Shown here: positions 1 through 46,073 of the stretch, piece by piece
Position numbering within the stretch: position 1 is the stretch's first letter
Layout of the letters: every line of letters begins with the position of its first letter
IMG/VR virus record: IMGVR_UViG_3300044956_000682
Location: 1 to 46,073 of that record
DNA: 46,073 bases
Source: a virus
Direction: 5' to 3' (one strand)
The notes under the pieces: model-generated
Databases searched by the model: none
What the model saw: the letters and a program-made list of their open reading frames with translations, nothing else
What the model was told of the DNA's origin: nothing
Program-made: the position numbers and the translations under genes

Positions 1-2
1 GA

Positions 3-1157
3 CAGATGTTAGATTTTGAAAAGCCAGATGCATTAATGATGTTTACAGACCCAAGATATTGGATTTGGTTATTTCAAATTGAAAATGAAATTAGGAGAAG
101 AATACCTATTATTTACCTTAATATTTGGGATAATTATCCAGCTCCATTATATAATGAATCATATTATGAGTCATGTGATGGGTTAATGGCTATATCAAAA
201 CAAACATTTAACATAAATAAATTAGTGTTAGGTGATAAAGCTAAAAATAAAGTATTAAGTTATGTACCACATGGTATTAATGAGAAAATATTTTTCCCAA
301 TTGATGATACTTCTAAACTAAATAAGGTTAAGAAAAAATTATTTGGTGATAAACAATATGACTTTATTTTAATGTTTAACTCTAGAAATATTAGACGTAA
401 GCAAATACCTGACACAATGGCTGCGTTTAAGGTATTTTTAGATAAATTACCAAAAGAAAAAGCTAATAAATGTGCTTTAATTTTACACACACAGCCTATT
501 GATGATAATGGAACTGACTTATATGCTGTACGTGATATGTTATTTACAGATGAACAGTATAATCAAATTTATTTTTCAGATTCAAGAATATCATCTCAAG
601 ATCTTAATTTAATTTATAATATTAGTGATGCTTGTATATTATTAACATCAAATGAAGGATGGGGACTATCATTAACTGAGGCAATGATGTGTGGTAAACC
701 AATTATTGCTAATGTGACTGGTGGTATGCAAGACCAAATGCGTTTTGTAGATGAGAATGGTAAGTGGATTAATTTTGATGCTGATTTTTGTTCTAACCAT
801 TTTGGCAAGTATAAACAATGTGGTGATTGGGCTATACCAGTATTTCCAAGTAACATAAGTATCCAAGGTTCAGTTCCAACTCCTTATATCTATGATGATA
901 GAGCTGATTTTAGAGACGCAGCAGATGCTATTATGAAAATATATGAAATGGGAGATGAGGAGCGTAAGTGTAGAGGTAAATTAGCTCGTGAATGGGTAAC
1001 CTCAAATGAAGCTATGATGTCAGCTGAAAATATGAGTAAAAATGTTATAAAACATATTAATGAAGTTTTGGCTAACTGGAAACCAAGATATAAATTTGAA
1101 TTAATTAAAATTGAACCACTTAAAAAAAAACATATTCGTCATAAATTAGTTTATTGA
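3..1157 (+). CDS. GT4-like glycosyltransferase, 5' partial
   Basis: GT-B fold glycosyltransferase that probably moves a sugar from a nucleotide-sugar donor. The C-terminal donor-binding half is clear: NEGWGLSLTEAMMCGKPII holds the E-x7-E signature of GT4-type retaining enzymes, followed by a glycine-rich NVTGGMQDQM. The reading frame stays open to the left edge and the first visible residues already look internal, so the N-terminal acceptor domain is cut off and the ATG at 6 is probably not the true start. The stop is 5 nt before the next glycosyltransferase's ATG at 1163, so the two are likely cotranscribed. Donor and acceptor cannot be read from sequence. Confidence 0.85.
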   Translation, partial: QMLDFEKPDALMMFTDPRYWIWLFQIENEIRRRIPIIYLNIWDNYPAPLYNESYYESCDGLMAISKQTFNINKLVLGDKAKNKVLSYVPHGINEKIFFPIDDTSKLNKVKKKLFGDKQYDFILMFNSRNIRRKQIPDTMAAFKVFLDKLPKEKANKCALILHTQPIDDNGTDLYAVRDMLFTDEQYNQIYFSDSRISSQDLNLIYNISDACILLTSNEGWGLSLTEAMMCGKPIIANVTGGMQDQMRFVDENGKWINFDADFCSNHFGKYKQCGDWAIPVFPSNISIQGSVPTPYIYDDRADFRDAADAIMKIYEMGDEERKCRGKLAREWVTSNEAMMSAENMSKNVIKHINEVLANWKPRYKFELIKIEPLKKKHIRHKLVY

Positions 1158-1162
1158 TAGTT

Positions 1163-2494
1163 ATGAAACCATTATTAGTTATAAGTTGTCCTATTGAGAC
1201 AATGTCTGGGTATGGAGCTAGAGCTAGAGACATAGTTAAAGCACTTTTAAAATATGATAAGTATAACATTAAAGTCATATCTCAACGTTGGGGAAATACA
1301 GCATGGAATGCCTTAAATTTAAATAACCTAGAAGATAAAAAACTGCATGATTTAATTTGGAAACAACCTCAATTACCTCAACAACCAGATATTTGGATTC
1401 AGATTACAGTACCAAATGAATTTCAAGCAGTAGGTAAATTTAATATTGGTATCACCGCCGGTATTGAAACTACTGTTTGTGATCCAAGCTGGATTGAAGG
1501 TATTAATAGAATGAATTTAACATTAGTATCATCTAATCATGCTAAAAGAGTATTTGAAACAAATTCATTTGAAAAAAGAAATAAGCAAAACAATCAGCTT
1601 AAAGGAATGATTAAATTAGAAAAACCAGTAGAAGTTTTATTTGAAGGAGTTAATTTAAATGAATATTTCCATGTTGATGATAATGATTTAGAAGATACTG
1701 AGTTAGTAACATCATTAGATGATATTGAAGAGGATTTTAACTTTTTATTTGTTGGACATTGGTTGCAGGGTGATATTAATGAAGATAGAAAAAATGTTGG
1801 CTACTTAATTAAAGCATTTTTAGAAACATTCAAGAACAAAAAAGGAACTAAACCAGGTTTGATTTTAAAGACCTCTCAAGTGACTAACTCTATAATGGAT
1901 AGAGATGAGATACTTAAAAAAATAGATGCTGTTAGACAAACTGTTAAAGGTACTTTACCAAACATATACTTGTTACATGGTGATCTAGAGAATAAGGATA
2001 TGAATGATTTATATAACCATGGTAAAATAAAAGCAATGGTGTCATTAACTAAAGGTGAAGGATTTGGAAGACCATTACTTGAATTTAGTTTAACTAAAAA
2101 ACCCATTATAGCTAGTAACTGGAGTGGACATATTGATTTCTTACACCCAGAATATAATGTTTTAGTGAATGGTACTTTAACTCCAGTTCATAAATCAGCT
2201 CAAGCTAAAAATATGATATTAGCTGAGTCACAGTGGTTTACACCTAATGATGAAGAAGTGGCTGATGCATTTAAATCAGTTTATAATGATTATAATAAAC
2301 ATTTAGAAAAATCTAAACGTCAAACACATTTTGCTAAAACAAATTATTCATTTAATAAAATGGCTGAGATATTAGATAATATTTTAGAATCAAAAGTACC
2401 TAAACAAGTTGAACTTAAATTACCCTCTCTAAAAAAAGTAAATAATGATGAATTACCTAAACTTAATTTACCTAAACTTAAAAAAATAGAGTGA
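1163..2494 (+). CDS. GT4-like glycosyltransferase
   Basis: Full-length GT-B enzyme of about 443 aa. The N-terminus (MKPLLVISCPIETMSGYGAR) is a Rossmann-like strand followed by the glycine-containing loop usual in GT4 proteins. The C-terminal half carries KGEGFGRPLLEFSLTKKPII, the E-x7-E donor-site signature, then ASNWSGHIDFL. A TTG at 1154 extends the frame by three codons, but the ATG at 1163 is preferred because TTG starts are not needed elsewhere here. The C-terminus has a repeated LKLPSLKK / LPKLNLPKLKK tail. The stop overlaps the next ATG by one base (TGATG), so translation is probably coupled. Confidence 0.87.
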   Translation: MKPLLVISCPIETMSGYGARARDIVKALLKYDKYNIKVISQRWGNTAWNALNLNNLEDKKLHDLIWKQPQLPQQPDIWIQITVPNEFQAVGKFNIGITAGIETTVCDPSWIEGINRMNLTLVSSNHAKRVFETNSFEKRNKQNNQLKGMIKLEKPVEVLFEGVNLNEYFHVDDNDLEDTELVTSLDDIEEDFNFLFVGHWLQGDINEDRKNVGYLIKAFLETFKNKKGTKPGLILKTSQVTNSIMDRDEILKKIDAVRQTVKGTLPNIYLLHGDLENKDMNDLYNHGKIKAMVSLTKGEGFGRPLLEFSLTKKPIIASNWSGHIDFLHPEYNVLVNGTLTPVHKSAQAKNMILAESQWFTPNDEEVADAFKSVYNDYNKHLEKSKRQTHFAKTNYSFNKMAEILDNILESKVPKQVELKLPSLKKVNNDELPKLNLPKLKKIE

Positions 2495-2625
2495 TGACAA
2501 GTAGAGATTTTATTATATGGTTTAGAGGATTTGTAGCAGGTAGTGATAATTTTAATTTAACACCTGCTGGATGGGATGAATTAAAAGAAGTATTAAAAAC
2601 AGTAAAATTAGAAAACAATGAATGA
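2494..2625 (+). CDS. Small conserved phage protein, 43 aa
   Basis: A 43-codon gene starting in the TGATG junction after the glycosyltransferase and overlapping the next gene by 8 nt. It begins MTSRDFIIWFRGFVAG and ends with a helical LTPAGWDELKEVLKTV segment. I recall similar short 'DF-x-x-W-x-x-GF' proteins being common in tailed phages, always without known function. Its place inside the sugar genes, coupled on both sides, is evidence that the island is truly phage DNA. Function unknown; a small adaptor or host-interaction role is possible but unsupported. Confidence 0.7.
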   Translation: MTSRDFIIWFRGFVAGSDNFNLTPAGWDELKEVLKTVKLENNE

Positions 2626-3046
2626 TAAATTAGTAACATGTGCTCACTGTGGATCAGATGCTTGTTATGAACATAAACAACAAGGTATATCAATTTGGAG
2701 TTGTATGAGTTGTGGATATACAACTAACGAATTAATGATTGAAGGAAGTGAGTTAGTGACTCAAACAGAAGAAGTAATGCCTGAGTTATATAAAGATATT
2801 AAGTTTATTGATACTGATAAACATGTTTGGTATCCAACAGTTATTAATATTCAGGATAAAGGTACTGTGTTTGTAAATGGTACTAATAAAGATACTTGGG
2901 GTTGGGCAGGTATTAAAGCTATAGAAACAACAGATGAAGAAAAAGAAAAACTTAAAGATGCAACTCATAAATCAGATCCTAAAACATTAAAAACATTTAC
3001 TAAAGACCAATTTGATGAGGCTTGTCATTATATTGGTTTAATTTAA
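2618..3046 (+). CDS. Zinc-ribbon protein
   Basis: 142-aa protein with an N-terminal zinc ribbon: CxxC at residues 8-11 (CAHC) and CxxC at 29-32 (CMSC), spaced as in small rubredoxin-like or transcription-factor zinc ribbons. The rest is acidic and tryptophan-rich (TWGWAGIKA) without a motif I recognise, and resembles uncharacterised phage proteins. It overlaps the preceding 43-aa gene by 8 nt and has no obvious enzymatic link to the surrounding sugar genes. A nucleic-acid or protein-binding role is the usual guess for such ribbons, not something the sequence shows. Confidence 0.75.
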   Translation: MNDKLVTCAHCGSDACYEHKQQGISIWSCMSCGYTTNELMIEGSELVTQTEEVMPELYKDIKFIDTDKHVWYPTVINIQDKGTVFVNGTNKDTWGWAGIKAIETTDEEKEKLKDATHKSDPKTLKTFTKDQFDEACHYIGLI

Positions 3047-3055
3047 AATTAAGTT

Positions 3056-3682
3056 ATGACTACTATTAGTTTTGCTATTACAGCATGGAATGAATATATT
3101 GAATTAGAACGCTTATTAGATCAATTAGTAACTATTATTAAACCAGGAGATGAAATAATGGTTCAACTAGATAATACAGCTATAGACAAGGTGAAAAAAG
3201 TAGCTGGTAAATATAATGTTAGTCAAAAATTTGAATATCATAGAATATCATCCTCATTAAATGGTGACTTTGCATCATTTAAAAACAATGTTAAAGATCA
3301 TTGTACACGTGATTGGATATTCTTTATTGATGCTGATGAATACTTAAGTGATGGATTAGCTGAAAACATTCATAATATATTGGATATGAATAAAGGTTTA
3401 GTTGATGTTATAGCTTTACCTCGTATTAATACAGTTAAAGGATTAACTCGTGTTCATATTGATAAATGGAGATGGTTTGTAGATGATAATGGTTGGGTTA
3501 ACTACCCAGATTATCAAACTCGTATTTGTACTAATAAAAAAGATATTCAATGGAAAAATAAAGTACATGAAAGATTATCTGGATGGAAAACAATAGCTAA
3601 TTTACCTAAAGGATACGAATTAATACATCCTAAAACAATTGAAAGACAAGAAAAACAAAATAAGTTTTATGAACAAATTTAA
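3056..3682 (+). CDS. GT2-family glycosyltransferase (WaaE-like)
   Basis: 208-aa GT-A enzyme. The start MTTISFAITAWNEYIELERL is the typical GT2 nucleotide-binding strand and helix. The metal-binding DxD is in WIFFIDADEYLSDG. The later RICTNKKDIQWKNKVHERL matches the W-x-x-x-VHE segment seen in short WaaE-like GT2 proteins. Length is normal for this compact subgroup. The 3' end overlaps the next gene's ATG (3669) by 14 nt. Donor and acceptor unknown. Confidence 0.85.
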   Translation: MTTISFAITAWNEYIELERLLDQLVTIIKPGDEIMVQLDNTAIDKVKKVAGKYNVSQKFEYHRISSSLNGDFASFKNNVKDHCTRDWIFFIDADEYLSDGLAENIHNILDMNKGLVDVIALPRINTVKGLTRVHIDKWRWFVDDNGWVNYPDYQTRICTNKKDIQWKNKVHERLSGWKTIANLPKGYELIHPKTIERQEKQNKFYEQI

Positions 3683-4499
3683 AGTAGGTGTTGTTGGAAA
3701 TGGTTTTGTAGGTGAAGCTCAAATATTTGCTTTTTCTCCTACAACAGATATGAAAGTATTTGATGTTGATCCTCTTAAATCAACACACACATTACTTGAA
3801 GTATTATCTCAAGATTTTATATTTGTATGTTTACCAACACCAATGAGAGAAAATGGTGAACAGGACTTATCATATGTTGAAAATTTCTTTAGTAATATAG
3901 GGTTACATAATACAGAAGCTATTTTTATTTTAAAATCAACTATATTACCAGGTACCACAAAACAATTGAAAGACAAATATAATTTTAATATAGTGTTTTG
4001 TCCTGAGTTTTTAACTGAACGAACTGCTAAATTAGACATCTTAAGTCAAGCTAGAGTTATATTTGGAGGTGAAAAACATTTAACTGATAAAGTAGAACAA
4101 TTATTCAGTCAACGATTTGCAAATAGACATTATATTCATACTGACTCAACTACAGCTGAGTTTATTAAATATATGAATAATACTTTCTTTGCTACTAAAG
4201 TAAGTATAATGAATGAATTTTATAGAATGTCTAAGGTATTAGGTATTGATTGGGAAACAGCTAAACATGGGTTTGCTTCAGATGGTAGAGTAGGTGATTC
4301 ACACTTGCATGTACCAGGACATGATGGTAAATTAGGGTTTGGAGGTACTTGTTTTCCTAAAGATATAAATGCTCTTATAACACTAGGTAAAGAATTAAAT
4401 ACACCTATGCATATTTTAGAAGCAGCTTGGAAAACAAATCTAGAAGTTAGACCAGAACAAGATTGGAAACAAATGAAAGGTAGAGCTATAAGCAAATGA
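3669..4499 (+). CDS. Short UDP-glucose/GDP-mannose dehydrogenase family protein
   Basis: NAD-dependent nucleotide-sugar dehydrogenase expected to oxidise a UDP-hexose to the uronic acid. The N-terminal Rossmann motif GNGFVG is at residues 10-15. K167/N170 sit in the middle-domain helix. The catalytic cysteine lies in GFGGTCFPKD (C228). The protein is only 276 aa, ending about 45 residues after the catalytic Cys, while usual family members are about 390-450 aa with a second Rossmann domain; that domain is absent. Start chosen at the ATG at 3669, which places the Rossmann strand at the N-terminus. The stop overlaps the next ATG (ATGA). Confidence 0.87.
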   Translation: MNKFKVGVVGNGFVGEAQIFAFSPTTDMKVFDVDPLKSTHTLLEVLSQDFIFVCLPTPMRENGEQDLSYVENFFSNIGLHNTEAIFILKSTILPGTTKQLKDKYNFNIVFCPEFLTERTAKLDILSQARVIFGGEKHLTDKVEQLFSQRFANRHYIHTDSTTAEFIKYMNNTFFATKVSIMNEFYRMSKVLGIDWETAKHGFASDGRVGDSHLHVPGHDGKLGFGGTCFPKDINALITLGKELNTPMHILEAAWKTNLEVRPEQDWKQMKGRAISK

Positions 4500-5929
4500 T
4501 TTTTTGGAGAACATATAATAATAAATTATATAGTATTGATGAAGTAGATAAATTAGGTTTTTCTATTAATGATCCATCTTATATACCTGATGATTATTTA
4601 AATAATAAAAACTTTATAATTTTAAGAACATGTTTTGGATTAGGTGACTGGGGTATCATCTCAGCTATGCCTAGAAAATTAAAAGAAAAATATCCTGACT
4701 GTAAAGTATGGATCCCATCACCAAAATTACTTCAACAACTGTTTGGCCATTTAGAAAAAAATTGGTCATCATGGTCAGATCCATTTCAAGTTGTTCATAC
4801 TATATTTGATAATAATCCTTATGTTGATGGATTTATTGACTCATTTGAAGGTGAAGTGTATAATGATCATTTTAGAATTTATGATGAAGTAAATGAGCCA
4901 TTATTAAAACAAATTTTACAATTTTGGCAATTTAATGAAATTAATGATATACAGCCTGAGTTATATTTTTCAGAACAAGAAAAAGAAATAGGTGACACTA
5001 TAATTAAACAACATGTTGGTGATCAAGACTTTGGTTGTTTATTATTATCTAATAGATATAATTATGAATCTGATAATATTCTAATTGATGAGTTAAAAAA
5101 ATATAATTTACCTTATTTCTACTGGACCAAAGATCCATTATCAATGACCCGATTTAATTTTATCAATCAGGTATTGAATATGAGAAATATTGATACTCAG
5201 ATACAACTATATATTAAAACTAAAGCTAAAGTTAATATAGGTAATCAAGCAGGCATAACTCAATTAGTTGTTAGATACTCAAAAGTAATAGAGTTACAAA
5301 GACAATTTCCAATATCATCTAATATTATTGATGGTGAAACACTAGTGTTTGATCCATTAAAGGTTAAATTATTAAAAAATGTTCCTGATAAATGGGAATC
5401 TAAAACAACTACATCCTTAAAATTTAAATCAGAGTTAATTGATTTCTTTAATAAAGATAAGTATAAAAATTTAACAGCATTAGAAGTAGGATCATCAACT
5501 GGATATACAACTAGGATATTAAGTAATTTATTTAAGTCAGTTACAGCTATAGATGTTTTACCTGAACGACATGAGTTTTCAAAAATTAATGTTAATCATG
5601 AATGTGATAATATAAATTATGTAGTAGCTGATGTGTATAATAAAAAATGGGATTTTGGTCATCACGATATAGTACTAATTGACTGTATACACACATATCA
5701 ACATGTTAAACAAGATATTTTAAATGTTATAGAATTATGTAATAAACCAATATTAGTGTTTGATGACTATGGATTATTTCCAGACATCAAACAAGCAATT
5801 GATGAATTTATAAACACTGGTCAATTAGTTGTGTTAGAGTATATAGGACATCATGCTGGTACTATTATACCAAAAACACAAAATAAGATTTTGAAACATT
5901 ATGAAGGTATTATATGTCAAGTAAAATAG
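4496..5929 (+). CDS. Fusion: GT-B (heptosyltransferase-like) + class I methyltransferase
   Basis: 477-aa two-domain protein. Residues about 40-280 resemble GT9/heptosyltransferase-type GT-B proteins: RTCFGLGDWGIISAMP at the start and KVNIGNQAGITQLVVRY in the donor-site half. Residues about 315-470 are a class I SAM methyltransferase, with LEVGSSTGYTTRIL as the SAM-binding loop, AIDVLPE after it, and DIVLIDCIHTYQHV as the motif IV region. It could transfer and then methylate a sugar. It starts in an ATGA overlap with the dehydrogenase gene and overlaps the next gene by 16 nt. The methyltransferase half is surer than the glycosyltransferase half. Confidence 0.78.
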   Translation: MIFWRTYNNKLYSIDEVDKLGFSINDPSYIPDDYLNNKNFIILRTCFGLGDWGIISAMPRKLKEKYPDCKVWIPSPKLLQQLFGHLEKNWSSWSDPFQVVHTIFDNNPYVDGFIDSFEGEVYNDHFRIYDEVNEPLLKQILQFWQFNEINDIQPELYFSEQEKEIGDTIIKQHVGDQDFGCLLLSNRYNYESDNILIDELKKYNLPYFYWTKDPLSMTRFNFINQVLNMRNIDTQIQLYIKTKAKVNIGNQAGITQLVVRYSKVIELQRQFPISSNIIDGETLVFDPLKVKLLKNVPDKWESKTTTSLKFKSELIDFFNKDKYKNLTALEVGSSTGYTTRILSNLFKSVTAIDVLPERHEFSKINVNHECDNINYVVADVYNKKWDFGHHDIVLIDCIHTYQHVKQDILNVIELCNKPILVFDDYGLFPDIKQAIDEFINTGQLVVLEYIGHHAGTIIPKTQNKILKHYEGIICQVK

Positions 5930-6636
5930 CTATATATACATCAATATTTGGTCAATATGATCCACTCACAAATCCATTAGTTAAGCCATCTAATTGTGAT
6001 TTTATTTGTTTCACTGATTCAGATTATAAATCTGATATTTGGAATATAAAAAAAGTTCCTATTATTTATAATGACTCTAATAGAAATGCTAAAAAATTTA
6101 AAGTATTACCTCATAGGTATTTAAAAGAATATGAGTATAGTATTTGGATAGATGGTAATATGTTATTACAGTCTGATCCAAATGAATTAATAGAGTTAGT
6201 TTTAAAGTCATCTAATGTAGCTTTTTTTAGTCACGCTAATAATATTTTAGATCCAAGAAATTGTTTATATGATGAAGCATCTCATATTATTCAAATTGGA
6301 AAAATAAACTATCAGAAAAATCCAGAACGAGGAATATTAGCTTATAAAGATAATCCTGATATTATATCAAAACAAATTGAAAAATATCAGTATGCTGGTT
6401 ATCCTAAGAATAATGGTTTAATAACAGGTATGGTTATAGTACGTAGACATAATGAATATGATTGTATTCAAACAATGGAAAGTTGGTGGGAAGAAATTTC
6501 ATATAATTCTAAACGTGACCAATTAAGTTTTAACTATTGCGCTTGGAAAAATAATTTAAAATTTGAATATATACCTGGAGACTCAAGAGACAATAAGTAT
6601 TTTAAAAATCTGGGTAAACATATAGGAAAAAAATAA
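5914..6636 (+). CDS. DUF616/TOD1-like glycosyltransferase
   Basis: 240-aa protein beginning MSSKIAIYTSIFGQYDPLTN, the opening typical of the TOD1/MUCI70 (DUF616) glycosyltransferase-like domain. FICFTDSDYKSDIW and YSIWIDGNMLL follow, the second being the acidic metal-site strand of the family. ITGMVIVRRHNEYDC and WWEEISYNSKRDQLSFNY match the C-terminal part. Overlaps the upstream fusion gene by 16 nt and stops 3 nt before the next ATG. Known members are GT-A-like enzymes; the substrate here is unknown. Confidence 0.78.
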   Translation: MSSKIAIYTSIFGQYDPLTNPLVKPSNCDFICFTDSDYKSDIWNIKKVPIIYNDSNRNAKKFKVLPHRYLKEYEYSIWIDGNMLLQSDPNELIELVLKSSNVAFFSHANNILDPRNCLYDEASHIIQIGKINYQKNPERGILAYKDNPDIISKQIEKYQYAGYPKNNGLITGMVIVRRHNEYDCIQTMESWWEEISYNSKRDQLSFNYCAWKNNLKFEYIPGDSRDNKYFKNLGKHIGKK

Positions 6637-6639
6637 TAA

Positions 6640-7446
6640 ATGAAAAATATAGTTTTTATACCTTTTATTAAACGACAGCAAGAATATACTAGTAAATCTA
6701 GTATTGGTAAAGTAGGTCGAACTGATGGATATGAGTTTGGTATAGATTCTTGGAGGCAGTGGTGTAAAAAAAATAATTGTGAGTTGGTTATTATGGATCA
6801 ACTACTAATGCCTGAGTCTGAAATGTTAATAACATGGCAACGATGGTATGTTTTAGATATTTTAGTACATAGTGGTATTGAATATGATCAAGTATTAGTT
6901 GTTGATGCAGACTCAATAGTACATCCAGACTGTCCTAATTTTTTTAATTTGACAGATAGAAAATTTTCTAGTCCATTAACAGATGGTGATTATGAATGGG
7001 TGTCAAGAGCTATAAATGGCTACTCTAAAATGTTTTTTAATAAAGAATGTTGTATACCTAATTATGAATTTTTTCAAACTGGATTTGTTATTGTTAATAA
7101 AGATCATAAAGAATTTTTATCCAAATGTATGAGTTGGTATTTACAAAATCAACAAGCAGTGATTCAATCATATGAAACTTTATTAACAGGTAGTGATATA
7201 ACACTTATAAATTGTTTACGTAAAGAATTTAATATTAAATTAAATATATTACCTAGAGAATATGGTGTAATGGATTTAGCTAGAAAAAATTTATTATATA
7301 TCTCTAAACAATGTTGGTGGAAAGATGATTTAACAAATCTATATAACTCAGGATGGGTTTATCAATTTAATGCTATACCTCAAAATGAGTTAGGCCGCAC
7401 TAGAGCTTATTTCATGCAACGTATATATAATGAATTATACAAATAG
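6640..7446 (+). CDS. GT-A glycosyltransferase-like protein
   Basis: 268-aa protein with a GT-A style DxD in QVLVVDADSIVHPDC, preceded by a Rossmann-like N-terminus (MKNIVFIPFIKRQQEY) and followed by FQTGFVIVNKDHKEFL, where such enzymes usually have an acceptor-loop 'N-x-G' segment. Near the C-terminus are several tryptophans (QCWWKDDLTNLYNSGW). Family not assigned beyond GT-A-like. It lies 3 nt after the preceding gene. The 36-nt gap behind it, the largest so far in this block, carries a promoter-like sequence. Confidence 0.72.
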   Translation: MKNIVFIPFIKRQQEYTSKSSIGKVGRTDGYEFGIDSWRQWCKKNNCELVIMDQLLMPESEMLITWQRWYVLDILVHSGIEYDQVLVVDADSIVHPDCPNFFNLTDRKFSSPLTDGDYEWVSRAINGYSKMFFNKECCIPNYEFFQTGFVIVNKDHKEFLSKCMSWYLQNQQAVIQSYETLLTGSDITLINCLRKEFNIKLNILPREYGVMDLARKNLLYISKQCWWKDDLTNLYNSGWVYQFNAIPQNELGRTRAYFMQRIYNELYK

Positions 7447-7480
7447 TTTGGTAAAACATAAAAAAATAATTATATTTAGA
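7447..7480 (+). promoter_or_regulatory. Bacteroidota-type promoter candidate
   Basis: TTTG at 7447-7450, 20 nt, then TATATTTAG at 7471-7479, close to the known Bacteroidota consensus TTTG-N19-21-TAnnTTTG. It fills the gap just before the aminotransferase gene (ATG 7483), leaving a very short leader. Read from sequence only. Confidence 0.45.
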
Positions 7481-7482
7481 AT

Positions 7483-8658
7483 ATGCAAAACATACCTTTA
7501 TTTAAAGTACATATGGCAGATACAGCTCCTGAGAAAGTAACTCAAGTGCTTAAAAGTGGTTTTATTGGCCAGGGACCAGTGGTTGATGAGTTTGAGGAGC
7601 ATCTAAAAAAATATTTTAGACATGATAAAATCTTAACTGTTAATGCTGCTACATCAGCTGAACATTTAGCATTACATATGCTTAAAAAACCATCTAACCA
7701 TATGCTTGGATTTGATGGTTATGCTACTTCTTATTGGCCTGGAATACAGAATGGTGATGAAGTGTTGACTACAGCTTTAACTTGTACAGCCACTAACTGG
7801 CCTATACTAGCTAATAACTTTAAGATTAAATGGGTTGATATTGATCCTGATACATTAAATATGGATCTAGATGATTTAGCTAGAAAAATTACTCCTAAAA
7901 CTAAAGCTATATTTGTAGTGCATTGGGGTGGTTATCCAATTGATTTAGATAGGTTAGCTGAAATACAAAATCAAGCTTATAAGTTGTATAATTTCAAACC
8001 AGCTATTATTGAGGATTGTGCTCATGCTATGGGCAGTAAATATAAAGGTAAATTAATTGGTACACATGGTAACATTTGTACTTTTAGTTTACAAGCTATT
8101 AAACATATCACCTCAGGTGATGGTGGTTTATTATTTTTACCTCATGATGAATTATATAAAAGAGGTAAGCTATTGAGGTGGTATGGTATTGATAGAGAAG
8201 GTAATCGTAAAGATTTTAGGTGTGAAGCTGATATTTCAGAGTGGGGATTTAAGTTTCATATGAATGATATTAATGCAGCTATTGGCTTAGAGAATTTTAA
8301 ATGTATTAATAATATAGTCTTTAAACATAAATCAAATGCTGCTTATTATGATAGTGAATTACAAAATATTGATGGTTTGACTTTACCTAAACGACATAGT
8401 GATAGAGAATCAGCATTTTGGATTTATAGTATTTTAGTAGAGCGTAAAAATGATTTTCAACGTTATATGGCTGAGAAAGGTATAGCATGTTCACAAGTAC
8501 ATGAGCGTAATGATATTCATAGTTGTGTTAAAGAATATAGATCATTACTACCTAATCTAAGCAAAACAGTTCCTAAATTATCATCCATTCCAGTTGGATG
8601 GTGGGTGACTGAAGAACAAAGAGAATATATTGTTGACTGTATAAAACAAGGATGGTAA
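7483..8658 (+). CDS. DegT/DnrJ/EryC1/StrS-family sugar aminotransferase
   Basis: 391-aa PLP-dependent aminotransferase that adds an amino group to a keto nucleotide-sugar. It has the opening IPLFKVHMADTAPEKVTQVL, the phosphate/PLP-contacting NAATSAEHLALHM, E177-D178 in IIEDCAHAMGSKYKG (Asp to the PLP ring nitrogen), and the Schiff-base lysine K207 in FSLQAIKHITSGDGG. Length is normal for the family. An insertion around residues 70-90 (SNHMLGFDGYATSYWPGIQN) separates the PLP-site helix from the usual GDEVLTTALT strand. It probably works with the dehydrogenase and the epimerase/dehydratases of this island to build an amino sugar. Confidence 0.93.
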   Translation: MQNIPLFKVHMADTAPEKVTQVLKSGFIGQGPVVDEFEEHLKKYFRHDKILTVNAATSAEHLALHMLKKPSNHMLGFDGYATSYWPGIQNGDEVLTTALTCTATNWPILANNFKIKWVDIDPDTLNMDLDDLARKITPKTKAIFVVHWGGYPIDLDRLAEIQNQAYKLYNFKPAIIEDCAHAMGSKYKGKLIGTHGNICTFSLQAIKHITSGDGGLLFLPHDELYKRGKLLRWYGIDREGNRKDFRCEADISEWGFKFHMNDINAAIGLENFKCINNIVFKHKSNAAYYDSELQNIDGLTLPKRHSDRESAFWIYSILVERKNDFQRYMAEKGIACSQVHERNDIHSCVKEYRSLLPNLSKTVPKLSSIPVGWWVTEEQREYIVDCIKQGW

Positions 8659-8659
8659 T

Positions 8660-9205
8660 ATGTTTATAGAACCAAAACATATCTACTCTTCATATGTAGA
8701 TAATAATATAGGTAAAAGTATCTATGATGTAGTTATAACTAGCAAACCTAAAAAAATTATTGACTTTGGATTGCTATATGGTTATTCAATTATTTGTTTA
8801 GCTCAAGCAGTTAAAGATAATGGGTTTGGAGAAATTATTGGATATGATTTATTTGAAGAATATCCATATAAAGCATCTGATAAAAGTATTGTAGAATATA
8901 ATTTAAAATATTATAATCTAAAACAATATGTTACTTTAAAGAAAATTAATTTTAATGATTGGTTAAATCAAGATGAAGAATTTGACTTAATACATTTAGA
9001 TATATCTAATGATGGTGATACAATATTATCATTGTATAATAAGTACCCAACCTCAAAAATTATTTTTGAAGGAGGAACATTAGAGAGAGATAGTATTAGT
9101 TGGATGGAAAAATATAATAGAACTAAAATACAATCAATTCAATCTATCACTAATTATAAAGTAATCAATAATAAGTTCCCTAGTTTATCAGGAATAAATC
9201 TTTAA
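8660..9205 (+). CDS. Class I SAM-dependent methyltransferase-like protein
   Basis: 181-aa Rossmann-fold protein. KKIIDFGLLYGYSIICLAQAV corresponds to motif I, IIGYDLFEEYPY to motif II with its acidic residue, and EFDLIHLDISNDGDTILSLY to motif IV. The layout resembles small sugar O-methyltransferases of the class I family. The motif I loop is FGLLYGYS instead of the usual glycine-rich GxGxG, so activity is not certain. It starts 1 nt after the aminotransferase stop. Confidence 0.7.
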   Translation: MFIEPKHIYSSYVDNNIGKSIYDVVITSKPKKIIDFGLLYGYSIICLAQAVKDNGFGEIIGYDLFEEYPYKASDKSIVEYNLKYYNLKQYVTLKKINFNDWLNQDEEFDLIHLDISNDGDTILSLYNKYPTSKIIFEGGTLERDSISWMEKYNRTKIQSIQSITNYKVINNKFPSLSGINL

Positions 9206-9209
9206 ACAG

Positions 9210-10109
9210 ATGAAAAAAATAGCAGTTATAGCTTCTGGATGGCATTATGCTTCACAGTTCTATAAGGCATTAGCTAATCAAAATAAACAAGATAATGTTA
9301 TTGATTTATTTACAATAAGTCATCGTAGCCCAGAACATATAGATGCCATCAGTGAAAAAGAATCAATTCGTTTATATAAAGGAGAAGATATACTTAAACA
9401 TTTAGACACAGCTTTATATAATGAGATATTAACAATAGATATTATTAAAAAATTAGGATGGAATTATATTGAAAAACCAAATACAATTGGTGACATGGAA
9501 GTGTTTAATCAATGGTGTGAGGACTATGACTATACTAATTATGATATATTTTTAGTAACACATGATGATAATTTAATATTATCTAATACTTTGTTTATTG
9601 ATATTTTTAATCCTGAGTTAACATTATTTAAACCTATAGAATCTAGTAAGTATGGAGTAAGTAACCATCAATTTAAAACAGAAATTGTTCCTAATAAAAA
9701 TGATTGGATGTTTTTAGATAATGGTTATACAGAACAAATTCCAAAAGCATTTACACCACGTGGGTCATTTTGTTTTTATACTAAAGAATTTATTGACATG
9801 TTACCTAAAAATAGATTTCCAATGGATAATATTAAGGTTAATCGTGTTAATAAAACAAATTCTCCAAAATATAATGATATCACTGATTGGAATACAACAG
9901 CAGGTAATTTAAGAAATTTTATTTACAATAATAATCTTATAAACTCAGTGCGTTGGTTTTCTAATACAAAACGAATTAGTAAATATTGTATTGAAGGAGA
10001 AAGAGGTTTTATACATACTTGTGATAATGATGAGGCTAGTAGATATTTTAGTAATTTAAATAAGGCTATACAGCATAATAATATAAGGTATGAAAATCTG
10101 GAATTATAG
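9210..10109 (+). CDS. Putative glycosyltransferase-like protein
   Basis: 299-aa protein with a Rossmann-like start (MKKIAVIASGWHYASQFYKA) and an acidic strand DIFLVTHDDNLIL that could be a GT-A metal site. Later RGSFCFYTKEFIDMLPKNRF looks like the acceptor-side strand of phage and giant-virus glycosyltransferases. I cannot assign a CAZy family, so this is inferred from residues and context. It is followed by a 20-nt overlap with the next methyltransferase gene. Confidence 0.55.
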   Translation: MKKIAVIASGWHYASQFYKALANQNKQDNVIDLFTISHRSPEHIDAISEKESIRLYKGEDILKHLDTALYNEILTIDIIKKLGWNYIEKPNTIGDMEVFNQWCEDYDYTNYDIFLVTHDDNLILSNTLFIDIFNPELTLFKPIESSKYGVSNHQFKTEIVPNKNDWMFLDNGYTEQIPKAFTPRGSFCFYTKEFIDMLPKNRFPMDNIKVNRVNKTNSPKYNDITDWNTTAGNLRNFIYNNNLINSVRWFSNTKRISKYCIEGERGFIHTCDNDEASRYFSNLNKAIQHNNIRYENLEL

Positions 10110-10698
10110 TAGTTATCAAGAATATAAGGATAATCAAATTAGAGGTAATAGAAATAAAATAAAAAATTCATTTGTTGATCCAGTATCAATTGATATGATT
10201 TGTAATTATATATTTAAATTACAAACACCAAAATTTATATTATGTCATGGTACAAGACAAGGTTTAGAGCAACAATATTTTAAGCAATCCTTTGCTAAAT
10301 TAAATGTTGATATTAATGTTTTAGGTACAGAAATTTCTCCAACAGCAATTAATTTTCCTAATACTATTGAATGGGATTTTCATAATGTCAAAGATGAATG
10401 GGTATCAAATGTTGATATTGTATACTCAAACTCAATTGATCACTCATATAAACCATATGACTGTTTAAAAGCTTGGATGTCATGTTTAAATAAGGATGGT
10501 TTATGTATTTTAGAATACAGTATTGTTTGTAATAAAGTATTTGATCCAATTGATCCGTTTACTTCAACATTAGAAGAATTTACTGAGTTTGTAAGTGCTG
10601 ATTATGAGTTAGTAGATGTTTTAACTAATGATAGTTTACAAGATTTAGGTCATAGTCATAAAGGTATACGTCACTTTTTTATATTAAGAAATAAATGA
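10090..10698 (+). CDS. Class I SAM-dependent methyltransferase
   Basis: 202-aa protein. FILCHGTRQGLEQQYF is a motif I-like strand and loop, VLGTEISPTA gives the acidic residue that binds the SAM ribose, VDIVYSNSIDHSYKPYDCL is motif IV, and LNKDGLCILEYSI is the motif VI strand typical of class I methyltransferases. It overlaps the upstream gene by 20 nt and the next by 4 nt (ATGA). Its context suggests a sugar or sugar-precursor target; the substrate is unknown. Confidence 0.72.
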   Translation: MKIWNYSSYQEYKDNQIRGNRNKIKNSFVDPVSIDMICNYIFKLQTPKFILCHGTRQGLEQQYFKQSFAKLNVDINVLGTEISPTAINFPNTIEWDFHNVKDEWVSNVDIVYSNSIDHSYKPYDCLKAWMSCLNKDGLCILEYSIVCNKVFDPIDPFTSTLEEFTEFVSADYELVDVLTNDSLQDLGHSHKGIRHFFILRNK

Positions 10699-11597
10699 AA
10701 GTAGCTTTTTTTACTGAGATGGAATTTGAAGGTAAAGTACCTCGTAATCATTTAAATATGAGAACTGAGTTTGCTTGGATGGTTGCTTTAGAAACTGATC
10801 ATTATAATATAAAACAAATACCTACTGAGAAATATGATTTAGGAATTGTTATTATACCTAAGAAAAATCCTGATTTTGATTTAGATAATTTAAAGTTAAG
10901 CTGTAATAAGATAGCTGTGATGCAAGAGGGACCTAATTGGTTTTGGCAAGACTATGACTTAACAAAACAAATTTGGTATTATAATACTTTAACTTCAGCT
11001 GATATTATTTTTACTCATAATGAAACTGATAAAATATATTATCAAGGATTAACTAACCACCCAAATGTTAGAGTTATGTCTTCACTTATGATTGAAGATG
11101 CTATAGGTGAATTAGAACAAGTAAAAAGACAGGGTGTTATTATAGGAGGTAATTTTGTGTCATGGTATGGTGGATTTGATTCTTATATAGTAGCAAGTGA
11201 AATAACTGATAAAGTATTTGCTCCATCAATGGGTAGAAAACAAGTAGGTGAAGAACAATTAATACAACATTTACCTTACCTAACTTGGAAACAATGGATA
11301 CATGAGTTAAATAAATTTAAATATGGAATTCATCTAATGAGAACTCATGCTGCTGGTACATTTGCTCTTAACTGTGCTTACTTAGGTATACCTTGTATTG
11401 GGTATAAAGGGTTAGATACTCAAGAAATTTGTCATCCTGATTTAACAGTTGATGTAGGGGACTTGGTTACAGCAAAAAAATTAATTAAATTATTGAATAA
11501 TGATACTGTATTTTATAATAACTGTAGTCAAACTGCTATTGATAATTATAAAAACAAATATACAGAACAAGTATTTAAAAGTAAATTTGGAGTATGA
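10695..11597 (+). CDS. GT-B glycosyltransferase-like protein
   Basis: 300-aa protein with Rossmann features and a GT-B donor-site-like C-terminal half: KFKYGIHLMRTHAAGTFAL followed by NCAYLGIPCIGYKGLDTQE, resembling the ribose/diphosphate-binding loop and conserved proline-glycine strand of GT4-type enzymes. The classic E-x7-E is not present. The N-terminal half (KYDLGIVIIPKK, IAVMQEGPNWFWQDY) fits an acceptor domain. It begins in an ATGA overlap and ends in an ATGA overlap, so it is tightly coupled on both sides. Confidence 0.65.
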   Translation: MKVAFFTEMEFEGKVPRNHLNMRTEFAWMVALETDHYNIKQIPTEKYDLGIVIIPKKNPDFDLDNLKLSCNKIAVMQEGPNWFWQDYDLTKQIWYYNTLTSADIIFTHNETDKIYYQGLTNHPNVRVMSSLMIEDAIGELEQVKRQGVIIGGNFVSWYGGFDSYIVASEITDKVFAPSMGRKQVGEEQLIQHLPYLTWKQWIHELNKFKYGIHLMRTHAAGTFALNCAYLGIPCIGYKGLDTQEICHPDLTVDVGDLVTAKKLIKLLNNDTVFYNNCSQTAIDNYKNKYTEQVFKSKFGV

Positions 11598-12439
11598 AAG
11601 TATTAGTTACAGGAGGTGCTGGTTTTGTAGGCACTAATTTAATTAAACAATTATTAAAAGAAGGACATAGTGTAGTGTCAGTTGATAATTATTATACTGG
11701 TTTAAAATCTAATCATCAAGAAGGAGCTCAATATATTGAATTTGACATTAGAAATATTGATGATTACTCAGTATGGGGAGAATTTGATGTTGTCTATCAT
11801 TTAGCAGCTATAGCTAGAATACAACCATCATTTAAAGAACCATATGATTATTTCACTACTAATGCTAATGGTACCTTTAAAATAGCTAAATATTGTTCTG
11901 AAAAAAACATTCCATTAGTTTTTGCTGGTAGTAGTTCTCACCACTCAGGTAAGTTTAAAAATCCTTATACATTTAGTAAAGATATAAGTGAAGAAATTGT
12001 TCAACTATTTCAAACACATTATGGATTAAAGGCATCTATTGCTCGTTTTTATAATGTGTATGGCCCTCATCATTTAAAAGAAGGAGGATATTGTACTGTA
12101 ATTGGTAAATGGGAAAAATTATATGAAGAAGGAAAACCACTTATAATTTATGGTACAGGTGAGAAACGTAGAGATTTTACTCATGTAAATGATATAGTAA
12201 GTGCTTTAATATTAATAGATAAAAAACAAGCTTGGGGAAATATATTTGAGTTAGGTAGAGGTAAAAATTACTCTATTAATGAAATAGCTAACTTATATAA
12301 AACTAATATAGTGTATGAAGATAATAAACCAGGTGAAGCTCAAACTACATTATGTATGGTTACATTAGCTAAAGAAATATTAGGATGGGAAGCTAAAATT
12401 AATATTGAAGATTATATAAAAGAATATTTAAATAAATAA
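11594..12439 (+). CDS. NAD-dependent epimerase/dehydratase (extended SDR) 1
   Basis: 281-aa extended short-chain dehydrogenase acting on a nucleotide-sugar. TGGAGFVG at residues 6-13 binds NAD(P); D31 and N32 follow strand 2; AGSSSHHSG carries the catalytic Ser region; NPYTFSK holds the Y125/K129 catalytic pair. ARFYNVYGPHH and RDFTHVNDIVSAL are family motifs. It is shorter than GalE (about 330 aa), as is common for UDP-glucuronate or dTDP-glucose type enzymes, and it follows a UDP-sugar dehydrogenase in the same island. Exact reaction (epimerase, dehydratase or decarboxylase) cannot be told. Confidence 0.9.
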   Translation: MKVLVTGGAGFVGTNLIKQLLKEGHSVVSVDNYYTGLKSNHQEGAQYIEFDIRNIDDYSVWGEFDVVYHLAAIARIQPSFKEPYDYFTTNANGTFKIAKYCSEKNIPLVFAGSSSHHSGKFKNPYTFSKDISEEIVQLFQTHYGLKASIARFYNVYGPHHLKEGGYCTVIGKWEKLYEEGKPLIIYGTGEKRRDFTHVNDIVSALILIDKKQAWGNIFELGRGKNYSINEIANLYKTNIVYEDNKPGEAQTTLCMVTLAKEILGWEAKINIEDYIKEYLNK

Positions 12440-12443
12440 AAAT

Positions 12444-13337
12444 ATGAGACATGCTGTTATAGGTGGAGCTGGTTTTATTGGACATCATATTGTTAATTAC
12501 TTAATTAATAGAGGAGATGAAGTTATAGTTATAGATAATTTAAATACAGGTGTTATTGAAAATATTAATAAACAAGCTATATTTCATAAATTAGATATTG
12601 TTTATGATGATCTAAAACCAGTATTACAAGGGGTTACAAATATTTATTTAACAGCTGCTTTAGCTAGAGTACAACCATCAATTAAAGATCCAATATCATT
12701 TAATAAAGTTAATGTTGAGGGAATATTACAAGTACTAGAAGCTAGTAGAGTAGTAGGTGTGAAACGAGTTATATATTCTGCTTCTAGTAGTGCTTATGGT
12801 AATGCCAAAATATTTCCAACACCAGAAACAGCTTCAACTAATCCATTAAGTCCATATGGATTACAAAAATATATTGGAGAACAATATTGTAAATTATATA
12901 GTGGATTGTATGGATTAGATACAGTGTCATTAAGATATTTTAATGTGTATGGTGAAGGAATGCCATTAACAGGAGCATATAGAACTGTTATTAGTATATT
13001 TGGAGAACAATTTAAAAATAATAAACCATTAACTATAACAAATGATGGTAACCAGTGTAGAGATTTCACATATGTTAGTGATGTTGTAGCTGCTAATATA
13101 TTAGCTGGTGATTATGAAGATAAATTAAATGGAGATGTGTTTAATGTAGGTAATGGAGGTAATTTTTCTATTAATGAGGTAGCTAGTATGTTTAGTGATA
13201 ATATTATATATAGTGAGCAACGACTTGAGCCTATGCAAACATTAGCTGATAATAGTAAATTACAAAATACATTTGGATGGTCTCCAAAAGGAAATTTGAA
13301 ACAATGGATAGAACAATATAAAAAAAGTTTAATATGA
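12444..13337 (+). CDS. NAD-dependent epimerase/dehydratase (extended SDR) 2
   Basis: 297-aa paralogue of the preceding gene. GGAGFIG at residues 7-13 is the NAD-binding loop, YSASSSAYGNA the catalytic Ser region, and SPYGLQKY carries Y138/K142. LRYFNVYGEGM and RDFTYVSDVVAANI are typical of UDP-glucose 4-epimerase-like enzymes. Both tandem proteins share the unusual A-(I/L)-ARxQPS segment, suggesting duplication or parallel acquisition. It overlaps the downstream GT2 gene by 4 nt. A C4-epimerase is the most likely call; specificity unknown. Confidence 0.9.
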   Translation: MRHAVIGGAGFIGHHIVNYLINRGDEVIVIDNLNTGVIENINKQAIFHKLDIVYDDLKPVLQGVTNIYLTAALARVQPSIKDPISFNKVNVEGILQVLEASRVVGVKRVIYSASSSAYGNAKIFPTPETASTNPLSPYGLQKYIGEQYCKLYSGLYGLDTVSLRYFNVYGEGMPLTGAYRTVISIFGEQFKNNKPLTITNDGNQCRDFTYVSDVVAANILAGDYEDKLNGDVFNVGNGGNFSINEVASMFSDNIIYSEQRLEPMQTLADNSKLQNTFGWSPKGNLKQWIEQYKKSLI

Positions 13338-14521
13338 AAATAAGTTTTATACAACCAAGTAGAAATAATCTAAAATATCTTAAGTGGTCTTATAATTCAA
13401 TTAGAAAGAATCAAAATAACCATGAAGTTGAAATTTGTGTAGCTGATGATTTTAGTAATGATGGTACTTGGGAGTGGTGTCAAGAAAAAATGGCTAGTGA
13501 TTCTAATTTTAAAGCTATTAGGAATGAAGGACCAACTCGATTAGGCCACACTATACTTTATGATAAATTAATCAATGAAGTAGCTACTAATGATGTGGCT
13601 ATGATTTATCATGCTGACATGTATCTATGTCCTGGGGCTTTAGATGCTATTAAAAAGCATATTAAACCTAAAACAATAGTATCATTAACTAGGATTGAAC
13701 CCCCATTACATCCACCAGGACCAGAGAAAGTATTTATTGATTGGGGAGCTACTGAGCCAGAACAATTTAATGAGGTTAAATTTTTAGAATGGTTTAACAC
13801 ATTGGAAAAAAAAGAACCAACTGAAGGCATTTTTGCACCTTGGGCTTTTTATAGATCTGATTTTCAAAAAATAGGAGGACATGATCCTTTATTTGCTCCT
13901 CAATCTAAAGAAGACAGTGACATATTTAATCGTTTTCAACTTAATAAAGTTAAGTTTATACAAACATGGGAAGGATTTGTTTACCATATGACATGCCGTG
14001 GTAGTAGATTTAATCCAACATTAACAACACCAGGTAAAAATAGTAGTGAGTGGGAAGCTCAAAACTTAAAATCATCTAGAAATTTTATTCGTAAGTGGGG
14101 ACATTTTGTTAAACATGATCCATTTATGAAACCAATCATACCTCATAAGTATGATATTGGATTTGTAGTTCATAATTGTAATTTAGAAACATTAGCTATT
14201 TTAGAACCATGGTGTAATAATATATACATTGATAATATAGAAATGCTTTTACAACAATATCTAGAGTTAGAACAACCTCATACTATTATTAATTTAAAAG
14301 ATAAGATTAAACTAATAGGACATAATACATCTAATAATGATATTACTATTGAATTTGATGCTACAAAATTAACTCAAGAATCATTTATTACAGTAACCCA
14401 ATTCCCAGAAATAATAACTCAATCAGGAGAAATAGGTGAATTTGAATTAGATATATTTAATATTTCTATAGCCTATATGAACACATATGAGGATAAACTT
14501 ATCCATATTTATAACAAATAA
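13334..14521 (+). CDS. GT2-family glycosyltransferase
   Basis: 395-aa protein. Residues 1-250 are a GT2 GT-A domain: MKISFIQPSRNNLKYLKWSY, EICVADDFSNDGTWEW (the D-D-x-S-x-DGT motif), YHADMYLCPGALDAI as the metal-site strand, and GGHDPLFAPQSKEDSDIFNR as the acceptor-side ED motif. The last 140 residues have no recognised domain (a Rossmann-like strand DIGFVVHNCNLETLAIL is visible). It is the last sugar gene of the island; the next gene, 6 nt on, is a small phage hypothetical. Confidence 0.87.
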   Translation: MKISFIQPSRNNLKYLKWSYNSIRKNQNNHEVEICVADDFSNDGTWEWCQEKMASDSNFKAIRNEGPTRLGHTILYDKLINEVATNDVAMIYHADMYLCPGALDAIKKHIKPKTIVSLTRIEPPLHPPGPEKVFIDWGATEPEQFNEVKFLEWFNTLEKKEPTEGIFAPWAFYRSDFQKIGGHDPLFAPQSKEDSDIFNRFQLNKVKFIQTWEGFVYHMTCRGSRFNPTLTTPGKNSSEWEAQNLKSSRNFIRKWGHFVKHDPFMKPIIPHKYDIGFVVHNCNLETLAILEPWCNNIYIDNIEMLLQQYLELEQPHTIINLKDKIKLIGHNTSNNDITIEFDATKLTQESFITVTQFPEIITQSGEIGEFELDIFNISIAYMNTYEDKLIHIYNK

Positions 14522-14527
14522 TAGGCT

Positions 14528-14848
14528 ATGGCTAAAAAATCAAATAGACAGGTACCCTCTATGGTTATAACCATTAAAGGTGAGGGACAAGCAGATATAA
14601 ATGCTTTATGTAAAAATGAAATGTTTGTTAAAGCAGTTTATATTGAAACAATAGCTGGAATTAAAGATGCTATTAATACTAAAAGTAAAACAGCTATTTT
14701 ATTTCAAATAGCTAAAAGTGATTATTATCTAGAGTTAGATAAAAGCCAATGGAAACAAGCTTTACAAACATGTATTGATAGACTCATTGAAACAGAGCAA
14801 TATGAAGAGTGTTCTAAAATAAAAGTGTTGATGGATAAAATAAAGTAA
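14528..14848 (+). CDS. Hypothetical protein, paralogous C-terminus with the gene at 18085
   Basis: 106-aa protein of unknown function. Its C-terminal 40 residues, SQWKQALQTCIDRLI then QYEECSKIKVLMDKI, match the C-terminus of the 97-aa protein at 18085 (NQWKTSLNTCLNVFV, MYEECAVIRDMLNKL). The YEEC-x-x-I-x-x-ML core looks like the helical hairpin of UvrB/UvrC-type UVR motifs, a known small interaction motif. A role as an interaction adaptor is inference. Confidence 0.65.
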   Translation: MAKKSNRQVPSMVITIKGEGQADINALCKNEMFVKAVYIETIAGIKDAINTKSKTAILFQIAKSDYYLELDKSQWKQALQTCIDRLIETEQYEECSKIKVLMDKIK

Positions 14849-14849
14849 T

Positions 14850-15260
14850 ATGAAACAAAATAGTTATGATGATATTAAGAAAGCTGTTGATCAACTATTA
14901 AAAATAACTTCTACAGTTAAGCGTAAGAAAAAAGCTTATATTGATAAACAAAAAGATTTGTTTATTAATATAATTATGGCTTTACAAGCATCTCAAACTA
15001 GAACTATTCTTACCCAAACAGAATTAAAACTTGATTTTAGTAGTTATGATGAGATGTATTTGCAAATAATTGATTCACTTATACTACTTCATTTTGGTAA
15101 AGAAGGATTTGAGTTAATAAGTTGGTACTTATATGAAAAAATAAATCCAGATGGTACATTTAATGAATTACGAAATGCTGATGAGAAAACTGTACCAAGT
15201 GATACACCTGAGGATATTTGGAATATATTAGTTAATATAAAAACAAGTAATGAAAGCTAA
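14850..15260 (+). CDS. Hypothetical phage protein
   Basis: 136-aa mostly helical protein with a lysine-rich N-terminus (STVKRKKKAYIDKQKDLF) and a later LLHFGKEGFELISWYLYEK segment. I recognise no catalytic motif. It starts 1 nt after the previous stop and overlaps the next gene by 11 nt. The FELISWYLYEKI segment is reminiscent of small uncharacterised proteins in T4-like phages. Function unknown. Confidence 0.6.
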   Translation: MKQNSYDDIKKAVDQLLKITSTVKRKKKAYIDKQKDLFINIIMALQASQTRTILTQTELKLDFSSYDEMYLQIIDSLILLHFGKEGFELISWYLYEKINPDGTFNELRNADEKTVPSDTPEDIWNILVNIKTSNES

Positions 15261-15891
15261 ACCACTATTAAAAAGTGATATAGAGTGTGCTATGAGAATG
15301 ACTAAATCAAATAGAGCAGGAGCGAGATTTTTAAGATGTAGTTATATCCATTATAAGAAATGGGCTAAAAATTATAAAGTAGATGATAATGATCCTAATT
15401 CACTTACTTTATTTGATAAACATAAAAACCAATCAGGTAAAGGTATAGCTAAGTTTTTATCTAATAAAGGTAAAGAACCAGCATTAATGGATGTTATTGA
15501 GGGTAGAGTACCTATTGACTCATACACACCTGAAAAATTAAAAAATAGATTAATACAAGAGAGTTACTTACAAGAGTGTTGTGCTAAATGTCAATTTCAA
15601 GAGCGTAGAGTAGTAGATTATAAAGTACCACTTATACTTAATTTTAAAGATGGTAATAAGAAAAATTGGTCATTAGATAATTTAGAATTACTTTGTTATA
15701 ATCATTATTTTCTTTATGTTGGAAACATATTCACTGACAAACAAATACAGCATTTAGAAGATTACAATCCATCTACATTCCAATCTAAAGTAGATTGGGA
15801 AATGGATGATCATTTTAAAGAACATCTACAAAACCTAAATATAATTAATACTGATAATGAACCAGGTTCAGAGTTTATTTCTAAAGCTTGA
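15250..15891 (+). CDS. HTH plus degenerate HNH-like protein
   Basis: 213-aa protein. The N-terminal SNRAGARFLRCSYIHYKKWAK looks like a helix-turn-helix. Residues 110-155 align with the HNH layout CxxC...LDHINGD...NLxLLCPNCH: CAKC is kept (C111, C114), but LDHINGD is LNFKDGN, so the catalytic His is Phe132, and the second zinc pair is LCYNH (C149, H152). It is therefore probably a nuclease-dead zinc-binding DNA-binding protein or regulator. It carries the DPNSLTL motif also seen in the protein at 16989. The stop codon lies inside the TTGACC box of the next promoter. Confidence 0.7.
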   Translation: MKAKPLLKSDIECAMRMTKSNRAGARFLRCSYIHYKKWAKNYKVDDNDPNSLTLFDKHKNQSGKGIAKFLSNKGKEPALMDVIEGRVPIDSYTPEKLKNRLIQESYLQECCAKCQFQERRVVDYKVPLILNFKDGNKKNWSLDNLELLCYNHYFLYVGNIFTDKQIQHLEDYNPSTFQSKVDWEMDDHFKEHLQNLNIINTDNEPGSEFISKA

Positions 15892-15915
15892 CCGCTGTTA
15901 ATAATCTATATTTAA
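15888..15915 (+). promoter_or_regulatory. TTGACC-N13-TATATTTAA promoter, copy 1
   Basis: TTGACC at 15888-15893, 13 nt, TATATTTAA at 15907-15915. It lies 17 nt before the SWIM gene ATG (15932) and overlaps the stop codon of the HNH-like gene. Member of a 15-copy family. Confidence 0.6.
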
Positions 15916-15931
15916 TTAATAAATAAAGGTT

Positions 15932-16363
15932 ATGTTATACAATGTTGAAATTGTTTATGATGATGGACAGTCCATAACTGAATTAGTTCATTCAGAAAAA
16001 CCACTCACAATTCATCCTAAGCAAGATGGTATTAGAACAGCTAAAGTGAATGTTCACAAATATGAAATTGAATATCATCTACCACCAACTATATTTTTTT
16101 CACCAACTGATGGTAAAAAGTATCTAGTACCAATGTGGGTTGAAGTTCATCCAAATACAACATATGGTGATATTAAATGGATTAAACCTAAAGTAAAAAA
16201 AGTAATTGAACATATCCAAGGTTCAATGGGTGCATATAAAACCACTTATGATCCAAATAAAAATACTTACAAATGTACTTGTATGGGATTTTGGAGAAGT
16301 AAGGGTAATTGTAAACATGTTAAAGCACTTAAAGAGAAAAATTTGGTTATCAAAAGTAAATAA
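15932..16363 (+). CDS. SWIM zinc-finger protein
   Basis: 143-aa protein whose C-terminus carries a SWIM-type zinc finger: C115-T-C117, nine residues, C127-K-H129 (KCTCMGFWRSKGNCKHVKAL), matching CxCxnCxH. SWIM fingers are known to bind DNA or proteins. Residues 1-100 are a beta-rich domain with no recognised family (VKVHPKQDG-type strands, PTIFFSPTDGKKYLVPMW). Translation starts after an AAATAAAGGTTATG leader. A DNA- or protein-binding accessory role is plausible; no enzymatic residues are visible. Confidence 0.75.
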   Translation: MLYNVEIVYDDGQSITELVHSEKPLTIHPKQDGIRTAKVNVHKYEIEYHLPPTIFFSPTDGKKYLVPMWVEVHPNTTYGDIKWIKPKVKKVIEHIQGSMGAYKTTYDPNKNTYKCTCMGFWRSKGNCKHVKALKEKNLVIKSK

Positions 16364-16377
16364 CTTAAATTAATATT

Positions 16378-16656
16378 ATGAATGAAATATTTTTTGGTGG
16401 CGGAAATAATCTTATAATTCAAACATCTAAAAATGTACAATTAAGAGAAACATTAGTTCTTATTAATGGACAAAAAGAACCAATTGAATTGGATGTAAAA
16501 ATAACCGCAGATTTTAATACAATACCTGAAAAGTATCATGAAGTTTTTTTAAATATTATGTCTTCAAAATATTATAATAGAGTATCGTTTGGTGATAATC
16601 CATTTAGTCAATGTGTTCCACCTAAAAAGAAAAAATGGTATCAGTTTTGGAAATAA
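16378..16656 (+). CDS. Hypothetical protein, 92 aa
   Basis: Unrecognised 92-aa protein with a glycine-rich start (MNEIFFGGGNNLIIQTSKNV), a beta-rich middle (ETLVLINGQKEPIELDVKI) and a basic-aromatic tail PPKKKKWYQFWK. Such lysine-tryptophan tails are often membrane-surface or nucleic-acid contacts, which is only a guess. It follows the SWIM gene by 14 nt. Confidence 0.55.
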   Translation: MNEIFFGGGNNLIIQTSKNVQLRETLVLINGQKEPIELDVKITADFNTIPEKYHEVFLNIMSSKYYNRVSFGDNPFSQCVPPKKKKWYQFWK

Positions 16657-16678
16657 TATTTATAAATAAATAAAGAAT

Positions 16679-16933
16679 ATGTTAACAATAAAATATTTCA
16701 CAGCTAGTTGGTGTGGCCCATGTAAAATGTTTGGTCCAATATTTGATAAAGCAATGATGGAGACAGGAGTTAATTATCAAAAAATTGATGTTGATCAAAA
16801 TAAAGATATAGCTCTTAAATATGGAGTCATGAGTGTTCCTTCACTTATATTTGAGCGTGATAATGTTATGATCAATAGAAGAACAGGTGTTTGTTCATAT
16901 AATGAATTGATCACAATGATTAACCGCTCATGA
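16679..16933 (+). CDS. Thioredoxin-like protein
   Basis: 84-aa thioredoxin. TASWCGPCKMF carries the redox CGPC pair (C12, C15) and GVMSVPSLIF the cis-proline loop. It is shorter than E. coli thioredoxin (108 aa), ending at the last helix, as in several phage-coded thioredoxins. Expected to be a cytoplasmic disulfide reductant, perhaps for ribonucleotide reductase or as a polymerase accessory; no partner is in this window. TATTTATA and TATAAATA occur in the leader (16657-16668). Confidence 0.92.
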   Translation: MLTIKYFTASWCGPCKMFGPIFDKAMMETGVNYQKIDVDQNKDIALKYGVMSVPSLIFERDNVMINRRTGVCSYNELITMINRS

Positions 16934-16937
16934 TTAG

Positions 16938-16974
16938 TTGACCTGAGTTTTTGTGTTAAATTTAATTATAAATA
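16938..16974 (+). promoter_or_regulatory. TTGACC-N13-TAAATTTAA promoter, copy 2
   Basis: TTGACC at 16938-16943, 13 nt, TAAATTTAA at 16957-16965, then TATAAATA at 16967-16974. The next ATG is at 16989. Confidence 0.6.
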
Positions 16975-16988
16975 AAAATTAAAAAAAT

Positions 16989-17231
16989 ATGGGACGACAC
17001 GTAAATTACGCTGATGAACAGGACCGATGGTTAAATAAAGCGGAAAAAATTAATCGTAAATTTAAAAAACAACGTTTAGAAGATAGAGATCCTAATTCAT
17101 TAACACTTGCTGAACAGTTGGAATTGGAACGTCGTAGAAAAATTGAATATCGAAAACAAAAAGAACAACAGGCAATGACTCCTAAAAAAGAAGAAGTTTG
17201 GATTAGTCATTATCGACCCAAGCAAAAATAA
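16989..17231 (+). CDS. Hypothetical basic protein, 80 aa
   Basis: 80-aa, highly charged helical protein (RKFKKQRLEDRDPNSLTLAE, then LELERRRKIEYRKQKEQQ). The heptapeptide DPNSLTL recurs in the HNH-like protein at 15250. Likely a coiled helix or disordered nucleic-acid-binding chain by composition; no domain recognised. Preceded by its own copy of the TTGACC promoter. Confidence 0.6.
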   Translation: MGRHVNYADEQDRWLNKAEKINRKFKKQRLEDRDPNSLTLAEQLELERRRKIEYRKQKEQQAMTPKKEEVWISHYRPKQK

Positions 17232-17240
17232 TATATTTAA
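17213..17240 (+). promoter_or_regulatory. TCGACC-N13-TATATTTAA promoter, copy 3
   Basis: TCGACC at 17213-17218 (one mismatch to TTGACC), 13 nt, TATATTTAA at 17232-17240. It lies at the end of the upstream gene and before the DUF932 gene, whose ATG at 17260 follows an ATAAAAATAAAAGTT leader. Confidence 0.55.
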
Positions 17241-17259
17241 ATAAATAAAAATAAAAGTT

Positions 17260-18048
17260 ATGAAACAAGTATTTAATGAGTTGTCCATGGTGGACATTAA
17301 AAAAACCGCTCCAAGTGTTTTCCAAAGTAAGCACAAAGGTAATTTAAGTAAACACTATGTGCACATTCCAACAGATCAAGTAATTAATGACATGATTCAA
17401 TTAGGTTGGAAACCATGTCAAGCAGTTGAAATCAAAGCTCGTAAAAAGAATACAATTGGTTATCAACGTCACATGATTAAATTTTTCAATCCAAATATTG
17501 AGATTGAAGGTGTTAATGGTGATAATGTTTATCCACAAATCCTATTAACAAATAGTCATGATGGTTTGAGCTCATTTAAATTCCAAATTGGTTTGTTCCG
17601 TTTGGTATGTTCAAATGGATTGGTTGTTATGGATAGTAGTTATGGTGATTTTAAACTACGTCATATGGGTTATACATTTAAGGAACTACAACAGAAAGTA
17701 TCTGAAACTGTAGCAGCGTTTCCTGGATTGGTTAAGAAAATTAATGAGTTCCAAAATGTTGAATTGAGTGACTGGCAAGTAAAGAAATTTGCTAAAGGTG
17801 CAGCACTGGTTCGTTTTGGTGATAATGTTAAGGTTGATATTGATACATTATTGAAAATAGACCGTGTTGAAGACTCAGGTAACAATTTATGGGCTGTGTT
17901 CAACCGTGTTCAGGAGAAATTGATTAATGGTAACTGTTCATATACTATGGGTGCTAGGATTCGTAAAGCTAGAAAAATTAAGAACTTTAGCATGGATCTT
18001 AAGATCAATGAAGCGCTTTGGAAATTAGCTGAGGAGTATGTTAAATAG
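17260..18048 (+). CDS. DUF932 phage/plasmid-like protein
   Basis: 262-aa member of the DUF932 family, which is widespread on phages and plasmids without a settled function. Diagnostic segments: KPCQAVEIKARKKN, GYQRHMIKFF, PQILLTNSHDGLSSFKFQIG and FRLVCSNGLVVMDSS. It is well expressed by appearance: more CGT, AAC and TTC codons than its neighbours, a canonical leader and a good copy of the promoter. In many phages it sits with early or replication genes. No catalytic residues can be named. Confidence 0.85.
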   Translation: MKQVFNELSMVDIKKTAPSVFQSKHKGNLSKHYVHIPTDQVINDMIQLGWKPCQAVEIKARKKNTIGYQRHMIKFFNPNIEIEGVNGDNVYPQILLTNSHDGLSSFKFQIGLFRLVCSNGLVVMDSSYGDFKLRHMGYTFKELQQKVSETVAAFPGLVKKINEFQNVELSDWQVKKFAKGAALVRFGDNVKVDIDTLLKIDRVEDSGNNLWAVFNRVQEKLINGNCSYTMGARIRKARKIKNFSMDLKINEALWKLAEEYVK

Positions 18049-18065
18049 TACTCCCAGCTTTTTAA

Positions 18066-18073
18066 TATTTATA
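18066..18073 (+). promoter_or_regulatory. TATTTATA late-type promoter core (candidate)
   Basis: TATTTATA 12 nt before the ATG at 18085, within AATATTTATATTAAAA. No TTGACC box lies at the expected distance, so this may be a different promoter class. The same octamer stands before the structural operon (34396). Confidence 0.3.
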
Positions 18074-18084
18074 TTAAAACACTC

Positions 18085-18378
18085 ATGGCTAAAGTATTTG
18101 AATTTAAGTCAGTTGGGGACCTTAAACAGAAAGTTGAAGGTAAAGATTTAACACTATCTCTTGAGGTGTATAATCAAATTAAAAAAGCATTTTATAGTAA
18201 AGTTAAGCGTAAAAAAGTAAAAGCGTTTTCAGCTAAAGTAGGTAGTCGTGACATTATTGATTTTATACTAGAACGCAACCAATGGAAAACATCATTAAAT
18301 ACTTGTTTAAATGTTTTTGTTAGAAATGAAATGTATGAGGAATGTGCTGTTATTAGAGATATGTTAAATAAATTATAA
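18085..18378 (+). CDS. Hypothetical protein, UVR-like C-terminus
   Basis: 97-aa protein. The N-terminal half has a basic run (KVKRKKVKAFSAKVGSRD); the C-terminal 36 residues (NQWKTSLNTCLNVFV, MYEECAVIRDMLNKL) are clearly related to the end of the 106-aa protein at 14528. The N-terminal halves differ, which suggests a shared interaction module on two different heads. It sits 1 nt before the metalloprotease-like gene and may be functionally tied to it. Confidence 0.65.
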   Translation: MAKVFEFKSVGDLKQKVEGKDLTLSLEVYNQIKKAFYSKVKRKKVKAFSAKVGSRDIIDFILERNQWKTSLNTCLNVFVRNEMYEECAVIRDMLNKL

Positions 18379-18379
18379 T

Positions 18380-18760
18380 ATGTTAACTAAGGATGATATA
18401 ACAAGAAAAAATGCTCTAATCATATTTGATTGGTGTAAAAAACAATTTGGTACTAGTTCAACAAATGGTCCTTATCCTAAATTAATATTCCATAAAAAAG
18501 GTGATTATGCTGGTTTATATGACCCATGGAAAAATGAAATACATGTTTGTAAAAAATATCATAGAACAATTTTAGGTTTTATATCAACTATAATACATGA
18601 GTTTGTTCATTATAGATTTCATAGTGTTAAAAAACAATATCAAGAACTAAATAAAATATATACTTACAAATCACATCCTATGGAACGTGAGGCAAGTAAG
18701 TTAGAAAGAAAATATAAATGGGTTTGTTATTATGATTGTTTCTCATCTAACACTCCTTAA
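18380..18760 (+). CDS. SprT-like zinc metalloprotease-like protein
   Basis: 126-aa protein with HExxH: H73-E-F-V-H77 in STIIHEFVHYRFH, followed about 22 residues later by HPMEREASKLERKY, where a third ligand (E102 or E104) could sit. This arrangement resembles short SprT-like/WLM metallopeptidases. AGLYDPWKNEIHVCKKYH before the motif fits the beta-hairpin that precedes the active helix. Could cleave a host or phage protein; substrate unknown. Confidence 0.7.
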   Translation: MLTKDDITRKNALIIFDWCKKQFGTSSTNGPYPKLIFHKKGDYAGLYDPWKNEIHVCKKYHRTILGFISTIIHEFVHYRFHSVKKQYQELNKIYTYKSHPMEREASKLERKYKWVCYYDCFSSNTP

Positions 18761-18822
18761 ACTTTGTTCATACTTTTAGTTTTTATTTATTATCTCTGTT
18801 TGTGTCTACTCACGGGGATTTT

Positions 18823-18850
18823 TTAACCCTAATTAATTAGTTATGTTTAT
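18823..18850 (+). promoter_or_regulatory. TTAACC-N13-TATGTTTAT promoter, copy 4
   Basis: TTAACC at 18823-18828, 13 nt, TATGTTTAT at 18842-18850. Found in the 105-nt gap before the gene at 18866. A TATTTATA at 18856-18863 also lies between this and the ATG. Confidence 0.45.
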
Positions 18851-18865
18851 TTAAATATTTATACC

Positions 18866-19090
18866 ATGATTATTGATTATACAACTAGAGAAATTATTAG
18901 CAAGTATGTTAATGAATATGTTCCTGAAGGTATTCAGGAGCAATATCATGTTAATTGTAGAAAACATACAGAACAAATAATTGAAGCTCTAATTGAGAAT
19001 AATATAATTGATAATAAAGAAACAACAATTGAAGCTGTTTGCTTATGTTGGAGTGAGTTTATATATAGAAAGTTTAGTATACTAAACTAA
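18866..19090 (+). CDS. Hypothetical protein, 74 aa
   Basis: Unrecognised 74-aa helical protein (MIIDYTTREIISKYVNEYVP, later TTIEAVCLCWSEFIYRKFSI). Contains a CLC pair and a second Cys (NCRKH) that might bind metal, but no spacing is diagnostic. Own promoter-like sequence upstream. Confidence 0.55.
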   Translation: MIIDYTTREIISKYVNEYVPEGIQEQYHVNCRKHTEQIIEALIENNIIDNKETTIEAVCLCWSEFIYRKFSILN

Positions 19091-19121
19091 TTTTTAACAA
19101 AACCAAGCCCTGTATGGACCA

Positions 19122-19475
19122 ATGTTTAATCCATTTGAAAAATTTGCAGATAAGATACTGCACCGAGACAAGAAAGGGCAAGACCTTAAAAAATACTCTA
19201 TTGATTTAAATGGTGTATTAGGAAAGAGTATTGATAATAAAGAATCACAACACAACGAGAATAGGAAATTGGTTGGTACAACCAAAATATGTTTAATGAA
19301 TAAGTTACATTTCTGGATTAATAAAACAACTGGTGTTCATTCATCACATATTGCTTATCTAGAACATGATATAAAACAAGCTGCTACTATTTGTGATCTA
19401 ATTAACCAGGATAAGTACACAAAAGACGATATTACAAAATTACGTAATATTTTACAAAAACATAACTGTTTATAG
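19122..19475 (+). CDS. Hypothetical protein, 117 aa
   Basis: 117-aa protein with an amphipathic, basic N-terminus (MFNPFEKFADKILHRDKKGQ) and a helical C-terminus (AYLEHDIKQAATICDLINQD). No domain recognised. The first ATG (19114, MDQ) is out of frame, so 19122 is kept. Its stop codon lies within the first hairpin of the 19471-19524 structure. Confidence 0.5.
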   Translation: MFNPFEKFADKILHRDKKGQDLKKYSIDLNGVLGKSIDNKESQHNENRKLVGTTKICLMNKLHFWINKTTGVHSSHIAYLEHDIKQAATICDLINQDKYTKDDITKLRNILQKHNCL

Positions 19476-19524
19476 GACATTAATTATCAATGTTCTATAG
19501 AACGTTGAAAATCAACGTCTTATA
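19471..19524 (+). promoter_or_regulatory. Two overlapping RNA hairpins before a microprotein
   Basis: Hairpin A: TATAGGACATT (19471-19481) pairs with AATGTTCTATA (19489-19499), 11 bp with one G-U and a 7-nt loop. Hairpin B: TATAGAACGTTGA (19496-19508) pairs with TCAACGTCTTATA (19512-19524) with one mismatch and one G-U. They share the TATA at 19496-19499, so full formation is mutually exclusive. A related hairpin occurs at 26759-26785. Confidence 0.5.
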
Positions 19525-19541
19525 ATGTGAAATCCATGAGA

Positions 19542-19569
19542 CTGACCACAACTATTTATGTATCTTTAT
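19542..19569 (+). promoter_or_regulatory. CTGACC-N13-TATCTTTAT promoter, copy 5
   Basis: CTGACC at 19542-19547, 13 nt, TATCTTTAT at 19561-19569, followed by ATATAAG. ATG at 19581. Copies 10 and 13 share the TATCTTTA core. Confidence 0.6.
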
Positions 19570-19580
19570 TATATAAGAAA

Positions 19581-19688
19581 ATGATTATTTGGTTATTTAT
19601 AATATTAGTGATTGTGATTAATGTGATTGAAGTGGTCAAAGATGTCATTGATATTATTAGGTTAATTATTAACCGTATTTTCAAATAA
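19581..19688 (+). CDS. Membrane microprotein, 35 aa
   Basis: 35-codon gene. The protein starts MIIWLFIILVIVINVIEVV, a clear transmembrane segment of about 18 residues, followed by a short amphipathic tail (KDVIDIIRLIINRIFK). It has its own hairpin leader and promoter, which argues for a real gene despite the length. Likely inserted in the host inner membrane; function unknown. Confidence 0.5.
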   Translation: MIIWLFIILVIVINVIEVVKDVIDIIRLIINRIFK

Positions 19689-19692
19689 TTGA

Positions 19693-19729
19693 TTGACCAT
19701 AATTGATTTGGTAAATTTAAATATAAATA
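19693..19729 (+). promoter_or_regulatory. TTGACC-N13-TAAATTTAA promoter, copy 6
   Basis: TTGACC at 19693-19698, 13 nt, TAAATTTAA at 19712-19720, then TATAAATA at 19722-19729. ATG of the RadA-like ATPase at 19741. Confidence 0.6.
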
Positions 19730-19740
19730 AAAAAACAAAT

Positions 19741-20556
19741 ATGAATACAGGTAAAAGAAGAGGTAGACCACGTAAAAATCAGGTTATGGAGTATCAAGTA
19801 ACTGTTCCTAGTAAAATTGATTTTAATATCATCAAATTGAATAATTTGGATATTGATCCAAGAATGATGGACACTATGAAGAGTGGTATGTTGATTGATG
19901 ATTTGATTAGTCATGAAGGTGGAATACCATGTGCAACAAATATAATGTGTATTGGTGATCCAGGTGTAGGTAAAACAACTGTGTTACTAGATATTTTAGC
20001 TGGTGTTCAAAACCGTGGTAGAAAATGTTTGTTCATATCTGGTGAAATGGGTAAAAAACAAATGTTTAAGTACACACAACGATTCCCACAATTTGGTAAT
20101 GTTCAAACATTGTTTATGTCTGATTATTTAGAATATAATACTAAAGATGTGATTGAACAAGTAATGAATATGGGTTGGGATTGTATATTGATAGATTCAA
20201 TTGCTGAAATTATTGAGGGTGTTAGAGATGATAATAAATGGGATCGTAAACAAGCTGAATCATGGTTAGTTGATTTGTGTATTAAGAATAATAAAGGTGA
20301 AAATAAAAAAGAAGCATACACATCGTTTTTATTGGTTCAACAAGTTACTAAATCAGGTGAGTTTGTAGGTAGTAACAAATTGAAACATATGACTGACGCG
20401 ATGATGGAAATGCGTAGAGAAAGTGAACGTGATGGAGGTGGAACATATATGAACTTCATCAAGAATAGAAATGGTAATGTGGATGTTAAGTTTGGTTACC
20501 AATTGAATAATGACCACATATATTATGGAACAATGGTTAATGAAGATGCTGAATAA
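19741..20556 (+). CDS. RadA-like RecA-superfamily ATPase with N-terminal AT-hook
   Basis: 271-aa ATPase. Residues 4-13 (GKRRGRPRKN) are an AT-hook-like basic tail. Residues 60-80 hold CIGDPGVGKTT (Walker A), followed by LFISGEMGKKQMFKYTQRF, which matches the RadA/Sms segment after Walker A. WDCILIDSIAEI is Walker B. SFLLVQQVTKSGEFVGSNKL and LKHMTDAMMEMRRE match the RadA pattern in which the helicase-like core ends at 'LEHMVD'. The frame extends to a TTG at 19693, but that lies in the promoter, so the ATG at 19741 is used. Likely acts in recombination or branch migration on phage DNA. Confidence 0.85.
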   Translation: MNTGKRRGRPRKNQVMEYQVTVPSKIDFNIIKLNNLDIDPRMMDTMKSGMLIDDLISHEGGIPCATNIMCIGDPGVGKTTVLLDILAGVQNRGRKCLFISGEMGKKQMFKYTQRFPQFGNVQTLFMSDYLEYNTKDVIEQVMNMGWDCILIDSIAEIIEGVRDDNKWDRKQAESWLVDLCIKNNKGENKKEAYTSFLLVQQVTKSGEFVGSNKLKHMTDAMMEMRRESERDGGGTYMNFIKNRNGNVDVKFGYQLNNDHIYYGTMVNEDAE

Positions 20557-20584
20557 TTAACCCAAACAAAAACATTATATTAAT
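20557..20584 (+). promoter_or_regulatory. TTAACC-N13-TATATTAAT promoter, copy 7
   Basis: TTAACC at 20557-20562, 13 nt, TATATTAAT at 20576-20584. ATG at 20598 after ATAAAAATAAAAGTT. The box overlaps the upstream stop region. Confidence 0.5.
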
Positions 20585-20597
20585 AAAAATAAAAGTT

Positions 20598-21488
20598 ATG
20601 AACACAAAACAAGTTTTATATAATGTGCTTAAAAGCCAATTAGATATTAAAGAACAAGAATATAAATTGTTCCATAAAACAGTCACAACACCAGCTATTG
20701 AAGAAGTAAATAATGAAATAAAACAATTTTTTAATATATTAACACCAATTAATAATATTAATATTGAAATTGAATCATCAAGAATTACTATTTGTGATAA
20801 TAAAAAAAATAGTTGGTATAAAGATATTGAACTAATATTACAATCAAGTTATAAAAGTGATGTTAAACATGTTGATATCAATTGGAATAATGGTACATTT
20901 AATTTAATAGATAAAATCCAAAATAAAGTTGTTATTAATCTAATATCTGTGTATGCTAATAACCTTAAAGCAATTGAGGATAAATGGATTAATGATTGGT
21001 ATGAGAGACGTAGACAAATAGATAAAAATGATGATGATAAAAATAGAGAGTTCACTAATTTACAATCAGCTCTAAATAATCTCAAATATGAAATAATTGG
21101 TGATGCTAAAGAATCAATGAAACAAATTGGTTTTGAGATTAAGAAATTTAAAGATGTATATGGACTAGATTGGGATTATGATAAAGATGAAAATAGATCA
21201 GTAACTAAATGTATCTATAAAATTAATATAACAGCTAAATCAATTAAATTACAAATAGGTCGTTCACAATATGATACAAAATGGATTAGTGGTTTTAAAG
21301 TATTAAGTAAGAAAGGAAATAAATACAAGATTGAAGCATATAGAGAAGATTATGATGGTGTTTATAATTATGAAGTATTAGAAAAGAAATTTGATTCATT
21401 TATTGATGAGGTATATGAATGGGAAAACAATAAAGCAGATAAGAAAAAGAATGAAACTGAAGAAAGTTATAACCAACATACACAATAA
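20598..21488 (+). CDS. Hypothetical protein, 296 aa
   Basis: Unrecognised 296-aa protein. Charged, helical N-terminal part (SQLDIKEQEYKLFHK), a central coiled-coil-like stretch (NDWYERRRQIDKNDDDKNRE), and a beta-rich C-terminal part with IYKINITAKSIKLQIGRSQYD. The end is a lysine/glutamate-rich tail. No catalytic motif seen. It has its own promoter and a canonical A-rich leader. Confidence 0.6.
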   Translation: MNTKQVLYNVLKSQLDIKEQEYKLFHKTVTTPAIEEVNNEIKQFFNILTPINNINIEIESSRITICDNKKNSWYKDIELILQSSYKSDVKHVDINWNNGTFNLIDKIQNKVVINLISVYANNLKAIEDKWINDWYERRRQIDKNDDDKNREFTNLQSALNNLKYEIIGDAKESMKQIGFEIKKFKDVYGLDWDYDKDENRSVTKCIYKINITAKSIKLQIGRSQYDTKWISGFKVLSKKGNKYKIEAYREDYDGVYNYEVLEKKFDSFIDEVYEWENNKADKKKNETEESYNQHTQ

Positions 21489-21517
21489 TCAAATCCATTC
21501 TTTAATTACTAAGTTTG

Positions 21518-21546
21518 TTAACCCAAACAAAAATTAATATATTTAA
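21518..21546 (+). promoter_or_regulatory. TTAACC-N14-TATATTTAA promoter, copy 8
   Basis: TTAACC at 21518-21523 and TATATTTAA at 21538-21546: the only copy with a 14-nt rather than 13-nt gap. ATG at 21566. Confidence 0.45.
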
Positions 21547-21565
21547 ATAAATAAAAATAAAAGTT

Positions 21566-21784
21566 ATGGCAAAAAAATTCACACTGACAAAAGAAGTAGA
21601 TTACAAAAATGGCCAAATGGATATTTGGTATATGGTTAGACTAGAACATGAAGATGGAAGTAAACAAATAATTGATTTAGTTAAAGATGATGAAGAAAAA
21701 GCTCATGAGTTATTGAATCTGGCTATTAAAAAATGGGTACCATCAAGTAAATCAGTAATTAAAGAAGTAGTAGTTGAAGCATGA
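21566..21784 (+). CDS. Hypothetical protein, 72 aa
   Basis: 72-aa protein with a beta-hairpin-like start (FTLTKEVDYKNGQMDIWYMV) and an acidic helix (DDEEKAHELLNLAIKKW). No family recognised. First gene of a coupled run: the next three junctions are ATGA-type overlaps, so 21566-22449 is one translational unit. Confidence 0.6.
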   Translation: MAKKFTLTKEVDYKNGQMDIWYMVRLEHEDGSKQIIDLVKDDEEKAHELLNLAIKKWVPSSKSVIKEVVVEA

Positions 21785-22050
21785 GGGGAAAATTAACAGA
21801 TGAAGATGTAGTAAGAGATGTCATAAACAGAATGTTTGAAATAGCTGGTTATGACACTTGCTATGAAGATATTGTTAATAGAAAAGATGATTGGTATACA
21901 CAATGGACAATGACTGAAGAACAAGGTAACATTTGGAGACAATGGATGATTGATTTTTTTAAAAAAGAATGTAAATATCATTCTAAAATAGCAGAACAAA
22001 AAGCAGCAATGTATGATTTAATGTGGGGTTTAAAATATAGACATGAATAA
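21781..22050 (+). CDS. Conserved phage hypothetical protein
   Basis: 89-aa helical protein with many Trp and Glu residues (NRKDDWYTQWTMTEEQGN, WRQWMIDFFKKECKYHSK, MYDLMWGLKYRHE). I recall similar 'TMTEEQ...W...FDLMYGL' proteins in tailed phages of marine hosts, all uncharacterised. Starts in an ATGA overlap and ends overlapping the next microprotein. Confidence 0.65.
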   Translation: MRGKLTDEDVVRDVINRMFEIAGYDTCYEDIVNRKDDWYTQWTMTEEQGNIWRQWMIDFFKKECKYHSKIAEQKAAMYDLMWGLKYRHE

Positions 22051-22150
22051 TCAAGGTAAAAAACCAAGTCAAATTAGAGGCGGTGAAAGATTTGCTCTCA
22101 TTGTTTTAGTGTTAATTTTTATTACTATAGTTATATTAAGTTTATTATGA
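22043..22150 (+). CDS. Membrane microprotein, 35 aa
   Basis: 35-codon gene overlapping both neighbours (8 nt upstream, ATGA downstream). N-terminal 16 residues are polar and basic (MNNQGKKPSQIRGGER), then FALIVLVLIFITIVILSLL, a single 19-residue transmembrane helix ending at the stop. An N-in, tail-anchored-like topology is likely. Function unknown. Confidence 0.55.
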   Translation: MNNQGKKPSQIRGGERFALIVLVLIFITIVILSLL

Positions 22151-22449
22151 GTTGGAAATATGAGCCTAAAAAACGAGGTAGACAGTCAGCTAATGAGTTG
22201 ACTGAACAAGAGTCTAAATCAACTAAATTTACTAGAACATATGAGGATGAATTTACTATTGAAACATGGAAATTTGATTTGAAGAAATTTGATAAAGGAC
22301 CAATTGAAGTAGATATTAAGTATAAAACAGGTGCTGAAAAAGCACTTAAATTAAGAGCTAAAGAAGCAAAACAAGAAAAGAAAATAGCTCGTCAAATGAA
22401 AAAAATAGAACAAAATGATAGACCCAAACAACATAAATTCAGGGAGTGA
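22147..22449 (+). CDS. Basic protein with AT-hook-like N-terminus
   Basis: 100-aa protein opening MSWKYEPKKRGRQSANELTE, where KKRGR is an AT-hook-like core (canonical RGRP, here RGRQ). The C-terminal half is a lysine/glutamine-rich helix (RAKEAKQEKKIARQMKKIEQ). No enzymatic motif. Overlaps the next gene by 35 nt. DNA-binding is plausible by composition. Confidence 0.6.
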   Translation: MSWKYEPKKRGRQSANELTEQESKSTKFTRTYEDEFTIETWKFDLKKFDKGPIEVDIKYKTGAEKALKLRAKEAKQEKKIARQMKKIEQNDRPKQHKFRE

Positions 22450-22816
22450 TTATGCTCAAATAGTAATTGATAATATATTAGAAATAGAGAGAACATTACC
22501 AGTAGATCAACAAATGCCATTTGATCTACTTACTTATTTGACTAAATTAATTGAGACAGAAGCAGATAAATATTATACTGAATATATAATTGGTAAACGA
22601 GAGACATTTCTATTTAATAGTGTTGAATTAACTGATTTATTTAATAAAGCAGGTGAGTTATATGTTGGTGATATACTTGATGGGTTAGTAGATAAAGATA
22701 TGCTTGAAGTAAGTATAGATGAAACAGGAGAATTTTTATATGGATTAAGTAAGAAAGGAGAACAAGCAATTGGAATTAATCAGTCTAAAAAACGAGGTAG
22801 AAAATCTAAAAAATGA
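22415..22816 (+). CDS. Winged-helix-like protein with RGR tail
   Basis: 133-aa protein. Residues about 60-120 (VELTDLFNKAGELYVGDILD, DKDMLEVSIDETGEFLYGLS) look like a winged-helix fold ending in a 'hydrophobic-G-LSKKGE' wing. The extreme C-terminus QSKKRGRKSKK is a second AT-hook-like basic tail. A transcriptional or nucleoid role is suggested by both features. It overlaps the next microprotein by 4 nt. Confidence 0.6.
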   Translation: MIDPNNINSGSDYAQIVIDNILEIERTLPVDQQMPFDLLTYLTKLIETEADKYYTEYIIGKRETFLFNSVELTDLFNKAGELYVGDILDGLVDKDMLEVSIDETGEFLYGLSKKGEQAIGINQSKKRGRKSKK

Positions 22817-22920
22817 TTAAAGGTATTTTAATATTACTAATACCATTAATTGAATGGTTTGGAATAATTTTATTTTTAATATTAGATAAAGACAATGGCG
22901 AAGAAAACAATAACAAATAA
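22813..22920 (+). CDS. Membrane microprotein, 35 aa
   Basis: 35-codon gene. MIKGILILLIPLIEWFGIIL is a single hydrophobic helix from the N-terminus, followed by an acidic/asparagine tail (LDKDNGEENNNK). It starts in an ATGA overlap and overlaps the next gene by 26 nt. Function unknown. Confidence 0.5.
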   Translation: MIKGILILLIPLIEWFGIILFLILDKDNGEENNNK

Positions 22921-23224
22921 TACTTCAGGCATTATATTCACTACAAGTAATACTAGTATTAGTCAAAGTATTCATACAGCTATGGGAACAACATCAACAA
23001 CATGGCATCATAACCCTAATCCAGGTAATCAAGTTGTTTATAGTAAACCATCAATTGATCCAACTCCATTTTGTATAAATTTTAACTGGGATGATAAAGA
23101 AGTTGATGTTGCTTTAAAAAATGGTAATGATATATTCAAATTAGCAAATGCATTTATGGAGTGGTTAGATAAAAATGAAATTGAGTATAGTATTAAAACA
23201 AACAGCAGAAAGAAGAAAAAATAA
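22895..23224 (+). CDS. Hypothetical protein, 109 aa
   Basis: 109-aa protein with a Ser/Thr/Asn-rich first half (TNNTSGIIFTTSNTSISQSI), then PTPFCINFNWDDKEVDVALK and a helix ending in a basic RKKKK tail. No domain recognised. The second half resembles the compact alpha-beta tail of small uncharacterised phage proteins. Confidence 0.55.
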   Translation: MAKKTITNNTSGIIFTTSNTSISQSIHTAMGTTSTTWHHNPNPGNQVVYSKPSIDPTPFCINFNWDDKEVDVALKNGNDIFKLANAFMEWLDKNEIEYSIKTNSRKKKK

Positions 23225-23249
23225 GTTTGTCTACATAAAAATAAGATAT

Positions 23250-23258
23250 TATATTTAA
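23250..23258 (+). promoter_or_regulatory. TATATTTAA core upstream of the HTH gene
   Basis: TATATTTAATATATAAAA starting at 23250 matches the downstream half of the promoter family, but the expected TTGACC position (23231) reads CTACAT. A variant or weak promoter for the gene at 23302. Confidence 0.35.
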
Positions 23259-23301
23259 TATATAAAATTAGTAATTAAAATTTAAAACAAAAAACACAGT
23301 T

Positions 23302-23541
23302 ATGAGTTTTCAAACTAAAGTACGTGCGAATTACTTGAACCGCACAGCCAAGTTGTCATTTTTCAAGAACCGTCAACGCAACGGTGATGTGACAAAAATT
23401 GCTGACACAACTGGTTACAGTGAGCGTATGATCTATTATGTGCTTGCTGGTGAGCGTCGTGTTAATCAAATCATTGCAAATGCAATGTATAATTTGACAA
23501 GACGTCGTATGCGTAACGAAGAGTTCCTTGGACTTGTTTAA
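23302..23541 (+). CDS. Small HTH DNA-binding protein
   Basis: 79-aa basic protein with a helix-turn-helix: NGDVTKIADTTGYSERMIYY then VLAGERRVNQIIANAMYNLT, as in Cro/XRE-type folds. Codon use differs sharply from its neighbours (many CGT, AAC, GAC, CTT), typical of highly expressed genes. A strong terminator-like hairpin follows at 23578. A candidate regulator of this region. Confidence 0.72.
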   Translation: MSFQTKVRANYLNRTAKLSFFKNRQRNGDVTKIADTTGYSERMIYYVLAGERRVNQIIANAMYNLTRRRMRNEEFLGLV

Positions 23542-23577
23542 TTGTAGGTTACGTTCTAAGACTGCCATGAAAGGGTT

Positions 23578-23615
23578 AGCGGTTCAACTTTTAAGTTGAC
23601 CGCTTTCTCTTATTT
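23578..23615 (+). terminator. Rho-independent terminator overlapping a promoter
   Basis: AGCGGTTCAACTT pairs with AAGTTGACCGCT across a TT loop (23578-23604, one bulged T), followed by a T-rich tract TTTCTCTTATTT. The 3' arm contains the TTGACC box of promoter copy 9. Confidence 0.65.
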
Positions 23616-23623
23616 ATATTAAT
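23596..23623 (+). promoter_or_regulatory. TTGACC-N13-TATATTAAT promoter, copy 9
   Basis: TTGACC at 23596-23601, 13 nt, TATATTAAT at 23615-23623. ATG of the 181-aa gene at 23638. The box is inside the terminator stem, so termination and restart share the same DNA. Confidence 0.5.
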
Positions 23624-23637
23624 ATAAATGAAATAAT

Positions 23638-24183
23638 ATGGTAATCTTTAAAGGTAAAAAGCGTAAATTTATTCACACCATGGATATTACTTTAAGTGAT
23701 ATTCGTGCTGTGTTTTTTCCATTTACATTTGATGAAAAGTATAAATACTTAGGTAGTGTACCATGGAATGAAAGTGGAGAAATATTTCAAGCAATGGAGC
23801 CACTTGTTATCTTTATGGATTATAAAGCCAGGCCATGGTGGTGTCCCAGATTTGTATTAAGATTTTTACATTTGTTTGGAGATGATAATTCAATTGTTAG
23901 AGTTAGAAATAGAGCATTAAGTAATCTTAAAAGAAGACTTACCAAAGGGTATAGTATAATAGACTATAAGACTAAATGGACTTATTATGATTTAAGAATA
24001 TCTATTTCAGGTAGCAATCAGATGTGGTTTCTTGTTAATGCTATTGAGGAAAAGTTCTATAACAATGAATATAGAATAAATTTAGTAAACCAGATTAAGA
24101 ATTTAGATCCAAATACTAAATTTCATAAAGGATATACAACCGACACATTAAAAGATGAATTGGACCGACTAATGAATGATTAA
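23638..24183 (+). CDS. Hypothetical protein, 181 aa
   Basis: 181-aa protein of unknown function: MDITLSDIRAVFFPFTFDEK, a tryptophan-rich RPWWCPRFVLRFLHLFGDDN, then KTKWTYYDLRISISGSNQMW with beta character. No motif recognised. The WW-C-P segment and basic helix (ALSNLKRRLTKGY) might contact membrane or nucleic acid. Confidence 0.6.
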   Translation: MVIFKGKKRKFIHTMDITLSDIRAVFFPFTFDEKYKYLGSVPWNESGEIFQAMEPLVIFMDYKARPWWCPRFVLRFLHLFGDDNSIVRVRNRALSNLKRRLTKGYSIIDYKTKWTYYDLRISISGSNQMWFLVNAIEEKFYNNEYRINLVNQIKNLDPNTKFHKGYTTDTLKDELDRLMND

Positions 24184-24215
24184 AATTTAAAAATATTTAA
24201 TATAAACATAAATGT

Positions 24216-24395
24216 ATGTATAACAAAATTAGAGCAATATTAGTAACATTATTAATTATACTAAGTGTAGGTGGTATAATAAATATTGGAATGAATTATC
24301 CAAACGAAACCAGATATGGTGTACTAGTGATAATGATAGGTGGATGGTTATATTGGTTATACCAATTAGTGTTGAGTATAATAGAAAATAAATAA
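24216..24395 (+). CDS. Membrane microprotein, 59 aa
   Basis: 59-codon gene. IRAILVTLLIILSVGGIINI is one transmembrane helix and YGVLVIMIGGWLYWLYQLVL a second, joined by a short NYPNETR loop. A hairpin of two helices with both ends probably on the same side. The ATG at 24212 is blocked by a stop four codons on, so 24216 is the start. Confidence 0.5.
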   Translation: MYNKIRAILVTLLIILSVGGIINIGMNYPNETRYGVLVIMIGGWLYWLYQLVLSIIENK

Positions 24396-24401
24396 ACAGT
24401 T

Positions 24402-24488
24402 ATGACAACAATAGTACATCAAAATGAAGCCAAATGGGGTAAACCAGCATATATAAAAATAGTAGATGACAAGGTCATATATGATTGA
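24402..24488 (+). CDS. Possible microprotein, 28 aa
   Basis: 28-codon frame with the canonical AAATAAACAGTTATG leader; protein MTTIVHQNEAKWGKPAYIKI plus VDDKVIYD. Too short to be sure; listed because of the leader and its position between two small genes. Confidence 0.3.
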   Translation: MTTIVHQNEAKWGKPAYIKIVDDKVIYD

Positions 24489-24519
24489 TCTGATAAGGGA
24501 TTAGAAAAAACAATAACAA

Positions 24520-24729
24520 ATGACAGAGATATTAGGATGGATAGCAACAGCAGTGGTAGTAATATCATTTACAGTTAAAGACATATGGTGGCTTAGAGCA
24601 ATAAATGCTATAGGTGCTACAATATGGTTTATATATGGTGGTTTAAAAAATGATATACCATTACTAGTTGTAAACATGCTAATACTAACAGCACATATTC
24701 ATTGGTACTATAAACAACAAACAAAATGA
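24520..24729 (+). CDS. YgjV/SemiSWEET-like small membrane protein
   Basis: 69-aa protein with three hydrophobic helices: ILGWIATAVVVISFTV, AINAIGATIWFIYGGL, and PLLVVNMLILTAHIHWYY. The layout GW-I-A-T...S-F...R-x-x-N...G...W-x-x-YG resembles the YgjV/SemiSWEET-type three-helix repeat (PQ-loop-like). Such proteins form small solute channels or membrane scaffolds; the phage role is unknown. Confidence 0.6.
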   Translation: MTEILGWIATAVVVISFTVKDIWWLRAINAIGATIWFIYGGLKNDIPLLVVNMLILTAHIHWYYKQQTK

Positions 24730-24863
24730 AATTAATACCATTTATATACTACAATATGTGGTACGTGTTACCTATGATAAGCATTATATATGAACCAAAG
24801 TACTATCTAAGTATAGATATAGCATGGTTAAAATGGGGAATAGGAATAATAATAGATAAATAA
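24726..24863 (+). CDS. Microprotein, 45 aa
   Basis: 45-codon frame overlapping the previous stop as ATGA. Protein MKLIPFIYYNMWYVLPMISI, IYEPKYYLSIDIAWLKW, GIGIIIDK: aromatic and hydrophobic, possibly membrane-associated, with no signal motif. Supported by the coupled start and by its place in a run of small membrane genes. Confidence 0.45.
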   Translation: MKLIPFIYYNMWYVLPMISIIYEPKYYLSIDIAWLKWGIGIIIDK

Positions 24864-24879
24864 AAAAAAACACAGCAAT

Positions 24880-25161
24880 ATGATAATCCAGACAATACAT
24901 GAGATATTAAATCCGTTTGATGTGGAGGTAAAAAAACTTGGCCATGGTGTTGCATTATTTATAATAGCAGGTAGTATACATAGCAACCCTCAATTCATAA
25001 TACGATTTTATAATACGGGTGAGGTGCGTACGGTTGATCAAAACGATATACAAATATATGGTAACCCAACAACGGGAGAACCATTAACTCCAATACAAGT
25101 AGATGCGCCTAAAATGCAAGATAAGGCGCCTAAACCAACAAGTACAGTGTGTGACAATTAA
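24880..25161 (+). CDS. Hypothetical protein, 93 aa
   Basis: 93-aa protein: beta-rich core (VKKLGHGVALFIIAGSIHSN, then FIIRFYNTGEVRTVDQNDIQ) with a proline-rich tail (PLTPIQVDAPKMQDKAPKPT). No domain recognised. GC is locally higher than the surroundings (GCG and CGG codons), and the non-coding stretch behind it is unusually G-rich. Confidence 0.55.
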   Translation: MIIQTIHEILNPFDVEVKKLGHGVALFIIAGSIHSNPQFIIRFYNTGEVRTVDQNDIQIYGNPTTGEPLTPIQVDAPKMQDKAPKPTSTVCDN

Positions 25162-25203
25162 TTGTAATGGATGACATGATGTTGGGTAAAACGTTTATAT
25201 GCA

Positions 25204-25296
25204 GCGTATGGGTAACGTTAGGTGCGTATGGGTATGTGACAAGATAATTAGATGTGGGTGTTAAGTAGATGTGGGTAGGTTCCCTTCTTTTACACT
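25204..25296. repeat. Short G-rich direct repeats
   Basis: GCGTATGGGTA occurs at 25204-25214 and 25224-25234 (period 20). TAGATGTGGGT occurs at 25249-25259 and 25266-25276 (period 17). GTGGGTAGGTTCCCTT at 25271 is repeated with one change at 26790 (GTGGGTAGGATCCCTT), just before promoter copy 13. No convincing gene; a 26-codon ATG frame at 25167 is the only one. Confidence 0.55.
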
Positions 25297-25346
25297 GGTC
25301 ATCCAAGCCTTACTCAACAGGACTCTATATAAGTATATACGCTTGC

Positions 25347-25374
25347 CTGACCGGGACATGTTCACTATCTTTAT
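25347..25374 (+). promoter_or_regulatory. CTGACC-N13-TATCTTTAT promoter, copy 10
   Basis: CTGACC at 25347-25352, 13 nt, TATCTTTAT at 25366-25374. CTGACCGGGAC here closely matches TTGACCGGGAC of copy 13. ATG at 25391. Confidence 0.6.
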
Positions 25375-25390
25375 TATATAATAAGAAAAT

Positions 25391-25495
25391 ATGGGAACAC
25401 ATATCACGATTTTAGAATTTTTAGTTATTAGCGCTCTAAGTGTACTGGGTTATGCAGTAGTGAAGGCTGCCTATGAAACGTGGTTCAAAGCTTAA
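25391..25495 (+). CDS. Membrane microprotein, 34 aa
   Basis: 34-codon gene starting MGTHITILEFLVISALSVLG, then YAVVKAAYETWFKA: one transmembrane helix (residues 7-24) and a short amphipathic tail. Its own promoter copy precedes it and its stop lies just before copy 11. Confidence 0.5.
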   Translation: MGTHITILEFLVISALSVLGYAVVKAAYETWFKA

Positions 25496-25533
25496 TTGAC
25501 CACGGCTCCGATGCTATATTTAATATATAAATG
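25496..25533 (+). promoter_or_regulatory. TTGACC-N13-TATATTTAA promoter, copy 11
   Basis: TTGACC at 25496-25501, 13 nt, TATATTTAA at 25515-25523, then TATATAAAT. The core-to-ATG distance fits the ATG at 25540 better than 25531. Confidence 0.6.
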
Positions 25534-25539
25534 AATAAC

Positions 25540-25788
25540 ATGAACACAACAGTAAACAGAATGAGATTGGATGAAGTGATTAGTTGGTTTTCACAACGTG
25601 GTTATAAACAAACAGCTAGTTACTTTATGGTTATGGTTAAGGACCAAGCCGCGTATGATGTAATATTAGACCGTAACGCGTTTTGGATCAATACAAAAAT
25701 AGTACATGGCCACCTTGGTGATCATTTATTTAAAGAATTAGAATGTGATGTATGTACTTGGATGCCAGCCGAAATTGAGCTTGCCTGA
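25540..25788 (+). CDS. Hypothetical protein, 82 aa
   Basis: 82-aa protein from the ATG at 25540 (three residues longer from 25531, which overlaps the promoter's A/T block). Helical MNTTVNRMRLDEVISWFSQR, then KDQAAYDVILDRNAFWINTK and a CDVCTW pair near the C-terminus. No family recognised. Fairly strong codon use (CGT, GGC, GCC) against its neighbours. Confidence 0.6.
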   Translation: MNTTVNRMRLDEVISWFSQRGYKQTASYFMVMVKDQAAYDVILDRNAFWINTKIVHGHLGDHLFKELECDVCTWMPAEIELA

Positions 25789-25812
25789 CCGATCAAAACA
25801 TATTATATTTAA
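25785..25812 (+). promoter_or_regulatory. CTGACC-N13-TATATTTAA promoter, copy 12
   Basis: CTGACC at 25785-25790 overlaps the upstream stop codon; 13 nt; TATATTTAA at 25804-25812. ATG of the AT-hook gene at 25839 after AATAAAATAAAGGTT. Confidence 0.6.
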
Positions 25813-25838
25813 GTATTAATAACAATAAAATAAAGGTT

Positions 25839-26072
25839 ATGTCAAGTGAAAAACAAACAGCAAAACGTGGTCGCCCAATTGTGGAAGGATCTAAACGTCA
25901 AGCAGTACTTGCTATGCGTGAGGCAAAACGCGCTCAGGGTATTGAACTTAAGCGTGGCCGCCCAGCCGGTACTAAGAAAGTAACTAATGTTACTGTTGAG
26001 GTAAAAGCTAAGGCTACTAAGGCTCAAAAACAAGCAGTGTTGGCAACAACAGCTGATGTTAATGAGGCTTAA
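25839..26072 (+). CDS. AT-hook DNA-binding protein
   Basis: 77-aa basic protein with two canonical AT-hooks: AKRGRPIV (near residue 8) and LKRGRPAG (near residue 37), separated by a helix rich in Ala and Arg (KRQAVLAMREAKRAQ). AT-hooks are known to bind the minor groove of A/T tracts, and this genome is strongly A/T rich. High-expression codon use. Likely a nucleoid-like or regulatory DNA-binding protein; target unknown. A large hairpin follows. Confidence 0.8.
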   Translation: MSSEKQTAKRGRPIVEGSKRQAVLAMREAKRAQGIELKRGRPAGTKKVTNVTVEVKAKATKAQKQAVLATTADVNEA

Positions 26073-26088
26073 TTAATTAGTGATTAAC

Positions 26089-26120
26089 ACAGCGGCCCCT
26101 TATAGAGGGGCATTCGCTGT
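26089..26120 (+). terminator. Strong hairpin downstream of the AT-hook gene
   Basis: ACAGCG GCCCCT / AGGGGC ... CGCTGT: 6-bp GCCCCT/AGGGGC inner stem around a TATAG loop, plus a 6-bp ACAGCG/CGCTGT outer stem with an ATT bulge. No U-tract follows, so it may be an mRNA-stabilising or processing structure rather than a terminator. Confidence 0.5.
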
Positions 26121-26139
26121 AGCGTATACATGGGGGTGG

Positions 26140-26160
26140 GGTGCACCTAACATATGTTAG
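26140..26160. promoter_or_regulatory. Tandem palindromes (operator-like)
   Basis: GGTGCACC (26140-26147) followed directly by the perfect 14-bp palindrome CTAACATATGTTAG (26147-26160). Two-fold symmetric sites fit dimeric DNA-binding proteins. Located between the AT-hook gene and the gene at 26223. Confidence 0.4.
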
Positions 26161-26222
26161 CCTTAAATTGCCTACTGAGGCAGGCCCCCTAATTTAATTA
26201 TATGTATAAATAAAAATTAAAC

Positions 26223-26465
26223 ATGACTAACTTAACACAGTATCTAGCCGAAATCAAAGCCGAATTACAAGAACTATATGAGGATCTAAACTATGAACTA
26301 CAACAAACCGATAACCAGGATCTGATAGATGATAGTTATCATAATGTAACTAGTAAACTTGAATCGGCATTATCTGAAATGGAAAACCTAATTCATGACA
26401 TTGATAATAATATGTATGGTGACCTGTTTGATGATGACGGGATGTTAGAGGGCGAAGAGTATTAG
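26223..26465 (+). CDS. Acidic helical protein, 80 aa
   Basis: 80-aa, strongly acidic helical protein: LAEIKAELQELYEDLNYEL, SKLESALSEMENLIHDID, ending DLFDDDGMLEGEEY. Likely a coiled coil. Acidic small phage proteins are sometimes DNA mimics or antirepressors, but nothing here proves that. TATAAATA stands 14 nt before the ATG (26204-26211). Confidence 0.6.
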   Translation: MTNLTQYLAEIKAELQELYEDLNYELQQTDNQDLIDDSYHNVTSKLESALSEMENLIHDIDNNMYGDLFDDDGMLEGEEY

Positions 26466-26513
26466 ATGTGTGTGTTAGAGGATTTTTGTTTTTAAAGGAT
26501 CTTTGTTTTTAAA

Positions 26514-26544
26514 GGACCCCCGATAATTGAGGTCCATCGAGGGG
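26514..26544 (+). promoter_or_regulatory. Alternative RNA hairpins
   Basis: GGACC (26514-26518) can pair with GGTCC (26531-26535), or CCCCCGAT (26517-26524) can pair with ATCGAGGGG (26536-26544, A bulged). The two pairings compete, a layout seen in attenuators. Not tested. Confidence 0.35.
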
Positions 26545-26655
26545 AGAGGTTGACCCAAAAAAAAGGATATGTGTTTAGAGATCGTAAACAATAAACCACA
26601 TCGACATATATATACCTATATACACACCCCCAAAACATAATGGAGCTTCAGAAAT

Positions 26656-26701
26656 ACCCCTTTGTGATTAATTTCACAAGGGGTAAACTCTTCTTTTTTT
26701 A
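26656..26701 (+). terminator. Rho-independent terminator
   Basis: ACCCCTTTGTGA pairs with TCACAAGGGGT (26656-26684, one bulged T), followed after a short spacer by TTCTTTTTTT. The strongest terminator-like hairpin in the window. Confidence 0.65.
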
Positions 26702-26758
26702 TAGATTTTTTCGTCGATGGAAAGTATATACAAGTAACCCTGTTGGGTTGATTATTTC

Positions 26759-26785
26759 ATAGAATGTTGATTTTCAATGTCCTAT
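26759..26785 (+). promoter_or_regulatory. Leader hairpin related to the one at 19496
   Basis: ATAGAATGTTGA (26759-26770) pairs with TCAATGTCCTAT (26774-26785) with one mismatch and two G-U pairs. Its sequence resembles hairpins A/B at 19471-19524 and it also precedes a promoter plus membrane microprotein. Confidence 0.45.
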
Positions 26786-26807
26786 AAAAGTGGGTAGGAT
26801 CCCTTGA

Positions 26808-26835
26808 TTGACCGGGACTATCCATGTATCTTTAA
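26808..26835 (+). promoter_or_regulatory. TTGACC-N13-TATCTTTAA promoter, copy 13
   Basis: TTGACC at 26808-26813, 13 nt, TATCTTTAA at 26827-26835, immediately before the ATG at 26840. A second TTG at 26804-26806 lies 20 nt before TATCTTTA, the Bacteroidota-like spacing. Confidence 0.6.
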
Positions 26836-26839
26836 TTAT

Positions 26840-26962
26840 ATGGAATTATTAAAAAATATAGGTTATGTGATTTTGATGACTCTAATATTAATCATGCCTT
26901 GGTGGATATTAATAGTTTTTATTGTTTGGGCTATCCAGAATAGAAATGACTGCAACCCCTAA
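26840..26962 (+). CDS. Membrane microprotein, 40 aa
   Basis: 40-codon gene: MELLKNIGYVILMTLILIMP then WWILIVFIVWAIQNRNDCNP, hydrophobic from residue 8 to 32. The ATG is only 5 nt past the promoter core, so the transcript might be nearly leaderless, or translation may start at ATG 26876. Copy 14's box lies in its 3' end. Confidence 0.45.
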   Translation: MELLKNIGYVILMTLILIMPWWILIVFIVWAIQNRNDCNP

Positions 26963-26983
26963 CATATATTTAATATATAAATA
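26946..26983 (+). promoter_or_regulatory. ATGACT-N13-TATATTTAA promoter, copy 14
   Basis: ATGACT at 26946-26951 (two mismatches), 13 nt, TATATTTAA at 26965-26973, then TATAAATA at 26976-26983. ATG at 26997. Confidence 0.5.
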
Positions 26984-26996
26984 AAAAATATGAGTT

Positions 26997-27221
26997 ATGA
27001 ATAAGATGCAATTAGAAATTTTAAGTAAATTACCCAAACGTCATTTTGACGCAGTTATTAAACTATTGAATAACAAAGTTACCAATGAGGATTTAAAACC
27101 TATGTTTCCAGATGGTTGGAATGATAATAGTAAATGGCCAGAGTTTAAAAACAATTATGATTCATTTAGAGTCCATCAAGTAAGAATTGACTATGAACTT
27201 GAAAAAATGATGGGTTGTTAA
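26997..27221 (+). CDS. Hypothetical protein, 74 aa
   Basis: 74-aa helical protein (MNKMQLEILSKLPKRHFDAV, KLLNNKVTNEDLKPMFPDGW). The ATG at 26990 is blocked after four codons, so 26997 is used; it follows the usual GAGTTATG leader. No family recognised. Confidence 0.6.
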   Translation: MNKMQLEILSKLPKRHFDAVIKLLNNKVTNEDLKPMFPDGWNDNSKWPEFKNNYDSFRVHQVRIDYELEKMMGC

Positions 27222-27240
27222 TTTATTAAAAATAAAGATT

Positions 27241-27615
27241 ATGTATAAAAAAGAAGTTATGAATACCAATTTTAAACCACTACAAGATATTAACTGTGTA
27301 AGTGGTAGTAGTTTTTATCAAGATGTTATTTTCGCCACACCAAATCAACTCAGATATATACTTGGAGAACCAGCATATGAACAGAATGATGGTACTAATA
27401 AAGTAAACATGGAATGGTATATGGAAATGAATGACAGTAATATATTCACTGTATATGCTCGTCCTCGCTATTATAAAGAATACAGATCACTACATCCAAA
27501 TGAACAAATTGAATGGCATATTGGTGGTCATGATCAATTCACAACACACCTGGCCAAACAATTGTTAAGTGAAGCACTTCAAGAAACCACTGATGAAGGA
27601 TTATTGGATGATTAA
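27241..27615 (+). CDS. Hypothetical protein, 124 aa
   Basis: 124-aa protein: DVIFATPNQLRYILGEPAYE, EWYMEMNDSNIFTVYARPRY, IEWHIGGHDQFTTHLAKQLL. The alternating beta strands and the 'FGEP...W-x-M...YDW/YARP...WHIGG' pattern resemble small phage proteins of unknown function. An alternative start at ATG 27259 (MNTNFKPL) is also preceded by an A-rich leader. Confidence 0.62.
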   Translation: MYKKEVMNTNFKPLQDINCVSGSSFYQDVIFATPNQLRYILGEPAYEQNDGTNKVNMEWYMEMNDSNIFTVYARPRYYKEYRSLHPNEQIEWHIGGHDQFTTHLAKQLLSEALQETTDEGLLDD

Positions 27616-27616
27616 T

Positions 27617-27644
27617 TTAACCTCAATTAATTAAGTATATTCAT
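27617..27644 (+). promoter_or_regulatory. TTAACC-N13-TATATTCAT promoter, copy 15
   Basis: TTAACC at 27617-27622, 13 nt, TATATTCAT at 27636-27644, then ATATAAATAAG. ATG at 27661. Confidence 0.45.
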
Positions 27645-27660
27645 ATATAAATAAGAAGAT

Positions 27661-27825
27661 ATGGAAAAGAAAATTCAAATCGAGTTAAGTTTAGAAGAGT
27701 TAAATGAGATTTATTATGTGTTTGGAAAAACATTCCTTGGTAAAACTTATGCTTTAGCCAATTATGAATTAGTAAAACAAATAATAGATAAAACAAGAGA
27801 ATTAGTTAAAGAAGTAAAAGAATGA
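27661..27825 (+). CDS. Hypothetical helical protein, 54 aa
   Basis: 54-codon gene: MEKKIQIELSLEELNEIYYV, FGKTFLGKTYALANYELVKQ, IIDKTRELVKEVKE. A beta strand then two helices. Starts behind promoter copy 15 and overlaps the T5orf172 gene by 4 nt (ATGA), so it is coupled to it. Possibly a helper of that gene; unknown. Confidence 0.6.
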   Translation: MEKKIQIELSLEELNEIYYVFGKTFLGKTYALANYELVKQIIDKTRELVKEVKE

Positions 27826-28316
27826 GTGTTAGAGATATAAAACGTATAACTGAAGAACAGGCCCATTATTATAAGCCTATTTTAAATGGAGATATTTCAA
27901 AAGCAACAGCTTATACTTTAACTCCTAGTAATGAACCAGAATTTAAAGGATGGGAAGATGTTACTTATTATCAAGAATCACCATTTGCTCAAGATGGTTC
28001 ATTAATACCAACTGAATTTGTTTATGTTTTAGTAAATGCTTCATGTCCTGGAATGGTTAAAATAGGAATGACTGTTAGGGATGTAGACACTAGAGCAAAA
28101 GAAATTTCAGGTGCAACTGGTGTTCCGACTCCATGGATTTCGATTTATTCATTTAAATGTTTTAATTCACATAAACTAGAACAAGAACTTCATGAACATT
28201 TAGATGCAGTTCGTGTAAATGAGAATCGTGAAATGTTTTATATGAAATCAATTGACGCTATTCGAATTGTGGAGAAATTAGGAGAAAAATATACTGTCCC
28301 TAACCTTAACTCTTAA
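27822..28316 (+). CDS. T5orf172/MUG113 (GIY-YIG superfamily) domain protein
   Basis: 164-aa protein. Residues about 65-155 match the T5orf172 domain: EFVYVLVNASCPGMVKIGMT (the GIY-YIG-like first strands with KIGMT), DVDTRAKEISGATGVPTPW, then SHKLEQELHEHLDAVRVN and NREMFYMKSIDAIRIV. The family is placed in the GIY-YIG nuclease superfamily; whether this one cuts DNA is unknown. The N-terminal 60 residues have no recognised domain. Confidence 0.82.
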   Translation: MSVRDIKRITEEQAHYYKPILNGDISKATAYTLTPSNEPEFKGWEDVTYYQESPFAQDGSLIPTEFVYVLVNASCPGMVKIGMTVRDVDTRAKEISGATGVPTPWISIYSFKCFNSHKLEQELHEHLDAVRVNENREMFYMKSIDAIRIVEKLGEKYTVPNLNS

Positions 28317-28338
28317 TATATTTTAAAAATAAAAAGTT

Positions 28339-29499
28339 ATGTTAAATAAGATTTTTCAAGTACGTGTTGGTACAATTTGGTCACAAAATAATAGTAGTAT
28401 TGAATGGAATATAGCAAAGTATTGGGATAGTGATGCTTATTATTTTATTAATCAATCTGATAGTGAAGAGATTCAAGATGTTTTTAAATTAGTTCTCCAA
28501 TCTCAAAATACAGTTAATAAAGGAAATATTGTTTATGCTTCTAAAGCAAGTGAAATACCACGTTTCAAACTTAAAGAGTTTATTAAGGATAAAAGATTGA
28601 AAAAAACATCTCGTTATAACCACGCTGATGTTGTGATTATTAATAAGGGATATATAATGGAATTACTTAAAAAATTTAAGTTTGATAAGTATACTTTTAT
28701 TAAAGGAGATTTTGTAAAAACCAATATTAAAAAGTGGGCTAATCCTAATTTAAAAGATAAAGGAAAATCTATACTAGATATTGTTAATAATACTAAGGAT
28801 ATAAACTTAGTTGCTATGATAGATAACTATTCAATTAATGATATTCCTAAATCATTAGTTAAATACCCAGCTGAATTTGCTAAATATGAAGATAATACTC
28901 ATCAAATAAAAGGAACATTTATTAGTTTGTATCGTAATGAACGATTGAAAAATTTATTAGGTATACTTTATGAATTAAAAGATGTTATTAAGTCAGGTAG
29001 AGTAAAAATTGTATTTGATGAGGATTTGTTTATTGAGTTAAATAAAGAGGGAATTGAGTTGGATGAGGAATATTTACAAACACTTCATGATATGTTATTT
29101 AGTAAGGATACAGCTAATATTAAATTAGGATTTGAAATGATGTCTAATTTGGTTTTGAACCAATCAACAATACTATCAATATCATTTCTATTAAATAAGT
29201 TGATGAGTACAACTAAATTTAGACCTAGTTATTATACATCATCTAATACTAACTTAAAGAGTCTATTTAAACTACTTAGAACAAAAGGTATATATTGGGA
29301 ACGTGATTGGAAAACATTTGGTACTGGGTTGAGAAATAACTTTAAAATAGGAAAAGAAGGTGATATTGTTAAAAAATTCTTATTGGATAATATTAACCGT
29401 GAATTCAAATTAAGTAACACAGCCGCTGAATCATTAGTGGATATTGTTTTTTCAACCGAGACTCAAATGAAAGATTTGCTCAGTGTTAAATTAATATAA
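28339..29499 (+). CDS. Unknown protein preceding a VWA/MoxR pair
   Basis: 386-aa protein with no family I recognise. Basic middle segment (RFKLKEFIKDKRLKKTSRYN), then helical regions that look repeat-like (LFKLLRTKGIYWERDWKTFG, MLFSKDTANIKLGFEMMSNL). It is 10 nt before the VWA-like gene and shares the operon with the MoxR-type ATPase, so it could be the client or adaptor of that pair. That is inference from position only. Leader TAAAAATAAAAAGTTATG. Confidence 0.62.
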   Translation: MLNKIFQVRVGTIWSQNNSSIEWNIAKYWDSDAYYFINQSDSEEIQDVFKLVLQSQNTVNKGNIVYASKASEIPRFKLKEFIKDKRLKKTSRYNHADVVIINKGYIMELLKKFKFDKYTFIKGDFVKTNIKKWANPNLKDKGKSILDIVNNTKDINLVAMIDNYSINDIPKSLVKYPAEFAKYEDNTHQIKGTFISLYRNERLKNLLGILYELKDVIKSGRVKIVFDEDLFIELNKEGIELDEEYLQTLHDMLFSKDTANIKLGFEMMSNLVLNQSTILSISFLLNKLMSTTKFRPSYYTSSNTNLKSLFKLLRTKGIYWERDWKTFGTGLRNNFKIGKEGDIVKKFLLDNINREFKLSNTAAESLVDIVFSTETQMKDLLSVKLI

Positions 29500-29509
29500 A
29501 ATAAATTAT

Positions 29510-30751
29510 ATGATAGATAATACACATGCGGATATTGCGAAACATTCAAAGATATTAATGTTTAAGGAACCATTTTATGGATTGTTCCTAATTAGTTTAA
29601 ACAAAGAATTAAATGATATTGTTTCAACTGCTTGTGTTGCTAAAGATGGTATCAATACTAAATTAGTTATTAGTCCTAAATTTTGGGAAACAATAAGTGA
29701 TAATGTTAAAGTAGCAGTATTAAAACATGAATTATTACATATTGCTTTTAAACACTTACAAATGTATGATTCATATTCAGAAAAGGAGTTATTGAATATA
29801 GCCGCTGATTTAGAGATTAATCAATACATTGAAGACTCTTATAAAGACAAAACTTGGGATGGTTTAGAAATTACTAACGCACCTTGGGCTGCTATGAATT
29901 TACCTGTTAAAGCAGGTACTAGAAAGTATTATGAGTTGTTACAACAAGAAATACAAAATAATCCTGATGGTGATGTAGCTAAGTTTGTTCAAGCAATGAA
30001 AGATGCTAATGGTGATGGTGAAGTAAGAGAAATAACATTAGGTGATGGTACTAAAGTCACTGTTAAAGCATCTCATGAGTTTTGGAAGCAATATGAGGGG
30101 ATGGATGAGGCAGAAAAGAAATTGATGGAAAAACAAATTGAACATCAACTTAAAGACACTGCTGAACAGGTTATGAAACAAAGAGGTACTGTACCTGGTG
30201 AGTTGAAAGAATTGATTGATTCACTTTATGTTTCTGAAGAACCAGTTATTGATTGGAGAACATATTTAAGACGTTTTAATGGTATGGCTAGTAAGGTATT
30301 TACTAAAAAAACAAGACGTAAACCAAATAAACGTTTCTATGGTAATCCAGCCCTTAAAATTAAACAAAGAAAAAATACACTTGTAGCTGTTGACACATCA
30401 GGATCAGTTTCTAAAGATGATTTAAAGGAGTTTTTAAGCGAGATTCATCATATATGGAAAACAGGTACTGAAGTAACTGTTATTGAATGTGATGCTTCAA
30501 TTGGTCGTGTTTATGAATATAAAGGTAAAGCTGAAGAAGCCAAAGAAGTAACTGGTCGTGGAGGTACAAGTTATGAACCAGTATTAGAATATTTGTGGGA
30601 TCATAAAGACAAATACCAGAACTTAATTTATCTAACTGATGGTGAATGTTCAACTAGAATGACACCTTGCAAACCAACATTATGGGTTCATTGTTCAGGA
30701 AGAAGAATTAATGATGAATTACCAGGTGCTAAAGTACAAATTAATTCATGA
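29510..30751 (+). CDS. VWA-like/DUF2201-type putative metallopeptidase
   Basis: 413-aa protein. Residues 60-100 carry an HExxH-like KHELLHIAFKHL (H73-E74-L-L-H77), as in the DUF2201 putative metallopeptidase domain. Residues 288-410 form a von Willebrand A-like domain: LVAVDTSGSVSKDDL (MIDAS DxSGS at 295-299), ECDASIGRVYEYKG, GRGGTSYEPVLEYL and LIYLTDGECS. DUF2201 plus VWA-like is a known pair encoded next to MoxR AAA+ ATPases, as is the case here. Probably a chaperone-like partner of the next gene. Confidence 0.85.
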   Translation: MIDNTHADIAKHSKILMFKEPFYGLFLISLNKELNDIVSTACVAKDGINTKLVISPKFWETISDNVKVAVLKHELLHIAFKHLQMYDSYSEKELLNIAADLEINQYIEDSYKDKTWDGLEITNAPWAAMNLPVKAGTRKYYELLQQEIQNNPDGDVAKFVQAMKDANGDGEVREITLGDGTKVTVKASHEFWKQYEGMDEAEKKLMEKQIEHQLKDTAEQVMKQRGTVPGELKELIDSLYVSEEPVIDWRTYLRRFNGMASKVFTKKTRRKPNKRFYGNPALKIKQRKNTLVAVDTSGSVSKDDLKEFLSEIHHIWKTGTEVTVIECDASIGRVYEYKGKAEEAKEVTGRGGTSYEPVLEYLWDHKDKYQNLIYLTDGECSTRMTPCKPTLWVHCSGRRINDELPGAKVQINS

Positions 30752-30765
30752 AAAAATAAATAACA

Positions 30766-31959
30766 ATGGCTAAGAAATCAACATCAAAAACAAATGCAAC
30801 TGTTTCATTAAATGTCCATGAATTGAAGGACTTTTTGAAACACATTATTGATAACAACCGTTATCTACAAGAAAACAATAAACCAATGGTGAGTATTGAA
30901 GTAGTAGGTGATTCAGGTATTGGTAAAACATCTTCTATTATTCAACTTGCTAATGAGTTGGGATTGAATTTTATTAAATTGAATCTAGCACAGATTGAAG
31001 AAATAGGTGACTTGGTTGGTTTTCCAATTCGTCAATTTGAAATGACAGATACTAAAGAAAGAGTATGGATAGATGAAAACGCAGTTGAGGACTATCGTAA
31101 AGAAGGTTATGCAACTACAGGTTTGAACCGTATGAGTTACTGTCCACCAGAATGGATTAGTGGTAAAGAAAATGGTGGTATTCTATTATTGGATGACTGG
31201 AATCGTGCTGATATGAGGTTCATTCAAGCTGTAATGGAGCTAATTGATCGTCAACAATATATTAGTTGGAAGTTACCTAAGGATTGGCATATTGTATTAA
31301 CAAGTAATCCTGATAATGGAGATTATTTAGTTAATAGTATTGACAATGCTCAAAAAACAAGATTTATTAGTGTTAATTTAAAATTTGATCTTAAATGTTG
31401 GGGTAAGTGGGCTGAAGAGAATAAGTTAGATGGTCGTTGTATTAATTTTTTATTAATGCATCCAGAACTAGTTACTAAGGAAATTAATAGTAGAAGTGTT
31501 AGTATGTTCTTTAACAGTATTAGTTCTATTAAATCATTTGAAGACCAATTGCCATTAATTCAAATGATTGGAGAAGGTTCAGTTGGTAGTGAGTTTAGTA
31601 CTTTGTTTACAATGTTCATTAATAATAAGTTAGATAAGATGATTTCACCAGAAAATATCATGACTCAAGATGAACAGTATGTGATGAATACACTTAAGAA
31701 TCTAGTAGGTAAAGATAAAGCATACCGTGCAGATATTGCCTCAACATTAGGTACAAGAGTTGCTAACTATTTAGAGTTTTATGCTAAAGATAATAGTGTT
31801 GAGAAACCATTAATTGAACGTATTGGTAAAATTATTACTGAAAAAATATTTGCTACTGACGTTTGTTATAATATGATTAAGTCTATTTATAACAGCAATC
31901 CAGGTAAATTTAAATTAATGATGTTAAATAAAGAATTAGTTAAATATATTACCAAATAA
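30766..31959 (+). CDS. MoxR-type AAA+ ATPase
   Basis: 397-aa AAA+ protein. Walker A GDSGIGKTS (48-56), Walker B ILLLDDWNRA (139-148), sensor 1 VLTSNPDNG (N181), and TRFISVNLKFDLKCWGKWA after it. The DDWNRA in place of the usual DExNR is typical of MoxR-like proteins in phages. It follows the VWA-like gene by 14 nt. MoxR/VWA pairs are known to remodel or mature other proteins in an ATP-dependent way; the target here is unknown. Confidence 0.88.
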   Translation: MAKKSTSKTNATVSLNVHELKDFLKHIIDNNRYLQENNKPMVSIEVVGDSGIGKTSSIIQLANELGLNFIKLNLAQIEEIGDLVGFPIRQFEMTDTKERVWIDENAVEDYRKEGYATTGLNRMSYCPPEWISGKENGGILLLDDWNRADMRFIQAVMELIDRQQYISWKLPKDWHIVLTSNPDNGDYLVNSIDNAQKTRFISVNLKFDLKCWGKWAEENKLDGRCINFLLMHPELVTKEINSRSVSMFFNSISSIKSFEDQLPLIQMIGEGSVGSEFSTLFTMFINNKLDKMISPENIMTQDEQYVMNTLKNLVGKDKAYRADIASTLGTRVANYLEFYAKDNSVEKPLIERIGKIITEKIFATDVCYNMIKSIYNSNPGKFKLMMLNKELVKYITK

Positions 31960-31978
31960 TGTTGGTGTTGATTAGCCT

Positions 31979-32004
31979 GAGGGGTGAGCGTGAGTTCACC
32001 TCTC
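31979..32004 (+). terminator. Terminator-like hairpin after the MoxR gene
   Basis: GAGGGGTGA (31979-31987) pairs with TCACCTCTC (31996-32004), 9 bp with one G-U, loop of 8 nt, followed by TTATATATTTATATAT. Lacks a clean U-tract. A TATTTATA lies at 32010-32017. Confidence 0.5.
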
Positions 32005-32089
32005 TTATATATTTATATATAAACATCAAAAAAAATTTGGCCTCCCAGAGAATTTTCCATATTTTTTTTAGAGCACTAATAAGTAACTT

Positions 32090-32395
32090 ATGAATAATAA
32101 GAGTGAAGTAGGAATAAGGTTATTGACATTAGATGATTGTGATTATTGTGATTGGTTGAAGAGTGAATTAGACGCTGAAGGGATAACCTATGAGAATATT
32201 GATGCTTATAAATTTAATGAATTTGCTGATAAAATAGAGGACAAATTTAAAACTAAATCATACCCAATTGTATTCATTGATTTGGGAGTTAAAGTAATTA
32301 CTATCATCTCAGAAACAGAGTTGGAGACATCAGATAAATTACTTACATTTGATACAATACCAGACTTAATTAATATTATAAAAAGATATATATGA
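32090..32395 (+). CDS. Glutaredoxin/thioredoxin-like protein
   Basis: 101-aa protein: IRLLTLDDCDYCDWLKSEL with CxxC (C17, C20) after the first strand, and KTKSYPIVFIDLGVKV, where Tyr-Pro is the cis-Pro loop of thioredoxin folds. This is the glutaredoxin arrangement. Length is typical. It may reduce ribonucleotide reductase or another phage enzyme; no partner seen. Ends in an ATGA overlap. Confidence 0.8.
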   Translation: MNNKSEVGIRLLTLDDCDYCDWLKSELDAEGITYENIDAYKFNEFADKIEDKFKTKSYPIVFIDLGVKVITIISETELETSDKLLTFDTIPDLINIIKRYI

Positions 32396-32565
32396 GATAT
32401 AAACAACCAGTAGAAAACAAATTAGATCAACTTGAAAACATGTTAATTGGTTTTGAAGCACAATTTTCAAATCCTAAATTCACAGTATTATTAGCTAAAG
32501 AAATACTTAGTAAATTAAAAGATAAAGTTGAAGAAATTCGTACATTAATTAACTCAGAACAATAA
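32392..32565 (+). CDS. Hypothetical helical protein, 57 aa
   Basis: 57-codon gene: MRYKQPVENKLDQLENMLIG, then FTVLLAKEILSKLKDKVEEI. Two predicted helices, coiled-coil-like heptads. Starts as ATGA with the glutaredoxin gene. Similar small helical proteins occur in T4-like phages near late-gene regulators; function unknown. Confidence 0.6.
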   Translation: MRYKQPVENKLDQLENMLIGFEAQFSNPKFTVLLAKEILSKLKDKVEEIRTLINSEQ

Positions 32566-32570
32566 AAGTT

Positions 32571-33350
32571 ATGCTAACACCAGAACAAATTAAATCAAAT
32601 TGGGATACATTTCTTGAATATATTGATGAATATATTTCAGATGAACGAGGTAAAAAACTTAAACAATTTTACCTTAAACATGAAGAACGCTTCATAATGA
32701 TGCCTGCTTCACACCGTCCTCAATACCACAACTGTTTTCCAGGTGGATATATTGATCATGTGAATCGAGTAGTTGAAGGTGCTCTTAAAATTGATTTTGT
32801 TTGGAGAGAAACAGGTATGATTGATACATATACTCTTGAAGAACTTATATTCTCAGCTATCAATCATGATTTGGGAAAATTTGGAACAGAAGAAGAAGCA
32901 GCATACATTGAACAAACAGACCAATGGAGACGAGATAAACTAAACGAAAATTATATGTTTAATGATCGTTTAGAATATATGACTGTTCCTGATCGTGGAT
33001 TACAATTATTAATTAACAATGGAATCATACCTACTAAAAATGAAATATTAGCTATTAAATTACATGATGGATTATATGACGAAGCTAATAAGCCGTATCT
33101 AATTACTTTCAATCCAGAGACTAAACCACGTACATCAATTATATATGTTATACATCAAGCAGATTTGATGGCCGCCAGAGTTGAATTTGAGAAGGAGTGG
33201 TTACCTAAGTTGCTAGGTCCAAAGCAAGAACAACCTAAAGAATCTAAAACAAACAACTTTAAATCAAATAAAAATAATTCAGCTATTAAGCAAAAAGTCC
33301 TTAAAACAATGGCTAATCCCGCTTTAGCTGAACTAATGAAAAATATATAA
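32571..33350 (+). CDS. HD-domain phosphohydrolase
   Basis: 259-aa protein with an HD-type metal site: FPGGYIDHVNRVVEGAL (H63), SAINHDLGKFG (H99-D100), then AIKLHDGLYDEANKPYL and IYVIHQADLMAARVEFE, which holds the last His and Asp. The order matches HD superfamily phosphohydrolases. Candidates include a nucleotide or nucleotide-second-messenger phosphohydrolase. A canonical AATAAAAGTTATG leader. Confidence 0.85.
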   Translation: MLTPEQIKSNWDTFLEYIDEYISDERGKKLKQFYLKHEERFIMMPASHRPQYHNCFPGGYIDHVNRVVEGALKIDFVWRETGMIDTYTLEELIFSAINHDLGKFGTEEEAAYIEQTDQWRRDKLNENYMFNDRLEYMTVPDRGLQLLINNGIIPTKNEILAIKLHDGLYDEANKPYLITFNPETKPRTSIIYVIHQADLMAARVEFEKEWLPKLLGPKQEQPKESKTNNFKSNKNNSAIKQKVLKTMANPALAELMKNI

Positions 33351-33354
33351 TACT

Positions 33355-33627
33355 ATGATACTAGGAATTATTTCAATTATATTATGGATATTCACAATAT
33401 TTGGATACATCATTTGGAACTTAAATCAAAAAGTAACTAAATTAGAGCAAATTGCTACTAAACAAAAGATCATTATTGATAGTGTAGCTGCTATAGTTGA
33501 AGAATCAAATAAACAACTTCACACTGTTGATTTAACAGAAGCATTTAAATCCGATGATCAGATTGGTTTCTTCTTCCGTAATTTACAAAATATACAGGAT
33601 TCATTAACTCACTATTTGAAGAATTAA
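33355..33627 (+). CDS. Membrane-anchored coiled-coil protein, 90 aa
   Basis: 90-aa protein: MILGIISIILWIFTIFGYII is an N-terminal transmembrane helix, followed by LNQKVTKLEQIATKQKIIID, a coiled-coil-like stretch facing the cytoplasm or periplasm. No enzymatic motif. Directly before the late sigma-like gene (1 nt gap). Confidence 0.6.
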   Translation: MILGIISIILWIFTIFGYIIWNLNQKVTKLEQIATKQKIIIDSVAAIVEESNKQLHTVDLTEAFKSDDQIGFFFRNLQNIQDSLTHYLKN

Positions 33628-33628
33628 A

Positions 33629-34378
33629 ATGAGTGAAGAAGTATTACTAACCAAGAAAGGGACTGTCCGTAAACGCAAACCAAAACAGTCAATTAATTAT
33701 TTTACTAAAGAAACTGAGGATGCTATTATTGAATATTTGAGATTAAGAAGTCCTAAAAAACGAAATAAACTTTTTAATGAAAAAATTAATTATGCGTTTC
33801 ATAAATTAGCTGAGAATATCATTCACACTTTTAAGTTTTACTATACAGAAGTGGATACAATTCCTGAGCTCCAACATGAAGTTGTTGCCTTTCTTCTTGA
33901 AAAATTACACCTATATGATCAAAGTAAAGGAAAGGCTTATTCTTATTTTGGTACTATTGCTAAACGCTATCTTATTTTATATAATAATACAAATTATAAG
34001 AAGCTAAAAGATAAAGCACCTGTTGAAGCAGTTGATGAAGATAAATCAATATTAATTGATCTTATAAATACTAGTGAAAAAGATAATGATCTTAAACCAA
34101 CATCATTTTTAAAACAATTTACTAAATATATAGACCATAATATGTTTATATTATTTCCAAAACAGCGTGATGCTCAAATCGCTGATGGTATAATGGAATT
34201 ATTTAGAAAAAGTGAAAACTTAGATATATTCAATAAGAAAGCCTTATACATCTATATTAAGGAAATGACTGAGGCATCAACACCTCAAATTACTAAAATA
34301 ATCAAACGCCTAAAAGTTATATATGTTCGTAAGTATAATGAGTTTTATGAGCATGGATGTATTACTATGGCGTTATAA
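33629..34378 (+). CDS. Late sigma factor-like protein (T4 gp55 family candidate)
   Basis: 249-aa protein with a sigma-70 region 2-like segment: NYAFHKLAENIIHTFKFYYT, ELQHEVVAFLLEKLHLYDQS, then KGKAYSYFGTIAKRYLI. The pattern (helix, 'Y-D-x-x-KGKA-YSYF-x-x-IAKRYLI') is shared with late sigma factors of T4-like phages. The rest is helical and charged, with no obvious region 4. It lies right before the structural genes, as expected for a late-transcription activator. Promoter specificity unknown. Confidence 0.75.
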   Translation: MSEEVLLTKKGTVRKRKPKQSINYFTKETEDAIIEYLRLRSPKKRNKLFNEKINYAFHKLAENIIHTFKFYYTEVDTIPELQHEVVAFLLEKLHLYDQSKGKAYSYFGTIAKRYLILYNNTNYKKLKDKAPVEAVDEDKSILIDLINTSEKDNDLKPTSFLKQFTKYIDHNMFILFPKQRDAQIADGIMELFRKSENLDIFNKKALYIYIKEMTEASTPQITKIIKRLKVIYVRKYNEFYEHGCITMAL

Positions 34379-34395
34379 ACTCTTTACATCTTCCA

Positions 34396-34403
34396 TATTT
34401 ATA
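34396..34403 (+). promoter_or_regulatory. TATTTATA late-type promoter core (candidate)
   Basis: TATTTATA in CATATTTATATTAAATAGG, 10 nt before the ATG at 34414, the start of the structural block. Same octamer before 18085 and 38332 and 41744. Its reverse complement is the T4 late core TATAAATA. Confidence 0.35.
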
Positions 34404-34413
34404 TTAAATAGGA

Positions 34414-34773
34414 ATGATGGATTTCAACCAAGTTATATTTAAAGATAAAACCTTTTCAAGCTTACTTGAAGATATATACAAGAATGCAAACCGTAAGGAA
34501 AAGGAAATCAAATCATTAATCGACCAGCTCAAACCAATGATTCAAGAGCCAGGTGATGCAATGATGCTTGTACCATTACTTAAGGAGTATATGGAAATAG
34601 CAGTTAAGAATGATGAAGCCCTTATTAAAATGGCTGGTATTGTTCAACGTGCTATGTCTAATACTACAAGTGATAGTGATGGAGGTATATTGAGTGAGCG
34701 TGATAAAGAATTATTATTCCAAGAAATTAGTGGTATTAAAATTGAAGAGCCAAAACAATTAAATAATGGCTGA
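34414..34773 (+). CDS. Hypothetical protein, first gene of the structural block
   Basis: 119-aa helical acidic protein: MMDFNQVIFKDKTFSSLLED, IKSLIDQLKPMIQEPGDAMM, LVPLLKEYMEIAVKNDEALI. Proteins with this helical layout lie near tail genes in T4-like phages, unnamed. The tail NNG and the next gene's start share 8 nt. ATG at 34417 is an alternative start. Confidence 0.62.
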   Translation: MMDFNQVIFKDKTFSSLLEDIYKNANRKEKEIKSLIDQLKPMIQEPGDAMMLVPLLKEYMEIAVKNDEALIKMAGIVQRAMSNTTSDSDGGILSERDKELLFQEISGIKIEEPKQLNNG

Positions 34774-35260
34774 TAGGGATAATTTTATAATAACTGGAAA
34801 TGCTACAGCTGCTAGTAATCAATATATTGGAGGTGGTGGAGGATTTATTCCATTACCTGGTCAAGCTATACAATATGGTAGAGTTATTACTATTAATTTA
34901 CAAGATAGATCTATCACATATGAAACTATTCAGAATAATTTAGGTGTATCTGCTTTAAATAAACCAAATAAAGTAACAGGTATAGCTCATAATTTTAATC
35001 CTAATTTTACTCGTTTACCTCAAATAGGTGAATTAGTTCCTTTAATTCCTGGACCTAATAATAGAGTTGGAAATCTTGCTAGTCAATATGACCAAGTTTT
35101 ATATTATATTTTAGGTACTATTTCATCTCAAGTAACTGTTGATGATAATAAAGTTCTTCAAGATCAAACAATAATATCACCTGATAATAATTTGAATTAT
35201 AAACTTAATGATATTGGAATTAATCAACTACCATCAAATGTTATTATAAATAATGGCTAA
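34766..35260 (+). CDS. Putative structural/baseplate protein, 164 aa
   Basis: 164-aa protein with beta-rich sequence: QAIQYGRVITINLQDRSITY, IGELVPLIPGPNNRVGNLAS, QYDQVLYYILGTISSQVTVD. The Gly-rich N-terminus (YIGGGGGFIPLPG) and the ITYETI strand suggest a virion protein. Located just before the lysozyme-type baseplate gene. Function inferred from position only. Confidence 0.55.
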   Translation: MADRDNFIITGNATAASNQYIGGGGGFIPLPGQAIQYGRVITINLQDRSITYETIQNNLGVSALNKPNKVTGIAHNFNPNFTRLPQIGELVPLIPGPNNRVGNLASQYDQVLYYILGTISSQVTVDDNKVLQDQTIISPDNNLNYKLNDIGINQLPSNVIINNG

Positions 35261-36644
35261 TAAAAAACAATTTTTTAGAGACATAAACCCAGGAGATGTT
35301 AGTATTGAAGGAAGACAATCTAATGGTATAACAGCTCGAGCTGATGGAAGTGTTATTCTTTATTCAGGAGTAAAAGATAATGAATTAGATAATCTTCAAA
35401 ATTATAATGGTAATATTCCTGTTGATGGTTATTTAGGTAATATTATAGCTGTTTTAAAAGCTGATCAAAACATAGCTTTTCCTATAGGAAATAATAATGA
35501 AGAAACATATATTGAATCTGCTCAAGTAGATCCAAATAAAATAATTGTAGTAACAACAATAACCCCAACCCCAACTCCGTTACCATCAGGTACAATAACA
35601 CCAACCCCAACCCCAACACCTACTTTACCAATAAAACAATCTACTCCACCTCAACCTGCTTTAGAATATCTACCAGAAGATGAACTTGGATTTATCCAAT
35701 CTAGTTCTCAAATATTTGATGATATTGATTATTACAAAACTGTAGAAATTATTGATGGTTTATTATGGATAGCAACAGCTGGATATAATGTTCAAGTTCA
35801 AGCATTATACAATGCTGAAAGAGATGGTGTTACTTCTAAAAATAATAAACAAATAATAGAAGCTGCTAAATTAATGATTAATAATGCTATAGCTAAATAT
35901 CCAATGATAGCTGATAAATCTAAATATCCTGATGCTATGAATAGATTATTAGCTATGTGTTTAGTAGCTTATACTGAAACTCGTTTCACTCCTCAATCTG
36001 AAAATCCAAACCATACATTTAATACAGCTCAAAGAGCTAAAATATTAAAAAGTGGATTTAATACATTAAATACATTCTATGCTAAATTTGGAGTTAAACC
36101 TGGAGATGAAGGTAAAAAAGCTAGTGGTAATGCTAAAACAGCTAATCCAAAAAATATATTCAACGCCACATATGCTAACAAATATGGAAATGGTTCTGAA
36201 TCATCAGGTGATGGTTACAAATATAGAGGTAGAGGATATTATGGATTAACTTTTAAATTTGGTTATAGAAACATTGGTAAAAAACTTTATGGAGATGAAA
36301 ATAAATTTTTAAATAATCCTGATCTAGTTAACACAAAATTTGCTACTGAAATATTTTTAAGATCTATGTTTGAAGGAGGAGTATGCGCTTTAGGAATTGG
36401 TTTATTAGCATATACAAATACTCCTGAAAAAGTTAATAATTATAATGTTGGTTCAATAGTGAGTGTGACTTTACCTAATGGAACTGTAAAGAAAATAAGA
36501 GGAGATGTAGCTAGTAATTACACAACCTTTAAAGGAGCTAATAATTTAGTAAACAGTAACAAAGCTCAAGGATATGAAGATAATTTTAAAAATATATATA
36601 ATAGCCAAGAATTAAAAAACTTTATAAATAGTAAATTAAAATAA
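35253..36644 (+). CDS. Baseplate-associated GH19-like lysozyme with PT-rich linker
   Basis: 463-aa protein in three parts. Residues about 1-95: beta-rich virion domain (FFRDINPGDVSIEG, GSVILYSGVKDNELDNL). Residues about 97-131: Pro/Thr linker (ITPTPTPLP then TITPTPTPTPTLP). Residues about 200-460: GH19 chitinase/lysozyme-like domain, VAYTETRFTPQSEN then GSESSGDGYKYRGRGYYGLT, which matches DGYKFRGRGYIQLT of the endolysin at 41105. The catalytic His-Glu (HE) of the endolysin is Thr-Glu here. Probably a peptidoglycan-cleaving piece of the puncturing device, a functional counterpart of T4 gp5. Confidence 0.78.
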   Translation: MANKKQFFRDINPGDVSIEGRQSNGITARADGSVILYSGVKDNELDNLQNYNGNIPVDGYLGNIIAVLKADQNIAFPIGNNNEETYIESAQVDPNKIIVVTTITPTPTPLPSGTITPTPTPTPTLPIKQSTPPQPALEYLPEDELGFIQSSSQIFDDIDYYKTVEIIDGLLWIATAGYNVQVQALYNAERDGVTSKNNKQIIEAAKLMINNAIAKYPMIADKSKYPDAMNRLLAMCLVAYTETRFTPQSENPNHTFNTAQRAKILKSGFNTLNTFYAKFGVKPGDEGKKASGNAKTANPKNIFNATYANKYGNGSESSGDGYKYRGRGYYGLTFKFGYRNIGKKLYGDENKFLNNPDLVNTKFATEIFLRSMFEGGVCALGIGLLAYTNTPEKVNNYNVGSIVSVTLPNGTVKKIRGDVASNYTTFKGANNLVNSNKAQGYEDNFKNIYNSQELKNFINSKLK

Positions 36645-36646
36645 TA

Positions 36647-37087
36647 ATGGCTACAACATCATATAAAGGAGAACAAATATTAATATCATCAGAACGTTTA
36701 GTTTTCAACTCAACTAGTGATGACATTCAAATAAAATCAAAAGGAATTATTCACTTTACAGCTGGTGATTCTGTTAGACTAGATGTTGGCCCTAAAGGAA
36801 CAACAGACCCAACTAACTTTTTTATTATCAATTCTCCATACATTCAATTAGGATATGATACTAAAGGTAGAACAGTTGAACCAATTACTAAAGCTGATGC
36901 TTTAGAGTCAACTGTGAATGATCAAAATGATGCTTTATCTAATTATAGTAAAATGATGGAAGCTGCTGTTAATTTTCCTCCATTAGCTACTATAGCATCT
37001 GCTTATTTAAAGATAAAGATGCAAAACACTAGAAATTCTTTAGCTGAACCAGGTAATGTTAAATCAGATACTGTAGCAACTATATAA
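36647..37087 (+). CDS. Putative tail spike/baseplate protein, 146 aa
   Basis: 146-aa protein: YKGEQILISSERLVFNSTSD, DIQIKSKGIIHFTAGDSVRL, DVGPKGTTDPTNFFIINSPY. The alternating short strands with repeated I-x-S, I-x-F resemble the beta-helical stem of T4 gp5 or related spikes. C-terminus (YSKMMEAAVNFPPLATIASA) is helical. A role in the puncturing spike is inferred from fold-like repeats and from its place right after the lysozyme gene. Confidence 0.55.
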   Translation: MATTSYKGEQILISSERLVFNSTSDDIQIKSKGIIHFTAGDSVRLDVGPKGTTDPTNFFIINSPYIQLGYDTKGRTVEPITKADALESTVNDQNDALSNYSKMMEAAVNFPPLATIASAYLKIKMQNTRNSLAEPGNVKSDTVATI

Positions 37088-37088
37088 A

Positions 37089-38315
37089 ATGGGAACTTTA
37101 GGAAACATACCACCACAATACTCACAACCAGGTAATTTAAATAATTTACCTAAAGAATTAACTTCTACTTTAGATCCTAATAAACTTAAACAGTTAAGTC
37201 CTGCTCAACTTGATGCTATTAAAAATTTACCTCCTGAAAAATTAGCATCACTTAATAATATACCTATTGATCAGTTTAAAAAATTAGATCCTACACAACT
37301 TCAAAACTTCACATCTAAATTACCAAATTTAAATGAAGTTAAAAATAAACTAGATGAGGTAAAAAAACAAATAAAAGATCGTAAAGATCAAGAAAAGAAA
37401 AAAATTGATGAACTAAAAAAATCACTTGATGATAAAAAAGGATTTTTAAAAGATCAAGTTAAACAAAGTGTTAAAGATAATAAGGCTAAATTAGCAGCTA
37501 TAGTCACTCCTATATTACTTCAATTTATTAGAGCTGAAAATATAGCTGACTTATTAATAAAAAAATTAACTAAAGATACTAAAAAACAACTTCAAAATAA
37601 AGGTACATTAACTATTGTTAATAGTGTATTTACATTTGTACCTAATGATTCAAGTAATTATACTACTTTTAAAAATAACTTTGATAGACATGTTTCTAAT
37701 ATCAAAAAATCAGTAATAACACTTCAAAATAACATTAATATTTTAACTAATATTATTAAAGCTTTAAACATAGCTCTATCAGTTATTAAAATATATATTA
37801 AAGTTAAACAAAAATTATTATTAGTTAGATTAGCTAAAATATCAGCTGAATTAGCTGCCCCATCACCAGGAGGTGCTAAACCAACAGCTGGATCTACTTT
37901 ACTTAGTATTATTAGAAGTTTACAACAACTAGAAAAAGATAATAAAAAAGTTGAAACATATCAAAATGCTATAACTGCTGCTCAATTATTTTTAACCATA
38001 TTTAAAGAAATGTTGAGTAAAATACAAATCAAAATCAACCAACTACAATTTAATATTGTTAATGATTCTACAAATACTAATAATAATGATTTAACATCTG
38101 CTTTAGCTGAAGCTAATGTGGCTGTACCTGACACTGAAGACTATACAAGTGCTAATGGTAAATCATACATACTTAAACTTATAACACTACCTAATGAACA
38201 ACGTCAATATCAGGCGTTAGATTCATTTAGTAAATTAAAAATAACACAAACAGCACCAAGTCGTATTAAGACTGATGCTCAACTACTTGAAGAAATTAAA
38301 TCAATACTTGGATAA
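37089..38315 (+). CDS. Coiled-coil virion protein with short N-terminal repeats
   Basis: 408-aa protein. Residues 24-85 contain about four repeats of 11-14 residues with a 'P-x-x-L-x-x-L' core (LSPAQLDAI, LPPEKLASL, IPIDQFKKL, LDPTQLQNF). Then a charged coiled coil (EVKKQIKDRKDQEKKKIDEL), several helical hydrophobic stretches (IVTPILLQFIRAENIADLLI), and an alpha-beta C-terminus. Probably an elongated structural protein of the tail or baseplate; no enzymatic motif. Confidence 0.6.
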   Translation: MGTLGNIPPQYSQPGNLNNLPKELTSTLDPNKLKQLSPAQLDAIKNLPPEKLASLNNIPIDQFKKLDPTQLQNFTSKLPNLNEVKNKLDEVKKQIKDRKDQEKKKIDELKKSLDDKKGFLKDQVKQSVKDNKAKLAAIVTPILLQFIRAENIADLLIKKLTKDTKKQLQNKGTLTIVNSVFTFVPNDSSNYTTFKNNFDRHVSNIKKSVITLQNNINILTNIIKALNIALSVIKIYIKVKQKLLLVRLAKISAELAAPSPGGAKPTAGSTLLSIIRSLQQLEKDNKKVETYQNAITAAQLFLTIFKEMLSKIQIKINQLQFNIVNDSTNTNNNDLTSALAEANVAVPDTEDYTSANGKSYILKLITLPNEQRQYQALDSFSKLKITQTAPSRIKTDAQLLEEIKSILG

Positions 38316-38320
38316 TAAAA

Positions 38321-38328
38321 TATTTATA
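38321..38328 (+). promoter_or_regulatory. TATTTATA late-type promoter core (candidate)
   Basis: TATTTATA 3 nt before the ATG at 38332, too close for a usual leader; listed because the octamer recurs at other late starts. Confidence 0.25.
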
Positions 38329-38331
38329 GAT

Positions 38332-38787
38332 ATGAAAGCTGATACATTTATTAAATTATTACGTAAGGTTATACGTGAAGAAGTACAAGCTGTTGTAAGG
38401 AAAGAGCTAGGAATATTGCTTGAGACACCAGAGTCCAAGCCAGTGGTGGCAGAGGCCAAAAAAACCACTGTAAAAAATTCCATGGTTGAATCTATAAAAC
38501 CTGCCAAACCTACACAGCTCCTTAAACCTGTAAACTTTACTCAAAATAATATCTTAAATGAGATATTGAATGAAACAGCTACTACTAGTGATTGGCGTTC
38601 AGTAGCTAATATGAATTCAAATATGGCTCAAGGTTTTGGTGGACCTGTTGATGTACCTGTTGTAAATAGTGTTGACCAAATGTTAGCTAGTACAAGACCA
38701 GCTGGAGATATTAATTCAGTTAGAATAGATGCTGTTCCTGACTTTAGTGCCTTGATGGGTAAAATGAAACAAAACGGACAAATTTAA
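38332..38787 (+). CDS. Putative structural protein, 151 aa
   Basis: 151-aa protein from the ATG at 38332. N-terminal amphipathic helix (ADTFIKLLRKVIREEVQAVV), then a low-complexity Lys/Pro linker (KPVVAEAKKTTVKNSMVESI) and a C-terminal part with DWRSVANMNSNMAQGFGGP. Earlier ATG at 38275 lies inside the upstream gene and is rejected. Ends in a TAATGG overlap with the gp25-like gene. Unknown, likely baseplate-associated. Confidence 0.6.
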   Translation: MKADTFIKLLRKVIREEVQAVVRKELGILLETPESKPVVAEAKKTTVKNSMVESIKPAKPTQLLKPVNFTQNNILNEILNETATTSDWRSVANMNSNMAQGFGGPVDVPVVNSVDQMLASTRPAGDINSVRIDAVPDFSALMGKMKQNGQI

Positions 38788-39221
38788 TGGCTATTAGACA
38801 AATATACAGACTCAATCCTCAAGATTTAGGACAACCTAGAGGTATTGGTATTAGTGTATTATATAGTAATAACATTAGTGTTTTTAATTCAACAATCACA
38901 ACTAAAGATCAAATTAAATCTAATTTAATTAATTATATTTTAACAAATAAAGGTGAGCGCTTATATGATCCTAATTTTGGTGGAGATGTTAGACGAGCTA
39001 TATTTCAGGCTAATGATGATAGTGCTTTTGAGTCTATAGCTGCTAGGTTAGAAACAGAAATATTACAATATGTGTTTAATATTATTTTGCAGTCTATAAT
39101 TATTAAAAGAGATCCTGATAATAATTTAGTTAATATAATTATAAACTATCAACTTAACCAACAAAATCAACAAATTGTAGTAAATGTTGAAACAAGAGGA
39201 CTTATTAATTTAATTAGATAA
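38787..39221 (+). CDS. gp25: T4 gp25-like baseplate wedge protein
   Basis: 144-aa protein of the gp25/GPW family. Diagnostic: LINYILTNKGERLYDPNFGG (the L-x-T-xx-GER-x-x-x-P-x-FG signature), RRAIFQANDDSAFESIAARL, and the C-terminal strands IINYQLNQQNQQIVVNVETR. It is a contractile-tail baseplate wedge component also related to a T6SS sheath-initiation protein. Directly followed by the gp6-like gene, the usual order in T4-like baseplates. Confidence 0.92.
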   Translation: MAIRQIYRLNPQDLGQPRGIGISVLYSNNISVFNSTITTKDQIKSNLINYILTNKGERLYDPNFGGDVRRAIFQANDDSAFESIAARLETEILQYVFNIILQSIIIKRDPDNNLVNIIINYQLNQQNQQIVVNVETRGLINLIR

Positions 39222-39222
39222 A

Positions 39223-41094
39223 ATGGCAATACAACCAGATATAAAATATTATAATAAAGATTTTGTTTCATTACGACAAGATCTTATTAACTATGCTAGA
39301 ACATATTTCCAAAACACATATATGGACTTTAGTCCATCTTCCCCTGGTAATATGTTTATTGAAATGGCCGCGTATGTAGGTGATGTTTTATCATTTTACA
39401 CTGATAATCAATTACAAGAAACTTTACTTTTATACGCTCAGGAAAGAAGAAATATTATAGCTTTAGCTTATGCTTTAGGTTACAGACCTAAAGTAACTAT
39501 AGCTTCAACAGTTGCTTTAGATGTTTATCAACAAATACCTTCAACTGGTGCTCCTAATTATAATCCTGACTATCGTTACACTTTTAGAATTGAACAAGGT
39601 TCAACTGTTCAATCTAGATCAAATCCAACTATAAACTTTATAACTGAAGAATTAATTGACTTTGGATTTTCATCCTCATTTGATCCTACAAGTGTTTCTG
39701 TATACCAATATGATGGTTTAGGTGACCCACAATTTTATCTACTTAAAAAACAAGTAAAAGCATACTCAGGACAAATTAAAACAACTAACTTTACATTTAG
39801 TGCCCCTCAACAATTTCCTATTGTTACTATAAATGACTCTAATATTATTCAAATATTAGGTGTTACAGATAGTGATGGAAACCAATGGTATGAAGTACCT
39901 TATTTAGCTCAAGATACTGTATTTGATGAATCATTAAATATACCTGTTAATGAACCTAATTATGCTGATGAAAATGATAATACTCGTTTTATGTTACGTT
40001 TAAAACGAGTACCAAGACGTTTTGTATCTCGTTTTGATGATGATAATAATTTAACTTTAGAATTTGGTAGTGGTGTAACATCAGTATCTGATGAAACTAT
40101 TATTCCTAATCCAGACAATGTTGGCTTAGGTTTAGTTGATGGTATCTCTAAGTTAAATCAAGCTTATGATCCATCAAATTTCTTATATACAAATGAGTAT
40201 GGTATTGCTCCTTCAAACACAACTTTAACAGTACAATATGTTGTTGGAGGAGGAATTGAGACTAATTTACCATCTGATGATATAAACATAAATAGTACTA
40301 TAAATACATTTATTGATTCTTATAATTTAGATGCTAATTTAGTTACATCTATGAGGAATTCAATACGTTTTAATAATCCTAATCCTTCATCAGGTGGTGG
40401 TCCAGGTGAAACAACAGAACAAATTCGTTTACAAGCATTGGCTAATTTTCCAACTCAAAATAGAAATGTAACTAAAGCTGATTATTTAGTTCGCGCTTTA
40501 TCTATGCCTGCTAAGTTTGGTTATATAAGTAAAGCTTATGTGACACAAGATTATTTAGTAGCTAATGATACTGATAGACAAAATTTTGTAACTAATAATC
40601 CATTAGCTCTTTCAGTTTATATTTTATCAAATAATATTGATGGTAAAATAACTAGAACTACAGATGCTATTAAACAAAATTTAAAAACATACTTAGCATA
40701 TCATAAAATGGCTAGTGACGCTATTTTAATTAAAGATGCTTACTATGCTAATATAAAAGTATCATTTGATATAACAGTATCACCAGCTTATAATTCACAA
40801 GAAGTATTAACTAGAGCTATAACCACTGTTAAAGAATATTTTGACATAGACAAATGGGAAATTAATCAACCAATTATTTACTCAAATATTTATAATTTAA
40901 TTGGTATTGTAATGGGAGTTCAATCAGTTGTTAAAGTAGAAATTGTAAACTTAGCTGGTGGTAATTATTCTCCATACTCATATGATATAGCTGCTGCTAC
41001 AAAACAAGGAGTTATTTATCCTTCAGTAGATCCAATGATTTTTGAAGTAAGATTTCCTAACACTGACATTTACGGTAAAGTAGTAACTTATTAA
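39223..41094 (+). CDS. gp6: T4 gp6-like baseplate wedge protein
   Basis: 623-aa baseplate wedge protein. Starts IKYYNKDFVSLRQDLINYAR, then the family signature SPSSPGNMFIEMAAYVGDVL (like SPGSPG...I), SFYTDNQLQETLLLYAQERR and IIALAYALGYRPK, which match the N-terminal domain of T4 gp6 / baseplate J. The C-terminal half (AYYANIKVSFDITVSPAYNS, then ITTVKEYFDIDKWEINQPI) is the baseplate_J-like beta/alpha part. It bridges wedges in the tail baseplate. Confidence 0.9.
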   Translation: MAIQPDIKYYNKDFVSLRQDLINYARTYFQNTYMDFSPSSPGNMFIEMAAYVGDVLSFYTDNQLQETLLLYAQERRNIIALAYALGYRPKVTIASTVALDVYQQIPSTGAPNYNPDYRYTFRIEQGSTVQSRSNPTINFITEELIDFGFSSSFDPTSVSVYQYDGLGDPQFYLLKKQVKAYSGQIKTTNFTFSAPQQFPIVTINDSNIIQILGVTDSDGNQWYEVPYLAQDTVFDESLNIPVNEPNYADENDNTRFMLRLKRVPRRFVSRFDDDNNLTLEFGSGVTSVSDETIIPNPDNVGLGLVDGISKLNQAYDPSNFLYTNEYGIAPSNTTLTVQYVVGGGIETNLPSDDININSTINTFIDSYNLDANLVTSMRNSIRFNNPNPSSGGGPGETTEQIRLQALANFPTQNRNVTKADYLVRALSMPAKFGYISKAYVTQDYLVANDTDRQNFVTNNPLALSVYILSNNIDGKITRTTDAIKQNLKTYLAYHKMASDAILIKDAYYANIKVSFDITVSPAYNSQEVLTRAITTVKEYFDIDKWEINQPIIYSNIYNLIGIVMGVQSVVKVEIVNLAGGNYSPYSYDIAAATKQGVIYPSVDPMIFEVRFPNTDIYGKVVTY

Positions 41095-41104
41095 AAATTA
41101 AAAT

Positions 41105-41698
41105 ATGGACTTAAATAAACTAAAAGGACATATTCCAGACACAGTAATTAATCAAATTCCAGATGTAATGATTAAGTTTAAAATTGATACAGCTGTTAAG
41201 TTGTCTCACTTTTTAGCTCAATGTGGACATGAGTCAGGTGGATTCAAAATAGTAAATGAAAATTTAAATTACAGAGCTAAAGGTTTGAACACCATATTTA
41301 AAAAATACTTCCCAACAGAAGAAAAAGCCAAATTATATGAGTGTAAACCAGAAAAAATCGCCAATTTAGTTTATGGTAGTAGAATGGGTAATGGTGCTGA
41401 GGCTACAGGTGATGGTTATAAATTCCGTGGTCGTGGTTATATCCAATTAACTGGTAAAGATAACTATACAGCATTTGGTAAAGCTATTAATGAAGATATA
41501 GCTACAAATCCTGATTTAGTTGCTACTAAATATCCGTTGCTATCCGCTGCTTGGTTCTTCTCTAAGAACTGCTTAGGTAAATGTACTGATGCTTCTGATG
41601 CATCTGTATTATCTGTTACTAAATGTATTAATGGTGGTACCATTGGTTTACCAGACCGTCAAAAACACTTTAAGAAATATTATAACTTATTGAAGTAA
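41105..41698 (+). CDS. GH19 chitinase-like endolysin
   Basis: 197-aa GH19-type peptidoglycan hydrolase, the probable lysis enzyme. HFLAQCGHESGGFKIVNENL carries the catalytic Glu (E43 after H42), NYRAKGLNTIFKKYFP follows, and GDGYKFRGRGYIQLTGKDNY is the second GH19 signature. KCINGGTIGLPDRQKHF is the family's C-terminal 'INGG-x-x-G...R'. No signal peptide or holin is visible in the window. Placed among baseplate genes, unlike a stand-alone lysis cassette. Confidence 0.9.
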   Translation: MDLNKLKGHIPDTVINQIPDVMIKFKIDTAVKLSHFLAQCGHESGGFKIVNENLNYRAKGLNTIFKKYFPTEEKAKLYECKPEKIANLVYGSRMGNGAEATGDGYKFRGRGYIQLTGKDNYTAFGKAINEDIATNPDLVATKYPLLSAAWFFSKNCLGKCTDASDASVLSVTKCINGGTIGLPDRQKHFKKYYNLLK

Positions 41699-41702
41699 TT
41701 TC

Positions 41703-41723
41703 TATAAATAGCCCATATTTATA
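41703..41723 (+). promoter_or_regulatory. TATAAATA and TATTTATA late promoter region (candidate)
   Basis: TATAAATA at 41703-41710, the exact T4 late-promoter core, and TATTTATA at 41716-41723, in the 45-nt gap before the ATG at 41744. A possible gp55-type promoter for the downstream baseplate genes. Confidence 0.4.
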
Positions 41724-41743
41724 CTAGAATAATACTAATATAA

Positions 41744-42838
41744 ATGGGTGTTTACAAAATATTTCCGTCTCAGGACACAACAATCTACACAGATTATAAT
41801 ACTCTAAATGCTGGGTTAGACGCTATTTTAGATTTATCTAAAAACGCGCCTAACCTTTTCGTTTCATCATCTACAAGCCGTGTACTAATTAAGTTTGATA
41901 ATGATGACATATCTGATGTTATTTCTAAATCAGGTGTTAATTATACAGCATCATTAAAATTATATAATGCCCATGTTGATGGTATCCCAACTAATTTTAA
42001 TATTGAAATAAATCCATTATATCAAAGTTGGGATATGGGTACAGGACGTTTTAATAATATTCCTGAAACAGATAATGGAGCTAGTTGGCAATATAGAAGC
42101 GCTAATCAAACAAATGCTTGGGCTATAACAAGTCTACCAGCTGGAGTTTCTTCATCTTATTATACTGGTAATACTGGTGGTGCTGCTTGGTATACTGCTT
42201 ACTCTGCATCTCAAACATTTAATTATTTTTCAACTAAAGATATTAATGTTAATGTAACATCAATTGTAGCCGCTTGGACAGCTAGTATAATACCAAACAA
42301 TGGTTTTATTATTCGTAATACTGGATCAATTGAATTTGATTACAACTATCAGTATACATTTGATTTCTTCTCAAGAGATACTAACACAATTTATCCTCCA
42401 TGTTTGGAATTTAACTGGAGTGATAGTACATTCAATCCAGGATCAACTTCATATGTAAGTAATAATAATATATTAGTGTCATTATCAAACAATAAAAATA
42501 CTTATTATGACAGTGAGTATGTTAAGTTTAGAGTATATGCTAAAGATAGATATCCCGCTAGAACATTTGTAACTAGTTCTCTTTACATATATAATAAATT
42601 ATTACCTACTGAATCATACTACTCAATTATAGATTTAAATACAAACCTTAAAGTAGTAGATTTTGACATATCAGCTACTCAGTTAAGTAATGATGCTACA
42701 AGTAGTTACTTTATGATGTATATGAATGGATTAGAACCTGATCGTTATTATAAAGTACAAATCAAATCACAAATTGATGGTGGTACTTACATTTATGATG
42801 ATGATTATTATTTTAAAGTAATGCAAACAGTTGAATAA
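41744..42838 (+). CDS. DNRLRE-like virion protein
   Basis: 364-aa protein. The N-terminal DTTIYTDYNTLNAGLDAIL, then SRVLIKFDNDDI and SWDMGTGRFNNIP, follow the DNRLRE-domain layout of beta-sandwich virion or surface proteins (DTxIYxx...NxGxxxxL...LIKFD). Later beta-rich regions: SIEFDYNYQYTFDFFSRDTN and EYVKFRVYAKDRYPARTFVT. Probably a baseplate/tail-fibre-associated protein that binds a surface or another subunit. Stop overlaps the next ATG. Confidence 0.62.
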   Translation: MGVYKIFPSQDTTIYTDYNTLNAGLDAILDLSKNAPNLFVSSSTSRVLIKFDNDDISDVISKSGVNYTASLKLYNAHVDGIPTNFNIEINPLYQSWDMGTGRFNNIPETDNGASWQYRSANQTNAWAITSLPAGVSSSYYTGNTGGAAWYTAYSASQTFNYFSTKDINVNVTSIVAAWTASIIPNNGFIIRNTGSIEFDYNYQYTFDFFSRDTNTIYPPCLEFNWSDSTFNPGSTSYVSNNNILVSLSNNKNTYYDSEYVKFRVYAKDRYPARTFVTSSLYIYNKLLPTESYYSIIDLNTNLKVVDFDISATQLSNDATSSYFMMYMNGLEPDRYYKVQIKSQIDGGTYIYDDDYYFKVMQTVE

Positions 42839-43185
42839 TGGCTGAATTAATAAAATTAGAAAAAACTATTTATAGTAATAGCATTAATAATATTATTAAT
42901 AATGGATTCACTCAATTAGTTCCACAATCAACAGAAACAATTGCTACTCCTGATTTAGATGTTAATGGTTTTTTTAAACAATATAATTTATTATTTTTTG
43001 AAATTCCACCATCTGGATCAGATGAGTCTCATTTAGGTTTAGCAACTAAAAGTTTAGAGTATTTAGGTGTGTCTATAGAAGACTTACAAAGTGAACTTGA
43101 CTATTTAAGACAAGAAAATGTTGAGTTAAAAAATCAAATTTTACAAGTAACAGGTCTTAATCCTAGTGAAATAGAAGAAATTTAA
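42838..43185 (+). CDS. Small coiled-coil virion-region protein, 115 aa
   Basis: 115-aa protein with a C-terminal coiled coil: YLGVSIEDLQSELDYLRQEN, VELKNQILQVTGLNPSEIEE. N-terminal half is polar with a beta-like segment. Overlaps the upstream stop by one base and lies 2 nt before the large baseplate protein gene. May act as an oligomerisation or assembly factor; unproven. Confidence 0.6.
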   Translation: MAELIKLEKTIYSNSINNIINNGFTQLVPQSTETIATPDLDVNGFFKQYNLLFFEIPPSGSDESHLGLATKSLEYLGVSIEDLQSELDYLRQENVELKNQILQVTGLNPSEIEEI

Positions 43186-43187
43186 TT

Positions 43188-46073
43188 ATGGCTATATCTA
43201 TTATTAAAATCCCAGTTAATAATAATATCCTATCAGGATCAGCTGTTAACCTAGTTAACTCAGTTGACCAAGTTAGAAGTTTTGGAGTAACTGGTGACTA
43301 TGTTGAGTTTAATATATATAATATAAATGGTAGATTTTTATATCAATTATCTCCATTCAATGGGTATAAAATACCTGGTGATTATGCTTCAACTGAAGGT
43401 GAAATTTTATATCCAGAATTAGAATTTGATCCATCTCAAGACATTCAAAATGTTGGATTTAGTTATGGAAATTATATACTAGAGTATAATATTTTACGTC
43501 CTAAAATTATTAATACTTCTAATAAAATTTTCTTTATAAAAGAAATTTCAGCGGATAGAACTGAAATAAGAATATCAACAAATAATGTATCTAACACATT
43601 ATTAAATGATGGTACATTAGCTTTTATAAATGAAACTCAAACATTAGGATATTTTGGAGAGTTCTATATTAATTTTGGTCAAGGTAATCTACAACCAGCT
43701 ATTAATATAGCTTTAGATCAAAATACTACTCCATCAAGTGTATTAATTAAATTACTTAATTCACTCCCATTAAATATAGATGTTAATACTTTAGCTTCCA
43801 TATCTGAAAAAATATCTAATACTCAACAATTTCAAGTAATATCAACTCCAAATCCAGTTGAGATTACTCATCCATCACTACGTGGACCTAATTTTGACTT
43901 GGAATTAGATAATACTAGAGTAAATCCAACTGAATATTATAATTTAAGTGGATTAACTACTTCTAAAGCAAGTGTTAATCCTAATTTACAGTCTTTACTT
44001 GGACTAGTAAGTTCATCTCAATTTCAAATAAATGTTGACTATACTAATTATGAATCATTTATTCATTTTTCCTCAGCTCAACAAAGACTAGATGGATTTC
44101 AATATAAATTAAAATTAATTGAAGATTATACAGCGGCTAGTGCCTCAGCAGCTGCTGGTGGAAATGTAACATCTCAATTAGATGCTCAAAACTATCAATT
44201 TAGAATAAATGGTGTTGTACAAGGATTTGATGGATATGAGAAATTCTTATACTATGAATCTAGTTCATTTACTTGGCCTAAAACAACATCAACTAAACCT
44301 TATATAAATGCTCCCACATCATCATTAGCTGCTCTAAATTTCTACACTAGCCAGTCAGTATCAGCCTCAGACTATGATAATAGAAACCAAGACTATTTAA
44401 TATATGCTTTACCAACCTATATTAATGAGGATACAAGTAACAATAACTTATTTAAGTTTATAGGTTCAATAGGAACAATGTTTGATGAGGTTTGGATTTA
44501 CACTAAAGCTATAACTGACTTATATCAAGCTAAAAATAAATTAACTGAAGGTATATCTAAAGACTTAGTATACTTTGCTTTACAATCTTTAGGTATAAAT
44601 GTTTACACTGATGAAGATGGAGCAGATGTATTTCAATATTTATATGGTGTAAATCCTGATGGTACTTATTTACCTAATACAGGTTCATATCAAACACTAG
44701 TCACTGCTTCTCAATACCAAATACCTGGTCAAGATCAACAAAAAGAAATTTATAAGCGTTTATATCATAATTTACCTTTACTACTTAAATCTAAAGGTAC
44801 AACTCGTTTTATTCAATATTTAAATACTATATTTGGTATTCCGCCTACAATCATGTCTCATCTTGAATATGGTGGTGTTGATAAAACTGAATCTACTTCT
44901 GAATATGAATATGATAGATTTACTTATGCTTTACAGCTATCAGGATCAAATACTATAAGTATACCTTGGAATTATACATCCCAAAGTTTAGCTAGAACAG
45001 GATATAATGATATTGTTCCTAATGGTATTGAATTTAGATTTAGAGCTTCACCAAGTTACTCTACTACCCAATCATTATTTTATAATGGAGCTAATTATAG
45101 TTTAAAACTATTATACACTGATACAGGATCATCCAATTCTATTTATTCAGGTACTATAGGTAAATTTGGATATTTACAATTTAGTTTAGGTTCAACTTCT
45201 GTAACATCATCTACTGTGCCTGTGTTTATGACTGGATCTGACAGTGATACAAGTTGGTATAGTGTATTAGTACAAAGAACAAATCCAAATTTAAGAATAG
45301 GTGATGTGGGTACATCTCAAACTTATGATGTTTATATTAAAAATAATGTTTGGGGAGAAGTAGGACACATAGCAAGTGCTAGTTTAACTACTTCAACCCA
45401 AAACACTTCATGGTATACTAGTGGAACTACATTAACATTTGGTGGTGGTACTTATCCATTTAGTAGTTCAATTCAAGAGATTAGATTATGGTCTAATTAT
45501 TTATCTGAGTCAGCTTTTAACTCACATGTTTTAAATCCTGAATCATTTGAAGGTAATTACACATCTTCAGCTTATAATGATTTAACTGCTAGATTTACTT
45601 TAGGTAATAACTTATACACTTATAATCATAGTGTAACTACAGCTGTTAACTCAACCGCTCCTGATCAATCAATTCAAGGATGGACAGCCTCATTTAGTAA
45701 TTTTACTAATCAAAACAACTACATTTCATTTGTAGAAACATATTATGCTGATGTTGCCAACTCAGGATATGCCAATCCAGTAACTGATAAAGTTAGAATT
45801 GTAAGTAGTAGTATATATGGCACTCAATTATTACCTAATAAGAGTATTGAGTCACAACCTATACTTCCAACATCAAAGGATATACATTTACTTGATACTG
45901 GTTTATCACCTCAAGATGAAATTAATAAAGATATTATAGCTCAATTTGGTTCAACTTATACTATTGATGAATTTATAGGTGATCCAACAGGTAATAGTTA
46001 TATAGACTTAGATAATCTAAGAGAAGATTATTTTAAAAAATATGTTAATGAATTCAATTATAAAGATTTTATA
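43188..46073 (+). CDS. Large LamG-like baseplate/tail protein, 3' partial
   Basis: Open frame of 962 codons that runs off the right edge, so the C-terminus is missing. The start is the ATG at 43188 (MAISIIKIPVNNN). Residues about 425-555 hold FIGSIGTMFDEVWIYTKAIT, QKEIYKRLYHNLPLLLKSKG and FIQYLNTIFGIPPTIMSHLE, a helical region of the type seen in large baseplate wedge proteins. Residues about 604-790 form a LamG/concanavalin-like sandwich (GIEFRFRASPSYSTT, SIQEIRLWSNYLSESAF). By position after gp6 it may take the gp7-type slot. It is not clear whether it also binds host glycans. Confidence 0.78.
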   Translation, partial: MAISIIKIPVNNNILSGSAVNLVNSVDQVRSFGVTGDYVEFNIYNINGRFLYQLSPFNGYKIPGDYASTEGEILYPELEFDPSQDIQNVGFSYGNYILEYNILRPKIINTSNKIFFIKEISADRTEIRISTNNVSNTLLNDGTLAFINETQTLGYFGEFYINFGQGNLQPAINIALDQNTTPSSVLIKLLNSLPLNIDVNTLASISEKISNTQQFQVISTPNPVEITHPSLRGPNFDLELDNTRVNPTEYYNLSGLTTSKASVNPNLQSLLGLVSSSQFQINVDYTNYESFIHFSSAQQRLDGFQYKLKLIEDYTAASASAAAGGNVTSQLDAQNYQFRINGVVQGFDGYEKFLYYESSSFTWPKTTSTKPYINAPTSSLAALNFYTSQSVSASDYDNRNQDYLIYALPTYINEDTSNNNLFKFIGSIGTMFDEVWIYTKAITDLYQAKNKLTEGISKDLVYFALQSLGINVYTDEDGADVFQYLYGVNPDGTYLPNTGSYQTLVTASQYQIPGQDQQKEIYKRLYHNLPLLLKSKGTTRFIQYLNTIFGIPPTIMSHLEYGGVDKTESTSEYEYDRFTYALQLSGSNTISIPWNYTSQSLARTGYNDIVPNGIEFRFRASPSYSTTQSLFYNGANYSLKLLYTDTGSSNSIYSGTIGKFGYLQFSLGSTSVTSSTVPVFMTGSDSDTSWYSVLVQRTNPNLRIGDVGTSQTYDVYIKNNVWGEVGHIASASLTTSTQNTSWYTSGTTLTFGGGTYPFSSSIQEIRLWSNYLSESAFNSHVLNPESFEGNYTSSAYNDLTARFTLGNNLYTYNHSVTTAVNSTAPDQSIQGWTASFSNFTNQNNYISFVETYYADVANSGYANPVTDKVRIVSSSIYGTQLLPNKSIESQPILPTSKDIHLLDTGLSPQDEINKDIIAQFGSTYTIDEFIGDPTGNSYIDLDNLREDYFKKYVNEFNYKDFI

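Follow-up and report, generated by a model that had tools for sequence, protein, structure and literature searches.

The small-gene region of an uncultured phage carries one family of promoter-like elements that, among the phages examined and as judged from their sequences, is confined to a single clade. The stretch analysed, all 46,073 nucleotides of IMG/VR record IMGVR_UViG_3300044956_000682 (hereafter the window), represents one branch of uncultured T4-like phages that probably infect Bacteroidota. Two classes of element are distinguished here: host-type class I, in which TTG precedes a -7-type TATATTTA block at a gap of 20 nt (TTG-N20; TTTGG-N19 in sister phages), and class II, TTGACC-N13-TATATTTA. 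We lean towards the view that class II constitutes a second promoter class, at which host RNA polymerase reads the -7 element while a separate activator, most likely phage-encoded, binds a 12-bp box. For phages of Bacteroidota, the portions of the literature searched describe no promoter class that is phage-specific. If our view is true, sigma appropriation or something similar arose outside the T4/E. coli system, on a divergent Bacteroidota primary sigma factor.

Letters, spacing and position of the class II element

The class II consensus comprises the 12-bp box TTGACCgcrAYT and a TATATTTA block exactly 13 nt past TTGACC, on the coding strand and mostly 40-57 nt upstream of start codons. Sites were counted by a strict rule (YTRACC, a 13-nt gap, TAnnTT), TAnnTT thus being demanded by the rule itself. 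Scanning the + strand of the window for YTRACC-TAnnTT pairs at gaps of 5-30 returned 13 pairs with the N13 gap, single pairs at N11, N14 and N29, and none at the remaining gaps; the - strand has none at N13. The shuffled control suggested in the initial annotation of this DNA gave a mean of 0.385 and a maximum of 3 such N13 sites over 200 shuffles of the window, and when TTTA is also demanded 9 sites are observed against a shuffle mean of 0.04 and a maximum of 2.

All sites in the window lie on the + strand. The first, at 15888-15914, precedes gene 15932 and overlaps the stop of the prior gene (gene end 15891); the product of 15932 resembles a SWIM zinc finger, slightly below the Pfam cut-off. 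Further sites lie at 16938-16964 (gene 16989), 17213-17239 (a TCGACC variant with the 13-nt gap, upstream of DUF932 gene 17260), 18823-18849 (TTAACC, gene 18866), 19542-19568 (CTGACC, ahead of a hydrophobic 35-aa ORF at 19581), 19693-19719 (RecA/KaiC-like ATPase gene 19741), 20557-20583 (TTAACC, gene 20598), 23596-23622 (gene 23638), 25347-25373 (CTGACC, 34-aa ORF at 25391), 25496-25522 (gene 25531), 25785-25811 (CTGACC, gene 25839), 26808-26834 (40-aa ORF at 26840), 26946-26972 (a degenerate ATGACT, 13 nt, gene 26997) and 27617-27643 (TTAACC, gene 27661). The sites at 19693 and 26808 are composites of the form TTGATTGACC, and those at 19693, 25347 and 25785 have TTG at N20. Gene 25839 encodes a small protein with two KRGRP stretches. 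One strict site, CTAACC-N13-TATTTTAA (TATTTT) at 28300-28326, 39 nt 5' of gene 28339, was absent from the earlier list.

The repeat family proposed on that list is real: 14 of its 15 sites have the 13-nt gap, 12 obey the strict rule, and all 15 lie just before genes, 32-54 nt 5' of an ATG followed by an open frame of 34 codons or more. As also noted there, the box often includes or abuts the preceding stop codon (TGA or TAA). Leaders behind the sites are generic and A-rich. Two details of the initial description need revision. The general form TAnnTTTAA holds for 9 of the 15 and is better given as TAnnTTTA (12/15), and the TATAAATA said often to follow is exact in only 4 of the 15, its 12 copies on the + strand of the window comparing with 10-13 expected from base composition. 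The reported absence of the family from the glycan and baseplate regions was borne out, with strict sites numbering 0 in 1-15600, 13 in 15601-28340 and 0 in 28341-46073. A 66-kb contig, G021, ten of whose proteins are 100% identical to matches in window 32090-42838, adds about 47 kb of further structural genes with 2 class II sites.

The N13 spacing peak recurs in all eight other contigs of the ingroup (nine contigs including the window, each incomplete), for a total of 120 rule sites, 95 of them near genes; sites across contigs are partly orthologous and the counts therefore non-independent. A rule-free de novo motif search returned class II as the top ingroup motif (153 sites in 855 upstream regions). 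When ingroup sites are anchored on the -7 element alone, ACC lies at N13 in 95 of 143, against 0-3 at each other gap from 3 to 24 (N12, 1; N14, 3), and YTRACC lies at N13 in 69 of the 143, 25 of which also have TTG. Roughly one third of class II sites are TTGATTGACC composites, with TTG at host-type distance directly 5' of the box (TTG at N20 in 31/95, absent in 64/95).

It is very improbable that class II, instead of being a promoter, arises by chance or acts at the RNA level within intergenic DNA that is A+T-rich and overlaps stop codons. Its frequent position on the previous stop and its generic leaders would suit such an origin, but no shuffle came near the observed count, spacings besides 13 nt are nearly unused though equally able to include stops, and in several cases a promoter-like dyad occupies the corresponding position in front of the sister orthologues.

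Clade distribution and coexisting host-type promoters

Flavobacterium phage vB_FspM_immuto and its uncultured sisters have gene order, the TATATTTA block and several class II genes in common with the window clade. On a tree of 53 related rows (43 different sequences), the 21 rows with at least two class II sites form one clade (support 96/92), which corresponds to one change on the tree, and TTGACC-N13 occurs at background level in immuto and the sister phages. Among -7-anchored sites, ACC stands at N13 in 3 of 95 from four sister genomes, against the 95 of 143 in the ingroup, while TTG at N20 is found in 67 of the 95 and only 38 of the 143. De novo searches recovered TTTGG-N19-TATATT from three sister contigs and GTTG-N20-TATATT from immuto, upstream elements that contrast with the TTGACC-N13 of class II.

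The ingroup genomes also contain the host-type class (69 gene-proximal sites, compared with 5-32 for each of the other gaps from 10 to 30). In the window, class I elements on the + strand lie at 7448-7478 (TTG-N20-TATATTTA, gene 7483), 16343-16373 (TTG-N20-TAAATTAA, gene 16378, with similar elements in related contigs), 21515-21545 (TTTG-N20-TATATTTA, gene 21566) and 23227-23257 (TTG-N20-TATATTTA, ahead of helix-turn-helix-like gene 23302). The third of these had been listed, at 21518, as a family member with 14-nt spacing; its TTTG, like those of its counterparts in related contigs G003 and G009, stands at the host-type TTG-N20 distance and places it in the other promoter class. Class II is therefore not the sole promoter class in these phages. 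Its genes make up a small-gene region of early appearance, and the polymerase and nucleotide genes retain host-type promoters; TTG-N20 precedes the GTP cyclohydrolase, dCTP deaminase-like and DNA polymerase B genes in both groups.

By the strict rule, class II is present in one or more ingroup contigs for 12 gene groups; none of their sister orthologues has it, and in 7 of the groups one or more sisters carry TTG-N20. These 7 include the groups of 15932 (class II in 6/9 ingroup contigs), 17260 (5/9), 19741 (6/7) and 28339 (2/8); orthologues of the DUF932 gene 17260 have TTG-N20 in 2 of 3 sister contigs and in immuto. For 5 of the 12 groups the strict rule found no sister promoter, and for some genes with TTG-N20 in sisters neither class was found in the ingroup orthologue, so that one-for-one replacement is visible for part of the genes only. 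The opposition of class II to sister host-type promoters on several shared genes suggests that this branch has gained an extra promoter-reading factor. The clade contrast permits a direct comparison of ancestral and derived promoters on the same genes, and the TTGATTGACC composites would, if this is true, be a natural, phylogenetically resolved record of promoter-class takeover.

The composites could also be explained if the box were the operator of a phage repressor, overlaid on host-type promoters and switching them off, since 31 of 95 sites retain TTG just 5' of it. We regard this as improbable: an operator need not keep a constant distance from the -7 element, whereas ACC is concentrated at N13 with 1 site at N12 and 3 at N14, and TTG at N20 declines from sisters to ingroup.

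Recognition of the class II box

Bacteroidota host promoters carry TANNTTTG 4-5 nt from the start site (excerpts of PMC6847099). Their primary-sigma form (-33 TTTG, -7 TANNTTTG) has the TAnnTTT block in common with class II, in agreement with the earlier assignment of the downstream half, here TATATTTA/TAnnTTTA, to the Bacteroidota -7 type. The last -7 base differs, being a nearly invariant G in the host and A in class II (95/95 sites near genes; of all 120, A in 96% and G in 2%), which thus lacks TAnnTTTG. Sister sites (75) have A at this position in 92% and immuto sites (47) in 81%, neither set showing any G, and host-type ingroup sites (36) have A in 58% and G in 14%; because it is common to the sisters, A for the host's G is not a class II hallmark. 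The upstream half is, as first proposed, not the standard -33 element: sister phages carry TTTG/TTTGG at host-type distance, as do class I and most sister sites, whereas the TTG of TTGACC lies 4 bp closer than that of TTG-N20.

In the model that we prefer, RNA polymerase with the host primary sigma factor would read the TAnnTTTA block. In a register borrowed from F. johnsoniae, the 12-bp box would span roughly -31 to -20, flanked by the contacts that sigma regions 4 and 2 normally make, and a separate DNA-binding protein would most likely sit there. This protein may touch polymerase at fixed geometry, replacing or aiding the -33 contact by analogy with MotA at T4 middle promoters. The activator would most likely come from a gene of these phages, or travel in their virions, and have been acquired once in the clade ancestor, with host-type promoters turned into class II via TTGATTGACC composites. 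A phage-made activator for such early-looking genes would need class I expression first, or injection. More tentatively, at slightly under even odds in our judgement, a lineage-invented, non-MotA activator docks on Bacteroidota RNA polymerase from the 12-bp box, within the promoter spacer, and has converted a block of ancestral host-type promoters stepwise, leaving the composites half-converted.

The comparison with T4 concerns layout. In T4 middle promoters the MotA box is centred at -30, with 12 +/- 1 bp separating it from the -10 (excerpts of PMC2988021). As in class II, a phage box stands at a near-fixed distance (13 nt here) from a retained host -10/-7 element, here the TAnnTTTA common to the host-type class of these and the sister phages, and host-type promoters and, here only probably, a gp55-type late class are also present. 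The letters differ, the MotA box (a/t)(a/t)(a/t)TGCTTtA having a TGCTT that TTGACCgcrAYT lacks, and the class II box would lie nearer the start than the MotA box at -35 to -26. T4 middle promoters serve replication genes and E. coli polymerase, class II a small-gene region and a polymerase presumably of Bacteroidota type. T4 encodes MotA and AsiA, and no homologue of either was detected in class II phages: profiles for MotA, MotCF and AsiA (PF09114, PF09158, PF09010) matched 0 of 13 records, a search in which the ingroup is represented by fragments and very distant homologues would escape. On T4 itself, PF09114 (3e-63) and PF09010 (2e-43) served as positive controls.

The initial annotation had proposed one recognition factor. 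The fixed register makes that a fair inference; the factor, phage- or host-encoded, was not found. Weak candidates on the + strand are the genes for a 296-aa protein (20598-21488) and a 117-aa protein with a helical model (19122-19475), each in 9/9 ingroup contigs and 0 of the sister records examined, and for a 100-aa basic protein (22147-22449) in 9/9 ingroup contigs and with one distant sister-phage relative. Two of these three clade-wide uncharacterised proteins were modelled, neither giving a known fold.

A less likely possibility, though one with real weight, is that a host factor, either an activator or a primary sigma of variant type, recognises TTGACC at the distance seen here and that the phage copied its host's regulated or strong promoters. 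A single-clade distribution is equally expected from one host shift, unmodified host polymerase should manage to read the promoters of genes of early appearance, and the search for a phage factor came up empty. Against this, TTG-N20 promoter-like sites are retained in the same genomes, and the Bacteroidota primary promoters described in excerpts of PMC6847099 and PMC7366714 are TTTG / TANNTTTG, without TTGACC. Two bacterial-genome scans for the host of the clade identified none.

That an alternative sigma factor, whether encoded by the phage or of the ECF type, recognises the entire dyad is unlikelier still than a repressor operator. The dyad is indeed fixed and two-boxed, and excerpts of PMC7366714 describe a precedent in B. 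thetaiotaomicron PM2, a second, non-canonical promoter motif with elements around -10 and -30 at more lowly expressed and oxidative-stress genes; PM2 differs in being near-palindromic and enriched for oxidative stress, and is set beside class II by that description, not by letters. A second Sigma70_r2 gene is also clearly present in sister genome G011 (E 1.8e-16). However, class II shares its downstream half, the TATATTTA block, with the sisters' host-type class, and a Sigma70_r2 search of the nine ingroup records, all incomplete genomes, gave no match at E 0.1 or better; the sigma candidate described below is common to motif-less sisters.

A late-type motif and gene 33629

Gene 33629 (33629-34378, + strand), present in both clades and hence not the clade-specific class II factor, probably encodes a late sigma factor of the gp55 type. 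The protein from the window itself gave no match to Sigma70_r2 or phrog_234; it is 46% identical to an immuto protein. Its orthologues from two sister genomes do match Sigma70_r2, with values of 4.0e-5 and 4.9e-5 that fall under the curated cut-off, as well as phrog_234 (0.0016). Direct hhalign comparison of a 33629-type protein with T4 gp55 was weak (E 0.048, probability 1%).

A third motif, ATATTTATA, is probably a late promoter. The T4 late promoter block is TATAAATA, of which ATATTTATA is the reverse complement. T4-type late promoters combine a lone -10-type block with a phage gp55-type sigma gene; here ATATTTATA accompanies the probable gp55-type gene with its weak T4 gp55 alignment. Together, the host-type, TTGACC-N13 and ATATTTATA classes offer a testable transcription programme for an uncultured phage group. 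The ATATTTATA block is enriched upstream of genes in both clades, with no conserved partner block 5' of it. In the window a late-type motif, TATTTATA, lies at 34396-34403 on the + strand, upstream of gene 34414, and further copies precede genes 14506, 16657, 18066, 18856 and 41716.

Fixed spacing, strand and clade of the class II element

The initial annotation described fifteen promoter-like sites in which a TTGACC-type box stands 13 nt (14 nt in one case) before TAnnTTTAA. The constancy of this spacing was borne out: using site rules of our own choosing ([CT]T[GA]ACC-N13-TAnnTT for this class II element, TTG-N20-TAnnTT for the host-type element), the plus strand of the window carries 13 YTRACC-TAnnTT pairs at N13 and one each at N11, N14 and N29 among gaps of 5–30, and the minus strand carries none at N13. 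All 13 fall within 15.6–28.34 kb, with none in the preceding 15.6 kb and none in the following 17.7 kb, and 200 dinucleotide shuffles yield a mean of 0.385 and a maximum of 3. An equal density elsewhere or in shuffled sequence, which had been named as evidence against the family, was thus tested for and not found. Only 2 further class II sites occur across about 47 kb more structural genes in the related contig G021.

Read back individually, the fifteen sites hold as a family with one exception: 21518, which has TTTG at N20, is a promoter of host type. Site 28300 is an additional member. The supposed downstream element TATAAATA did not survive, being exact in only 4 of the 15 sites. Its 12 plus-strand copies in the window, against 10–13 expected, indicate no enrichment, and palindromy of the box (TTG-N4-CAA) was examined and found unconvincing.

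Related loci (74) were gathered through their DUF932 and RecA/KaiC-like proteins. On the coding strands of eight related contigs, N13 holds 20, 19, 11, 18, 13, 9, 8 and 9 sites and other gaps hold 0–5, counts that do not represent independent events because the sites are partly orthologous. A RecA/KaiC-like tree was built from the 53 of 57 sequences (window included; 43 different) with more than 200 aligned residues. The 21 rows labelled as having at least 2 sites form one clade (96/92) with a single label change, and the remaining 32 rows have 0 or 1 site; we refer to this clade as the ingroup and to related phages outside it as sisters. A scan of all viral contigs with a tight form of the motif returned 27 stretches. 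Among the records counted behind these stretches, one 184-kb contig outside the clade was dismissed as a motif carrier, its 3 matches versus 4 in the control reflecting chance.

Three very short hydrophobic open reading frames of the window (19581, 25391 and 26840; 34–40 amino acids) each have their own class II element upstream. A small protein at window 25839–26072, with two KRGRP stretches resembling AT-hooks, is present in 7 of 9 ingroup contigs, and one sister phage has a distant version of it.

Replacement of the host-type element and a third motif class

Rule-free motif discovery recovers tTGACC..aatta.tt...TAtATTTA in 153 of 855 ingroup upstream regions, TTTGG-N19-TATATT in three sister contigs and GTTG-N20-TATATTTAg in Flavobacterium phage vB_FspM_immuto (immuto); subsequent EM rounds, which produced weak motifs or shifted versions of the first one, were left unused. 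When only TA[AT][AC]TTTA is required, 14–45 nt before genes, 95 of 143 ingroup sites have ACC at N13, and each of the remaining gaps between 3 and 24 has it 0–3 times. Of the 143 sites, 38 have TTG at N20 and 69 have the full YTRACC at N13; 25 of these 69 have TTG at N20 too. The same anchored count in four sister genomes gives TTG at N20 in 17/22, 4/15, 17/24 and 29/34 sites, and ACC at N13 in 1, 0, 1 and 1.

Class II replaces the host-type element at several orthologous genes. Of 32 gene groups with any promoter match, class II occurs in one or more ingroup contigs for 12. At least one sister has TTG-N20 in 7 of these 12, and in the other 5 the rules find neither class in any sister; class II precedes no sister gene. 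Upstream of the DUF932 gene, GACC-N13 can be made out by eye in all nine ingroup contigs, of which 5 also pass the strict rule, whereas TTG-N20 occupies this place in 2 of 3 sister contigs and in immuto; window genes 15932 (6/9) and 19741 (6/7) show the same contrast. Replacement is not universal, since some genes with TTG-N20 in sisters have neither class in the ingroup. The genes for GTP cyclohydrolase, a dCTP deaminase-like protein and DNA polymerase B have TTG-N20 in ingroup and sisters alike.

Genes were called with a simple caller of our own that took open frames of 40 codons or more and preferred ATG starts, and near-gene sites were those at 28–80 nt. The ingroup contains 69 near-gene TTG-N20 sites lacking the box, against 5–32 at other gaps from 10 to 30, and part of the 69 must be chance. 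Of 95 near-gene class II sites, 31 also have TTG exactly at N20 (TTGATTGACC or a variant), compared with 0–5 at 24 other offsets; these TTGATTGACC-type composites look like half-converted promoters.

The last base of the -7 element is A in class II, sister and immuto promoters (81–100%), versus the nearly invariant G of the host, a preference that drops to 58% in the host-type class of the ingroup itself. In the related contig G011 (L112–L120), host-type promoters are fused with apparent intrinsic terminators, e.g. before genes at 56.4, 66.8 and 75.5 kb, such that GCTTGG...CCAAGC plus a T run also supplies the next promoter with its -33 element and spacer.

A third motif, TATTTAT[AG], mostly after A, is enriched 8–60 nt before genes in both clades. 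Plus-strand copies near genes number 22 of 38 in G010 (3.0 expected), 39 of 76 in G011 (5.5), 33 of 72 in G012 (4.8), 24 of 38 in immuto (2.7), 15 of 33 in G021 (2.0), 16 of 32 in G001 (2.7) and 7 of 17 in the window (1.4). Strand bias accompanies the motif in sisters and immuto (e.g. 72 to 19 in G012) and is slight for several contigs of the ingroup, the window among them (17 to 14). The ATATTTATA block occurs shortly before genes (window 14506, 16657, 18066, 18856, 34396 and 41716; also G010, G011, G012, G021 and immuto) at 5–9 times expectation, above all before late genes, in both clades. The protein encoded at window 33629–34378 carries no annotation but is conserved as far as immuto. Two of its orthologues, both from sisters, give matches to Sigma70 region 2 and to the late sigma factor of PHROG, and a direct comparison for gp55-type assignment gave a weak match. 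These matches suggest that the window gene probably encodes a gp55-type sigma factor. Taken with this putative gene, ATATTTATA/TATTTAT[AG] is a probable late promoter motif of immuto-like phages. As the third class and the TTG-N20 class are common to both clades, the clade-specific class II stands out.

Proposed reading of class II and candidate factors

The primary sigma factor of F. johnsoniae is described in PMC6847099 as reading TANNTTTG; the start site follows after 4–5 nt, and the base at -5 is a nearly invariant G. In this register, the conserved box TTGACCgcrAYT would cover about -31 to -20. TTG-N20-TA has the host-like geometry, and the TTG of TTGACC sits 4 bp too close to match it. 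The simplest reading is that an additional protein binds in the spacer and contacts polymerase at a fixed geometry, the same role played in T4 by MotA, whose box is described as lying 12 ± 1 bp from the -10, in place of the -35 (PMC2988021). We infer that class II has promoter activity, that the extra protein exists and that it is of phage origin. A host activator recognizing the class II box is a serious alternative. The class II genes look like part of an early small-gene region, and this would allow for a factor that is injected or supplied by the host.

For a phage-encoded protein bound in the spacer, three families present in 9 of 9 ingroup contigs serve as leads only; two were not found in the sister records examined, and for the third a single sister carries a distant relative. 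Two of the families, the 296-residue (pLDDT 88.4) and 117-residue (pLDDT 74.5) clade-only proteins, were modelled. Neither model matches a PDB fold at an E value of 0.001 or lower, and the 296-residue model has one match in BFVD, to a phage protein that is uncharacterised (E 9e-8). Sigma70_r2 finds no match in nine ingroup records, nor do the MotA, MotCF and AsiA profiles in 13 records (ten ingroup), these ingroup genomes being incomplete; the MotA and AsiA profiles recover T4's own proteins. Further proteins, most of them confined to the ingroup, were scanned against Pfam and PHROG and revealed nothing regulatory. The helix-turn-helix-like protein at 23302–23541 was rejected because members of the clade differ in its presumed recognition helix but not in the box, and because sister phages have the protein too; the window's sigma-like gene was rejected as common to sisters. 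G011 carries a second, clear Sigma70 region 2 gene (117560–117754, E 1.8e-16) not seen in ingroup records.

The window phage and its relatives

The window, which comprises one entire IMG/VR record of 46,073 bases, evidently represents part of a larger T4-like phage. By gene order its nearest named relative is immuto (160 kb), with which it has in common the succession of glycan island, HNH endonuclease, DUF932 gene, small-gene run, T5orf172 protein and baseplate genes. The 66-kb contig G021 encodes at least 10 proteins matching window 32090–42838 at 100% identity and extends onward into capsid genes; identity falls to 69% and 64% for its counterparts of window 27822 and 28339. A Bacteroidota host is suggested solely by relatives (the immuto record gives Flavobacterium) and promoter type. 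Against bacterial genomes, the RecA/KaiC-like alignment finds no relative and the glycan-island aminotransferase finds 22, none in a Bacteroidota-titled genome, so that neither indicates a host. An Rfam scan of the window gives no match.

A family B DNA polymerase lies behind a host-type promoter in ingroup and sister phages (L084:7953–10541 in G001), and the annotated family A polymerase of immuto (NC_055915, 37898–40231) has no homologue among the other records compared. Homologues of the immuto 7-deazaguanine (Que/FolE/DpdA) genes occur in G007 (5.9–10.9 kb), G010 and G011, which suggests that some of these phages contain a modified guanine in their DNA.
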